A stretch of DNA of 48,487 nucleotides from Spirochaetales bacterium Spiro_09 (GTDB taxonomy: Bacteria; Spirochaetota; Spirochaetia; Treponematales; Treponemataceae), in the NCBI GenBank assembly GCA_001604385.1, contig LVBK01000024.1, forward strand, positions 1 to 48,487, given 5' to 3'. Below, in pieces: positions 1 to 48,487 of this stretch. The notes under the pieces were generated by a model. It was given only the letters and a program-made list of their open reading frames with translations. It searched no databases and had not been told where the DNA came from. A program made the position numbers and the translations under genes. Numbering within the stretch: the stretch's first letter is position 1; each line of letters begins with the position of its first letter.

Positions 1-2
1 AA

Positions 3-440
3 ACCACCAGGTATATGTATCCGAAACCCGCTGATGATATCAGTGAAACGAAAGAGTTTTTAAGTAATTCTATTTCAGAAATGAAAAAAGGAACAAATTA
101 TCAAGTGATTATAACCAGAAAAGATACACATGAATTTATTGGCTGTGCTGGTTTACATGAACTGACAAGCGATATCCCGGAGTTAGGAATATGGATTAAA
201 AAAGAAGCCTTTGGAAACAAGTACGGGCAAGAGACCATCAAGGGTATTGTCAATTGGGCTGTTACACAAAGAAGGTGGCATAAAGCTCGGTATCCCGTTG
301 ATAAAAGAAATATTGCAAGCAGGAAGATTCCTGAAAGCTTGAATGGGGTAATCATAAGGGAATTCAAGAGCATCAATATGAGTAATATTGAATTAGACGA
401 AGTCGAATACGAAATTTCTCTTGCCAAAGAATTTGACTGA
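3..440 (+). CDS. GNAT-family N-acetyltransferase, 5' end cut by window edge
   Basis: The reading frame is open to the first bases of the window, and the residues before the first ATG (position 15), TTRYMYPKP, look like the usual beta-strand of RimJ/RimL-type acetyltransferases. The true start therefore lies upstream and this is a partial gene. Visible GNAT features are the segment IGCAGLHEL, the strand ELGIWI, and the turn NKYGQE followed by a helix, which matches the acetyl-CoA pyrophosphate loop. Family knowledge: such enzymes acetylate an amino group on a protein, a small molecule or an antibiotic; the substrate cannot be read here. The methyltransferase follows 43 bp downstream on the same strand. 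Base composition is clearly more A+T-rich than the rest of the window, suggesting transfer. Confidence 0.8.
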   Translation, partial: TTRYMYPKPADDISETKEFLSNSISEMKKGTNYQVIITRKDTHEFIGCAGLHELTSDIPELGIWIKKEAFGNKYGQETIKGIVNWAVTQRRWHKARYPVDKRNIASRKIPESLNGVIIREFKSINMSNIELDEVEYEISLAKEFD

Positions 441-483
441 CAATTGCTTCTTGCCTGATGCATGAGACGACGAAGAGGAGCCA

Positions 484-1146
484 ATGAAAGATATTAGTAA
501 ACCGTGGGATTGGAGTAAAAACACCCAAGACCTCTGGTACGATCCTTGTGAAGAATCATACTATTTAGTACATAGATGGAAGAGCAAAAAGTATACATCT
601 TTTCTCGATCTTGGGTGTGGCCTTGGACGGCATTCGTTGTTATTTGCACAAAATGGTTTTCAGGTCAATGCATTTGATTTATCGCATACTGCGATTACCG
701 AGCTGCGAGAAAGAAGCAGCCGCTTGGGCGTGACTATTGAATGTCATATAGGTGATATGACCTCATTGCCCTACTCTGATGAATCATTCGATTGCTTGCT
801 TGCATATCATGTAATCTCGCACACAGATACACAGGGCATAAGGATCATACTGAACGAAATTCACCGGGTACTGAAAAAGGGCAGTGAATTTTACTTAACA
901 TTATGCTCAAAAAATTCCTGGAGTTTTCAGGAGGCTGGATACCCGAAACACGATGAAAATACAATTGTAAAAATTGAAGATGGACCCGAAAATGGAATTC
1001 CGCATTTTTATTCCGATGAAAGAACAATAGAAAAATTATTCACTGACTTCAAGCTGGAAAATATCAGACACACTAAAGACGTTGTTTTCAATGGAACACC
1101 ATTACAGAATTCCTGGCATTATTTTATTTTGGGGAAAAAAGAATGA
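484..1146 (+). CDS. class I SAM-dependent methyltransferase
   Basis: A 220-residue protein with the Rossmann methyltransferase motifs: motif I FLDLGCGLGRHS at about residues 39-50, the acidic end of strand 2 in NAFDLS, and motif IV DCLLAYHVISH near residue 102. Pfam Methyltransf_11/25-type enzymes of this size move a methyl group from S-adenosylmethionine to a small molecule or protein; the acceptor is unknown. The start at 484 is supported by GAGGAG four bases before the ATG. It shares the low-G+C, A/T-ending codon style of the acetyltransferase upstream, so the two probably arrived together. A hairpin lies just after its stop but terminates the opposite strand. Confidence 0.85.
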   Translation: MKDISKPWDWSKNTQDLWYDPCEESYYLVHRWKSKKYTSFLDLGCGLGRHSLLFAQNGFQVNAFDLSHTAITELRERSSRLGVTIECHIGDMTSLPYSDESFDCLLAYHVISHTDTQGIRIILNEIHRVLKKGSEFYLTLCSKNSWSFQEAGYPKHDENTIVKIEDGPENGIPHFYSDERTIEKLFTDFKLENIRHTKDVVFNGTPLQNSWHYFILGKKE

Positions 1147-1172
1147 AAAATAGCTGTACCGGTTCGGATAAA

Positions 1173-1207
1173 TAAAAAGGCTCTGCGGGTTTGCTTCCTG
1201 CAGAGCC
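1173..1207 (-). terminator. intrinsic terminator of the beta-helix gene
   Basis: GGCTCTGC (1179-1186) pairs with GCAGAGCC (1200-1207). Read on the minus strand the hairpin is followed by TTTTTATTT, so it should end transcription of the minus-strand gene that stops at 1234. Confidence 0.75.
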
Positions 1208-1233
1208 TGTCCTAAGGATCCGGGTATAATAGA

Positions 1234-3285
1234 TCAGTAATTACATGTAAATAACGGCTCTGTAATGGCTTCTTTGCTTGCAAAAGGACCAGCAATCGGA
1301 GCCGAATCGCGTTTACTACCGTAGAAGTCCGTATCAAACGTGATTGGCGTACCATCCGGATTCTCATACTTCTGTTCAGGCTCAAATGCTGGTTGTATGT
1401 CGTCTGTGTGAAGCAGGTTGCATGTTGTATCCGGCAAGAAGTCGAACAGATTTGTTTTAATGGTGACCTTTCCATCAACATGAGCAACATCTATAGTCAC
1501 CTTGTTTTTCTTGTCGACGTATGCATCGGTCTCTTTCTTCATTGGTTTTGCGTCATTGAAGTACAGGTTCCCCTTGGCCCAAACCGGTAGCTTGGCATAG
1601 TAGCGATCCGTCGGTTTTGAACCCATTCCGCAGTAGCCCTCGAACTGTGCATCCCATTCTTCAAAAGTTGGATAACTGTCGTACGGAATTGTACCGGTAA
1701 TAATGTTTCCATCATCCCAGTCCTGCTTCTTTTGCTTGACGGCTTTCTTCGACCCTTCCATAACCTTCTTCATAAATGGGCGCATCGGCTTCTGAATGAA
1801 AATGTTGTTGAAGAATGAACAGTCTCCATGAAGAAATGACATAAAGCCGGTAATATTCGTTCCATGGGGAACATGGATTGGTGTGTAGCGTGGAGACGGA
1901 AGGTTTGGCGCGCCGTTGTTTACACCAAGCGAAACAGCAGTAAATCCACCTGCGATAATATTGTGCACCACTGCAACACCCTGCGTGGCAAGTTTTAATG
2001 CTCTGTCAGAAAGGAAGATGTTGTTATCAACAAGGGTCGGGCCGTGTGATACTTCGATGAATAAATCTTCTGCTGCGCCCATAAGGCTTTCCCTGTTCAT
2101 ATTATGGGCTTCCGGCAAACAGTTATTATAGAAAAGATTCTGCGTTACCCGCGTTCCCTGAGCCTGCCAGTCAAGCCAGAGCCCGCGAGTGCAGTTATGA
2201 ATGTGATTGTGCCTGAAGATAACGTCAATGGCAGCGTGCATTTTGATGCCGCCAATTTCGGCGCCGGCAAGATTCTGTTTGTTGTTGATATGGTGAATGT
2301 GGTTGTCTTCGATCAAAGAAAATGCACAGCCCATGTGTCCAACAATTCCGGTCTGACCACAGTCATGAATCTCACAGCGGCGAACTATATGGGACCCTAT
2401 CGTTTCCTTTGACCAACCATCATTCACCGCGATACAGACACAGTCTCGCTGTGTCTGTGTGCCATCCTTGTATTTTTTATGAAGCCACTTGTTATCGTTA
2501 TCCTTCTGGAAATATTTTCCAAGCGAGATGCCGGAACACTTGGATTCGAAAATGTGGCAGTCTTCGATTATCCAGCCTTTGGACCAGTGCGGCCCGATCA
2601 TGCCATCCTGGTAGGCAGTTGGCGGCGCCCACTGTGTGGCCGCCTTCGAAACAGTGAACCCGGAAAGGGTAATATAGTTCTTTCCCGTTTCAGAGGGAAG
2701 AAAACAATTTTTACGAACCGAAATCTCTACATCCTCAACATTCGGATCCTTCCCCTGGAAGTTGGCATAGATAACTGTTTCGTTATGTACTGTGTCCTGT
2801 TCGGTGTACCATGTGTACAGGGTAAAATCCTTATCCCATGAAACGGTATTCACTTCGGGATTCTTTACCTTTGAAAGTTCGGTTACTTCATACAGGGATT
2901 TGCCGTTCAGGTAGACATCGCCTGTGTGGGCGATCAAGTAGGCAATGTACCAGTCGCCGCTGACCAGTGTCGTATACGGGTTGTAATCGGCAAATATTCC
3001 GTTAGGGATGTTTGCCCTGTAAACGGTTCCTTCAATTTTCTGCCAATTCTTTATTGACTCGGCTCCGGTAATATGAGCGCCATGGCGTGTTTCACTGCGG
3101 TATACAATCGGCGCATTCGGCGTCCCGCCATTTTTGGGGTTAACGTATTCTCGATACACTCCAGGGGCAACGATAACCTCATCGCCCGGTTGCGCGATAT
3201 CTGCAGCCTGTTGTATTTTTTTGAAGGGATGTTCTTTTGTTCCGCTTCCGCCCTCATTAGCCTTACCGTCAACAAAGTACGTCAA
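1234..3285 (-). CDS. right-handed parallel beta-helix repeat protein
   Basis: A 683-residue protein. The N-terminus (YFVDGKANEGGSGTKEHPF, then KKIQQAAD and PGDEVIVAPGVYREYV) is the typical opening of the DUF1565/polysaccharide-lyase-9-like pectate-lyase fold. The middle holds repeated short strands such as NHIHHI, IIEDCHIFESKCSGI and VTQNLFYNN that make up beta-helix coils. Family members include pectate and alginate lyases, isomerases and phage-like adhesins; substrate and catalysis cannot be assigned. The start is chosen at a TTG (3285) because GGAGGAG lies seven bases upstream and the protein then begins exactly at the domain. A longer frame to 3339 would add 18 unrelated residues. With this start there is no signal peptide, so it appears cytoplasmic, which is unusual for a polysaccharide lyase. 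Confidence 0.8.
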   Translation of the reverse strand: MTYFVDGKANEGGSGTKEHPFKKIQQAADIAQPGDEVIVAPGVYREYVNPKNGGTPNAPIVYRSETRHGAHITGAESIKNWQKIEGTVYRANIPNGIFADYNPYTTLVSGDWYIAYLIAHTGDVYLNGKSLYEVTELSKVKNPEVNTVSWDKDFTLYTWYTEQDTVHNETVIYANFQGKDPNVEDVEISVRKNCFLPSETGKNYITLSGFTVSKAATQWAPPTAYQDGMIGPHWSKGWIIEDCHIFESKCSGISLGKYFQKDNDNKWLHKKYKDGTQTQRDCVCIAVNDGWSKETIGSHIVRRCEIHDCGQTGIVGHMGCAFSLIEDNHIHHINNKQNLAGAEIGGIKMHAAIDVIFRHNHIHNCTRGLWLDWQAQGTRVTQNLFYNNCLPEAHNMNRESLMGAAEDLFIEVSHGPTLVDNNIFLSDRALKLATQGVAVVHNIIAGGFTAVSLGVNNGAPNLPSPRYTPIHVPHGTNITGFMSFLHGDCSFFNNIFIQKPMRPFMKKVMEGSKKAVKQKKQDWDDGNIITGTIPYDSYPTFEEWDAQFEGYCGMGSKPTDRYYAKLPVWAKGNLYFNDAKPMKKETDAYVDKKNKVTIDVAHVDGKVTIKTNLFDFLPDTTCNLLHTDDIQPAFEPEQKYENPDGTPITFDTDFYGSKRDSAPIAGPFASKEAITEPLFTCNY

Positions 3286-3429
3286 TTGTGTTTCTCCTCC
3301 CAGAAGATGGTGTATCACTACTGACTGAAATACTAACATGCCAATGGTTCAAATGCCAGACATTTAACCCTTTGAATGTATGATGACGGCATATGCCTTG
3401 TCAGAGAACGACCCTGCAGGGGCTTTCGC

Positions 3430-3482
3430 ACGCGGGGGCTCCGCGCGTCGGTCGTCCGACCTTCTTCGCTCTTTCTGCCTCA
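3430..3482 (+). repeat. intergenic palindromic repeat, copy A
   Basis: One of four copies of a 51-53 bp element found only between genes in this window. It begins with a small palindrome, CGCGGGGGCTCCGCGC (arms CGCGG/CCGCG), has a variable middle and ends CTGCCTCA. This copy also holds the hairpin GGTCGTCCGACC (3450-3461). It lies between the divergently transcribed beta-helix and LuxR genes. Its size and structure resemble REP-type elements; no transposase is nearby. Confidence 0.7.
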
Positions 3483-3562
3483 ATTTTCTGTCCTGGATCA
3501 GGAAAGCCGGAAAAGATGCGCCAAAGTGGCTATACTGAGGTGTATGATGAGGCTGATTTCGG

Positions 3563-4501
3563 ATGACTGAACTTTTATTGGCTTTTTTTGTGCAGGCAGT
3601 CGCGTTTTCCGCCATTCTGATGTGCCTGTTTGCCCGAAAGCGGGGAGGGCCTTCCTGGCTTGCCGTGTACGCGCTCTTTCTGTTTTCCTGTATTTTGTAT
3701 GCGCTTGTCAGAAACCTGGGCTATTTTTTTCAGTTCTTTGTGCTTCCCCTTACGCTTGAAGAGAACCTGGCATATTTCGCGTGCTACTGTCTGGCGAACG
3801 CATTCTTTTCTTGCCTGATGTTCCGGCAAGCCCTTATCCTGGTGCATGTGGAGCTCACAGGTTCTTCGCGCGTGTTCCATTTCGCGTTTTGCTCGCTTCC
3901 CCTGTTTGTGTTGGCCGCCGGTGCGGGCGTGTCCCGGTATGCTGGAGTACGGGTCTTGCCAATCTTTTTTTCTGTTGGTATGTACGAGGTTTTTGCAGCC
4001 TACCTGGGCCTTATTGTTTTTCTTGCGATCAAATACAGGAACATACATGAAGGGTTGAACAGACGATTGGTGGCGGTAAATCTTGTGGCGGGCGGTATCT
4101 ATTTCGTGCTTTCAATACCGGTCTATTTCGACTTGCTGACGATTCCCTACTACATTGATTCTGCATGGGTTTTGCATGTCAGCCTGCTTGTGATATTCGC
4201 AGGCAGCCTGGTCATCGTCGCGCGGTCGTTCCTGATGGACCCGGTTTCCGATATACAGCGCACCGCTATTTCGGTACCGGGACATCTTGATGAATATACC
4301 CGGAAACTGGTTCTCTGCATCTGTCTGGGAATGTCCAACGAGGAAATAGCCCTTGAACTGGGTGTCAGTGTGCAAACGGTGAAGAGCCGACTGTATCGGC
4401 TCTTCCGAAAATTCGGCGTGCAAACCCGAACCGGTTTGATATATGCTCTCCAGAAAGACGGGGATGAGAGCTCTGCCTCAGGTTCGGGGAAGCCTCTGTA
4501 A
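3563..4501 (+). CDS. membrane-anchored LuxR-type transcriptional regulator (1)
   Basis: A 312-residue protein with an N-terminal block of about seven hydrophobic segments (residues 1-220) followed by a LuxR/GerE helix-turn-helix: EEIALELGVSVQTVKSRLYRLFRKFGVQTRTGLI at roughly residues 255-290, with the usual recognition-helix pattern. No phosphoacceptor receiver domain is present. This layout suggests a one-component regulator that senses in the membrane and acts on DNA from there; the signal is unknown. TATACT at 3531-3536 is a candidate -10 box and GAGG sits ten bases before the ATG. The 3' end overlaps the convergent second regulator by 24 bp. Confidence 0.75.
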   Translation: MTELLLAFFVQAVAFSAILMCLFARKRGGPSWLAVYALFLFSCILYALVRNLGYFFQFFVLPLTLEENLAYFACYCLANAFFSCLMFRQALILVHVELTGSSRVFHFAFCSLPLFVLAAGAGVSRYAGVRVLPIFFSVGMYEVFAAYLGLIVFLAIKYRNIHEGLNRRLVAVNLVAGGIYFVLSIPVYFDLLTIPYYIDSAWVLHVSLLVIFAGSLVIVARSFLMDPVSDIQRTAISVPGHLDEYTRKLVLCICLGMSNEEIALELGVSVQTVKSRLYRLFRKFGVQTRTGLIYALQKDGDESSASGSGKPL

Positions 4502-5368
4502 GACGCCCAGGAGCTGAACCCGGTTTTTTACGTTGAAGCGTTTAAAGAGCGCGTGAATGTAATTTCTGACCGTGGTTTCGCCAAGGTCCATCTTCACGGC
4601 AATTTGCTTGTTTCCCAATCCTTCCTGTATGAGCATCAGGATGAGCTTTTCTTTTTCGGTCAGTTCGGTAATCTCATCCGGCGCCGACTTTTTGTGCGAA
4701 AAAAGGGTCAGCGGGGTGTCATACACAATATTGACCAGGCCTAGGGCAAGGAGATACAGATTCTCGGGAAAAAGGTACCAGGGAAGGGCCGGAAAGGCGT
4801 TTTTCAGAAGCTGTGTCCCGATAAAGAGCGGGATGAACGCGAGGTTGCATACGGCAGTGAAAAACATCATGGGTTTCGCGCAGGCAGGCTCCTGTACTTC
4901 CCGGTAATAGGCAAGAAAGTACAGGGCCGAGTAGAACAGGATGGCGCTTGTGCACAGGATCGAGAACAACCGCAGATGAGCGACAAGCGAGGGTATCCAG
5001 GGAAGCAGGATTGCCGGCACAAGCGGGGCGATGGCAATTGCCCGGGCAATCCGGGGATGCCATAACCGTGGAGGAACCGGTATGATTCTGGAAACCAGGC
5101 GCACAAAGAGAAAGATAAAGAGGCTATGAAGCAGGGTTTCGATTGCCAGAATATTCGGGTACAGATAATAGGTCGGCGGTCCTGAAAATTCAGTGATAAA
5201 AAACACACAGTTCTTGAATAACGCATAGGCCTGGAACGCGATCAGAAACGGGCCGTAGAGACCCAGGATGCGGGTATCCGGATATTTTATCTGAATGTAT
5301 TCGGCGATGATGCCCGCAAAATGAACTATGTGCGTCAGGGCATATGCGAAAACAAAAACAAGGGCCAT
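4478..5368 (-). CDS. membrane-anchored LuxR-type transcriptional regulator (2)
   Basis: A 296-residue protein with the same plan as the gene it meets tail to tail: about seven transmembrane segments over residues 1-215, then a LuxR helix-turn-helix (ELTEKEKLILMLIQEGLGN, then KQIAVKMDLGETTVRNYIH). The two proteins share architecture and the HTH signature but little sequence in the membrane part, so they look like old paralogues rather than a recent duplication. AAGG eight bases before the ATG is a possible ribosome site; TACACT just before the start could instead be part of a promoter, so the start is only moderately secure. Role inferred: membrane-sensing one-component transcription factor. 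Confidence 0.75.
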   Translation of the reverse strand: MALVFVFAYALTHIVHFAGIIAEYIQIKYPDTRILGLYGPFLIAFQAYALFKNCVFFITEFSGPPTYYLYPNILAIETLLHSLFIFLFVRLVSRIIPVPPRLWHPRIARAIAIAPLVPAILLPWIPSLVAHLRLFSILCTSAILFYSALYFLAYYREVQEPACAKPMMFFTAVCNLAFIPLFIGTQLLKNAFPALPWYLFPENLYLLALGLVNIVYDTPLTLFSHKKSAPDEITELTEKEKLILMLIQEGLGNKQIAVKMDLGETTVRNYIHALFKRFNVKNRVQLLGVLQRLPRT

Positions 5369-5412
5369 ATAGTGTACCTTACTCCCCGTAAGTGTCTTTT
5401 GTAAAGACCTGC

Positions 5413-5442
5413 TTGAACAGGCAGTTCCTTACCTGGCATCAT
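5413..5442 (+). promoter_or_regulatory. promoter of the YeiW-like gene, leaderless layout
   Basis: TTGAAC (5413-5418), 18-bp spacer, CATCAT (5437-5442), then exactly six bases before the ATG at 5449. Transcription should start at or next to the start codon. Confidence 0.5.
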
Positions 5443-5448
5443 GGCAGT

Positions 5449-5712
5449 ATGGAATGTCGTCCCGGTTGTGCCGCCTGTTGTATAGCGATATCTATATCTT
5501 CCCCGATACCCGGCATGGAGGCCGGCAAGCCTGCCGGGGTCAGGTGTGTCAATCTGGATCAGCATAACCGGTGTACCATTCATAATTCGGCGGTATATCC
5601 GGCTGTCTGTAAAAGCCTGCGTCCCTCGCCGGAAATGTGCGGCACCGACAATGCCTATGCGTTCCGCTATCTGGAACTTCTGGAAGAATTGACGAGGGCA
5701 GATGGACCATAG
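5449..5712 (+). CDS. YeiW/YkgJ-type cysteine-cluster protein (UPF0153)
   Basis: A small 87-residue protein that begins MECRPGCAACC and carries SISSPIPGM, GKPAGVRCV, NRCTIH and PAVCKSLRPSPEMCG. This is the zinc/iron-chelating cysteine-cluster family, and the spacing recalls E. coli YeiW, which also begins directly at the first cysteine (recalled, not searched). The cysteines probably bind a metal or Fe-S cluster; the biological role of the family is unknown. A GTG at 5392 would give 19 extra residues, but the candidate promoter at 5413-5442 and the family N-terminus favour 5449. The SGNH hydrolase follows 140 bp downstream. Confidence 0.75.
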   Translation: MECRPGCAACCIAISISSPIPGMEAGKPAGVRCVNLDQHNRCTIHNSAVYPAVCKSLRPSPEMCGTDNAYAFRYLELLEELTRADGP

Positions 5713-5852
5713 GCGCAAGACAGGAACTGACTTTTTCTCCCCTGTTTTCAGGTGATTTGTCCCGGTTTTTATTGTACAATAATAAGAAGCTTTCACCGGG
5801 CGACTGGCGCCCGATGTCATGTTATGTTACGGCACAGCCGGAAGAGGTGCGT

Positions 5853-6482
5853 ATGAAACTTGAAGCAAAGATGAGAACCGATGAACATCATGTGGAGAAA
5901 CACAAGAGTTTTATTGAATACAAGGGAAAGGACAAGATCGAGATAGTGTTCCTTGGAGACTCGCTGACCCGTCGGTGGGAAGACAATCCCGCGCTGTGGC
6001 AGGAGTTCTTCGGCGGCATGAATGCGATAAACATGGGAGTAGGCGCCGATTGCCTTGAAAACATCCTGTGGCGCGTTGAAAACGGCGAGCTTGACGGCAT
6101 GAAACCCCGTTTGGTCCTCTTTTTGGGCGGTACGAACAATATTACCGCCGACACTCCCGAATACATTGCCTCCGGTGTGCTGCAGATTGCCGAAGCGGTC
6201 AAACAAAGGTGTCCGGGAAGCACTGTCGTGGTTCTCGGTCTGTATCCCCGGGCGGCCGATGACAATGGCAATGACTGTATCGCAAAAATCGCGCTCGTGA
6301 ATGACATGCTTGAAAAGGAATGTCCCGGTAGGGGCCTGGGCTATGAATACTATGGGAATGCCTTGCTTGCCCCTGACGGAAGCATTGACCGGACCATTAT
6401 GGAAGACGGTCTCCATCTGAATGCCGCCGGATACCGGATTGCGGGTCCGATCGTACAGGGCATAATCGCAAAATATTCCTGA
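5853..6482 (+). CDS. SGNH/GDSL-type hydrolase (1)
   Basis: A 209-residue hydrolase with the SGNH blocks in order: block I VFLGDSLTRRW with the nucleophile Ser (about residue 36), block II NMGVGAD with Gly, block III FLGGTNNI with Asn, and block V DGLHLNAAGY with the Asp-His pair. It resembles platelet-activating-factor acetylhydrolase-like and rhamnogalacturonan-acetylesterase-like enzymes that remove acyl or acetyl groups from lipids or sugars. No signal peptide is visible with this start, which is supported by GAAGAGG upstream of the ATG. TTGTCC (5757-5762) with TAATAA (5780-5785) is a weak promoter candidate. A second, distant SGNH hydrolase lies at 20712-21344. Confidence 0.85.
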   Translation: MKLEAKMRTDEHHVEKHKSFIEYKGKDKIEIVFLGDSLTRRWEDNPALWQEFFGGMNAINMGVGADCLENILWRVENGELDGMKPRLVLFLGGTNNITADTPEYIASGVLQIAEAVKQRCPGSTVVVLGLYPRAADDNGNDCIAKIALVNDMLEKECPGRGLGYEYYGNALLAPDGSIDRTIMEDGLHLNAAGYRIAGPIVQGIIAKYS

Positions 6483-6493
6483 GTGTCACACGT

Positions 6494-7324
6494 ATGTTAC
6501 GACAGACTGCAAGTATTCGGCTCTGTGCAATTGTACTTATAGCCTTCTTTGCCTTGACACCCCTTTGTGCCGACATTGCCGATCATCGGGACAATGTCAG
6601 GGAAGCGCGGGAAGCCGGCAAGAAGGAAGAGGTACGTAAGGAGGAAGACCAAGAGGACGGAGATTCCGCCCTCGGTTCCTTTATTTTCGAATTGTTCGGA
6701 CTTCTTTGGGCATATAACAATCTGTGGACAACATACAGCCCGTATCCCTATGCGGAAGGGCCCTTTATCCGCTTCCCGGTACCTTCCGTCCCCTCAGCGG
6801 GACAGGATATCCAATGGATTCCGGCCACGCGAAAAAACCATTGGCTGGCACTTGAAACGTCCGGTGTGTGGATGGACGGTATAGGGTTTGGTTCCTGGTC
6901 AAGCCTTCGCGGTCATTTTTGGCGATTTTTCGGTCCGTCGGTTGACGTTATTCTGTTAGCCGATGGTCGGGAAACCCTGCCGTCGGCACGCATCGGCGGA
7001 AATTTTTCCCTGTTGCAGTTTAACCGGTTGAGCATGAATATTGTTGCCCAATATGTGACCGGTTCAATGGAAGAGGAGCAATCGGGTTCCTGCGTGGGCC
7101 TGGACATTGTGTCCTATCCTGTGCGTCCGGTATCGCTCCGTTTCCGGGTTTCATCCCTTAATTATGAATATCACGGATATACGGAAACAGACCTCTCGCT
7201 GGGAGTTTTTTCCGGTCCGGTCGAATTCTTTGCCGGCTGGAGATACTGGCAGCTGCAGACCAGGGGGGGCACAGTCATGGACCGGTATCATGGCATTTTT
7301 GCCGGGGCCGGATACCGGTTCTAG
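6494..7324 (+). CDS. secreted, outer-membrane-like protein of unknown function
   Basis: A 276-residue protein with a clear signal peptide (hydrophobic residues 8-25, cleavage likely after ALTPLCA). A charged linker rich in Glu, Lys and Arg follows (residues 32-55), then a region of alternating strands ending in GAGYRF. The C-terminal aromatic residue and the strand pattern suggest a small beta-barrel in an outer membrane; this is an inference and I do not recognise a named family. It starts 11 bp after the SGNH hydrolase, so the two are probably co-transcribed. No good ribosome site is visible before the ATG. Confidence 0.65.
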   Translation: MLRQTASIRLCAIVLIAFFALTPLCADIADHRDNVREAREAGKKEEVRKEEDQEDGDSALGSFIFELFGLLWAYNNLWTTYSPYPYAEGPFIRFPVPSVPSAGQDIQWIPATRKNHWLALETSGVWMDGIGFGSWSSLRGHFWRFFGPSVDVILLADGRETLPSARIGGNFSLLQFNRLSMNIVAQYVTGSMEEEQSGSCVGLDIVSYPVRPVSLRFRVSSLNYEYHGYTETDLSLGVFSGPVEFFAGWRYWQLQTRGGTVMDRYHGIFAGAGYRF

Positions 7325-7349
7325 CGGGATGTATGCCCGGCCTGTGTGA

Positions 7350-7379
7350 TTGAAAGCCAACCCTTTTTCAGGGTATCTT
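7350..7379 (+). promoter_or_regulatory. prfC promoter, leaderless layout
   Basis: TTGAAA (7350-7355), 18-bp spacer, TATCTT (7374-7379), then seven bases to the ATG at 7387. No Shine-Dalgarno sequence is present. Confidence 0.5.
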
Positions 7380-7386
7380 CTTCTCC

Positions 7387-8988
7387 ATGACTGAATTGAT
7401 CCAGGAAATACACCGGCGGCTGACCTTTGCCATTATCTCGCATCCTGATGCGGGAAAAACGACTATTACCGAAAAATTGTTGCTCTTCGGCGGGGCTATT
7501 CATATTGCCGGCGCGGTAAAATCCGGGAAAACAAGCAGAACGGCCGTTTCCGATTTCATGAAGATGGAGCAGGAACGCGGTATCTCCATATCGACCTCTG
7601 TAATGGGCTTTGAGTATAAGGGCCGTAAGGTCAACATTCTCGATACCCCCGGACATGCCGATTTCTCCGAGGATACATACCGTGGTTTGTCGGCAGTCGA
7701 CAGCGCCCTGATGGTTATTGATTCGGTGAAGGGTGTCGAGGAACGAACCCGGCAGTTGTGCGTTGTGTGCCGCATGAGGGCCACGCCCATTACCACTTTC
7801 GTGAATAAGCTTGACCGTGAGGGTAAGGACCCTATGGAATTGCTTGACGAGATTGAGCGGGAACTGGCTGTTGAAGTACGGCCGGCAACCTGGCCGATCG
7901 GACAGGGAAAGCTCTTCAAGGGCGTGTACAACCTGCTCGACAACAAGCTCTATCTCTTTCGGCCGGGGGAAGACCAGCTTCCGGTAGATATTGTTGAAAT
8001 ACGCTCCATACAGGACCCTCTTCTGGACGAGAAGGTTGGTCCGTCGCTTGCCAGAAAGCTTCGGGAAGATGTCGACATGATCTCGGGCGTATATCCTCCC
8101 TTTGATCGTGATGCCTACATTGCCGGCAGGGAAACCCCGGTCTTTTTCGGTTCCGCTTTGAATAATTTCGGTGTACGCGAGCTTCTGGACAATCTTGTGA
8201 GCCTGGCTCCGTATCCGACGCCGAAAAAGGCGGAAGAGCGTGAGGTTCCTCCCGAGGAGCCGCGCTTTTCCGGTTTTGTGTTCAAGATACACGCCAACAT
8301 GAATCCGAAGCATCGTGACCGGATCGCCTTCCTGCGCATAGTCTCGGGTAAATTCGAGCGGAACAAGATGTATTGGCATGTGCGTTCCGGAAAAACCTTC
8401 CGTACCGCGAACCCCACTGCCTTCATGAGCCAGGACCGTGAAATTATCGATGAGGCCTGGCCCGGTGACATTATCGGTATACACGATACCGGTACGTTCA
8501 AGATCGGGGATACCCTGACGGAGGGAGAAAACATCAATTTTCAGGGGATTCCGAGTTTTGCTCCCCAAATTTTCAGAACAATCATGAACGCAGATCCCTT
8601 GAAGGAAAAGCAGTTTCACAAGGGTTTGAACCAGTTGGCCGAAGAGGGTGTTGTACAGATCTTTTCCAAGATACACCAGCCAAATGCCCGGGTTCTCGGC
8701 GTTGTCGGCCAACTTCAGGTCGAGGTACTGAAAAGCCGCCTGGAATACGAGTATAACGCTTCCTGTAAATATGAAAATATCGATGTCAGTATTGCCCACT
8801 GGATTACCAGCGATGACGAGAAAATTCTGAAAAACTTTGTCGACGCAAACTCCAGGAAGATTCTGGTAGATATTCGGGGTAATTATGTCTTTGTGTCGGA
8901 TTCTGAATGGAGTTTGAACCGGGTAAAGGATTTGAACCCTGCTATCCGGTTCTATTCGACATCCGAAATGGTGGATAAACGGGCATAG
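7387..8988 (+). CDS. prfC: peptide chain release factor 3 (RF3 GTPase)
   Basis: A 533-residue translational GTPase of normal RF3 length. G1 is SHPDAGKTTITE (about residues 19-30), the switch regions include MEQERGISISTSVM, G3 is DTPGHADFSEDTYR and G4 is TFVNKLDREGKDP. The RF3-specific C-terminal part has LNQLAEEGVVQIF and GVVGQLQVEVLKSRLEYEYN. RF3 uses GTP to release RF1/RF2 from the ribosome after peptide release and takes part in quality control. It appears monocistronic, with its own promoter, and ends six bases before the end of the convergent Zn-phospholipase-like gene. Confidence 0.96.
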   Translation: MTELIQEIHRRLTFAIISHPDAGKTTITEKLLLFGGAIHIAGAVKSGKTSRTAVSDFMKMEQERGISISTSVMGFEYKGRKVNILDTPGHADFSEDTYRGLSAVDSALMVIDSVKGVEERTRQLCVVCRMRATPITTFVNKLDREGKDPMELLDEIERELAVEVRPATWPIGQGKLFKGVYNLLDNKLYLFRPGEDQLPVDIVEIRSIQDPLLDEKVGPSLARKLREDVDMISGVYPPFDRDAYIAGRETPVFFGSALNNFGVRELLDNLVSLAPYPTPKKAEEREVPPEEPRFSGFVFKIHANMNPKHRDRIAFLRIVSGKFERNKMYWHVRSGKTFRTANPTAFMSQDREIIDEAWPGDIIGIHDTGTFKIGDTLTEGENINFQGIPSFAPQIFRTIMNADPLKEKQFHKGLNQLAEEGVVQIFSKIHQPNARVLGVVGQLQVEVLKSRLEYEYNASCKYENIDVSIAHWITSDDEKILKNFVDANSRKILVDIRGNYVFVSDSEWSLNRVKDLNPAIRFYSTSEMVDKRA

Positions 8989-8994
8989 TGGTTT

Positions 8995-9963
8995 TTAGAT
9001 GCCGGACTGCAGCCTGACCGGGCGCATAAAGCTCATTTTTCCGTCCGGTGGGCATCCGTCATGATTCTGGTTCCGGTAAAAAGCGTCCCACTCGCCGGCG
9101 CAAGATGCGTATCCGCCCGATCGGGTTCGTTCAAACAAGTCTACAAGACGCGGAAGCTCCTTTTCGGCCGCATTCCATATATCCAGAAGACCCTCGCTTC
9201 GTTCTGCGCCGGTGACGGGATCGGGCCATTCTTTTCGGGTACGGTTTAAAAGTGCTTCTGTGTCTTCGGCCCGTACGTCCAGCGGGTGGATCAGAACGCC
9301 GATGTACGAGTTCATCAGGCCTGTTTTGCCGGCAAGTGTATATTTTATACCGCTACGGTCATCGAGCACCTGCAATATTCCTGCATAATCTTCCAGTCCT
9401 TCCCGATATGTCGTTTTCCCGGTTTCGCCGGGAAATACCGATGCGAGCCATGCCGAAAGTGCTGTCCGGGTGTTCCGGGAAAGAGCGAAGCAGGCCCAGG
9501 GGCGGGGAATTCTGGCTGCCGGGAATTTTTGGCGATATTCGCGCACCAATACGGTGTCGAGCGCAAACTCGAAGCGGGTGTGTTCTATATTCCAGGGAGG
9601 CGAAAGACCTCCGGATGCATCGAAGCCGGAACGTGAAAATACATAGGGATGGATGTGGCGGTCAAGATGCCAGTGCAGAAGGAAGCCGAATGCAAGCGAC
9701 AGGGTTTCCTGGTCACGGGCGTTATCCAGAAGGGGGGCAAACAGGGCTGACGGATGCCTCTCGTGCATCCGGGTGGCGAAGTGCCGCTCATGCACGATCT
9801 GTGCGCTGGTCGGCCGGGGAATCCAGGGCCTCTTGCCGCAAAAGAAAAAGGGGTCGGTTCCCTGGCTTCCTGCGATGATGATATCCGCCCGGGCCCAGTC
9901 CCGGTATTCCAGGACACGGAGCGCCTGTTGGGCAAAGATCCAGTGGGACATACAGGCGGGCAT
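8995..9963 (-). CDS. zinc-dependent phospholipase C-like protein
   Basis: A 322-residue protein starting MPACMSHWIFAQQALR. It carries conserved His/Asp clusters typical of the Zn_dep_PLC family (Pfam PF00882): SHW near the N-terminus, GSQGTDPFFF, HERHF, HWHLDRHIHPYV and EHTRFEFALD. These residues would bind two or three metal ions. Family members are phospholipases or uncharacterised proteins; here no signal peptide is visible, so the substrate and location are open. The start at 9963 is supported by GGAGG seven bases upstream and follows the stop of the MFS gene by two bases, so the pair form an operon. Confidence 0.75.
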   Translation of the reverse strand: MPACMSHWIFAQQALRVLEYRDWARADIIIAGSQGTDPFFFCGKRPWIPRPTSAQIVHERHFATRMHERHPSALFAPLLDNARDQETLSLAFGFLLHWHLDRHIHPYVFSRSGFDASGGLSPPWNIEHTRFEFALDTVLVREYRQKFPAARIPRPWACFALSRNTRTALSAWLASVFPGETGKTTYREGLEDYAGILQVLDDRSGIKYTLAGKTGLMNSYIGVLIHPLDVRAEDTEALLNRTRKEWPDPVTGAERSEGLLDIWNAAEKELPRLVDLFERTRSGGYASCAGEWDAFYRNQNHDGCPPDGKMSFMRPVRLQSGI

Positions 9964-9965
9964 GC

Positions 9966-11294
9966 TCAGTCCTCCCGTGCGGCTATCCGCGACGATTTGA
10001 CAAACAGAAGTGCGCCGGAGACAAACAGGACAAGAAGCGATACGACGCCAAAGCGCATTGTTCCCCCCGGAATCGGGCCGGTAACGGAAAGAACAACAAG
10101 GCTGATGCCTCCAACCAGGGCCGGTCCGAGTACCGAAGCGAACCGGCCGAAAATGGTGTAAAAACCGAAAAACTCGTTTGCCATATTTTTCGGGATAATC
10201 TTGCCAAACCATGACCTTGAAAGCGACTGGATTGCTCCCTGGGAGGTCGCGACCATCATCCCCAAGATCCAGAAGTGCCAAATTTCCCGGACAAACAGGG
10301 CTATTGTGCATACCATGCAGTAAATAACTATTGTTACCATCAACAGTGTCTTGGTAGTAAAGCGTTTAGAAAGCCAGGAAAAGAAAATGGCGCAGAAGAA
10401 GGCGACAACCTGTATCGCAAGCAGAATTGGCAGGAGGGTCGCTGTCGCGTTTTCAGGAGTAACCGCATCGATGGCATTCGTGGCAAAGGGGACTGCCATT
10501 GCGATAATGGTGTGCACCCCGTCGATATAGAGAAAGAAAGCGGCCAGAAACCAGGCAACGACGCGATAGGAACGGATATTTTTAATGGTATGCGCCAGTC
10601 TTTTGAAAGAGTTCTTTATGAAGGCGCTTTCCCGTTCGATGCCGTACTCCTGGTGAACGTTTTTAAGAAAGGGGATCGAGAAAACAAGCCACCAGAGTGC
10701 GGTCATCAGAAAGGTAATGCGGAAACCGGTGAATACATCGTAGGGAATCGCGAGCCTCCCGATTGTCAGAACGCCGTCCACGCAGAGTGAGGGAACCACC
10801 TGCAGGAGCACTATCGCAAGGATGAGGGGTATGGTTGAACCGCCTATGTATCCGAATGCGTAGCCAGTAGTGGAAACCTGGTCCATGCGCTCGTCACTGG
10901 TGACATCGACGATAAAGGAATCGTAGAAAATATTCGTTCCGGCATAGCCGATTGACGAAAGAACATAGGGAACAAGAACCATCCACCACAGGGCGGGATT
11001 TTCCGGATAGAATGCGATCAGGAAGGTACACAGAATGCCGACCGCGAAGAAAAAGAGGAAAAACTTTTTCTTGAAACCGCGATAATCGGCAATAGTACCC
11101 AGAATTGGCGAGAGTACAGCTACCGAGAGGCTTATCAGTGAAACAAGAATCCCGTAGAGGGATTCAGCACCGTGTATGCCGCGTGAGAGGATACCGTACA
11201 GCATGGGAAAAATAAAGGACGCGACAATGACGGTAAAGCAGGATTCTGCCCAGTCATAAAAAATGTAGGACCATTCTTTCTTTGTAAAGACCAT
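9966..11294 (-). CDS. MFS transporter, UMF1/Atg22-like
   Basis: A 442-residue integral membrane protein with about twelve transmembrane helices. The start WSYIFYDWAESCFTVIV matches the YDWANSAF signature of the UMF1 (vacuole effluxer Atg22-like) branch of the major facilitator superfamily. The cytoplasmic loop LGTIADYRGFKKK between helices 2 and 3 fits the MFS motif A position. Substrates of bacterial members are not known; amino-acid export is known for yeast Atg22. The gene leads a two-gene operon with the Zn-phospholipase-like protein. TATATT preceded by TGG lies seven bases before the ATG. Confidence 0.85.
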   Translation of the reverse strand: MVFTKKEWSYIFYDWAESCFTVIVASFIFPMLYGILSRGIHGAESLYGILVSLISLSVAVLSPILGTIADYRGFKKKFFLFFFAVGILCTFLIAFYPENPALWWMVLVPYVLSSIGYAGTNIFYDSFIVDVTSDERMDQVSTTGYAFGYIGGSTIPLILAIVLLQVVPSLCVDGVLTIGRLAIPYDVFTGFRITFLMTALWWLVFSIPFLKNVHQEYGIERESAFIKNSFKRLAHTIKNIRSYRVVAWFLAAFFLYIDGVHTIIAMAVPFATNAIDAVTPENATATLLPILLAIQVVAFFCAIFFSWLSKRFTTKTLLMVTIVIYCMVCTIALFVREIWHFWILGMMVATSQGAIQSLSRSWFGKIIPKNMANEFFGFYTIFGRFASVLGPALVGGISLVVLSVTGPIPGGTMRFGVVSLLVLFVSGALLFVKSSRIAARED

Positions 11295-11301
11295 AGAGAT
11301 G

Positions 11302-11310
11302 AATATACCA
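11302..11310 (-). promoter_or_regulatory. extended -10 box of the UMF1-type MFS gene
   Basis: On the minus strand TGG-TATATT is followed by seven bases and the ATG at 11294. The TGn motif may compensate for the lack of a clear -35 box. Confidence 0.45.
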
Positions 11311-11389
11311 TGGATTTTCTTGCTTCGCCGGATGATTCGATTAATTTATGATGAGCCGTTTTCCGCTTCCGGATATTCCGGTAAATTGG

Positions 11390-11395
11390 TACTAT
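11390..11395 (+). promoter_or_regulatory. -10 box of recQ, leaderless layout
   Basis: TACTAT is followed by six bases and the ATG at 11402. A -35 match (TTCCGG, 11367-11372, 17-bp spacer) is weak. Confidence 0.4.
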
Positions 11396-11401
11396 ATACC
11401 C

Positions 11402-13018
11402 ATGCCCAGACTTGATACCGCCCGACAGGTCCTTTCCACCGTTTTTGGTCACCGTGAATTTCGTCCCCTGCAGGAAGAGGTAATCGGCTCGGTATTGGCC
11501 GGTAAAGACACGGTCGCCATAATGCCCACCGGCGGGGGTAAGTCGCTGTGCTATCAGGTACCTGCCCTGTTGTTTGACGGGCTGACTGTTGTCGTTTCGC
11601 CGCTTATTGCCCTGATGCAGGATCAGGTGTCCGCCCTCGAGCGGCTTGGGATCGACGCGGTGTTCCTGAACAGTTCACTGGACAGGGAAAGCTGGCGCGC
11701 TGCAGCCAGCAGGGTCAGCTCCGGTTCCGTCCGTCTGTTGTACGTCGCGCCGGAAAGCCTTGCCGGAGAGCGGGTCCTCGAGCTCCTGGACGCATGTACG
11801 GTATCCTGTCTGACGATAGATGAGGCTCATTGTATATCGGACTGGGGGCATGACTTCCGGCCCGAGTACCGCAGTCTTTCTGCGTTCCGCTCGCGGTTTT
11901 CTCCCGCGGTTACCCTTGCGCTGACCGCAACTGCCACGGCGCAGGTTCGTTCCGATATTGTCGCTTCGCTCAAACTGCACAAGCCGGTCATCTTTGTGTC
12001 CAGTTTCAACCGTCCGAATATTTATCTCTCTGTCAGTGCGAAAACCAAACCTGTTCACCAGGTGCTCGAATTTCTGGCCGAACGTCCGGGTCAGGCGGGC
12101 ATAATCTATTGTTTTTCCCGAAAACAGGTTGACGATCTGGTGAACGAGCTGACTGTCCGGAAATTTTCCGCAGTGCCCTACCATGCCGGTTTGAAAGACG
12201 ATGTCCGCATGCAAAACCAGGAAGCCTTTCTTGACGGGTCTGTGGATATTGTTGTCGCGACGGTGGCGTTCGGGATGGGGATCAACAAGAGCGATGTGCG
12301 TTTTGTCATTCATTTTGACTTGCCAAAAAGTCTTGAGCAGTATTATCAGGAAATCGGGCGGGCGGGCAGGGACGGAAAAGCTGCTACCGCCCTATTGCTG
12401 TATAGTTACGGGGATACGCGCAAGATAGCGTTTTTTCTGGAAGAAAAGTCGGAGCGGGAATCGAAAAAGGCGGTCATACACTTGAAGGCGATGACCGATT
12501 ACGCCTCGGCCCGATCCTGCCGGCGCAATCTGCTGTTGTCCTGGTTTGGCGAAACGCTCCAGCCGGTATCCCCGGTCGATACGCTCCTTCCGTGTTGCGA
12601 TATATGTACCCGTGGTGCAGTGGATGAAGTCGATGTAACCATTCCCGCACAAAAATTCATGTCCTGTATTGTCCGTACCGGTGAGCGTTATGGCACCGGT
12701 TATATTGCCGATATACTTCTTGGCTCCCGACAGGAACGGATTGTCGGGAACGGGCATCATAAACTTTCAACCTGGGGTATTGGACGGGATTTGAGTCGGG
12801 AGGACTGGTTCAGCCTTTGCGCCCTGTTGGTTGATGCAGGCTACATACGGAAAACGGGGGAGTATGGCGTGCTGGTCCTGACGCGCGATGGCCGGGATGC
12901 GCTTTCCGCCCGGGAAGTTATAGCCCTTCCCTTTGAAAAAAGTGCCGAGCCGCCAATAAGCCGCGCACGTCCCCGTTCTCTTCCCAAACGGAAAGTACGC
13001 AGAAAAAAAGAGCTCTAG
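11402..13018 (+). CDS. recQ: ATP-dependent DNA helicase RecQ
   Basis: A 538-residue superfamily 2 helicase, 3'-5', acting in recombination and replication-fork repair. The motif 0 region is FGHREFRPLQEEV; Walker A is MPTGGGKSLCYQ (Lys47), Walker B is DEAH (140-143), and motif VI is QEIGRAGRDG. The RecQ zinc module starts CRRNLL and ends PCCDIC, so two cysteines are adjacent rather than in the usual CxxCDxC spacing. An RQC winged-helix domain follows to about residue 500. The C-terminal HRDC domain of E. coli RecQ (609 residues) is missing and is replaced by a short Arg/Lys-rich tail. An ATG at 11348 would add 18 residues; 11402 is preferred for its position after TACTAT. Confidence 0.94.
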   Translation: MPRLDTARQVLSTVFGHREFRPLQEEVIGSVLAGKDTVAIMPTGGGKSLCYQVPALLFDGLTVVVSPLIALMQDQVSALERLGIDAVFLNSSLDRESWRAAASRVSSGSVRLLYVAPESLAGERVLELLDACTVSCLTIDEAHCISDWGHDFRPEYRSLSAFRSRFSPAVTLALTATATAQVRSDIVASLKLHKPVIFVSSFNRPNIYLSVSAKTKPVHQVLEFLAERPGQAGIIYCFSRKQVDDLVNELTVRKFSAVPYHAGLKDDVRMQNQEAFLDGSVDIVVATVAFGMGINKSDVRFVIHFDLPKSLEQYYQEIGRAGRDGKAATALLLYSYGDTRKIAFFLEEKSERESKKAVIHLKAMTDYASARSCRRNLLLSWFGETLQPVSPVDTLLPCCDICTRGAVDEVDVTIPAQKFMSCIVRTGERYGTGYIADILLGSRQERIVGNGHHKLSTWGIGRDLSREDWFSLCALLVDAGYIRKTGEYGVLVLTRDGRDALSAREVIALPFEKSAEPPISRARPRSLPKRKVRRKKEL

Positions 13019-13028
13019 GAGCCGGAGA

Positions 13029-13424
13029 TCAGTCTTTTTGGGTCTTTACAAAGAAATGCCTGGAGCGCGGACCGTCGAACTCGCAGAAATAGATTCCCTG
13101 CCAGGTTCCCAACAGCAGTTTGCCCTTGTTGACAATAACGGTAACGCTCGCGCCGATACAGCTTGCCTTGATATGGGCGGCGGAATTGCCTTCCGCGTGG
13201 CGGAATTCTCCCCGATCGGGGAAGGCCTTTTCCAGCGCGATGAGCATGTCGTGGACCACATCGGGATCCGCGTTTTCGTTTATGGTAATGGCGGCGGTTG
13301 TGTGGGGGCAAAATACTGTGCAGGTCCCATCCATTATACCGCTTTCCTGAACGGCTTCCTTCACCATTGCGGTAATATTGTGAAAGCCCTGGTGGCTTGT
13401 TGTCAGTCCGTATTCACTCAACAT
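13029..13424 (-). CDS. yjbQ: YjbQ/UPF0047 family protein
   Basis: A 131-residue protein matching the YjbQ family over its full length: CPHTTAAITINENADPDV, EGNSAAHIKAS and LGTWQGIYFCEFDGPR, whose His, Asn and Asp residues line the family's active pocket. E. coli YjbQ has a weak thiamine-phosphate synthase activity and the true role is not settled. The gene converges on recQ with a 10-bp gap. It is separated from nfnB upstream by a strong terminator and has its own extended -10 box, so it is transcribed alone. Confidence 0.92.
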   Translation of the reverse strand: MLSEYGLTTSHQGFHNITAMVKEAVQESGIMDGTCTVFCPHTTAAITINENADPDVVHDMLIALEKAFPDRGEFRHAEGNSAAHIKASCIGASVTVIVNKGKLLLGTWQGIYFCEFDGPRSRHFFVKTQKD

Positions 13425-13430
13425 GGGGCG

Positions 13431-13439
13431 ATCTTATCA
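13431..13439 (-). promoter_or_regulatory. extended -10 box of yjbQ
   Basis: On the minus strand TGA-TAAGAT is followed by six bases and the ATG at 13424; no Shine-Dalgarno sequence is present. Confidence 0.4.
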
Positions 13440-13475
13440 TGAAAAGTGATAAAAGAGAAAGTGAATCCCCGCTTG

Positions 13476-13505
13476 AAAAAAAAACCCCGGGTTTCCGGGG
13501 TTTTT
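13476..13505 (-). terminator. intrinsic terminator of the nfnA-nfnB operon
   Basis: CCCCGG (13485-13490) and CCGGGG (13495-13500) form a hairpin flanked by A9 and T5. On the minus strand it is followed by nine Ts, directly after the nfnB stop, so it ends that transcript. The shorter T run on the other side gives it some two-way potential. Confidence 0.9.
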
Positions 13506-13526
13506 ACGCGTTACTTTGTAGGTGTC

Positions 13527-15032
13527 TCAGTCTGCAGCCAGGTCATCGTTTCCTGAAAGGTAGGCGTTGATCGAGGCTGCTGCCTTGCGGCCTTCTCCCA
13601 TCGCCAGGATAACGGTTGCGGCTCCAAGGACTATATCCCCGCCGGCCCATACCTTTTTCAGGCTGGTTTTCTGCTGCTCGTCGACAACAATGTTTCCCCG
13701 TTTTGTCACATCCAGACCTTCGGTTGTCTGCGCCATCAAGGGGTTGGACTCGTTTCCGAGCGCGATTATGACCGCGTCGACCGGAATTTCATGTTCGGTT
13801 CCCGCCTTTGCTACCGGGCTTCGTCTGCCGGATGCGTCCGGCTCGCCCAGCTCGTACTCCAGTACTTCAACGGCGCGCACGCGTCCGGTTTCATCGGGGA
13901 GGATACGGGTCGGGTTTTTCAGGAAGACAAACTCGACGCCTTCTTCTTCCGCATGCTCGACCTCTTCCGCGCGCGCGGGCATTTCGGCCCGGGTTCGACG
14001 GTAAATGCAGTATACCTTTTCGGCTCCCAGACGGTAGGCCATGCGCGCGGCGTCCATGGCGACGTTTCCCCCGCCGATAACGGCAACGGTTTTCGCCTCA
14101 TAGAGCGGGGTATCCGCACGGGCGGTGTCGTAGGCCTTCATTAGATTCGAGCGGGTCAGGTATTCGTTCGCGCTGAACACGCCGATGAGGTTTTCGCCCT
14201 CAATGTCCATAAACTTGGGAAGACCCGCGCCGGTGCCGATAAAGGCGGCGTCATAGCCTTCGCGCTCGAGGAGGGCGTCGATGGTTTCGGTCCGGCCTAC
14301 CAGAAAGTTTGTCCGGAAGGTGACGCCCATTGCCTTGAGGGTTTCAACCTCTTTGGCGACAATGGCTTTGGGCAGGCGGAATTCGGGAATTCCGTAGACC
14401 ATGACGCCGCCGGTTTTGTGAAAGGCCTCGAAGACGGTTACTTCATGGCCTTCCCGGCGCACATCGGCCGCGACGGTCAGGCCTGCGGGACCCGATCCGA
14501 TGACGGCAACTTTTTTGCCGGTTGCCGGGCCGACGGCCGGCGGCTGAATCAGGCCATTCTCGCGTTCCCAGTCGGCGACGTAGCGTTCAAGACGGCCGAT
14601 GGCAACAGCCTTGTCAATACTTTTGAGGGACTTGCCAACCGTGCACTGGCTCTGGCACTGCTTTTCCTGGGGACATACGCGGCCGCAGATGGCGGGAAGA
14701 AGGTTGGTCATTTTAATGGTAGCGACCGCCTTCGCGAAATCGCCGTCCTGGATGCAGGCAATAAATTCGGGGATGGGAACGCCGACCGGGCAGGCGGCGA
14801 CGCAGGGGCGGTTTTTGCAGCCCAGGCAGCGGGCGGCTTCAAGGCGGGCCTGCTCCTCGCTGTAACCGAGGGCAACCTCGTCCATTTGCCGGGCGCGAAC
14901 GTGCGGGTCCCGGCAGGGCATATCCTGGACCGGGATGGCCATACGGTCTTTCGCGCTCAGGGTTTTGTCTTTCGTTTGCGCCCAGAGGGCTGCGGCTTCA
15001 GCGGTCAGCTGATCTGGTGTTTTATGGCTCAT
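13527..15032 (-). CDS. nfnB: NfnB-type large subunit (GltA-like) of NADH-dependent ferredoxin:NADP+ oxidoreductase
   Basis: A 501-residue flavoprotein of the glutamate-synthase small-subunit family. The N-terminal part binds two [4Fe-4S] clusters (CLGCKNRPCVAACPVGVPIP; CGRVCPQEKQCQSQC). A FAD site (VAVIGSGPAGLTVAADV), a second dinucleotide site (VAVIGGGNVAMDAARMAYR) and GNESNPL/WAGGDIVLGAATVI complete the fold. It overlaps nfnA by one base (TGATG). Family knowledge: in anaerobes such a pair forms NfnAB, which couples exergonic NADP+ reduction by NADH to ferredoxin oxidation by flavin bifurcation. No large glutamate synthase subunit is present here, so the GltA label would probably be misleading; that choice is inference from the gene pair. 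Confidence 0.85.
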   Translation of the reverse strand: MSHKTPDQLTAEAAALWAQTKDKTLSAKDRMAIPVQDMPCRDPHVRARQMDEVALGYSEEQARLEAARCLGCKNRPCVAACPVGVPIPEFIACIQDGDFAKAVATIKMTNLLPAICGRVCPQEKQCQSQCTVGKSLKSIDKAVAIGRLERYVADWERENGLIQPPAVGPATGKKVAVIGSGPAGLTVAADVRREGHEVTVFEAFHKTGGVMVYGIPEFRLPKAIVAKEVETLKAMGVTFRTNFLVGRTETIDALLEREGYDAAFIGTGAGLPKFMDIEGENLIGVFSANEYLTRSNLMKAYDTARADTPLYEAKTVAVIGGGNVAMDAARMAYRLGAEKVYCIYRRTRAEMPARAEEVEHAEEEGVEFVFLKNPTRILPDETGRVRAVEVLEYELGEPDASGRRSPVAKAGTEHEIPVDAVIIALGNESNPLMAQTTEGLDVTKRGNIVVDEQQKTSLKKVWAGGDIVLGAATVILAMGEGRKAAASINAYLSGNDDLAAD

Positions 15033-15913
15033 CAGGCGTTCCCCTTTACTGTGTTTGCGTCGGGGTCCCCGACACGGTCAGCTTCCATTTCCATATGGCA
15101 CTTGTGGTGATCGGCATCTTCGCGCCCCTTGTAGGCTTTCATGCGCATCATCATGTTGTCAAAATCAACCTGGTGGCCGTCAAACTCGGGGCCGTCGACG
15201 CAGACAAATTTGGTTTTGCCGCCCACGGTTACGCGGCAGCCGCCGCACATGCCGGTCCCGTCAATCATGATGGTGTTCAGGGAGACGACGGTATGCACGC
15301 CGTAGGGCCTGGTGGTCGCTGCGCAAAACTTCATCATTATGGGCGGTCCGATAGCGACCGCCTCGTTCGGGGGGGTGGCGCTTTCGCAGAGTTCCTTCAG
15401 GGGCTCGGTGACCAGTCCCTTTCGTCCGTAGGAACCATCATCGGTGACGACGATCAGTTCATCGGAGGAAGCGCGCATCTCGTTCTCGAATATGACCAGA
15501 TCCCTTGTCCGCGCTCCAATAATGACGATCACCTTGTTGCCTGCTTCCTTGTATGCCTTGACAATGGGGTATAGCGGCGCGACACCGATACCTCCGCCGA
15601 CACAGACAACCGTTCCGACCTTCGCGATATGGGTAGGCTTTCCCAGGGGGCCTAAAATGGCCTCGATGGAATCACCGACATTTTTTACAGCAAGTTTATG
15701 GGTGGTGGCCCCAACGGTCTGGAAGACGAGCGCGATCCAGCCTTCTTCCGCATTCGCATCGGCAATGGTGAGAGGGATACGCTCACCGAAATCGGTATCG
15801 ATCTGGACAAGCACAAACTGTCCTGCTTTTCTGTTACGGGCAATTTCCGGGGCTGAAACCCTGAGGTAGAACACCTCTTGCGAAAATTGCTTTTTCTCTA
15901 AAATGGTATGCAT
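15032..15913 (-). CDS. nfnA: NfnA-type small subunit, SudB-like FAD/NAD-binding reductase
   Basis: A 293-residue ferredoxin-NADP reductase-type subunit (dihydroorotate dehydrogenase electron-transfer/SudB family). It has a flavin-binding barrel (RIPLTIADA), an NAD-binding half (GTVVCVGGGIGVAPLYPIVKA) and a [2Fe-2S] site: MIDGTGMCGGCRV plus the later FVCVDGPEF. The Asp in that segment matches the unusual Asp ligand known from NfnA. GGGG before the ATG is the ribosome site. It is the first gene of the nfnA-nfnB operon and feeds electrons from NADH to the flavin of the large subunit (family knowledge). Length fits known NfnA proteins of about 280 residues. Confidence 0.88.
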   Translation of the reverse strand: MHTILEKKQFSQEVFYLRVSAPEIARNRKAGQFVLVQIDTDFGERIPLTIADANAEEGWIALVFQTVGATTHKLAVKNVGDSIEAILGPLGKPTHIAKVGTVVCVGGGIGVAPLYPIVKAYKEAGNKVIVIIGARTRDLVIFENEMRASSDELIVVTDDGSYGRKGLVTEPLKELCESATPPNEAVAIGPPIMMKFCAATTRPYGVHTVVSLNTIMIDGTGMCGGCRVTVGGKTKFVCVDGPEFDGHQVDFDNMMMRMKAYKGREDADHHKCHMEMEADRVGDPDANTVKGNA

Positions 15914-15972
15914 TGAAAATCCCCTTCTGGACTATGGGTGAGCCGAACAACCGCCCGGGCTGTCGGAGTATC

Positions 15973-16000
15973 AGTATGACACTAATGGACTTTTTGTAAA
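15973..16000 (-). promoter_or_regulatory. candidate nfnA-nfnB promoter
   Basis: On the minus strand TTTACA (15995-16000), a 16-bp spacer and CATACT (15973-15978) lie about 60 bases before the nfnA ATG. Confidence 0.35.
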
Positions 16001-16025
16001 GTGGCAAGCATCCTTCTTGTCCCGG

Positions 16026-16067
16026 AAAAAAAAGGGCAATCCGTCAAGCTCTGGCTTGCGGACGCCC
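16026..16067 (-). terminator. intrinsic terminator downstream of gdhA
   Basis: On the minus strand GGGCGTCCGCAAGC pairs, with small bulges, with GCTTGACGGATTGCCC around a CAGA loop and is followed by eight Ts. It lies about 155 bases after the gdhA stop, so the transcript would carry a long structured 3' end. Confidence 0.75.
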
Positions 16068-16221
16068 TGTGTCGGCACAATCGGGGCCGATTCCCTGCGG
16101 GCTAACCCGCCCCTGGTGCGGGAAATCCCGCTGGCGCTGCACGCTACAATCAGGGTCTACCGCTTGGTATGTGCGGGAAACCCCGCCGCGAACGGGAAAA
16201 GCCGAACGCAGCGGTTGCCCG

Positions 16222-17667
<1,446 letters not shown>

Positions 17668-17748
17668 TTATTTGTATATATATACATACTGAAGTGGCGT
17701 TACATTTTATTAAGTTTATGTAATTATTGTGGCGTAAAAGCCTTCCGG

Positions 17749-17801
17749 TGAGGCAGAGCGGGCGACGGGAAGCGTTCTGACGTCGCGCGGAGCCACCGCG
17801 C
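17749..17801 (-). repeat. intergenic palindromic repeat, copy D
   Basis: A minus-strand copy of the four-copy element: GCGCGGTGGCTCCGCGC at one end and CTGCCTCA at the other, 53 bp apart. It lies about 40 bp upstream of the putP -35 box. Confidence 0.6.
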
Positions 17802-17844
17802 AGGGAGGGCCATGCTTCGCGGGCTCGGTTCTCCGTACTTTTTG

Positions 17845-17873
17845 TTGACAATGGGCAGTGCGCCTCATATCAT
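17845..17873 (+). promoter_or_regulatory. putP promoter, leaderless layout
   Basis: A perfect -35 TTGACA (17845-17850), a 17-bp spacer and TATCAT (17868-17873) are followed by six bases and the ATG at 17880. The expected transcription start is the A of the start codon. Confidence 0.75.
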
Positions 17874-17879
17874 GGACTG

Positions 17880-19334
17880 ATGTATTATATTCAATTTATC
17901 CTCTATCTGGTATTGATGTTGGTTATCGGCTTCATTTCGATGAAGAAAGCTCACAGTAACGAGCTCTTTTTAATCGGCGGCAGGACGCTCGGGCCGGTTG
18001 CAAGCGCGATCAGTGCCGGAGCCTCCGACATGTCGAGCTGGCTCCTGCTCGGACTTCCCGGAGCTGTTTTCGCAAGCGGCCTGGTTGAGGGGATCTGGAT
18101 TTCCCTTGGGCTGACGATCGGGGCATACCTGAACTGGCTGATAGTTGCCGGCCGTTTGCGCTCCCTGAGCGAACGGCTTAACTCGGTAACCCTGCCGTCG
18201 TTTTTGGCAAAGCGGTTCAACGATGAATCCGGCGTGCTGAAAATTACTTCAACCGTAGTTATTCTGATTTTCTTTACCCTCTACGTTGCCTCGGGCCTGA
18301 AGGGCGGCACCAAGCTGTTTGCCCATGCCTTCGGCGCGAGCGAGGAAGTCGCCATGACCATCACTACCCTGGTGGTGGTTTCCTATACCTTTTTGGGTGG
18401 ATACCTTGCCGTGTGCTGGACCGATCTTGTCCAGGGACTCCTGATGCTTGCCGCCCTGGCTTTTTGTCTCATATTGGGCCTGGTGGGCATCGGCGGCTCC
18501 GGCGTTGACATAGCGGCCATTAATCCCGCAGCCTTTAAGGTGTCCACCGGCTGGATCACCGCGGCTTCGCTCATGGCCTGGGGTTTCGGCTATTTCGGTC
18601 AGCCCCATATTCTGGCGCGGTTTATCGGTATCCGGGACGTACAATCGGTACCGCGTGCCCGGCGCGTCGGCATTATATGGATGATTCTGTGTCTGGTATG
18701 CGCGACGCTCATCGGAATTGTCGGTATTGGCTATGATGCCCTGCATCCCCTCGCGGGAGTAAGCGGGGCGGGCGGAGATCCCGAGCGCGTATTCCTCGCC
18801 CTGGCAACCACGCTCTTTCATCCGGTCTTCGCCGGTTTTGTTCTTGCCGCGGTTCTTGCGGCCGTCATGTCCACCGCCGATTCCCAGTTGCTCGTGTTGA
18901 CCTCTTCCCTGACCGAGGATATCCCCGCGGTACAGAAAATGGCGGACGCGAAAAAGAAATGGATTAGCCGTTTGGGCGTCGTGGGCTTTGCCATTCTTGC
19001 CTGGGTTATTGCGGCCAATGACCAGGGTTCTATCCTGGCGATGGTCGGCTATGCCTGGGGAGGCTTCGGCGCAGCCTTCGGCCCGGTGGTTATTCTTGCC
19101 CTGTGCTGGAGACGGACGACAAAGTGGGGGGCCTTTGCCGGTATGCTGAGCGGTGCCCTGGTCATCTTTATCGTGAAAAACTTTATCAAGATTCCCGGGG
19201 AATATTTTTATGAACTGATGCCCGGCTTTATCATTTCTTTCGGCGTTGTGGTGTTGGTCAGCCTGCTCACGTCTCCTCCGCCCGAAAGCGTTCTCTCTGA
19301 GTTTGACGGGTCAAATCAGGACGTGCGGTCGTAG
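17880..19334 (+). CDS. putP: sodium/proline symporter
   Basis: A 484-residue member of the sodium:solute symporter family with about 13 transmembrane helices. The PutP signature GGRTLGPVASAISAGASDMS followed by SWLLLGLPGAVF is present near residues 33-65, including the Asp (of SDMS) that is essential for Na+ coupling in E. coli PutP. Later blocks include WGFGYFGQPHILARFIG and AAVMSTADSQLLVLTSSL. It imports proline with Na+ as carbon/nitrogen source or osmolyte. The start is fixed by the helix-1 sequence and the abutting promoter; there is no Shine-Dalgarno sequence. The mechanosensitive channel follows after two bases, an association that fits osmotic adaptation. Confidence 0.93.
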   Translation: MYYIQFILYLVLMLVIGFISMKKAHSNELFLIGGRTLGPVASAISAGASDMSSWLLLGLPGAVFASGLVEGIWISLGLTIGAYLNWLIVAGRLRSLSERLNSVTLPSFLAKRFNDESGVLKITSTVVILIFFTLYVASGLKGGTKLFAHAFGASEEVAMTITTLVVVSYTFLGGYLAVCWTDLVQGLLMLAALAFCLILGLVGIGGSGVDIAAINPAAFKVSTGWITAASLMAWGFGYFGQPHILARFIGIRDVQSVPRARRVGIIWMILCLVCATLIGIVGIGYDALHPLAGVSGAGGDPERVFLALATTLFHPVFAGFVLAAVLAAVMSTADSQLLVLTSSLTEDIPAVQKMADAKKKWISRLGVVGFAILAWVIAANDQGSILAMVGYAWGGFGAAFGPVVILALCWRRTTKWGAFAGMLSGALVIFIVKNFIKIPGEYFYELMPGFIISFGVVVLVSLLTSPPPESVLSEFDGSNQDVRS

Positions 19335-19336
19335 TC

Positions 19337-20599
19337 ATGGAAGGTTTTTTGCGCTCCCTCTTGCAGTCTTCCGGTCTGCCGGACATCTGGACAGAACGCC
19401 TATTGGTACTTTCCCATCTTGCGTTCCTGTTTCTGATTGCATTGCTCGTGTCGCTGGTAGCCCGGTTTCTACTACGCAGGGTGGTCCAAAAAGCGGTGAA
19501 AAGGACGTCGTCCCAGTGGGACGACATTTTGCTGGAGAGCGGTCTTTTCAGGCGGCTTTCCTTTCTTTTCCCTCCGATCGCGGTCATGATTCTCCTGCCG
19601 TTTTTTTTCCCGTACGCCCGCGAGCTGTCCGACATTCTCGGACGGCTCCTGGTCGCCTATATCATTGTCATGATCGCCCACAGCAGCGCGGCCTTTCTTG
19701 ATTCGGTCAACGAGATTTACCGGACCGTCAATGCCGACATTGCACGAAAAAAGCCCATCAAGGGCTATCTGCAAATGGTCAAGATATTTGTCTGGATTGT
19801 CGGGGCCGTTCTTTCGGTCACTACCGTGCTGCAGGTCTCGCCGGTCGGCGTGCTGAGCGGTCTGGGCGCGATGAGCGCGGTTATCCTTCTGGTGTTCAAG
19901 GATTCGATCATGGGGTTTGTCTCCAGCATGCAGCTGTCGGCCAATGACATGGTACGGATCGGGGACTGGATTGAAATGCCCAAGTATGGCGCTGACGGTG
20001 ACGTTATTGATATTACCCTGCAATCGATAAAGGTTCGCAATTGGGATTTGACCATAACCACGATACCGATTTACGCCCTGATTTCTGACAGCTTCAAGAA
20101 CTGGCGCGGTATGAGCGAGTCTCAGGGACGGCGCATCAAGCGTTCCATCCGGATCGACATGCAATCGGTTCGCTTTTTGACCGACTCCGACATTGCGCGA
20201 CTTTCCCGTCTGCGCCTGTTATCCGGTTATCTGGCGAACAAGCAGCGGGAAATAGCCGAGCATAACCGCGCGCTGGCAATCCCCGATGATGATATGGTGT
20301 CGGGTCGCCATTTGACGAATCTGGGAACCTTCCGCGCCTATGTCGAGGCCTATCTTGCCGATAACCCCGCCGTTCAGCAGGAAATGCTGCATATGGTGCG
20401 CTACCTTGAGCCCGGCGCGGAGGGGATACCCCTCGAACTCTATCTTTTCAGCGCGGACAAGAACTGGGTTTCCTACGAGAATGTACAGGCTGACATCCTT
20501 GACCATCTGTTGGCGGTACTGCCCGAGTTCGGGTTGCGGGTTTTCCAGAACCCCTCAGGTCAGGATATCCGCGAACTGGCCCGTCCGGCGTCAGACTGA
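19337..20599 (+). CDS. mechanosensitive ion channel, YbdG-type MscS family
   Basis: A 420-residue MscS-family protein, similar in length and layout to E. coli YbdG. An N-terminal set of about five membrane helices is followed by the MscS pore-helix and beta domain: GLGAMSAVILLVFKDSIMGF, then VRIGDWIEMPKYGADGDVIDITLQSIKVRNWD and TIPIYALISDSFKNWRG. The family opens under membrane tension to release solutes in hypo-osmotic shock. It starts two bases after putP, so solute uptake and emergency release are probably co-expressed. Repeat copy B follows its stop. Confidence 0.88.
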   Translation: MEGFLRSLLQSSGLPDIWTERLLVLSHLAFLFLIALLVSLVARFLLRRVVQKAVKRTSSQWDDILLESGLFRRLSFLFPPIAVMILLPFFFPYARELSDILGRLLVAYIIVMIAHSSAAFLDSVNEIYRTVNADIARKKPIKGYLQMVKIFVWIVGAVLSVTTVLQVSPVGVLSGLGAMSAVILLVFKDSIMGFVSSMQLSANDMVRIGDWIEMPKYGADGDVIDITLQSIKVRNWDLTITTIPIYALISDSFKNWRGMSESQGRRIKRSIRIDMQSVRFLTDSDIARLSRLRLLSGYLANKQREIAEHNRALAIPDDDMVSGRHLTNLGTFRAYVEAYLADNPAVQQEMLHMVRYLEPGAEGIPLELYLFSADKNWVSYENVQADILDHLLAVLPEFGLRVFQNPSGQDIRELARPASD

Positions 20600-20639
20600 C
20601 CTGCAGCGTGTTCCGCGCGCTCCCCGCTTTACCCCTGCT

Positions 20640-20690
20640 TCGCGGGGGCTCCGCGCTGCCAGAGGGACCCCTTGTGGCCCCCTCTGCCTC
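20640..20690 (+). repeat. intergenic palindromic repeat, copy B
   Basis: A plus-strand copy: CGCGGGGGCTCCGCGC at the left, CTGCCTC at the right, 51 bp overall. An internal AGAGGGACC.../GGCCCCCTCT pairing can extend it to a hairpin. It fills the gap between the convergent channel and SGNH genes and may act as a terminator there. Confidence 0.65.
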
Positions 20691-20711
20691 GTCTGTGAAA
20701 TGCAAGAAAAA

Positions 20712-21344
20712 CTACAGCAGTGATACCGCTTTCAGCCAGCAGTGTGCCATGGCTGCGTGGCCGGCCATTGTCGGGTGGCAGCCGTCGTATGTCCACATGA
20801 TGTCAGGGCGCCGGTGAAGCAAGTCGAGCTGCAGTTCCGCAGTCGGTACATAAATGGCCCGGTATTTGGCTGCAAGTTCGCGTACAATCTGGCCGCGTTC
20901 GGCAAGAAGTGTCGCCATCCGCTCATTGGTTGCATTTTCGATGGTTGTCGGGCTGCACAGGATCAGCTGCCTGACGCCGCCTTCAAGAGCCTGGTCAATG
21001 AGAGCGGTGCAATTTGTCCGGTACTCGTCGGGTCCGATGTACTTTTGCCCGTTCCATTCACCGGCAATACGCCATACGTCATTGACGCCGACCATGATCG
21101 AAAGCACGGTGGGTCTGAGGTCAATGCAGTCCTCCTCCCATCTGGCCAATAGCTCGGCACTGCGGTCCCCGCCTACGCCCCGATTAAGTATGGTTATGTT
21201 CAGGTCAGGTTGCAAAAGGGGAATAAGACCCGCCACGACCGAAACATATCCTTCCCCGAGGCCGTCCGCCGTTTCCCGGCGTCCACAATCGGTAATGCTG
21301 TCTCCCTGAAAGAGAATTCTGTCTCCGTTTTGTATGTTGTTCAT
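20712..21344 (-). CDS. SGNH/GDSL-type hydrolase (2)
   Basis: A 210-residue SGNH hydrolase with block I ILFQGDSITDCGR, block II LNRGVGGDR, block III IMVGVNDVW and block V DGCHPTMAGHAAMA, giving the Ser, Gly, Asn and Asp-His set. It resembles TesA/arylesterase and carbohydrate-esterase-like members that hydrolyse acyl or acetyl esters; the natural substrate is unknown. No signal peptide is visible. The protein is only distantly similar to the SGNH hydrolase at 5853-6482. TACACT sits six bases before the ATG and no Shine-Dalgarno sequence is seen. Confidence 0.85.
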   Translation of the reverse strand: MNNIQNGDRILFQGDSITDCGRRETADGLGEGYVSVVAGLIPLLQPDLNITILNRGVGGDRSAELLARWEEDCIDLRPTVLSIMVGVNDVWRIAGEWNGQKYIGPDEYRTNCTALIDQALEGGVRQLILCSPTTIENATNERMATLLAERGQIVRELAAKYRAIYVPTAELQLDLLHRRPDIMWTYDGCHPTMAGHAAMAHCWLKAVSLL

Positions 21345-21350
21345 ACAGAC

Positions 21351-21380
21351 AGTGTACAGGGTGATTCATTGACTTCGCAA
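21351..21380 (-). promoter_or_regulatory. promoter of SGNH hydrolase 2, leaderless layout
   Basis: On the minus strand TTGCGA (21375-21380), an 18-bp spacer and TACACT (21351-21356) are followed by six bases and the ATG at 21344. Confidence 0.5.
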
Positions 21381-21397
21381 TACCCGTCTTCTACACT
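21369..21397 (+). promoter_or_regulatory. promoter of the HD-GYP / lipoprotein / kinase operon
   Basis: TTGACT (21369-21374), a 17-bp spacer and TACACT (21392-21397). Its -35 box abuts the -35 box of the divergent SGNH promoter. The expected start near 21404 leaves a leader of about 40 bases with a GGAG site. Confidence 0.65.
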
Positions 21398-21443
21398 TGT
21401 AGAGAGTGGTTGTGCACAACCTGAATACAAGTATGGAGCAGAT

Positions 21444-22565
21444 ATGGAATTCCCCGGTGTATATTCCGTTTTGGTCATAGATGACGAGTCCGCGATTCGG
21501 AGCAGCTTTTCCTATTTTCTTGAAGATCTTGGCTACACGGTGTACCAGGCGGAAAACGGGCGGGATGGACTCCAAAAACTGCAGGATAAACAGCCTGATG
21601 TCATTTTGACCGATCTGCGTATGCCCGAGCTTGACGGTCTTGAGGTCTTGAAACAGGTTGCGTCCATTGCGCCCGAGACGCCGGTTGTGGTTATCTCCGG
21701 TACCGGCCGCATTCAGGATGTCGTGGAAGCCCTTCATCTGGGTGCCTGGGATTATTTATTGAAACCGGTCGAGGACCTTGTCGTTCTCGAACATGTGGTG
21801 TCGCGGGCGCTCGCCCGTGTGGTGCTGGGCCGCGAAAACCGCCGGTATCAGGAAGATCTTGAGGCGCTGGTTCGCGAGCGAACCGAGGCGCTGGAGCGGA
21901 CGAACCGTGAGCTGGAGATTAGCCGCAGACAAATTATCTCGATATTATCCCAGGCGGCAGAGTACCGGGACTTTGAGACCGGTAACCATTTTATGCGGGT
22001 TTCCGCCATCTGCGGCTGTCTCGCACGCGGCATGGGCTGGCCGGAAGTTGAGGTCAATTGTATGGAACTTGCCTCGCCGGTTCACGATATCGGAAAGATC
22101 GGTATCCCCGATCATATTCTTCTCAAGGGGGGTGCTCTTGATCCGGACGAGTGGACAGAAATGCAGAAACACTGTGAATACGGGTACAATATCCTTTCCG
22201 GCCAGCATTTTGCCGGCTTTGCGCTCGGATCCACCGTCCAGAATATTTTGACGGACGGCGGGAAGTGCGGGATTTTGGCTTACGCGGCAAATATCGCGCT
22301 CTATCACCATGAACGCTGGGACGGGAACGGCTATCCGTCGGGACTTGCCGGCAATGACATTCCGATTGAAGCGCGAATTACCGCTGTTGCCGATGTCTAC
22401 GATGCCATTTCGAGTCGCCGGCCGTATAAGGATCCCTGGCCCCAGGACAAGTGCTTGCAGTATGTGCGGGATCAGTCCGGAACCCAGTTTGATCCGTCCG
22501 TTGTGGATATATTTTTCCGGAATCTGGACAAAATTCAGGCGATCAGGAAGAGTTATGAAGACTAG
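21444..22565 (+). CDS. response regulator with HD-GYP c-di-GMP phosphodiesterase output
   Basis: A 373-residue protein: CheY-like receiver (residues 5-125; acidic pair VIDDE, phospho-acceptor Asp57 in ILTDLRMPELDG, switch residues VVISG, Lys in LLKPV), a coiled-coil linker (residues 135-165) and an HD-GYP domain (about 170-370). The HD-GYP part keeps TGNHFMRV, HDIGKIGIPD (His214-Asp215), HHERWDGNGYPSGL (GYP 296-298) and DVYDAISSRRPYK, so it should hydrolyse cyclic di-GMP when phosphorylated. The start at 21444 follows GGAG by five bases. It overlaps the next gene by 11 bp and heads a three-gene operon ending in a histidine kinase, which is its likely partner. Confidence 0.93.
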   Translation: MEFPGVYSVLVIDDESAIRSSFSYFLEDLGYTVYQAENGRDGLQKLQDKQPDVILTDLRMPELDGLEVLKQVASIAPETPVVVISGTGRIQDVVEALHLGAWDYLLKPVEDLVVLEHVVSRALARVVLGRENRRYQEDLEALVRERTEALERTNRELEISRRQIISILSQAAEYRDFETGNHFMRVSAICGCLARGMGWPEVEVNCMELASPVHDIGKIGIPDHILLKGGALDPDEWTEMQKHCEYGYNILSGQHFAGFALGSTVQNILTDGGKCGILAYAANIALYHHERWDGNGYPSGLAGNDIPIEARITAVADVYDAISSRRPYKDPWPQDKCLQYVRDQSGTQFDPSVVDIFFRNLDKIQAIRKSYED

Positions 22566-23562
22566 AGCGCGGGGTATTGCCTTTTTATCCGCCATTCTGT
22601 GTTTTCTTCCGGTGTGTACTGGTTGTGGCGAAAAGTCGCCGTATGCCTATTCTACGCGAACCAACCGTGAAACGCTCCGCATCGGGGTGAACCGCAGTTT
22701 AAAGTCCGCTCCCGTCATGCTTGCTCAGTCCCTGGGGTATTTTGAGGAAGGCAACATTGAGGCTGTAGTCACGGTTGAGCCGTCTGCGGTTAACTTGATG
22801 AACCGTCTTTCTTCCGGAGAGTTCGACTTCGTAACCGTGCCGGAGTACCAGATTGTATCCCATGCGAAACAGCGGAGCGACTTTCGGGTAATCGCGGTCC
22901 TGAACCGGAATCAGAGCAGGATATTGTTGCTGAACCGAGAAACCTGCCCGACTCCCCGTGATCTTGGAGGCAAGCAGGTGGGCCTTGTGACGGGCAGTGC
23001 TGCCGAATACACCCTCTACCGTATATTGGTATTTAATGAAATAGAGCCAGGGTCGGTAAAAACAGTGTACTATGCGGCTGAGGATCTTCCGCGTGCCGCC
23101 GCTTCCGGCAAGCTCGATGCGTTGATTCTGTGGCCACCGTTTGCTGATGCAGCTTTGGACCTTTCCCCGGATCGGTTCATTCCGGTAAATGCCCACATGG
23201 GACAGGATATGTACTGGCTCCTGGTGTGTCGTTCCGGTTTGGCCGATCTGAAACCGGATCTTGTCCGGGATATGCTCGTGTCCCTTGAGCGCGCGAACCT
23301 GTATGTGCAGGAATACAAAGAAGATTCCCTGTCGTTGTTGTCCGATTCACTGTTAATTCCCAAGGAAGATTTACGGGAAGAGTGGGATATGTATTATTTC
23401 TCGCTCGAGATGCCCCAAAGCCTCTATATGGCGCTGGAAGAACAGGCAAAGTGGCTGTTACGCGATACCGGGCAGGGAGGAATCCCTCCGGAATTTATGG
23501 ACTTTCTTGATGGCACCCCGCTATCAGCTATCGCTCCCGAACAGGTAACTCTTATCCAGTAG
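22555..23562 (+). CDS. NMT1/SsuA-type substrate-binding lipoprotein
   Basis: A 335-residue periplasmic-binding-type protein. A hydrophobic signal (residues 8-20) ends in a relaxed, spirochaete-like lipobox with Cys21 or Cys24 as the lipid site. The mature part starts TLRIGVNRSLKSAPVMLAQS, followed by LGYFEEGNIEAVV, and contains the domain 2 hinge CPTPRDLGGKQVGLVTGSAA and WPPFADAAL, as in nitrate/sulfonate/thiamine-precursor binding proteins. No permease or ATPase gene is near. It sits between the HD-GYP regulator and the histidine kinase with tight spacing (11-bp overlap, 9-bp gap), so I infer it is the ligand-binding input of the sensor rather than part of a transporter. GGAAGAG precedes the ATG. 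Confidence 0.85.
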   Translation: MKTRARGIAFLSAILCFLPVCTGCGEKSPYAYSTRTNRETLRIGVNRSLKSAPVMLAQSLGYFEEGNIEAVVTVEPSAVNLMNRLSSGEFDFVTVPEYQIVSHAKQRSDFRVIAVLNRNQSRILLLNRETCPTPRDLGGKQVGLVTGSAAEYTLYRILVFNEIEPGSVKTVYYAAEDLPRAAASGKLDALILWPPFADAALDLSPDRFIPVNAHMGQDMYWLLVCRSGLADLKPDLVRDMLVSLERANLYVQEYKEDSLSLLSDSLLIPKEDLREEWDMYYFSLEMPQSLYMALEEQAKWLLRDTGQGGIPPEFMDFLDGTPLSAIAPEQVTLIQ

Positions 23563-23571
23563 GAGGAAGGT

Positions 23572-25473
23572 GTGTCCTTAAGACGGAAATTCGCTGTTGC
23601 CATCCTCCTCCTCTCTCTGATTATTGCAATATCCTCTGTGGTACTTTCGGGAAAATATCTGGAAATACGCTCTGCCCGACGGTTTCAGGAGTCCTTGATA
23701 GCGAGCTACCGGTCTATAGAGCAGGTATCCATGAGCTTGAACGAGTATCTCATTATGGGGAATGCCCGGGCTGAATCCCAGCTTCAGGCGCTCATTCATG
23801 CACGCGGTTGCGATACGGTGTTCCCCTCGCTGGGAAAATGGGATGATGAATATCCCGTAATGCGTCAGGTTCTGAGAAAACACGATGACTTTCACCGTAC
23901 CCTTGAGTTACTGCATACTCTGATCGAGGAAAACAAGCGTGACACCCTGGTTTTCCGGGAAACAGCTGCACTTTCCCAATTATTGACCCATGAATTAAAA
24001 ATGTACATTCTTGGGGTTCTGTCTGAAATGGGATCGCGACTGCAGACCGAAACCCACCGGTTATTTACGGTTATTTTTGTTGGCCTTTTTATTGTCTTTC
24101 TTTCTCTTGTTTTCTTTTTATACTGGTTCAACCAGACGGTTCTTTCCCGCCTCTTGCCACTTGATGCCCTTGCGGCAAATATGGCCTTTGGCGATTATTC
24201 CCGGGATGTACCGGTGTCCGGCAATGATGAAATAACCACACTTGCACGATCTTTCAATACAATGCGCAGCGCCGTTCAAGCCTCCTTGCAGGAAATTTCG
24301 GCGGAAAAAGACAAAATCGATATCATTCTGTCGTCGATCGGGGATGCTGTCGTTGCCTTTGATCTTGCAGGCCACCCCATTCTGCTTAATGGTGCTGCCG
24401 AGCGGTTATGCGCCCTGACCCACGAGGAAGCGCTGCAATGCGATCAGCGAACCCTCTTTACGCTCAGGTCCCTGGCGGGAGACGTGCTGCATCCGGTTGA
24501 TATGGTGTTAAGGACTGGCGAGCCGATCGATTCGAAGGACGCGATGGAGCTTGTCCGCTCCGATGGCTCGGCCTTGATGATTGCTCATTCTGCCTCGCCC
24601 CTGCGGACAGATACCAAAGAAATTGCCGGCGTTGTTCTGGTGTTGCGCGACGTGAGCGAGGAGTTCCGCTTGCGTGAAATGATGATACAGAATGAAAAGA
24701 TGCTTTCCGTCGGAGGCCTGGCCGCGGGCATGGCGCACGAAATTAACAATCCTCTTGCCGGTATTATGCAAACTGCCGAGGTTCTGGAGACCCGCTTGCT
24801 GGGTACGGTTTCGGGAAACAGACAGGCAGCCGAACGGTGCGGAATTACCCTGGACGCGTTACGGTTGTACATCGAGGATCGTAAAATTGACGAGATGCTG
24901 CGGATTATCCATGATTCCGGGAAACGGGTAAGCCAGATTGTGGACAATATGTTGGGCTTCGCCCGAAAGAGTGATGCCCGCTCCTCGACGCACCAGGTAA
25001 CGGATCTGATAGATCAAGCCCTGGAGCTGGCCCGAACCGATTACGATTTGAAAAAACAGTATGACTTCAAGAGTATCAAGATTGAAAAGGACTATGAAGC
25101 AGACCTTCCCCCGGTTTTTTGTGACGCCGGCAAGCTGCAGCAGGTATTCCTCAATATTTTCAGCAATGGCGCTCATGCCATGCAAAACGCAGAAATCAAA
25201 AAGCCCCCGTGTTTTTCGATTCGGGTATGGTTTGATCCGGAAAAGAGCGACATCTGCCTGGAAATAGCGGATAACGGCCCGGGAATGAGTGAGTCGGTAC
25301 GCAAGCGGGTTTTTGAGCCTTTCTTTACAACGAAACCGGTGGGCGTCGGTACCGGACTCGGCTTGAGCGTGTCGTATTTTATTATTACCCGGGATCATCG
25401 GGGAAGCATGGATGTGCGTTCTGCCCCCGGAGAAGGCGCCACCTTTATCATTACCCTGCCGGTTCAGCGCTGA
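23572..25473 (+). CDS. membrane sensor histidine kinase (HAMP-PAS-HisKA-HATPase)
   Basis: A 633-residue kinase beginning at GTG, with AGGAGGAAG directly upstream. Order: TM1 (residues 8-26), an extracytoplasmic helical region (27-163), TM2 (164-186), HAMP (187-240), PAS (about 250-365, IGDAVVAFDLAGHPILLNGAA), HisKA with phospho-acceptor His389 in MAHEINNPLAGI, and HATPase (N box FLNIFSNGAHAMQNA, G1 DNGPGM, F/G2 FEPFFTTKPVGVGTGLGL). All catalytic boxes are intact. The upstream lipoprotein is the likely ligand-binding partner and the receiver-HD-GYP protein the likely phosphorylation target, making a complete signal-to-c-di-GMP circuit. Confidence 0.94.
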   Translation: MSLRRKFAVAILLLSLIIAISSVVLSGKYLEIRSARRFQESLIASYRSIEQVSMSLNEYLIMGNARAESQLQALIHARGCDTVFPSLGKWDDEYPVMRQVLRKHDDFHRTLELLHTLIEENKRDTLVFRETAALSQLLTHELKMYILGVLSEMGSRLQTETHRLFTVIFVGLFIVFLSLVFFLYWFNQTVLSRLLPLDALAANMAFGDYSRDVPVSGNDEITTLARSFNTMRSAVQASLQEISAEKDKIDIILSSIGDAVVAFDLAGHPILLNGAAERLCALTHEEALQCDQRTLFTLRSLAGDVLHPVDMVLRTGEPIDSKDAMELVRSDGSALMIAHSASPLRTDTKEIAGVVLVLRDVSEEFRLREMMIQNEKMLSVGGLAAGMAHEINNPLAGIMQTAEVLETRLLGTVSGNRQAAERCGITLDALRLYIEDRKIDEMLRIIHDSGKRVSQIVDNMLGFARKSDARSSTHQVTDLIDQALELARTDYDLKKQYDFKSIKIEKDYEADLPPVFCDAGKLQQVFLNIFSNGAHAMQNAEIKKPPCFSIRVWFDPEKSDICLEIADNGPGMSESVRKRVFEPFFTTKPVGVGTGLGLSVSYFIITRDHRGSMDVRSAPGEGATFIITLPVQR

Positions 25474-25477
25474 CCGC

Positions 25478-26305
25478 TTACTGTCGGCTAAACAACCGCA
25501 TCATTCGGGCTGGATGGTTGGTAATTATGCCGTCGACTCCAAACGCTGCAAGCCTTCTGGCTGTTTCTTCGTCATTGACCGTCCAGACGTTGACCTTTTT
25601 CCCCTCGGCATGTTTTTCGGCAATATCCCGCTTCCCGGTAAGCCGGAAATGGGGATGCCAGCAGTGATGGGTGACGTGCTTCATGATCGGGCGTGTGTCA
25701 TAGCGGATAGCCGTACTCCACAGAAAACCGAGTCTTGCTCCGGGCAGCTCACGGGCGATAGCACAGAGGGCTGCAGGATCAAAACTGGAAAAAAGAATCG
25801 TGTTTTCAAGATATGGCCGGGTTTTCCCGGCGTCACGGACACAGCGAGCCACTGCGGCGGCAAGGCGGCGGCATTCTGTTTCCCTCGGGGAGTCCGGATC
25901 GCTCTGCATCTTTTTCCAGCCCGTAACCGTGCGGATTACCGCCTTCCATTGGGCGTCATCGGGAATGTCGCTCTTCAGTTCGATGTTCAGCAAGCTGCCT
26001 TCGGGGCTGGTTTCCAGAACCTGCCCGAGGCGCGGGATACGTTCGCCGGTAAAGCGGGGTGAAAAATGCGAGCCCGCGTCGAGGCCTTCGATGAAATCGG
26101 ACTCGTGATCCCGTATGCGTCCGGACGAGCCGGTCAGGCGGTCCAGGGTGTCATCGTGAAATACATAAGGTATGCCGTCCTTCGAGCATTGCACATCCAG
26201 TTCGATGCCGTCACAGCCGGTTTCCCAGGCACGCGTGAAGGCAGCCATCGTATTTTGCGGACATTCTGCCATCGCACCCCGGTGAGCATACACAAGCGGT
26301 CTCAT
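25478..26305 (-). CDS. glpQ: glycerophosphodiester phosphodiesterase
   Basis: A 275-residue GDPD-family TIM barrel. The metal and catalytic residues are visible: AHRGAMAECPQNTMAAF (His-Arg and Glu), GIELDVQCSKDGIPYVFHDDTLDRLT (Glu-x-Asp and His), LNIELKSD and, at the end, VNVWTVNDEETARRLAAFGVDGIITNHP. It cleaves glycerophosphodiesters to glycerol 3-phosphate and an alcohol. No signal peptide is present, so it resembles the cytoplasmic UgpQ type and would act on imported or recycled phospholipid head groups. The 3' end is four bases from the convergent kinase gene. Confidence 0.95.
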   Translation of the reverse strand: MRPLVYAHRGAMAECPQNTMAAFTRAWETGCDGIELDVQCSKDGIPYVFHDDTLDRLTGSSGRIRDHESDFIEGLDAGSHFSPRFTGERIPRLGQVLETSPEGSLLNIELKSDIPDDAQWKAVIRTVTGWKKMQSDPDSPRETECRRLAAAVARCVRDAGKTRPYLENTILFSSFDPAALCAIARELPGARLGFLWSTAIRYDTRPIMKHVTHHCWHPHFRLTGKRDIAEKHAEGKKVNVWTVNDEETARRLAAFGVDGIITNHPARMMRLFSRQ

Positions 26306-26312
26306 GACAAAG

Positions 26313-26341
26313 AGTATACCAGCGTTTTTATCTTCCGTCAG
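26313..26341 (-). promoter_or_regulatory. glpQ promoter, leaderless layout
   Basis: On the minus strand CTGACG (26336-26341), a 17-bp spacer and TATACT (26313-26318) are followed by seven bases and the ATG at 26305. The -35 box overlaps the end of the upstream ferredoxin gene. Confidence 0.5.
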
Positions 26342-27075
26342 TCCAGGCGCTCGCCTTCTGTCGAGATTGTCACAATCTGCCAGGGCAGAAACTTTCCGCT
26401 TGCCTTGAGGGCTTCGGTTGCTGCATGGGCAAGGCCGCCGCAGCAGGGAACTTCCATACGGACTATTGTGACGCTTTTAATGTCATTTTCCGCGATAATG
26501 GCGGCTAATTTCTCCGTATAATCCCCGTTGTCAAGTTTTGGACATCCGATGACCGTGATCTTGTTGCGGATAAAGTCCTCGTGAAAATTCGCGTACGCAT
26601 AGGCTGCGCAATCGGCCGCAATGAGCAGATGCGCGCCGTCAAAGTAGGGCGCGTTTACCGGAACGAGTTTGAGCTGTACCGGCCACTGGCGAAGTTCCGA
26701 AGTACGTTCCGTATTGCTTCGAGGTGCATTTACGGGTGCCGCAGCCTTTTGTTCCGTACGCAGACTTTTTGCCGCACTACCGGGACATCCGCAGGAAACC
26801 GGGGCAAAGACGGGCTTGTGTATGGCCTGATTCTTTGCCTTCTCCATATTTTGCAGTACCGCTTCCTCGTCATAGGCCGCCGCTTCACGTTCTTCAAAGC
26901 TGATTGCTCCGGTGGGACAGACCGGGAGACAGTTCCCGAGTCCGTCGCAATAGTCGTCGCGGAGCAATGTTGCCTTGCCGTCTATCATGCCGATTGCGCC
27001 TTCATGGCATGCTTTGGCGCACAGGCCGCAACCGTTACACAGATCTTCATCGATCCTGATTATTTGTCGTATCAT
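26338..27075 (-). CDS. ferredoxin-domain protein, FrdX-like
   Basis: A 245-residue iron-sulfur protein. The first 60 residues bind two [4Fe-4S] clusters: CNGCGLCAKACHEGA and DYCDGLGNCLPVCPTGA. A linker with VSCGCPGS follows, then a second domain with HLLIAADCAAYAY, VIGCPKLDNGDY and VRMEVPCCGGLAHA, rich in cysteines that may hold another metal site. I recall this two-part protein as FrdX, often found in anaerobes beside hcp or a Crp/Fnr (HcpR-type) regulator and linked to nitrosative or redox stress; its reaction is unknown. The start at 27075 begins at the ferredoxin fold (MIRQIIRIDEDL) and lies six bases after TATAGT. The Crp/Fnr gene is divergent, 75 bp away. Confidence 0.8.
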   Translation of the reverse strand: MIRQIIRIDEDLCNGCGLCAKACHEGAIGMIDGKATLLRDDYCDGLGNCLPVCPTGAISFEEREAAAYDEEAVLQNMEKAKNQAIHKPVFAPVSCGCPGSAAKSLRTEQKAAAPVNAPRSNTERTSELRQWPVQLKLVPVNAPYFDGAHLLIAADCAAYAYANFHEDFIRNKITVIGCPKLDNGDYTEKLAAIIAENDIKSVTIVRMEVPCCGGLAHAATEALKASGKFLPWQIVTISTEGERLD

Positions 27076-27081
27076 ACTGGT

Positions 27082-27087
27082 ACTATA
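27082..27087 (-). promoter_or_regulatory. -10 box of the ferredoxin gene
   Basis: On the minus strand TATAGT is followed by six bases and the ATG at 27075. No -35 box is seen; instead the palindrome at 27110-27125 is centred about 42 bases upstream of the expected start, the position used by Crp/Fnr activators. Confidence 0.5.
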
Positions 27088-27109
27088 CGGTATTTTCCTG
27101 GCAGAGAGC

Positions 27110-27125
27110 TGTTGCATTTGCAACA
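27110..27125. promoter_or_regulatory. Crp/Fnr-type operator shared by the ferredoxin and regulator genes
   Basis: TGTTGCATTTGCAACA has 7-bp perfect arms (TGTTGCA/TGCAACA) around two bases, the size and form of a Crp/Fnr dimer site. It lies between the two divergent genes, about -42 from the ferredoxin start and overlapping the -35 box of the regulator gene. Confidence 0.6.
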
Positions 27126-27140
27126 AAAAACCGGTATTTT
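27112..27140 (+). promoter_or_regulatory. promoter of the Crp/Fnr regulator gene
   Basis: TTGCAT (27112-27117), a 17-bp spacer and TATTTT (27135-27140). The expected start near 27147 leaves only about four to seven bases before the ATG. The -35 box lies inside the palindrome, which suggests autorepression. Confidence 0.4.
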
Positions 27141-27150
27141 TTTGACTATC

Positions 27151-27801
27151 ATGATGATTCCCGGAAATTGTCCCCTGTTTTCAGGGATGACCGCCGATGA
27201 TACCGTTCATTTGCTGGAATGCCTGGACGGATCCCAAAAAAAATATCGCAAGGGTGACACAATTCTTCGCGAAGGATCCGAAGTGGATTCCATTGGACTG
27301 GTACTGGCAGGCTTTGTGCAGATTGTGCGCCTTGATTTTGACGGAAATCGCCTCATACAGGCAGGTATGGGCCCGGGTGCCATTTTTGCCGAAAGTTTTG
27401 TATTTGCCGGGATGCGCCGAGCCCCGGTAAGCGTTGTTGCGGGTGAAGATTCCATTGTGCTTTTTTTATCCTTTCAAAAAATGTTTCAACCCTGTGGGCG
27501 TATGTGTTCGTTTCATCAAAAACTGGTAGAGAACATGCTCAACCTGCTTGCGCGAAAAAACTTGCTGTTGTCGGGCAGGATGGATGTGGTTTCCAAACGA
27601 TCGATTCGTGAAAAGATAATCGCATATATCTCGCAGGAAGCACGGGCGCAACAGACAGATGTGCCCCTTGTTCCCTATAACCGACAGGAACTGGCAGATT
27701 ACCTGTGTGTCGACCGGAGCGCTCTTTCCCGTGAATTGGGTAACTTGAAGCGGGAAGGTGTGCTTTCTGTGGAAGGGAACCGGTTTCGTCTTTTTCATTG
27801 A
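27151..27801 (+). CDS. Crp/Fnr-family transcriptional regulator (HcpR-like)
   Basis: A 216-residue regulator with an N-terminal cyclic-nucleotide-binding-like barrel (residues 8-130; KYRKGDTILREGSEVDSIGL, GFVQIVRLDFDGNRLIQ, FAESFVFAG) and a C-terminal Crp helix-turn-helix (NRQELADYLCVDRSALSREL, followed by GNLKREG). The cAMP-contacting residues of E. coli Crp and the N-terminal Fnr cysteines are not evident, so the ligand is probably neither. Its place beside a FrdX-like ferredoxin suggests an HcpR-type NO/redox sensor; this is inference. Two consecutive ATGs (27151, 27154) could be the start and no Shine-Dalgarno sequence precedes them. Confidence 0.85.
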   Translation: MMIPGNCPLFSGMTADDTVHLLECLDGSQKKYRKGDTILREGSEVDSIGLVLAGFVQIVRLDFDGNRLIQAGMGPGAIFAESFVFAGMRRAPVSVVAGEDSIVLFLSFQKMFQPCGRMCSFHQKLVENMLNLLARKNLLLSGRMDVVSKRSIREKIIAYISQEARAQQTDVPLVPYNRQELADYLCVDRSALSRELGNLKREGVLSVEGNRFRLFH

Positions 27802-27826
27802 CAATTCAATAAACCAAATTTACTAT
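27798..27826 (+). promoter_or_regulatory. promoter of the GGDEF-EAL gene
   Basis: A perfect -35 TTGACA (27798-27803), which overlaps the stop codon of the regulator gene, a 17-bp spacer and TACTAT (27821-27826). The ATG at 27835 lies eight bases after the -10 box. Confidence 0.7.
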
Positions 27827-27834
27827 GGGATAAG

Positions 27835-29688
27835 ATGAGCTGCCCGATATACCCCGATACCGGTTCCTTCGATTTCCGGCGCACCCCCTGGTACAAAGGA
27901 GTAATGGATGAACACCGTGAATACCGAACCTCAATCCTGCTCTTCTCCTGCCTTGTGTCGGCAGTTTTTATTCTTGTATTGGCAGCTCTCCACTGTGCCG
28001 GTATTCGCCAGCTTGATGTAGTTGTCGCAAGTCTTTCGTTTGCCGGTCTTGCGCTTGAAACCTTCCTGATCTACCGGTTCAAGGCGAATCGCTTTCTGTG
28101 TCATGTCGCGATAGTCCAGCTTGCCGGCGTGCTTCTTGTATCCTTTTATACATCAAATGCGTTCGGGGTTCATATCCTTTTGATGATGGTGTTTCCGGTT
28201 ATTGCAATACAGCTCCGCGGGTCGCTGACCGGCCTGCTGTGGAGCATGGCCATGTACACCGGCATGGGTGTCGGTGCCTGTCTGCATTATTTCGGGATTG
28301 CCCCTTGGGCGATAACCGGCGAGCATTTGGGAATATCGATCGGGTCTTCGGCGGTGGTTCTGGGGTTAACGTATTTTTCCAACCGCAGAAATGACCGCCT
28401 GGTGCACCGACTGACGAAGAATATGCTGTTTAACCGGCTGACCGGGCTGCCAAACCGGGAGATGCTCCCCTACAATATCGATCCCGACTGTCCCCATATC
28501 CTGGCCATCATCAAGATCGAAAACTTCAGTGAAATGTCCGCACACTTCGGTTTTGATTTTGCGGATACCATTACCGAGTTTACCGCCGGTAAATTGAAAG
28601 GCGGGGAACACCGGTGGGGTTTTCGCACCTATCAGCTTAAATTTAATGAATTTGCCCTGTTGATTCGCTGCAATCTGGTTCCTGCGGTGGCGGATGCTGT
28701 CCAGCTGCTCTGCGAAATTTCCGCAAGCATCGATTTTTCGTCGCTGCCCTGGGACGGGGACAGTGTCCGTCTGGTGTATCGCATTGGCGCGACCATTATC
28801 AATCCCCTTGTTTCCGATGATCCGCGCTCTGCCCTGTCGCGCGCCGATATAGCCCTCAAACGGGCGGTCAGCGCCCAACATCAGATTACAATTTATACCG
28901 AGGACGCGGATGAGCGGGACAGCTCGTGGAATTATATCAAGCGCTTTTCCGAATTGGTCAGGAACAAGGAAGAAAAGAGTTTTCGCGCGGTGTTTCAGCC
29001 AATTTTTCACTCTGACGGCCTGGTTGTTGCCTGGTATGAGGCCTTGCTGCGTATCAGACACGAGGACGGGAGCTACAGTTCGATTTATCCCTATTTATCA
29101 ATTGCGCGGGCCACCGGTTTCTATAGCTATCTGACAGATTTTATGGTTCGTTCCGCTGCCGATATGATTATGGAATACGATGTGGACGTTTCGGTAAATA
29201 TTTCGATTAAGGATATTGTCCGGCCGGAATTCGTGATCCTGATTGACGAGGTCTATGACCGCATACGGAACCGCACCGGGCGTATTATCTTCGAGATTCT
29301 TGAAAGCGACGAGCTGATTCAGCTGGACAAGTGTCTGTGGTTTATCGAGTATATCGCGCGTTATGGCTTCAAGATCGCCATTGACGATTTCGGGTCGGGG
29401 TACTCAAACTATATTTCGTTGATAAACCTTCCCGTGCATATCGTAAAAATTGATGGTACCCTGATACGGAAGATTCATACCGACGAGAGCGCGCGAACCC
29501 TTGTCGAGGGCATTGTCCATTTTTGCCGGAAAGCCAACAAGCAGACCGTTGCGGAATTTGTCGAGGATGAGGCGGTGTATGCTTCGCTTTCAAACCTTGA
29601 CATTGATTTTTTGCAGGGGTATTACCTTGCTACGCCCGAACTTCCCGCCGATCTTGTGTTCAAGGAATCTGCGGAAACAGGCTGCTGA
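27835..29688 (+). CDS. membrane GGDEF-EAL protein with degenerate cyclase and intact phosphodiesterase motifs
   Basis: A 617-residue protein: about six membrane helices (residues 30-185), a degenerate GGDEF domain (about 195-350) and an EAL domain (about 365-605). The cyclase loop reads KFNEF (269-273) instead of GGDEF, so it should not make c-di-GMP. The EAL domain keeps FQPIF, EALLR (402-406), VSVNISI, FEILESD, AIDDFGSGYSN, VKIDG and QGYYLA, the set needed for c-di-GMP hydrolysis. A later ATG at 27904, with GGAG two bases upstream, would remove 23 residues before the first helix and is a real alternative. The 3' end overlaps the convergent FAD gene by 29 bp. Confidence 0.9.
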   Translation: MSCPIYPDTGSFDFRRTPWYKGVMDEHREYRTSILLFSCLVSAVFILVLAALHCAGIRQLDVVVASLSFAGLALETFLIYRFKANRFLCHVAIVQLAGVLLVSFYTSNAFGVHILLMMVFPVIAIQLRGSLTGLLWSMAMYTGMGVGACLHYFGIAPWAITGEHLGISIGSSAVVLGLTYFSNRRNDRLVHRLTKNMLFNRLTGLPNREMLPYNIDPDCPHILAIIKIENFSEMSAHFGFDFADTITEFTAGKLKGGEHRWGFRTYQLKFNEFALLIRCNLVPAVADAVQLLCEISASIDFSSLPWDGDSVRLVYRIGATIINPLVSDDPRSALSRADIALKRAVSAQHQITIYTEDADERDSSWNYIKRFSELVRNKEEKSFRAVFQPIFHSDGLVVAWYEALLRIRHEDGSYSSIYPYLSIARATGFYSYLTDFMVRSAADMIMEYDVDVSVNISIKDIVRPEFVILIDEVYDRIRNRTGRIIFEILESDELIQLDKCLWFIEYIARYGFKIAIDDFGSGYSNYISLINLPVHIVKIDGTLIRKIHTDESARTLVEGIVHFCRKANKQTVAEFVEDEAVYASLSNLDIDFLQGYYLATPELPADLVFKESAETGC

Positions 29689-31267
29689 CCGCTTCCGCGC
29701 ATTTTTCGCCATCCATTGCCGAAGAAACAATGCCCCCCGCGTAGCCTGCGCCCTCTCCTGCGGGATAGAGCCTTTTGTAATGCATGCTCTCGAATGTCCC
29801 GGGATTTCGCACAATTCTGACCGGAGCGGAGGTCCGTGTTTCCGGGGCAATGAGCAGGGCTTCTCCGGTAATAAAACCGTGCATTCTGCTGTCAAAAAAC
29901 CGGAAACCTTCCTTCAAACGTTTTGTAACGTATTCCGGAAGCCATTGGTCAAGTCTCGATGAGACCACTCCGCCAGTGTAGGAGGTTTCAGGCAGACTGT
30001 CTGAAAGCCGTCCGGCAAGAAAGTCGGTAAGTCGCTGTGCCGGAGCACGCTGTCCGTCACCCTCCTGCTTCGCCTTCTGCTCTATCGCTTCCCGGAACCG
30101 GAGTCCTGCGCCCGCCTCTCCCCGTGTATCCTTCAGTCGGTATTCCTCCGGTATGTCTTCTTCCCGTACCTCGACCACGATAGCCGCGTTGGACCAGCGG
30201 GAATTACGTCCGGCGGCGGACATTCCGTTGACGACCAGCCCATCATTTGCCGTTGCGGCAGGAACAACAAAGCCGCCCGGACACATACAAAAGGAATACA
30301 CCCCGCGATCAGCGACCTGGGTGACCAGACGGTATTCGGCTGCCGGCAAGCGGTCAATTTCCCGCCGGCCATGATACTGAATACGGTCGATAAGCTGCCG
30401 TGGGTGTTCGCATCGAACCCCGATTGCAAAGGGTTTTGGCTCAAGCGGACAGGGGTCAAGCGACAGAAGCATATCGTACACGTCGTTTGCCGAATGCCCC
30501 GTTGCCAGAATGACTGCATCGGCCAATAGCTTGCTGTCGCTTTCGGCGTCCTGCGCGCGAACAGTGATTCCGTTAACCATACCCCGTTCAAGCAGCAAGC
30601 CGGTACAACGGCAGCCGAAATGGAACTCGCCCCCGAGGGAGGTGATTGTAGTTCGTATTGCGGTGATTATTGCAGGTAATTTTTCCGAACCGATGTGGGG
30701 ATGCGCGTCTGTCAGGATCGCGGGATCTGATCCATGATGGACCAGGATCGACAAGACCTTGCCGATATTGCCGCGCTTGTTGGACCGGGTATACAGTTTG
30801 CCGTCGGAAAACGTGCCCGCGCCCCCCTCTCCGAAGCAGTAATTCGAGTCGGTGTCCAGCACGCCGTCACGGCTTATTGCCGCGATATCCCGTTTTCTGC
30901 GCGCGCATTCGCGGCCCCGCTCGACAATGACGGGCGTGATGCCGTTCTCGAGAAGCCTGAGGGCGGCAAAGAGGCCCGCGGGCCCCGCCCCGACAATCAG
31001 AACGCGTTTGCGTGGGTCGGCTTTTTTCCAGACGGGAAGGTCGCCGGTGGAGGGGGTTTCCCCGTTTGAATAGATAGTCCAGGATTGCACTATGCGAACC
31101 CGTCCCTTTCTGGCATCGATTGACTTCTTTGCCAGAACGGGGGTAATCGTCTCGTTCGGGGATATGCGTATGCCCTTTTCTGCCAAAGCGGCTCGTATCT
31201 TGCGTTGTATCAGCGCTTCATCCGTCTCTTCGCCGGGCAGCAGGTGTAATTGTATGTTCGTTTTCAT
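29660..31267 (-). CDS. FAD-dependent dehydrogenase (COG2509 type)
   Basis: A 535-residue flavoprotein. After an N-terminal region of about 85 residues comes the FAD-binding Rossmann site VLIVGAGPAGLFAALRLLENG and then IVERG. Further segments are NYCFGEGGAGTFSDGKLYTRS, VILATGHSANDVYDMLLS, FAIGVRCEHPRQLID, CPGGFVVPAATA and, at the end, LYPAGEGAGYAGGIVSSAMDG. This is the conserved but uncharacterised COG2509 dehydrogenase family; substrate and electron partner are unknown. TATACT lies ten bases before the ATG and there is no clear ribosome site. Confidence 0.88.
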   Translation of the reverse strand: MKTNIQLHLLPGEETDEALIQRKIRAALAEKGIRISPNETITPVLAKKSIDARKGRVRIVQSWTIYSNGETPSTGDLPVWKKADPRKRVLIVGAGPAGLFAALRLLENGITPVIVERGRECARRKRDIAAISRDGVLDTDSNYCFGEGGAGTFSDGKLYTRSNKRGNIGKVLSILVHHGSDPAILTDAHPHIGSEKLPAIITAIRTTITSLGGEFHFGCRCTGLLLERGMVNGITVRAQDAESDSKLLADAVILATGHSANDVYDMLLSLDPCPLEPKPFAIGVRCEHPRQLIDRIQYHGRREIDRLPAAEYRLVTQVADRGVYSFCMCPGGFVVPAATANDGLVVNGMSAAGRNSRWSNAAIVVEVREEDIPEEYRLKDTRGEAGAGLRFREAIEQKAKQEGDGQRAPAQRLTDFLAGRLSDSLPETSYTGGVVSSRLDQWLPEYVTKRLKEGFRFFDSRMHGFITGEALLIAPETRTSAPVRIVRNPGTFESMHYKRLYPAGEGAGYAGGIVSSAMDGEKCAEAVSSLFPQIP

Positions 31268-31277
31268 GTGTCAGAAG

Positions 31278-31283
31278 AGTATA
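31278..31283 (-). promoter_or_regulatory. -10 box of the FAD dehydrogenase gene
   Basis: On the minus strand TATACT is followed by ten bases and the ATG at 31267; the -35 region is not convincing. The leader would be about three to four bases. Confidence 0.35.
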
Positions 31284-31349
31284 TCCGAAGCCGGGAAATT
31301 ATTCTGCCGTGTTGACCGCACAAGCGGGCAATGGTAGTGTTATTCCAGT

Positions 31350-32858
31350 ATGATGATGCCTTGTATGAAAGAGGCGGGAAACACCCGCCAATTATATGTA
31401 GACGGCAAGCCGTTCCTGATTCTTGGCGGAGAGCTGGGAAATTCGAGCGCTTCGTCCGAAGCATGGATGGAGCAGCTGTGGCCCCGGTTGGTCGCGCTCA
31501 ATATGAATACGGTGCTCGCTCCGGTTTACTGGGAGCTGCTGGAAGCCGAGGAAGGCCAGTTTGACTTTTCATTGGTGGATATGCTCGTCCGTGGCGCGCG
31601 AAGGCATGGTCTCAAGCTGGTGTTTCTCTGGTTCGGTGTATGGAAAAATTCCATGTCCTGCTACGCTCCCCTATGGGTTAAAACGAATACCGAACGATTC
31701 CCCCGCATGAAGGACAGTCAGGGAAAGAGCCTGGAAATTTTGTCGTGCTTTTCAGAAGACGTTCTTGCCGCCGATATCCGCGCCTTTCGTGCCCTGCTTT
31801 CCCATATCCGGTCAATTGACAGTACAGAGCATACGGTTATCATGATTCAGGTGGAAAACGAAATTGGCATGATACCCTGCGCGCGCGACATGAGTGAAAC
31901 CGCAAATCGGCTGTATAACGGCCCGGTACCCGATCTCCTGCTCGAAGCCCTGGGTCGCGAACCTTCCTCGGCTTCCTGGGAGGCCTGTTTCGGTGCGGAT
32001 GATCATACTGCCGAACTATTTATGGCGTGGCACTATGCGCGCTTCGTCGACCGTCTTGCCTCTGCGGGAAAAGAGGAATACCCCCTGCCCATGTACGTAA
32101 ACGCGGCCCTTAACCGGGATGGCCTTGCCCCGGGCGAGTATCCGAGTGCCGGCCCCCTGCCGCATCTTTTCCCCGTCTGGAAGGCAGGCGCGCCTGCCAT
32201 TGATTTTCTTTCACCCGATATATATTTTCCCGACTATAAACGGCGTGTGTTGGCGTATCGCCGGGAGGGTAATCCGGTGTTCGTTCCCGAAAACCAGCTT
32301 GGACCCTTTAACGGGGATCATGCGTTCTTTACGGTTGGCGCCTGCGACGCCATCGGATATAGTCCCTTTTCCGTGGAGTCCCAGGAAAATCCTGGCGAAT
32401 CTTTTCTCGCAAGGGCCTACGCGGTTCTTCGCGGACTTTCACCCATCATCCTTGCCCATCAGGGCGCGGGGAAGACTGCCGGCATCCTCCTTGAAAACCT
32501 GGCTGAACGCGACGAATGCACTCTCGGTTCATGGAAGTTATTCTTTCGACAGGATCGTGACTGGCTGCCTCCGTCCGAACCGGTTCCTGTCGGCCAGGAA
32601 CGCGCGGGATGTCTTGTCATTGCCCTTGAGGATGACACCTTCCTGTTGGCCGGAAAGGGTATTCTGGTCACCTTCGCCTGCAGTGACAGCGCGGGCGGGA
32701 TTGCGGGCATTGCCGAAATTGACGAGATGTTCCCGGATGGGGGGCTATTGACAAGAGGCCGCCGACTTAATGGCGATCAAAATCACCAGGGCCGGCATGT
32801 CCATTTGACTTCTGACGGGTTTTCGGTTCAACGGGTGCGGTTGTATCGATATTCCTGA
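31350..32858 (+). CDS. GH35-like beta-galactosidase-type glycoside hydrolase
   Basis: A 502-residue TIM-barrel glycosidase. The opening LYVDGKPFLILGGELGNSS and LNMNTVLAPVYWELLEAEEGQFDF are typical of GH35/GH42-type enzymes of the DUF5597-containing group. The acid/base Glu is probably in IQVENEIGMI and the nucleophile Glu in VFVPENQLGP. It has no signal peptide and should act in the cytoplasm on imported galactosides or related oligosaccharides; exact specificity is unknown. Three ATGs in a row (31350, 31353, 31356) make the start slightly uncertain. The convergent MFS carrier at its 3' end is a possible but unproven partner for sugar uptake. Confidence 0.82.
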   Translation: MMMPCMKEAGNTRQLYVDGKPFLILGGELGNSSASSEAWMEQLWPRLVALNMNTVLAPVYWELLEAEEGQFDFSLVDMLVRGARRHGLKLVFLWFGVWKNSMSCYAPLWVKTNTERFPRMKDSQGKSLEILSCFSEDVLAADIRAFRALLSHIRSIDSTEHTVIMIQVENEIGMIPCARDMSETANRLYNGPVPDLLLEALGREPSSASWEACFGADDHTAELFMAWHYARFVDRLASAGKEEYPLPMYVNAALNRDGLAPGEYPSAGPLPHLFPVWKAGAPAIDFLSPDIYFPDYKRRVLAYRREGNPVFVPENQLGPFNGDHAFFTVGACDAIGYSPFSVESQENPGESFLARAYAVLRGLSPIILAHQGAGKTAGILLENLAERDECTLGSWKLFFRQDRDWLPPSEPVPVGQERAGCLVIALEDDTFLLAGKGILVTFACSDSAGGIAGIAEIDEMFPDGGLLTRGRRLNGDQNHQGRHVHLTSDGFSVQRVRLYRYS

Positions 32859-32876
32859 GAAGGATGGTCGGCGCCA

Positions 32877-34049
32877 TTAGCGGGATCGGCGGCGGGAGCC
32901 CCTGCCCGAAACGATAATAAGTATTGTCATGATACCGATGGCCACCGCCGGGGTGAGCATGACCGCCTGTACGCCGGCCACGTTTTTTATCAGGCTGCCC
33001 GCGGGCATGGCCAGAAAGCTGCCCGCCGCCGCGGAAAGCATCATGAGGGTTGGAAACCGGTGCTTGATGTGTTCCGCGCGGTCGCTGCCAAAAATAAACA
33101 GGGCAGGAAAGAGCCCGGAGCAGAAAAGCCCGCAGACAAAGATGCCGACCGCGATCAAGCGGTTGTCGGTAAGTTGGCGCAAAGCCAGCAGCGATAGTAT
33201 GGCCAAAATACCGGAGCTGATGATGTATAATCGGGGCCGGATTCGCGAAATAAGCATGCTTTGCAAGAATCGTCCGATCAATACCGCTATCCAGAAGGTT
33301 GAAACCGCAGAACCCGCGAAAAGGACATCCTTGTTCAGCGCCTCCCGCAAATACACGGGCGTCCAGTACGTGATCGAGTATTCTGCCATGATAAAGCACA
33401 CAATTGCCGCGCTCACCATCCATAAGGGTGCATCAATCGTCCCGGAATCAGTATGGGTCGGGCCGCCCTCCGTGTTGAGCGAGTAAAGGTCTGAGTATCG
33501 GGCCCGGATGGTGACCAGCAAAAAAACGCAGACAACTGCGGCAGGCATCAGGTACGGACGGTTCCATGCATGGCCCTGTTTTAATATGAGCCCGGTTAAA
33601 AAGGGACTGGTGACACCGCCGACGCTGTAGAGAAAGTTGATCATCGAGATGTGAAATGCCTTTTGGGGACCGCAATAGAGGTCGACCAAAATCATGTTCG
33701 ATGCGGAGTAGACTACGCCGACAAGAATACCCGCAATAAAAATCAACACGGTGAAGGCTGCAATGTGACCGGTTATCAGAAACCCGGCAGATAGCGCGCA
33801 AAAAAGACCCGCGGCCAGGCGTAAGTAGAGACCCTTCGGAAAGGACTTCTTTCGTAATACGTGTCCGTTGCCGGATATACCCGCTACCCGGCCGATCATG
33901 AAAGCCGTAAACGATAAACCTGTCACCGCGGTGGTGGTTCCAAGCGCGGTGGCGAGGGAGTTCGTAACCGCCCCGCCTATGTTAATGAAGAAACCGCTTA
34001 GGAAAAAAAAGACATAGGCGGTCAGCGTTAGTAGCAGGGTATTGTGCAT
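32877..34049 (-). CDS. MFS transporter, TsgA/FucP-like
   Basis: A 390-residue membrane protein with about twelve hydrophobic helices. The start YVFFFLSGFFINIGGAVTNS and helix 11 (MLSAAAGSFLAMPAGSLI) recall the TsgA/FucP branch of the major facilitator superfamily, whose known members carry sugars by proton symport. The substrate cannot be read. It converges on the GH35-like gene (18-bp gap). The extended -10 TGG-TACAGT lies nine bases before the ATG and no Shine-Dalgarno sequence is present. Confidence 0.8.
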   Translation of the reverse strand: MHNTLLLTLTAYVFFFLSGFFINIGGAVTNSLATALGTTTAVTGLSFTAFMIGRVAGISGNGHVLRKKSFPKGLYLRLAAGLFCALSAGFLITGHIAAFTVLIFIAGILVGVVYSASNMILVDLYCGPQKAFHISMINFLYSVGGVTSPFLTGLILKQGHAWNRPYLMPAAVVCVFLLVTIRARYSDLYSLNTEGGPTHTDSGTIDAPLWMVSAAIVCFIMAEYSITYWTPVYLREALNKDVLFAGSAVSTFWIAVLIGRFLQSMLISRIRPRLYIISSGILAILSLLALRQLTDNRLIAVGIFVCGLFCSGLFPALFIFGSDRAEHIKHRFPTLMMLSAAAGSFLAMPAGSLIKNVAGVQAVMLTPAVAIGIMTILIIVSGRGSRRRSR

Positions 34050-34058
34050 GGTTTGAAA

Positions 34059-34067
34059 ACTGTACCA
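34059..34067 (-). promoter_or_regulatory. extended -10 box of the TsgA-like MFS gene
   Basis: On the minus strand TGG-TACAGT is followed by nine bases and the ATG at 34049. Confidence 0.35.
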
Positions 34068-34091
34068 GAAGAGGCCTTGGCGTACAATAGA

Positions 34092-34120
34092 GCAGGGTCG
34101 GCCGATGTGGCCGACCCTGC
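34092..34120 (-). terminator. strong hairpin after the hppA operon
   Basis: GCAGGGTCGGCC (34092-34103) and GGCCGACCCTGC (34109-34120) are perfect 12-bp arms around a 5-base loop, 26 bases after the stop at 34147. The T run that follows on the minus strand is weak (TCTATTGT), so it may act as terminator or 3' stabiliser. Confidence 0.65.
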
Positions 34121-34146
34121 GACTGCGGAACGAAAATTGACCGCGT

Positions 34147-34917
34147 TTACAGAATCATCGCCGATCGGGCCCAATCATAGTAGCGGGCAGTGAGCTCTTC
34201 TTCGGTCGGCATTTGATACCACAGCTTTCCCTCTTTGCCGGCAACCGCAATACCGTCCTTGATAATCTGGAATCGGAAACTTCCGGAGAAGGTGCGGTCA
34301 AGGGTCTTGGTGGTTTTACCCCGTTCGGTTACTGCCTTGATGCACTCGGTTAAGTGTCCCAGGTTATGGTCGTACATGGGCCCGACATTTCCCGTATGTT
34401 CCAGGTCCTGCAAGTCGATCACTTTCAGATTACAGTACACAAGGGCCGGGAAGCTTATTTTCGCATTACCGTTAGTCACATACTCACCGAAATCGGTGGG
34501 TGAAAGCGAACTGACAACGAGCGGCTGTACGGGACAGAGCTCCTGGTAGAGATACCAGGAACGGCCGGGGCTGTCGGACGGAAAGGGCGCCTTTGAAAGG
34601 GAAAGGGTTCTGCCGTCAGGCGTTGTCAAATGCATGTCTCCCATTGCTGAAAGGGGGACATGCTCAAGGACTCGATACACCGACAGGTATACCGAGTGTT
34701 TGGCTTGTCCATTTTTATGCGGGACACAGCGTTCATGCGCCCATGCCCAGTCAAATTCTCCCGGGAACTCATGTTCCAGCTCGATAAAAATCAGGCGCTC
34801 ATGCGATCCCCGTTTCGAGCTGGTAGTCATGTAATAGCCGAACTGTTCCGGATTCAGCATCGACGCGATGAGGGCCTCGGTCGGGAAAACCGTCAGATAG
34901 TAATGAATTTTCGACAT
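34147..34917 (-). CDS. protein of unknown function, co-transcribed with hppA
   Basis: A 256-residue soluble protein that I do not recognise as a named family. It has no signal peptide or membrane helix. Two segments look like an internal duplication: LNPEQFGYYMTTSSKRG (about residues 21-37) and LSPTDFGEYVTNGNAK (about 139-154), each followed by a beta-strand (LIFIELEHEF, LVYCNLKVID). The ATG has AGGAG eight bases upstream and lies 15 bp after the hppA stop, so the two genes are probably one transcript. Function may relate to phosphate or ion homeostasis, but only by position. Confidence 0.7.
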   Translation of the reverse strand: MSKIHYYLTVFPTEALIASMLNPEQFGYYMTTSSKRGSHERLIFIELEHEFPGEFDWAWAHERCVPHKNGQAKHSVYLSVYRVLEHVPLSAMGDMHLTTPDGRTLSLSKAPFPSDSPGRSWYLYQELCPVQPLVVSSLSPTDFGEYVTNGNAKISFPALVYCNLKVIDLQDLEHTGNVGPMYDHNLGHLTECIKAVTERGKTTKTLDRTFSGSFRFQIIKDGIAVAGKEGKLWYQMPTEEELTARYYDWARSAMIL

Positions 34918-34932
34918 AGGTATGGCTCCTTT

Positions 34933-37107
34933 TTAACCGAGCATATTTCCGAGCCAGGCTATGAGGTTATAGTCCTGGAACAGGGAAACCGTAATGAGCG
35001 AAATGACCGCCATAATCTTGATCAAAATATCAAGGGATGGCCCAACCGTGTCCTTGAGCGGATCCCCGACGGTATCGCCCACAACCGAGGCTGAATGCGC
35101 CTCGGACCCCTTGCCTCCATGGTGACCCTGTTCAATATATTTTTTTGCGTTGTCCCATGCGCCGCCGGCATTTGCGGTATACAGGGCAAGCATAATCGCC
35201 GAGAGGGTCGTTCCGATCAACATCCCGCCGACGAACTCCGGGCCAAGCACGAAACCGCTGATAATCGGGGTTATTACGGAAAGGAGCGCGGGCAGTTTCA
35301 TTTCCGAAAGGGCTCCTGCCGAGCTGATGGTTATACAGGTCGCATAGTCCGGTTTTGCCTCTCCGGTAAGAATTCCGGGAATCTCCCGGAATTGCCTGCG
35401 GACTTCCTGGACCATTTTTCGGGCCGCTTTCGCAACCGCCTCTACCAGAATGCCTGAAAAGAGGAAGGGCAAGGCCGCGCCGACCAGGCCCCCGGCCAGG
35501 GTCATGGTATCGATGAAATTCAGGTTAAGCACAAAGCCGTCTGTATCCCCGGGTGTTGCCTGCGCATACAGGAAGGAGGCGAAAAGTGAAAGGGCGGCAA
35601 GACCCGCCGAGCCTATGGCAAAACCCTTGCCTATCGCTGCCGTGGTATTGCCGACGGCATCAAGCTGGTCGGTAATCTTTCGTACAGACGGGTCCAGCTT
35701 GCTCATCTCGCTGATGCCTCCCGCGTTGTCCGCGATGGGACCATAGGTGTCAACGGAAACCGTTGCTATGACGAAGGACAACATACCGATTGCTGCCATG
35801 GCGACCCCGTAGAGACCGGCAATCGCGTTCGAGAGGATCGCCGCGACGGCAAGGACGATAATCGGGTAGAACACAGACTTCATTCCAACCGCCATGCCCT
35901 GGGTAATATTCAGGGCTGTCCCTTCACGGCTTGCCTCGGCGATGCGTTTGGTCGACATAAAATCAAAACTGGTATACAGCTCGGCAAGCTGTCCGATCAT
36001 GATTCCGGCGACTATTCCCGAAACCGCGGCAAACCAGGGAGAGAGGGCTCCCAGTTTGAAACCGAGCGCGCTCAGATCATACCCGCGCAGGAAGAACCAG
36101 GAAAAAAACCCCGAACCGACCAGGGTACACCCGGCGGATACCCATATTGAAATATTGAGTTCGCGATGCGGGTGCTCGCTTGCTTTTTTCAAAAGCAAAA
36201 AGGCAATACCCACTATACAGGCCAATGCCCCGATAGCGGCGAAGGTCAGGGGGTAGACCATAAGGCGGGATACCAGTTCATAAGAAATCCTGCCGCTTGT
36301 TGCGGTTAGATTGGTGTAAAACATGTACGCGGAAAGGACTACGCTGGAAATGAGCGCGCCCACATAGCTTTCAAGAAGATCGGCGCCCAGACCGGCTACA
36401 TCGCCGACGTTGTCGCCGACGTTATCCGCTATGGTCGCAGGATTTCGCGGATCATCCTCGGGAATGTGCGCCTCGGTTTTACCGACCAGATCGGCACCCA
36501 TGTCGGCTGCCTTGGTAAATATGCCGCCGCCCACGCGGTCAAACATTGCGATAATGGAGCAGCCCAACGCATAGCCGGAGACGGTCATGGTAAACGGAAT
36601 GAAGGTGATGCCAATCCAGTTTTCCTGAATGACAAGCTGCGATTCCGAAAGCTGCTGGCCAAGATAGCCGAAGAGCCCGTATATCAGGGCCAGTCCAAGC
36701 AGGGCAAACCCGCCGACCGACAGGCCCATGACTGATCCGCCCCTGAATGCGACTTTCAGCGTTTCTCCGATACTGCCGGTAATTCTTGCGCGGTTTGAAA
36801 CCCGGACATTTGCCAGCGTGGCAATTTTCATGCCTATCCAGCCTGCCGAGCCGCTCATGAGCGCGCCGATAAGAAACGCGGCTCCGGTGTACCAGGCGAC
36901 GGTAGCTGACAGGAAAAGCGCTATCAGTACCGCAATTTTAGCTATGACTCCGTATTCATGCCGGATAAAGGCGTCCGCACCTTCGCGAATCGCACCTGCT
37001 ATCTCCTGCATGGCCTCGGTTCCCGGCTCCATCCGTTTCACGGCGTAGAAATTGAGTGCCGCGAAACTGAGTGCTGCAACCGCGGCAATGATGACAAATC
37101 CCAACAT
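34933..37107 (-). CDS. hppA: K+-dependent membrane-bound ion-pumping pyrophosphatase
   Basis: A 724-residue protein with about 16 membrane helices. The pyrophosphate site is clear: KAADMGADLVGKTEAHIPED, then DDPRNPATIADNVGDNVGD and, later, DTYGPIADNAGGISEMS, GEAKPDYATC and NAGGAWDNAKKYIE. In GNTTAAIGKGFAIGS the Ala after GNTT marks the K+-dependent class; K+-independent enzymes have Lys there (family knowledge). It couples PPi hydrolysis to Na+ and/or H+ export, recovering energy from biosynthetic PPi. Which ion it pumps is not decided by the motifs I can read. GGAGG precedes the ATG. The downstream gene of unknown function is probably in the same operon. Confidence 0.96.
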   Translation of the reverse strand: MLGFVIIAAVAALSFAALNFYAVKRMEPGTEAMQEIAGAIREGADAFIRHEYGVIAKIAVLIALFLSATVAWYTGAAFLIGALMSGSAGWIGMKIATLANVRVSNRARITGSIGETLKVAFRGGSVMGLSVGGFALLGLALIYGLFGYLGQQLSESQLVIQENWIGITFIPFTMTVSGYALGCSIIAMFDRVGGGIFTKAADMGADLVGKTEAHIPEDDPRNPATIADNVGDNVGDVAGLGADLLESYVGALISSVVLSAYMFYTNLTATSGRISYELVSRLMVYPLTFAAIGALACIVGIAFLLLKKASEHPHRELNISIWVSAGCTLVGSGFFSWFFLRGYDLSALGFKLGALSPWFAAVSGIVAGIMIGQLAELYTSFDFMSTKRIAEASREGTALNITQGMAVGMKSVFYPIIVLAVAAILSNAIAGLYGVAMAAIGMLSFVIATVSVDTYGPIADNAGGISEMSKLDPSVRKITDQLDAVGNTTAAIGKGFAIGSAGLAALSLFASFLYAQATPGDTDGFVLNLNFIDTMTLAGGLVGAALPFLFSGILVEAVAKAARKMVQEVRRQFREIPGILTGEAKPDYATCITISSAGALSEMKLPALLSVITPIISGFVLGPEFVGGMLIGTTLSAIMLALYTANAGGAWDNAKKYIEQGHHGGKGSEAHSASVVGDTVGDPLKDTVGPSLDILIKIMAVISLITVSLFQDYNLIAWLGNMLG

Positions 37108-37243
37108 GTTCGTTACCTCCGACTTTTTGCGGGCAGGGGCACTCCCTTAATGTAGGATGCCCCGTATCACAAGTATGCCACAGGATGACAAAAAATGGTA
37201 ATATGTCATGCAAATAAAAACGTTTTTTCTTGTCAACCGGCCC

Positions 37244-37543
37244 TTATTTTTCCTCTTCCCAGAAACATTCAAGACTCCATATATCGCTTACGGGTTCTGC
37301 CATTTTCTTGTCCGCAATTTCCTCGGTAAGTTTTTTAAATACGCCCGTTTTCATGAAGGCCTCCGCATACGGTTTTGCCTTCCAGGTTCCCACGGCGAGC
37401 ATTTCACCGCTTCCGCGCAACAGCTGCATGCGCACGAGTCCTTCCGCCTTTTTTGCCTCTTCAAAAACGATGCGTTTCCAGGCCTTGATACCGTCCTCGA
37501 AGAACTCCGGTTTAAATTGATAGCGCATGGTTGCTGTGTACAT
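37244..37543 (-). CDS. small ABM/dimeric alpha-beta-barrel-like protein
   Basis: A 99-residue protein whose size and pattern (YTATMRYQFKPEFFEDGIKAW, GLVRMQLLRGSGEMLAVGTW, YAEAFMKTGVFKK) suggest a ferredoxin-like dimeric alpha-beta barrel of the antibiotic-biosynthesis-monooxygenase type. Such proteins act as small oxygenases, isomerases or binding proteins; no function is assigned. AGGAGAG lies upstream of the ATG, which is 13 bp after the stop of the outer-membrane-like gene, so the two are co-transcribed. Confidence 0.6.
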   Translation of the reverse strand: MYTATMRYQFKPEFFEDGIKAWKRIVFEEAKKAEGLVRMQLLRGSGEMLAVGTWKAKPYAEAFMKTGVFKKLTEEIADKKMAEPVSDIWSLECFWEEEK

Positions 37544-37556
37544 GTGTTTACTCTCC

Positions 37557-38303
37557 TTATAAACGTATTCTAAGCCCGGCCGTCAGATAATGGAAGAGGG
37601 CAAAGGTGTATACATTGCCGCCGCCGTCCGAACCGCCTTCAAGAACCCGGTAGCCAAGGCGGAACTCGGTGGAATCCGTGCGGTGATACTGCAGGGCCAG
37701 AAGGACATCCTCTGCCCTTCCGTAGGGGCTCCACAGGGCATCCCCGTCAAGGAGCAGGCTGAAGTCCGGAACAAATTTCCATTGCACCCGGAAATTTATA
37801 AGGGGCACGACACCAAGATCGCTTCGCCTCTCGTATCCCTCGTCTCCCATCAGGGAAATGTCGGCGCTCCGGATTTTTCCGGTCAAACCGGCGCCCAGGC
37901 TCAGTGTATCGGACCTGAGAAAATTCCACTGCCAGCTCAGGCGGTAAGAGTCGAACCGGTACAGGGATTCGACTTCGGAGCCTGCCGAAAACAGCGTGTC
38001 CCGGTATTGCACTGCCTCGTCAAGACGGCCGCTTCCCCGGACAAGCAGGGGTGCTGCCAAAAGTGAAAGTGAATGGGTGTCCGAAAAGGTATATCCTATG
38101 CGTAGCCTTATTATCGGAACCGGGGAGGACGGCGTTTCCCGGGCAAGCGACAGGGGCGTGCCGCCATCCGCGGGAATGCGGACGTCATTATAGCCGGTAA
38201 TGGCTACGCCGCTTTCAATATCGGTGAATATGTCCGCAAAGAGGGCGGAGGTCGGTATAATTGCGCAGGCAAGGGCGACAAACAACAACTTTTTTCCATT
38301 CAT
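37557..38303 (-). CDS. secreted, outer-membrane-like protein of unknown function
   Basis: A 248-residue protein with a signal peptide (hydrophobic residues 6-20, cleavage likely after ALFA). The mature part has many alternating amphipathic strands (IIRLRIGYTFSD, SLSLLAAPLLV, YRLSWQWNFLRS, LSLGAGLTGKI, FRLGYRVLEGG) and ends HYLTAGLRIRL, as in small outer-membrane beta-barrels. No specific family is recognised. The start at 38303 is supported by AGAGGAG seven bases upstream; a longer frame exists to 38414 but runs through repeat copy C. Confidence 0.65.
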   Translation of the reverse strand: MNGKKLLFVALACAIIPTSALFADIFTDIESGVAITGYNDVRIPADGGTPLSLARETPSSPVPIIRLRIGYTFSDTHSLSLLAAPLLVRGSGRLDEAVQYRDTLFSAGSEVESLYRFDSYRLSWQWNFLRSDTLSLGAGLTGKIRSADISLMGDEGYERRSDLGVVPLINFRVQWKFVPDFSLLLDGDALWSPYGRAEDVLLALQYHRTDSTEFRLGYRVLEGGSDGGGNVYTFALFHYLTAGLRIRL

Positions 38304-38333
38304 GGTATGGCTCCTCTGGAAGTCTGTATGGCA

Positions 38334-38386
38334 TGAGGCAGGGGGGGCGACGCAGTGTCGTGTCCGTCGCGCGGAGCCCCCGCGTT
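38334..38386 (-). repeat. intergenic palindromic repeat, copy C
   Basis: A minus-strand copy: CGCGGGGGCTCCGCGC at one end and CTGCCTCA at the other. In this copy a second TGCCTCA at 38389-38395 makes a 7-bp inverted repeat with TGAGGCA (38334-38340), enclosing 62 bp. It lies just upstream of the outer-membrane-like gene. Confidence 0.7.
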
Positions 38387-38432
38387 CTTGCCTCAAGTAT
38401 AGTGTACGCGCCATCGGCTTTCTGTGACGAAG

Positions 38433-39263
38433 TTACCCTGCGGGCCGCCCGGCGGCAAGCGGTACCTGAACCTCGGTGAGCCACTCATCCTCGGCGGTTC
38501 CGCGGTTCCAGATTCCGTCAATATACGATTCGCGCGGACATCCACCGGGAATTCTGTGGTTGTCCTCGATCCATTTGAAGACGGCAGAATAGGCAAGGGC
38601 CAGGCTGGAGTAGGGCCCTTTGTGGAGAACGCAGGCCGCCTCGGGGACTCGCGCTATGTTCTTGAACACAATTCCGTCAGTTTCAACCCCTCGCGCGGTC
38701 ACGGCCTCGCAAAACTCGACATCAATATCCCGTTCGCGGAATTCTCCGTCATGATACATGATAAAGCAGTATGGCGGATCCTCGGCGCAGGCAAGCTGCG
38801 GATTCGCCCGGGTAACGGCCGCGCCGATTTCGGGGATTACCGTAAAGTAATCGTCGTAGGAGGATACGGTAATTCTCTTGCTGTACACCAGAACCGCGGG
38901 AAGTTCCTTGACCGCGACGGTGTAGGCCATTACTGGATCCGCGCACAGGGACTCAAGGTAATGATGGATCGACAGAAGCCGCGCGGAGGCATCCCGAGCT
39001 TCTTTTTCCAGTTCTGCCTTTTTACGCTCCAGTAGCCGTTCCGTATCTCTACCCGCCAAAATCAGACGTATCTCTTCAAGTGTAAAGCCGCATTGCCGAA
39101 GGGACACGATGCGGTGCGCGTCGGGAAGCTGCGATGACGAGTAATAGCGGTACCCGCTTACCGGATCGGTCCATTCCGGGGCAAGGAGCCCTGTCTCTTC
39201 GTACCAGCGCAGGGCCTTTACCGTTATTCTGGTAAATTTTGAAAAAAGTCCGATTCGGTACAT
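38433..39263 (-). CDS. MerR-family regulator with GyrI-like effector domain (BmrR type)
   Basis: A 276-residue regulator: MerR winged helix at the N-terminus (YRIGLFSKFTRITVKALRWY, YEETGLLAPEWTDPVSGYRYYSS, LRQCGFTLEEIRLIL), a dimerising coiled coil (residues 75-105) and a GyrI-like small-molecule-binding domain (about 115-270, with the conserved Glu in FCEAVTA/HKGPYSSL region). This is the layout of BmrR, which senses hydrophobic drugs. It lies 12 bp after the ABC permease gene, with GAGGA before the ATG. The operon promoter contains a MerR-type operator, so it probably controls its own exporter. Confidence 0.88.
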   Translation of the reverse strand: MYRIGLFSKFTRITVKALRWYEETGLLAPEWTDPVSGYRYYSSSQLPDAHRIVSLRQCGFTLEEIRLILAGRDTERLLERKKAELEKEARDASARLLSIHHYLESLCADPVMAYTVAVKELPAVLVYSKRITVSSYDDYFTVIPEIGAAVTRANPQLACAEDPPYCFIMYHDGEFRERDIDVEFCEAVTARGVETDGIVFKNIARVPEAACVLHKGPYSSLALAYSAVFKWIEDNHRIPGGCPRESYIDGIWNRGTAEDEWLTEVQVPLAAGRPAG

Positions 39264-39275
39264 TCTGCGTATTCC

Positions 39276-39995
39276 TCAGTCCCATCGAAAAAGCACTAGG
39301 GCAAGTATACACGATACAACGGCCGCTCCCGCAAGCACAATGATCCGGGCTAGATCGTCCGTCATCGCGGACGCGGTTACCGCCCCCTTGAGGATGTGTA
39401 TCCCCTGGGTCAGCGGCATGACTGCGGTTATTTTTCGCAGCGTTTCCGGCAGAATCTCGTGGGGTACGGTCGCTCCCGAGAGCAGTAGCATCGGGAAATA
39501 CAGTATTGTACACACAATATTCGCCCGCTTGATATCCGGAACCAGGGCTGCGACCAGGAAACCGAACGTATAGTGGGCTGCAAGCACGAGCGCCCAGGAA
39601 AGCACAAAACGGAGCATGCCGCCTTCAACGGTCACCGAAAAAGCAAACCGCGCAAGTACGTATACCAGTATCGCGGAAACGAGTGCGAAAAGTGTTTGAA
39701 CCGCAGTGACCGCGCACAGCAGCAGCGCAGGGCTTGCCGGGGTAACCCTGAACCGTTTCAGTATTCCCGCACTCCGGTAGCCGGCGAAGGTCAGGGGAAC
39801 CCCCATGAAGGCGGACGCGCAAATGCCGACGGTGACGACCCCTGCAAACGCAAGCGCCCGTTCTGCCGGAGGTAAAAGCGCACCTATTAGGGCCATGACG
39901 GCGAACGGCATCAGGATGCCAAAAAACGGCATGTCGCCGAAACGCATTGCAATAGAAAATTCCGTAATACACAGTTCCTTGAATGATTTTTTCAT
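39276..39995 (-). CDS. ABC-2 type transporter permease
   Basis: A 239-residue membrane protein with six hydrophobic helices (first at about residues 22-42), typical of ABC-2 permeases: FFGILMPFAVMALIGALLPP, GVPLTFAGYRSAGILKRFRV, VPDIKRANIVCTILYFPMLL and LPETLRKITAVMPLTQGIHI. It forms the channel of an exporter with the ATPase encoded just upstream. The ATG overlaps the ATPase stop (ATGA) and follows GGAGG. The substrate is probably a drug, lipid or peptide, judged only from the family and the BmrR-like partner. Confidence 0.88.
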   Translation of the reverse strand: MKKSFKELCITEFSIAMRFGDMPFFGILMPFAVMALIGALLPPAERALAFAGVVTVGICASAFMGVPLTFAGYRSAGILKRFRVTPASPALLLCAVTAVQTLFALVSAILVYVLARFAFSVTVEGGMLRFVLSWALVLAAHYTFGFLVAALVPDIKRANIVCTILYFPMLLLSGATVPHEILPETLRKITAVMPLTQGIHILKGAVTASAMTDDLARIIVLAGAAVVSCILALVLFRWD

Positions 39996-40735
39996 GCCAG
40001 TTCCTCCTGGGTCGTGGTAAATTCGTCTTCTTCCGCTATGGCCAGAAATGCGTCTTCCAGATTTTTTGTCTGGTATTTTTCGATGAGGTTCGCGCAGGTA
40101 TCTTCTTCGACCACCCTGCCTCTTCTCAGAATGATGACTCGATCGCACAGGTGCTCAACCTCGTCCATGAAATGGCTGGTAATGAGCGCCGTTTTCCCCT
40201 GTCGCTTGAATTCCAGTAAAATTTCCCACACCGTACGGCGGGATCGCGGATCGAGGCCGGTAGTCAGCTCGTCAAGAAAGAGCAGATCGGGGTCGGGAAT
40301 AAGGGCCAGGACTATCATCAGTTTTTGCTTTTCCCCTCCGGACAGATCCGCAACAAGAGACCTCCTCTTGTCTGCGAGGCCAAAGCGTTCAAGCAATTCC
40401 TCCCAGTCTGAGCTTGTGCGGTAGAGAGATGCCTGTACCCTGCACGCCTCGTCCACGCGGATTTTCTCCTGGAATGCTCCCTGCTGGAACTGGACCCCGA
40501 CCCGTTCAAATATTGCTTTGCGGTCGCGAACGGGATCCATGCCCAGAATGGATATTGTCCCCGCGTCTTTCTTTGCCGTTCCCAGAACGCACTCCAGGGT
40601 GGTAGTTTTGCCCGCGCCGTTCGCTCCCAGAAGGGCAAGAAATTCTCCCCGATACACCTTCAGATCAAGGTTTTGAACCGCCTGTGTCCTGCCCCATGAT
40701 TTAGACAGCCCGATTGCCTCAATAACTGTTTCCAT
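39992..40735 (-). CDS. ABC transporter ATP-binding protein
   Basis: A 247-residue ATPase of the multidrug/DrrA-like class: Walker A LLGANGAGKTTTLE, Q-loop VQFQQGAFQE, signature LSGGEKQKLM, Walker B LLFLDELTTGLDPRSRR with Asp-Glu, and the switch His in ALITSHFMDE. It powers export through the permease encoded after it. AGGGAG precedes the ATG. It is the first gene of the ATPase-permease-MerR operon. Confidence 0.93.
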   Translation of the reverse strand: METVIEAIGLSKSWGRTQAVQNLDLKVYRGEFLALLGANGAGKTTTLECVLGTAKKDAGTISILGMDPVRDRKAIFERVGVQFQQGAFQEKIRVDEACRVQASLYRTSSDWEELLERFGLADKRRSLVADLSGGEKQKLMIVLALIPDPDLLFLDELTTGLDPRSRRTVWEILLEFKRQGKTALITSHFMDEVEHLCDRVIILRRGRVVEEDTCANLIEKYQTKNLEDAFLAIAEEDEFTTTQEELA

Positions 40736-40767
40736 TTGGTACTCCCTTTAAAACGTCTGTACGGACT

Positions 40768-40798
40768 ATCTTCACGTCTCCCGTAACGGGAGAGTCAA
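40768..40798 (-). promoter_or_regulatory. MerR-type promoter and operator of the ABC exporter operon
   Basis: On the minus strand TTGACT (40793-40798), a 19-bp spacer and GAAGAT (40768-40773). The spacer holds the perfect inverted repeat CTCCCGTTACGGGAG (40778-40792). A long 19-bp spacer filled by a palindrome is the hallmark of MerR-activated promoters. The -10 match is poor, as expected for an activated promoter. Confidence 0.7.
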
Positions 40799-40853
40799 GG
40801 AAAAGTATAAAAAAAATAAGCGCGAGATATGGTCCAAACTTTCCTGCCTTTTA

Positions 40854-40883
40854 TTGACGGTATCAATTTACCGGCCGTATACT
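40854..40883 (+). promoter_or_regulatory. promoter of the YiiX-like / adenylate cyclase operon
   Basis: TTGACG (40854-40859), an 18-bp spacer and TATACT (40878-40883). The expected start near 40890 lies after the ATG at 40885, which supports the internal ATG at 40906 as the true start of the first gene. Confidence 0.6.
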
Positions 40884-40905
40884 GATGCGAAGGAAAACGA
40901 CAAAG

Positions 40906-41958
40906 ATGAATACAGAAAATACCAAGCTTTCAGCGCAGGATGTTCGCCCCGGCGACATGATTTTGTACGTTCTTGACGCAAAACCGCAATTTTTGCCGTT
41001 TACCCGGGAAAATGCCTGGCCCAATTTTTGCGTGCTTATTGACCGACTCATTATTGCAATGGGCGGCTCCATGTGTACCCACGCCGCGCTCGCCGCTACC
41101 CAAAGCGACACGGTGGTCGAGGCGACGCTTCCCTATTGTCGCTACCGACCGGGTATCTATTGCGACGGGTACACTGTTCTGGTCCGTCGGGTGTCCGCAC
41201 CGGGTAAAGGGGCTCTGGTGCTTGACTACCTGCCCGAGGGCATTGTCTACGGTGCAGAACCGCATGACAATTTGCCCTATGCGTATGCGCAGTCTGCCGT
41301 AGCCGCCTTTTTGTGTCTCTTCCGCCACAAGGCTCCGGTACATCCCGCAGAGCGTAAAGCGCTGCTTGTGTTTCTTCAGCTGGTTCTACATCCGCTTGCA
41401 AAAAAAATAGACGAGTTTATCGCCTCGGCACAGGGAAAATCCGGAGCCTGGTTTTGCTCCCAGCTCGTCATGCATTGTTATGACCGTGCCGCCGAGACCG
41501 ACAGCGATTATCGGCTCCATTTCCCGCTTATGGCCCGCTCCCGCGAACGGTTTATCGATACGCTTTTTGACAGCCTGCCCCCGCTGGCCGCCGATATGAG
41601 CGGGGTGTTCGCGGTTGCGGAAAGCCGCTCTCCGGACCGGGAACCGGTTTCCTTTGATGACCCGGCCGTCCTTCGTGCTGGTCTGACACTTCTGGAAATT
41701 ATTGAAGATGATTTCAGGAGTCCTCCCGATATGCACCTGCTTTCAGCTGTCGCGACAGAAAGTGCCCCAGACGGTACACATGCGGAAGTGAGCGTACTAC
41801 AGGATGCCCACCGCTTTTTGACTCTTTTGGCTGGCGACAGGGTCGATCTTTCAACGCGCGACGCGTTTTATGAGTATGCGGAATCGCTGGTTATGCCTTC
41901 CGATCTTGAAAAGGAAACGGGATTGCTTCGAGCCGGATATCTGCATGATCATACGTGA
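40906..41958 (+). CDS. permuted papain-like (YiiX/NlpC-P60 superfamily) protein
   Basis: A 350-residue protein. The opening SAQDVRPGDMILYV, the His in MCTHAALAAT and the Cys in GAWFCSQLVMHCYD fit the permuted papain fold of YiiX/YaeF-type (DUF830) proteins, which act on amide or ester bonds in cell wall or lipid substrates. A hydrophobic stretch (NFCVLIDRLIIAMGG) and no signal peptide leave the location unclear. The C-terminal 120 residues have no recognised domain. AAGGA precedes the ATG. The cyclase gene overlaps the 3' end by 14 bp, so the two are made together. Confidence 0.72.
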   Translation: MNTENTKLSAQDVRPGDMILYVLDAKPQFLPFTRENAWPNFCVLIDRLIIAMGGSMCTHAALAATQSDTVVEATLPYCRYRPGIYCDGYTVLVRRVSAPGKGALVLDYLPEGIVYGAEPHDNLPYAYAQSAVAAFLCLFRHKAPVHPAERKALLVFLQLVLHPLAKKIDEFIASAQGKSGAWFCSQLVMHCYDRAAETDSDYRLHFPLMARSRERFIDTLFDSLPPLAADMSGVFAVAESRSPDREPVSFDDPAVLRAGLTLLEIIEDDFRSPPDMHLLSAVATESAPDGTHAEVSVLQDAHRFLTLLAGDRVDLSTRDAFYEYAESLVMPSDLEKETGLLRAGYLHDHT

Positions 41959-43204
41959 TTTCTTTGCCGTTCTGACCGGATTGTATCGTACGCGATACTC
42001 CATGCCCCTTGATTGCCGCATGTATTATACCCAGCGCAACGTCAGGCGCTTGCGTGTTATTTTAACCTTGATACTGGGCTTCGGCGTGATCATGTGCGCT
42101 CTGACCGCCCTGACGCGGGGGGCCCGGCCCGAACGATTTTTTATCGCGATGCGCTACTATTCGCTCTATATCGCGGTTTCCCTCATACCGCTTTCCGTTT
42201 TGCGCTTTCTGCCTGCGTGCCGGCGCTCTTTTTGTGCCCGTACCTATGTCGTCTACTCCACGCTTACCGCCTTGCAGGCCCTGAGCATTTATCAGAAGAC
42301 ACTCGGATTCCAATGGGAGGGCTATCTTGTCTGGACGATAGCGGCCATTGTCATCCTGGCAATTTTTACGGTAAACCCGCTCTATTTCACGCTGACTATG
42401 CTTTTACAATTCGCATATATTGTCTGGTATGAAAGCGGCCGCGGGCAATATCAGTTCTTGAATTTGGGGCTGTTGGTGGTGGTGACGGTGCTTTTGTCGT
42501 TTTCGTTATGGGATTCGGCGATCAGGGATTTCCGTAACATGATGGCCCTCAAGGCGGCTAATGACAAGTCCGACGAGCTGTTGCACAACATCTTGCCGGA
42601 CCGGGTTGTCACCGATCTGCGGGAACGTGGACGTTCCGATCCCGAGCGGTTTGAGCAGGTGTCTATTTTGTTTACCGATCTGGTTGATTTTACCGGCGTA
42701 TCTGGTTCCCTTGAGCCGGAAGTGGTTATCGGCGAGCTGTCCGACATGTTTTGCGGCTTTGATTGCATCATCGAGAAGTATGATTGCACGCGCATCAAGA
42801 CAATCGGAGACGCGTACTTGGCCGTCTGCGGGCTTCCCGAAAGCGATCCCGATCATGCCCGTAAAATCGTGCAGGCAGGCCTTGAATGCCTTGAGTACCT
42901 AAAGGCCAGAAACGAACACTCCCCCATCAAATGGCGGATGCGCGTCGGGGTGCATACCGGTCCCGTGGTTGCCGGAATTGTCGGGGTGCGAAAATACATG
43001 TATGACATCTTCGGAGACTCGGTCAATATTGCCTCCCGGATGGAGAATGCCTCGGAGGAAATGAAAGTCAATGTATCCGAGTCAACCTGGAAGCTTGTTC
43101 ACGACTCGTTTCTGTTTCAGGCTCGAGATCCCCAATTCATAAAGGGGAAGGGCGTTATGAATATGTACTATGTCGATGGCTCAAAACCGGGTTACCAGAC
43201 ATAA
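41945..43204 (+). CDS. membrane class III adenylate cyclase
   Basis: A 419-residue protein: about six membrane helices (residues 37-190), then a class III cyclase domain (about 230-410). The metal Asp residues are D245 (LFTDLVDF) and D289 (IKTIGDAYLA). The adenine-specifying Lys285 and Asp354 (YDIFGDSVNIASRM) and transition-state Asn361 and Arg365 are all present. It should therefore make cAMP from ATP as a homodimer. Signals could enter through the membrane part. A later ATG at 42002 is possible. No cAMP-binding Crp with a standard ligand site is seen in the window. Confidence 0.92.
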   Translation: MIIRDFFAVLTGLYRTRYSMPLDCRMYYTQRNVRRLRVILTLILGFGVIMCALTALTRGARPERFFIAMRYYSLYIAVSLIPLSVLRFLPACRRSFCARTYVVYSTLTALQALSIYQKTLGFQWEGYLVWTIAAIVILAIFTVNPLYFTLTMLLQFAYIVWYESGRGQYQFLNLGLLVVVTVLLSFSLWDSAIRDFRNMMALKAANDKSDELLHNILPDRVVTDLRERGRSDPERFEQVSILFTDLVDFTGVSGSLEPEVVIGELSDMFCGFDCIIEKYDCTRIKTIGDAYLAVCGLPESDPDHARKIVQAGLECLEYLKARNEHSPIKWRMRVGVHTGPVVAGIVGVRKYMYDIFGDSVNIASRMENASEEMKVNVSESTWKLVHDSFLFQARDPQFIKGKGVMNMYYVDGSKPGYQT

Positions 43205-43233
43205 GGTATACGCATTTCACCAGGAAGGAATAT

Positions 43234-43590
43234 ATGGACAATGAGTATAAAGAGATCGACTCTGATGAAATTGAGGCACTAATTGCGACCGGTGAATTCT
43301 CCGGGATACTTCGTAATGCCTCCGAGCGCGTGCTTGTCGTACTGACCCAATCCTGGTGCCCCCAGTGGTTTTCGATGAAGATGTGGCTGCCTTCCCTCTG
43401 TGCCGACATCACGGTCTATGTCCTGGTCTATGACCGGCATTCGAGGTTCAAGGATATTCTGAAATGTAAGGAAGAGAAACTGGGAAACAGCAGTATCCCG
43501 TATCTTCGCTATTACCGGAACGGCATGCTTGTTTTTGAGAGCAATTATGTCAGCGCCGGCTCTGTGCGTGACGTTTTTGGCATATCGTAA
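43234..43590 (+). CDS. thioredoxin-fold protein with single active-site cysteine
   Basis: A 118-residue protein with a thioredoxin-like pattern: a strand VLVVLTQ, the active-site region SWCPQWFSMK, a second strand TVYVLVYD, the cis-Pro segment SIPYLRYYRNGMLVF and a final helix. The canonical CxxC is replaced by CPQW, so it cannot form the usual disulfide; a bacillithiol-type, monothiol or binding role is possible. It lies 29 bp after the cyclase gene with AAGGAA before the ATG and is probably the last gene of that operon. Confidence 0.65.
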   Translation: MDNEYKEIDSDEIEALIATGEFSGILRNASERVLVVLTQSWCPQWFSMKMWLPSLCADITVYVLVYDRHSRFKDILKCKEEKLGNSSIPYLRYYRNGMLVFESNYVSAGSVRDVFGIS

Positions 43591-43747
43591 GCTCTCGCTT
43601 TATTCTTTCCGCCAATAAGCGTATTTCTGCCTTTCTACGACATTATACGTACCCTCCACATGGTGCTTTTGATACACCCTTCGTATGGTTCCCCTCTGGC
43701 GGGTCTGCTACGTTTTCAGTATTACTTACGCTTTTATTGGAGGACGT

Positions 43748-44398
43748 ATGAAGAGATCTGTTACGGTGTTGGGTGTTGTTTTTTTGATTGCAACCTTACA
43801 CGTATCTGCCGCGCAAACGGCGCATGAGCGGGAGACTATTATTGATGGAGTATGGAAGGGTTTTTCCTTCGGAAGTTATGCCTCGGTCGGAACCGGGGTG
43901 GCCGCAAGCCTTGCCGGCGATTTTTACCCGGTTGTCATGGAACTTGCTGCCGGTTTCAGGATTCGCCCCTGGCTTGCGGTCGGAGCCTATACCTCGGCGA
44001 GCCAGCTTTCACCCTTCGATTTCGGCGGATTTCGGCCGGTCGTTTTGTCCCGCGCAAACGGGTATGGTATCGCCAGCGGTACTGAAGTAATACTGACGCC
44101 CTGGGCCGAAAAGTTTGTTCATCCCTTTGTGCGGATTGCGGCAGGAGGGAGAAGTGTCGGAACGCTGGTTGATGAGGACGGGACAGAAGGGTATGAGGCG
44201 GTGGTTGAGTACCGTTTTTTTCATGCAGCGCTTTCGCTTGGAGCAGAAGTGAATATCGGTGCCCATAGCTCCGTATTTGTCCGTTCAGGATGGCAGTTTA
44301 CCGGAAACAACCGAATTTTCGATCTTGATGAGGGCGAACTGTCCGGCGCAGAAATCGTGATAGGCGGGCGTTTTGTATGGAATACCCGGGTATGGTAG
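43748..44398 (+). CDS. secreted, outer-membrane-like protein of unknown function
   Basis: A 216-residue protein with a signal peptide (hydrophobic residues 6-18, cleavage likely after VSAA). The mature region alternates strands (SFGSYASVGTGVAASLAG, FRIRPWLAVGAYTSAS, FFHAALSLGAEVNIG, SVFVRSGWQFTG) and ends IVIGGRFVWNTRVW with a terminal aromatic residue, the pattern of a small outer-membrane beta-barrel. No named family is recognised. GGAGG four bases before the ATG fixes the start; a longer frame to 43685 is unlikely. The 157 bp before it hold no gene and no convincing promoter. Confidence 0.65.
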   Translation: MKRSVTVLGVVFLIATLHVSAAQTAHERETIIDGVWKGFSFGSYASVGTGVAASLAGDFYPVVMELAAGFRIRPWLAVGAYTSASQLSPFDFGGFRPVVLSRANGYGIASGTEVILTPWAEKFVHPFVRIAAGGRSVGTLVDEDGTEGYEAVVEYRFFHAALSLGAEVNIGAHSSVFVRSGWQFTGNNRIFDLDEGELSGAEIVIGGRFVWNTRVW

Positions 44399-44408
44399 GG
44401 TTCGGCGA

Positions 44409-44437
44409 CTGAAAGACTTCGCCAGGTCTGTTATACT
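44409..44437 (+). promoter_or_regulatory. promoter of LuxR regulator 3
   Basis: CTGAAA (44409-44414), a 17-bp spacer and an extended -10, TGT-TATACT (44432-44437), followed by eight bases and the ATG at 44446. Confidence 0.5.
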
Positions 44438-44445
44438 GGGATGTA

Positions 44446-45387
44446 ATGGAGCATGTCATTTTTGCCCTTTACATCCTGGTATTCTCGACGGGCTGTGCCG
44501 GTAGCGTAGCTTTTGCCGTCCTGTATTATCGTACACGGCAGGCTCCGGTTATTTACTTCGCGGTGACGCATGCCGCGCTCTTGTTGGCTTTGGGTCTAGT
44601 TGCACTGTACTTTTATGCGGGCAGCGTGTTGGGCCTTGATACAGGCGCATCCCGCCTTTTTTCGCTGGTTATTCCGTTAGTGTTATTGGTTCTCAATATT
44701 TTGATATATATCGGACTGTATCTGGCTGTCAGCAAGCTGCCTGACGGAAGCGGCTCTCTCCGGCTACTGAAACGGGTTTTTGGAATATTGACCGGTATTC
44801 TTGTCTGCCTCATGTGCGCCGAGGCACTATTGCATATAGCGGGCATGCGCGAAAGTTCACCAATTTTTGGCGGTATTATTTCGGTAACCGTCTATGTTCT
44901 GGTTGCCGCCGTGTTGCTCCTGTGCGCGTATCTCTCGGGCTCTGTCGGGAGTTCTTTCGAACCCCGTTCCTTCCGGTTCTTGCTGCGCGGCTTTTCTCTG
45001 TGTCTGTATGCCTTCGTTCCCCTCACGATTGCTGAGTACGCATTAAATACCGCGACAACAGTCCCCTGGAAACCCTTGTCGCTTGAATATTTGGTATTTT
45101 TGGCAATCAATTGTATTGCCATCATCTCGGCAGGAATATCGCTAGTGGAAAATCTGCCCGCCTCATCTGCTCCCCTGGCCGTATCCGGTGAAATTGTCGC
45201 GCGCTTTGGCTTGACTCCCCGTGAGATCGAAATGGTCATGATGATTCAGCGCGGCATGACCAATAAGGAAATAGCCTGGGAGCTGAACATTTCTCCCGCG
45301 ACCGTACGCACTCATATTTACAACCTGTTTCAAAAAGTTTCGGTGCAAAGTCGCATCGCGTTACTCAATGCGATTTTCCGGGAGTAG
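44446..45387 (+). CDS. membrane-anchored LuxR-type transcriptional regulator (3)
   Basis: A 313-residue protein of the same plan as the regulators at 3563-4501 and 4478-5368: about seven membrane helices (residues 1-235), then a LuxR helix-turn-helix (LTPREIEMVMMIQRGMTN, KEIAWELNISPATVRTHIYN). No receiver or PAS domain is present. It probably senses in the membrane and binds DNA directly. It converges on pdxT (35-bp gap) and has its own promoter with no Shine-Dalgarno sequence. Confidence 0.78.
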   Translation: MEHVIFALYILVFSTGCAGSVAFAVLYYRTRQAPVIYFAVTHAALLLALGLVALYFYAGSVLGLDTGASRLFSLVIPLVLLVLNILIYIGLYLAVSKLPDGSGSLRLLKRVFGILTGILVCLMCAEALLHIAGMRESSPIFGGIISVTVYVLVAAVLLLCAYLSGSVGSSFEPRSFRFLLRGFSLCLYAFVPLTIAEYALNTATTVPWKPLSLEYLVFLAINCIAIISAGISLVENLPASSAPLAVSGEIVARFGLTPREIEMVMMIQRGMTNKEIAWELNISPATVRTHIYNLFQKVSVQSRIALLNAIFRE

Positions 45388-45422
45388 CCGGTGCCGGAAA
45401 TGTGCTTTCCGGGCGACTTTTC

Positions 45423-46037
45423 CTACAGGTCGAGAAAAAAGCGGTGTATCCGGGTGTCTTCCGGATTCAGCTCCGGATGAAAGGTCAGGCCCAACAGCCG
45501 CTTGTAAGCGACCAGCACCGGCTCGCGCAGACCATGTCCGTCGGCTTCTGCCAGAATAGCAACACCAAGACCGGTCTTCTCTATCCGGGGCGCCCGGATA
45601 AAGGTTGCCGGGAACAAGCTCTGGTCGCCTCCCGCTATTTTAGGCGCAAGGTGAATGGGTTCTACGAAGGACTCTGTTTGCCGGCCATATGCGTTTCGCC
45701 TGATGGTTACCGGAAGTACCGAAAAGGGTACAACCCGGTCGTCCGAGCAGGTTTGTGACAACATGATCAAGCCCGCGCAGGTGCCCATTACCGCTTCGGT
45801 CCGCGCAAAATCGGCAATCGCCCGGTACAGCGTGCTGCCCTGTGCAGGGGCCCCCGGTTCCCAGCCGCTCTCCATAAGGAGTCGGGTCAATACGGTTGAC
45901 TCGCCTCCGGGCAGTACCAGCCGGTCGCACCCCTCAAGGTCCGTGTCAGTCCGTACTTCGCGTACTGGCTCGCCCAGGGACGAAAACACGGCTGCATGAC
46001 GGGCAAACCCGCCCTGCAGCGCGAGTATGCCTACCAT
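45423..46037 (-). CDS. pdxT: pyridoxal 5'-phosphate synthase, glutaminase subunit
   Basis: A 204-residue class I glutaminase that frees ammonia from glutamine and channels it to PdxS. Visible are [30 protein letters not shown], the nucleophile Cys in [11 protein letters not shown] and the His-Glu pair in [15 protein letters not shown]. The start overlaps the end of pdxS by seven bases, as in many pdxST operons. Confidence 0.96.
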
Positions 46038-46915
46038 CCGCGTCCCGCCATTTTTTCAGTCTCATCAAGCTTCGTTACATCGATGCCGTCCATCGCGGGG
46101 CCCAGTCCGGTAGAAACCTCGAGCAGGACCGCAGGATCCTGGTAATGGGTTACCGCCTTGACAATTGCGCGTGCGCGTTGCTCGGGATCGTTTGACTTGA
46201 AGATTCCCGAACCGACAAAGACCGTTTCGGCGCCAAGGTACATCATAAGTGCCGCATCTGCCGGAGTCGCAACACCTCCAGCCGCGAAATTGGGCACCGG
46301 AAGTTTGCCAAGTCGACGGGTTTCCAGCACAAGCTCGAAGGGCGCCTGAAGTTCTTTGGCCGCAGTCATGAGTTCGGCTTCATCCATGCCCTGAATTCTG
46401 CGAATGTCCGCCATCAGCTGGCGCATGTGCCGTACGGCCTCGACCACGTTTCCGGTTCCGGCCTCTCCCTTGGTGCGGATCATCGCCGCTCCTTCCCCGA
46501 TTCTGCGAAGGGCTTCGCCCAGATTACGGCAGCCACAGACAAAGGGTACCTTGAACTGGTGTTTGCTGATGTGAAATTGTTCGTCCGCCGGGGTAAGAAC
46601 CTCGCTTTCATCGATAAAATCGATTTCGAGGGCTTCGAGGATACGGGCTTCGACAAAGTGGCCGATTCTGCATTTTGCCATGACGGGAATAGAAACTGCT
46701 TTCTGAATTTCCTTGATCATGGCGGGATCGCTCATCCGGGAAACGCCGCCATCCCTGCGAATATCGGAGGGAATGCGTTCAAGTGCCATAACTGCCGCGG
46801 CGCCCGCCTGTTCGGCAATTTTAGCCTGTTCCACGTTGGTAACATCCATAATGACCCCGCCCTTGAGCATTTCAGCGAGTCCGACCTTTACCGCGAAGGT
46901 TTCCTGTTGATTCAT
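46031..46915 (-). CDS. pdxS: pyridoxal 5'-phosphate synthase, lyase subunit
   Basis: A 294-residue TIM-barrel synthase that builds pyridoxal phosphate from ribose 5-phosphate, glyceraldehyde 3-phosphate and ammonia. Conserved parts are [40 protein letters not shown], the catalytic Lys in [14 protein letters not shown], and [16 protein letters not shown]. The start at 46915 follows GGAG by nine bases; a longer frame to 46966 is unlikely. The 86-bp gap from pdxR holds an ACCGCG/CGCGGT inverted repeat (46981-47002) without a strong T run, so read-through from pdxR is likely. Confidence 0.97.
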
Positions 46916-47001
46916 CTTCGTTTTCTCCTTCTGTAGGTAGGGATACCTTGGTTCCCGACCATTCAATATCCAAGTGGCAAACCGCGTTATCGTTCGCGCG
47001 G

Positions 47002-48441
47002 TTAAATGTCTCCGTATATAATGCCGGAGGTATCATTCTTTTGCTTGTTCATGTAGGCCTCGATCGCCCGGGAAAGACGCCGAATCCCCTCGTTTATGTC
47101 GACAGGATCCAGTGACCCATAACAAAGCCGCAAGGATGAACCGCCGTCAAGCTCGAGCGTGTCGCCCGGGAGAAAGCTGACTCCGTAATCAGAGGCAACC
47201 ATGAACAGGGCAATGCTGGAGCTTCCCTGCGGCAGGCGGACTTGCAGCTGAAAACCGCCTGCCGGCTCTGTCCAGCTGACCCCTCCAGGCATCCATTTTT
47301 TCAGGGCCGCCAGCGTACAGTCCCTGCGGGACAGATAATGCAGGCGGATACGTGTGCGGTGGGCACGGAAACCGTCATTGTCTCGAAGAAAGGCTTCCGC
47401 TATACCCTGCATGAGGGGCGGGCACCCAAGATCCATTGCTTTTTTGATAGCCGTAAGTTCCCTGATGCGCTCCGGTGAACTGATAACCCAACCAACGCGA
47501 AGGCCGCTGATAAACGATTTTGAAAGCGAACCCAGGACAGCCGCGTGCTCCAGGCCGGGGGTTATTATGCACGATAGAGGCAAGCCGCTTTCCGGATGGA
47601 TATCACGGTATACTTCGTCTGAAATGACCAGGGAGTTTGTTTTCCGGGCCCAGTCTGAAATGGCCTTGTGTCGGTCCTCGCTCATGTTGGTTCCCGTGGG
47701 GTTGTGCAGTATGGGACATACATACAGAAACGATCCCTGTCCTGCGGGAAGACTATGTTCAGGAATGCCCGAATCGCTGCGGGCAATACCGAAGACTGTT
47801 CGCGAGAAGGCTGAAAAGGCATTGATGACGCCCGCATAGCAGGGCGTTTCACAATAGACGGGGGCTTCTGTTTCCGCGGCCTGCCGCGCAAGGAGCGAGA
47901 GGGCTTGCTGGGAGCCGCTGGTGACCAGTATTGATTCGCTGCTCACGGGAATCCCTTGTTCCTGATAGAGCTCGGCAATGGCCTGGCGCAAGCCTGGCAA
48001 ACCGCGACTGTCTGCATAATCGTGGAAGATGGATTCTCCCCCTGAAAGGGTTTGTTCGGTCAAGCGTGTCAAAATGCCGGGCTCGATGGTGCCGGGCGCA
48101 CCAATTCCGCGGGTAAACGCGATTGTTCCTTCTTTGTGGCTTGCCGCCATAAAGGCGCTCATATCCCGCGAAGTCTTGGGAAGCAGATTCCCCGGGAGAT
48201 TCTTTTTATCATCGGGACGTGAGACGAAGGTTCCCCGACCGACATGGGAATGAACGAGCCCTTCTCCCGCCAGGTCTTGCAGGGCCCGGCGGACGGTAGC
48301 AGCCGTGACCCCTTTTTCACGAGCCAGGTCGATAACCGCCGGAAGCCGGTCGCCGTCCTTCAATGTACCATCGAAGATCGACTTCTTGATGTCGTCGCGT
48401 ACGTGGATGTATCGTAATTGTTGCCCGCTGTCATTTTTCAT
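47002..48441 (-). CDS. pdxR: MocR-type regulator of pyridoxal phosphate synthesis
   Basis: A 479-residue GntR-aminotransferase fusion. The N-terminal winged helix ([20 protein letters not shown], then [23 protein letters not shown]) joins a fold-type I aminotransferase domain with the PLP Lys in [25 protein letters not shown] and the N-terminal GSQQALSLL. MocR/PdxR proteins bind PLP and usually regulate pdxST. Here pdxR lies upstream of pdxS on the same strand rather than divergent, so the operon would be pdxR-pdxS-pdxT. Two copies of a 10-bp palindrome immediately precede the start. The gene name rests on family and context. Confidence 0.85.
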
Positions 48442-48444
48442 CTT

Positions 48445-48465
48445 GTATTAATACAGTATTAATAC
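48445..48465. promoter_or_regulatory. doubled palindromic operator before pdxR
   Basis: GTATTAATAC occurs twice (48445-48454 and 48456-48465), so the copies repeat every 11 bp, one helical turn. TTGACC (48480-48485 on the minus strand) is a possible -35 box. The sites cover the expected -10 region and start, three bases before the ATG, which fits PdxR self-control. Confidence 0.6.
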
Positions 48466-48487
48466 ATAAATTGAGTGCTGGTCAATC

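Follow-up and report, generated by a model that had tools for sequence, protein, structure and literature searches.

Leaderless transcription has already been described within the phylum of the genome studied here, in Leptospira interrogans, which belongs to a distant, aerobic lineage. Its dRNA-seq study calls leaderless transcripts common, and in the parts of the article used here 430-450 genes have a 5' end at most 10 bases from the start codon, with 184 genes (30 degrees) or 170 genes (37 degrees) having one exactly at it (PMC5243855). Prediction of TA-led (leaderless) genes has covered 953 bacterial genomes, and in the portions of this 2011 survey that we draw on, such genes were predicted in 6 of 18 Spirochaetes genomes, where they made up 1.8-6.9% of the genes (PMC3160421).

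Promoter-like sequences at 13 gene starts

The window, a stretch of 48,487 nucleotides (contig LVBK01000024.1) from the uncultured, treponeme-like Spirochaetales bacterium Spiro_09, contains 13 starts for which the first-pass annotation claimed a -10 hexamer 6-10 bases before the ATG and no Shine-Dalgarno sequence. The second claim held throughout, as GGAG, GAGG and AGGA are absent from the last 18 bases at all 13 starts, and the first held for 12 of them, which have TANNNT. The remaining one is the CxxCxxCC gene (5413..5449, plus strand), with TTGAAC (5413-5418), a spacer of 18, only CATCAT (5437-5442) as a poor -10 box at gap 6, and ATG at 5449; it is the weakest of the 13 cases. That 5449 is not a gene at all was considered and rejected, since its product matches CxxCxxCC (PF03692) above the cut-off.

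Three promoters had been quoted in full, and their sequences are exactly as claimed. On the plus strand, putP (17845..17880; TIGR02121 PutP) has TTGACA (17845-17850), a spacer of 17 and TATCAT (17868-17873) at gap 6 from ATG 17880; prfC (7350..7387; TIGR00503 prfC) has TTGAAA (7350-7355), a spacer of 18 and TATCTT (7374-7379) at gap 7 from ATG 7387; and the GGDEF-EAL gene (27798..27835; EAL phosphodiesterase matches) has TTGACA (27798-27803), a spacer of 17 and TACTAT (27821-27826) at gap 8 from ATG 27835, where the gene caller favoured the start 27904. The same strand carries recQ (11390..11402; RecQ family), with TACTAT (11390-11395) at gap 6 from ATG 11402, where the gene caller favoured 11348, and a LuxR-type HTH gene (44432..44446), with TATACT (44432-44437) at gap 8 from ATG 44446.

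Seven starts lie on the minus strand. Gap 6 is found at yjbQ (13424..13436; TAAGAT, 13431-13436, a weak -10 with posterior 0.76; ATG at 13424), the GDSL lipase gene (21344..21356; TACACT, 21351-21356; ATG at 21344) and the 4Fe-4S protein gene (27075..27087; TATAGT, 27082-27087; ATG at 27075), and gap 7 at the MFS/Atg22-like transporter (11294..11307; TATATT, 11302-11307; ATG at 11294) and the glycerophosphodiesterase-like gene (26305..26318; TATACT, 26313-26318; ATG at 26305). Two are near-leaderless: the MFS (TsgA-like) gene (34049..34064; TACAGT, 34059-34064) at gap 9 from ATG at 34049, and the flavoprotein-like gene (31267..31283; TATACT, 31278-31283) at gap 10 from ATG at 31267, with a second TANNNT at gap 8. 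At gaps 8-10 the transcripts could carry short leaders instead of being truly leaderless. As for the description of these genes as first of their operons, 7387, 13424, 26305, 34049 and 44446 trail a same-strand gene by 47-105 bases, so for these five it is presumptive.

The -10 signal before start codons across the genome

The genome sample comprised 683 kb (25% of the genome), in which gene calling and start choice were home-made and computational, with start codons picked by coding potential alone; 16S rRNA was not found in the assembly, which is incomplete. First genes were taken as the 152 genes whose upstream neighbour is divergent (first of a directon). The count of TANNNT at gap 6 or 7 was compared with other adjacent offset pairs, 500 dinucleotide shuffles and 3352 in-frame internal ATGs.

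One objection is chance: intergenic DNA often contains TANNNT, and fitting cases may have been picked. The earlier list indeed omits seven genes, since of the 16 window genes whose upstream neighbour lies on the opposite strand the model assigns 7 to the Shine-Dalgarno class. However, TANNNT stands at gap 6 or 7 before 32 of the 152 first genes, compared with a mean of 6.4 (maximum 12) at other offset pairs in the same genes, a mean of 5.85 (maximum 13) in the shuffles and 68 of 3352 (2.0%) at internal ATGs, which leaves chance a negligible probability and bears out the enrichment over shuffled and coding controls expected from the first reading. The -10 hexamer lies at a fixed distance of 6-8 bases more often than in the controls.

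A free mixture model recovered TATACT at gaps 6 (0.35), 7 (0.23) and 8 (0.09), and three runs on shuffled upstream regions gave no comparable position peak. A diffuse second motif received a weight of 0.31-0.36 in these shuffled runs, so it is the position peak, not the mixture weight alone, that counts as evidence. In this genome the full TTGAC-TANNNT-ATG pattern occurs 45 times at gap 6-7 versus 8 times at gap 12-13.

Share of leaderless-like starts

Class shares were obtained with fixed motif shapes, taken from this genome and thus not independent for it, and with free positions. The free mixture model was dropped for the small sample of genome G296, where it drifted to a spurious T-rich motif, and fixed shapes were used instead. 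It turned out that the leaderless-like class makes up about 31% of first genes (0.313 of 152), about 7% of genes inside operons (0.074 of 220) and about 19% of all genes; these shares are model-dependent, and a smaller excess in first genes is obtained without that bias, with TANNNT at gaps 6-8 in 37 of 152 against 9.2 expected. Most starts are of the Shine-Dalgarno type, 69% overall and 53% in first genes. The claim that leaderless starts are the rule for first-of-operon genes was therefore overstated; judged by these sequence classes, they appear to be a large minority mode, used by about a fifth of the genes.

Promoter features of the high-confidence cases

Among 79 high-confidence cases, 20 have the TTG that starts a -35 box at spacer 17 and 9 have it at spacer 18, compared with 0-5 for any other spacer between 8 and 29; a -35 box at the usual distance is thus seen as an enrichment (29 of 79), and the other 50 lack TTG at both of these spacers. 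A TG stands one base ahead of the -10 hexamer in 23 of 79. Start codons are ATG in 76 cases, GTG in 3 and TTG in none. A Shine-Dalgarno 4-mer precedes 1 of the 79 starts, versus 276 of the 328 starts in the other class and 273 of the 3352 internal ATGs, a scarcity partly built into the classification.

If the A of ATG is the transcription start, a pyrimidine would be expected just before it, and at gap 7 this was found in 24 of 26 genes versus 205 of 328 Shine-Dalgarno genes (p=0.001). At gap 6 there is no such preference (26 of 39), and the pyrimidine at -1 was dropped as a general test.

These features also bear on a reading of the hexamers as A/T-rich, non-Shine-Dalgarno ribosome-binding or S1-type signals, as in Bacteroidetes, and not as promoters. 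Several phyla show AT-rich biases around -20 to -10, which could be S1 sites, according to the part of the study cited (PMC5397173). Such a site would be AT-rich, have no promoter partner and also occur inside operons, but here the TTG and TG partners are present and the class is concentrated in first genes over operon-internal ones, which fits a promoter. We consider an S1-type signal quite improbable.

Conservation in orthologues and spread

Of the 11 same-genus loci scored for prfC, this genome's included, 10 keep the leaderless spacing, and at gaps 5-9 the pattern is found in 18 of the 27 named spirochaete loci that could be scored, a set overlapping the former. In recQ orthologues the -10 box moves along with a shifted start codon. 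By contrast, putP and yjbQ orthologues often use a Shine-Dalgarno start instead: the leaderless pattern is found in 2 of 5 other scored same-genus putP loci, and 17 other scored yjbQ orthologues comprise 11 with Shine-Dalgarno, 3 with neither signal, 2 with both and 1 with the leaderless pattern.

Real promoters could also precede true start codons lying further downstream, behind an ordinary Shine-Dalgarno leader; start choice was computational, and the gene caller took other starts for 11402 and 27835. Against this, the first 60 bases at each of the 13 sites contain no in-frame start with a Shine-Dalgarno 4-mer ahead of it. The start scored for prfC equals query residue 1 at 14 of the 15 loci scored, and the gap from box to scored start is kept at 11 of them, so that we give downstream starts little credence.

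Within the class, most families show the pattern, but it is hardly seen in one family, by inference Borreliaceae, whose one sampled genome has its -10 box 18-20 bases from the start, which leaves room for a Shine-Dalgarno leader. In the eight genomes sampled outside that family, this one included, leaderless-like starts account for about 8-22% of genes overall and for 14-40% of those that come first. A cultured relative, Brucepastera parasyntrophica RmG11 (complete genome NZ_CP084606.1), shows a weaker peak. Ten control Alphaproteobacteria gave pattern counts of 43 vs 20 (ratio 2.15), so a ratio of about 2 is not specific, and outside the class the evidence is mixed, as just 10 of 38 families exceed this control ratio. 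For this reason we lowered an even chance slightly: it is a tentative proposal, a little short of even, that the class, perhaps the phylum, has long used leaderless initiation and that it was nearly lost in Borreliaceae, with orthologues such as putP and yjbQ switching modes. Most families versus the putative Borreliaceae offer a natural comparison for asking which ribosome properties allow leaderless mRNA to be accepted.

A genome with two probable start modes

Leaderless or near-leaderless transcription, as first proposed, is the best reading of the sharp gap of 6-7, the -35 box in more than a third of cases, the loss of Shine-Dalgarno motifs, the almost exclusive use of ATG and the conservation of the spacing, although as a large minority mode. 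What recurs is a promoter-like sequence at a fixed distance from the start codon, without a Shine-Dalgarno motif and with a geometry conserved in relatives. From it we infer the sigma factor, the 5' end and the route of ribosome entry. Very probably, the genome combines a Shine-Dalgarno majority with leaderless or near-leaderless starts from promoters abutting the ATG. Most genes, above all operon-internal ones, would use a Shine-Dalgarno site, while about one gene in five overall, and about one in three of those first in a transcription unit, would have a housekeeping-sigma-like promoter. Its -10 hexamer would end 6-7 (sometimes 8-10) bases ahead of the ATG, so RNA polymerase would start on the A itself or up to a few bases ahead of it, and the ribosome may then bind the leaderless mRNA directly at its 5' AUG. 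Both 70S and IF2-dependent entry, either of which could serve here, are known from other bacteria. In such genomes, Shine-Dalgarno-tuned gene finders may misplace starts, and promoter positions may be read from start codons.

Comparison with known systems

Leaderless transcription in Actinobacteria and Deinococcus likewise belongs to mixed genomes with leaderless first genes. GTG is frequent in mycobacterial leaderless genes, whereas the leaderless-like starts here are nearly all ATG (76 of 79, with 3 GTG). Leptospira interrogans differs in that its article, in the parts used here, reports sigma-54 sites and no general promoter motif (PMC5243855), while this genome has a clear -10 motif and ATG distance; its leaderless mRNAs were mapped experimentally, and those here are predicted from sequence.

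The view that no such main mode was described in anaerobic spirochaete-like bacteria agrees with the literature searched for treponeme-like anaerobes, where no description of a leaderless mode was found, but needs narrowing for spirochaetes at large, given the Leptospira interrogans mapping (PMC5243855) and the 6 of 18 genomes with predictions (PMC3160421). The TA-led genes of 2011, as described in the sections used here, show the same signal, a TA-like box some 10 bases upstream of the start, mixed with Shine-Dalgarno genes (PMC3160421). Our share of about 19%, obtained by a different method, looks higher than the spirochaete figures of that survey, is near its average for Actinobacteria (19.2%) and lies below that for Deinococcus-Thermus (39.4%) (PMC3160421). 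In view of the mapped and predicted spirochaete cases, this genome adds a richer example to a kind already known, by which a treponeme-like lineage would join the heavy leaderless users, mainly Actinobacteria and Deinococcus-Thermus in the surveyed figures (PMC3160421).

Predicted leaderless starts in the window

The first-pass annotation had listed 13 gene starts as lacking a Shine-Dalgarno sequence (5449, 7387, 11402, 17880, 27835 and 44446 on the forward strand; 11294, 13424, 21344, 26305, 27075, 31267 and 34049 on the reverse strand). Over the 18 bases before the start, 0 of 13 contain GGAG, GAGG or AGGA. Nor does an in-frame start with one of these motifs follow within the 60 bases scanned downstream (0 of 13). 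The -10 hexamer placed 6-10 bases before each ATG was recovered by sequence scan as TANNNT in 12 of the 13, with a gap to the start codon of 6-7 bases in eight, 8 in two, 9 in one and 10 in one; the exception, 5449, has CATCAT at 6. The product of 5449 matches a CxxCxxCC domain (PF03692), and the gene is missing from the set of our dicodon caller. The promoters quoted for putP (17880), the GGDEF-EAL gene (27835) and prfC (7387) are correct as read from the sequence. Besides, the divergent transporter/recQ pair (11294-11402) looks leaderless on both sides, with 107 bases from ATG to ATG.

Position test and class shares in the genome

The assembly comprises 2.72 Mb in 83 contigs and is 88% complete, the window being contig 23. 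The nearest named prfC relatives are Spirochaetales/Treponema MAGs (at most 86% identity) and the best named species is Brucepastera parasyntrophica (80%), so the organism appears to be treponeme-like. Our sample joined 40 further loci to the window and came to 683 kb, or 25% of the genome; in it the dicodon gene caller yielded 570 genes (92% coding).

With starts picked from coding potential alone, TANNNT lies at gap 6 or 7 in 32 of the 152 first-of-directon genes, compared with a mean of 6.4 (max 12) for other adjacent offset pairs, a mean of 5.85 (max 13) in 500 dinucleotide shuffles, and 68 of 3,352 in-frame internal ATGs. The annotation had stated that a genome-wide lack of TANNNT enrichment at this distance would refute its reading; in the sampled part of the genome the enrichment is present. 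In the 220 genes counted as operon-internal, which lie 30 bases or less from the upstream gene, TANNNT occurs 8 times at gap 6 and 4 times at gap 7; their Shine-Dalgarno 4-mers are most frequent at gaps 6-8.

We fitted a mixture model in which each gene belongs to a Shine-Dalgarno class, a -10 class or neither, leaving motif shapes and positions free. It recovered AGGAGG, chiefly at gaps 4-8, as well as TATACT, with position values of 0.35 at gap 6, 0.23 at gap 7 and 0.09 at gap 8. The log-likelihood was 585 for real sequences; three runs on simple upstream shuffles gave -96 to -100, and their best positions lay elsewhere. The shares among 564 genes were 0.69 for Shine-Dalgarno and 0.255 for the -10 class. 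A second count, limited to gaps 5-9 with fixed motif shapes (background equivalent 0.007-0.017), put 0.313 of the 152 first genes in the -10 class. The share was 0.230 among the 179 genes whose same-strand neighbour is more than 30 bases away, 0.074 among the 220 operon-internal genes and 0.192 among all 564.

It turned out that the annotation's suggestion that leaderless or near-leaderless promoters are the rule for first genes fails even within the window. Sixteen genes of our set in the window have an upstream neighbour on the opposite strand: seven are on the list (11294, 11402, 17880, 21344, 27075, 27835 and 31267, the model favouring a different start for 11402 and 27835), seven are labeled Shine-Dalgarno (3285, 3563, 5853, 17568, 21444, 40735 and 40906, of which 5853 leaves this class if 5449 joins the gene set), and two are uncertain (5368 with gap 2, 31365 with gap 10). 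Another five listed genes have a same-strand gene 47-105 bases upstream. Separately, the membrane inorganic pyrophosphatase gene (34936-37107; PF03030) has a clear Shine-Dalgarno start.

The genome combines two kinds of start, and predicted leaderless ones account for roughly one third of first genes; the earlier observation was real and its interpretation sound in kind, with the extent overstated.

Promoter-like character

Among 79 high-confidence cases (32 first, 31 mid, 14 operon-internal, 2 edge), 20 have a box starting with TTG at spacer 17 and 9 have one at spacer 18, and every other spacer from 8 to 29 gives 0-5; 50 have no TTG at spacer 17-18. TG stands one base 5' of the -10 in 23, and the start codons are ATG (76), GTG (3) and TTG (0). 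A pyrimidine before the transcription start is the usual preference. At gap 7 a pyrimidine precedes ATG in 24 of 26 cases, compared with 205 of 328 Shine-Dalgarno genes (p=0.001); at gap 6 the preference was not seen (26 of 39).

Orthologues

From loci of 40 relatives we scored 16 of 30 for prfC, 28 of 30 for recQ, 18 of 30 for yjbQ and 15 of 30 for putP; those left out were lower-scoring, mostly paralogues judged by identity. The pattern (TANNNT at gap 6-8 before ATG, no Shine-Dalgarno 4-mer) holds for prfC in 10 of the 11 loci scored within the genus, ours among them (one further locus was cut off); in one of the ten, G306, AGGA appears once the motif window is widened by one base. The flanking sequence varies and the gap stays within 6, 7 and 8. 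Outside the genus it holds in 1 of 4. For all four genes, a lone match outside the genus is weak because several in-frame starts were tried per locus. For recQ (11402), 6 of 8 scored genus loci show the pattern, one of them also with a Shine-Dalgarno 4-mer (two further loci cut off), as do 9 of 18 outside, one with both signals. The N-termini of recQ orthologues vary in length by several residues. Of the 8 scored genus loci, 6 carry the -10 box 6-7 bases before the start used, and these starts lie at our own position or 1-7 residues upstream, so the box follows the ATG. For putP, 3 of the 6 loci scored within the genus show the pattern (a further one was cut off), and outside it 0 of 8 do (Shine-Dalgarno 7, neither 1). 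For yjbQ (13424), the 11 genus loci include 6 with Shine-Dalgarno, 3 with neither, 1 with both and the pattern in our own; the 7 outside include 5 with Shine-Dalgarno, 1 with the pattern and 1 with both.

In named spirochaetes (32 prfC loci, five without a start at the aligned residue, partly from the same genomes as the 40 relatives), a box lies at gaps 5-9 in 18 of 27 scorable loci, with 19 matches over these 5 offsets vs 12 over 16 others.

Other genomes

We counted TTGAC-N17..19-TANNNT-N6..7-ATG, with gap 12-13 as control, in 296 genomes each. Our genome has 45 vs 8. Ten Alphaproteobacteria, taken as a control group, gave 43 vs 20 (ratio 2.15). Broken down by family, the 118 rows of the class gave 1874 vs 601 in f1 (49 genomes), 435 vs 107 in f3, 53 vs 2 in f8, 83 vs 14 in f9, 74 vs 15 in f10 and only 246 vs 198 in f6 (30 genomes; p=0.013). 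The ratio exceeds 2.15 in 14 of 16 families of the class, the exceptions being f6 and f15, and in just 10 of 38 outside it (the other 178 rows; total 5981 vs 3093), where f25, f32, f34, f35, f37, f38, f42, f43, f47, f49 and f53 have no significant excess. Matches are unusually many in genomes G138 (182), G147 (163) and G163 (178), about twice the next highest, G027 (89).

At gene level (free positions, -10 share at gaps 5-9, background equivalent in brackets), first genes gave 0.165 of 48 (0.016) in G311 and 0.243 of 70 (0.018) in G297 (by contig coordinates the same genome as G307), both of our genus, 0.172 of 28 (0.042) in Brucepastera, whose position peak is weak (gap 7: 0.20), 0.142 of 44 (0.020) in G200, 0.403 of 18 (0.097) in G138, 0.373 of 54 (0.040) in G130, 0.158 of 38 (0.061) in G163 and 0.049 of 56 (0.043) in G101 of f6. 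Taken over all genes, the -10 class made up 0.082-0.216 in our genome and the seven others outside f6. With starts picked from coding potential alone, the other genomes yield small counts, and G200 had no excess (1, 1 and 0 at gaps 6, 7 and 8 vs 1.13 per offset). G101 (30% GC) probably belongs to Borreliaceae; its -10-like boxes peak at gaps 18-20 rather than 6-7, suggesting leaders that are very short and carry a Shine-Dalgarno site.

Comparison with known systems

Our searches of open-licence papers on leaderless transcription and spirochaetes or Treponema yielded no treponeme transcript map with leaderless starts. For Leptospira interrogans, leaderless mRNAs have been mapped (PMC5243855). 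Of the 18 spirochaete genomes examined by Zheng and others, 6 were predicted to have leaderless genes (mean 3.9%, 1.8-6.9; PMC3160421), and the GeneMarkS-2 work predicted leaderless transcription for 21.6% of bacterial species (PMC9581028). Set beside what these sources report, our results extend a known mode, leaderless starts, to a lineage previously rated rare for it.
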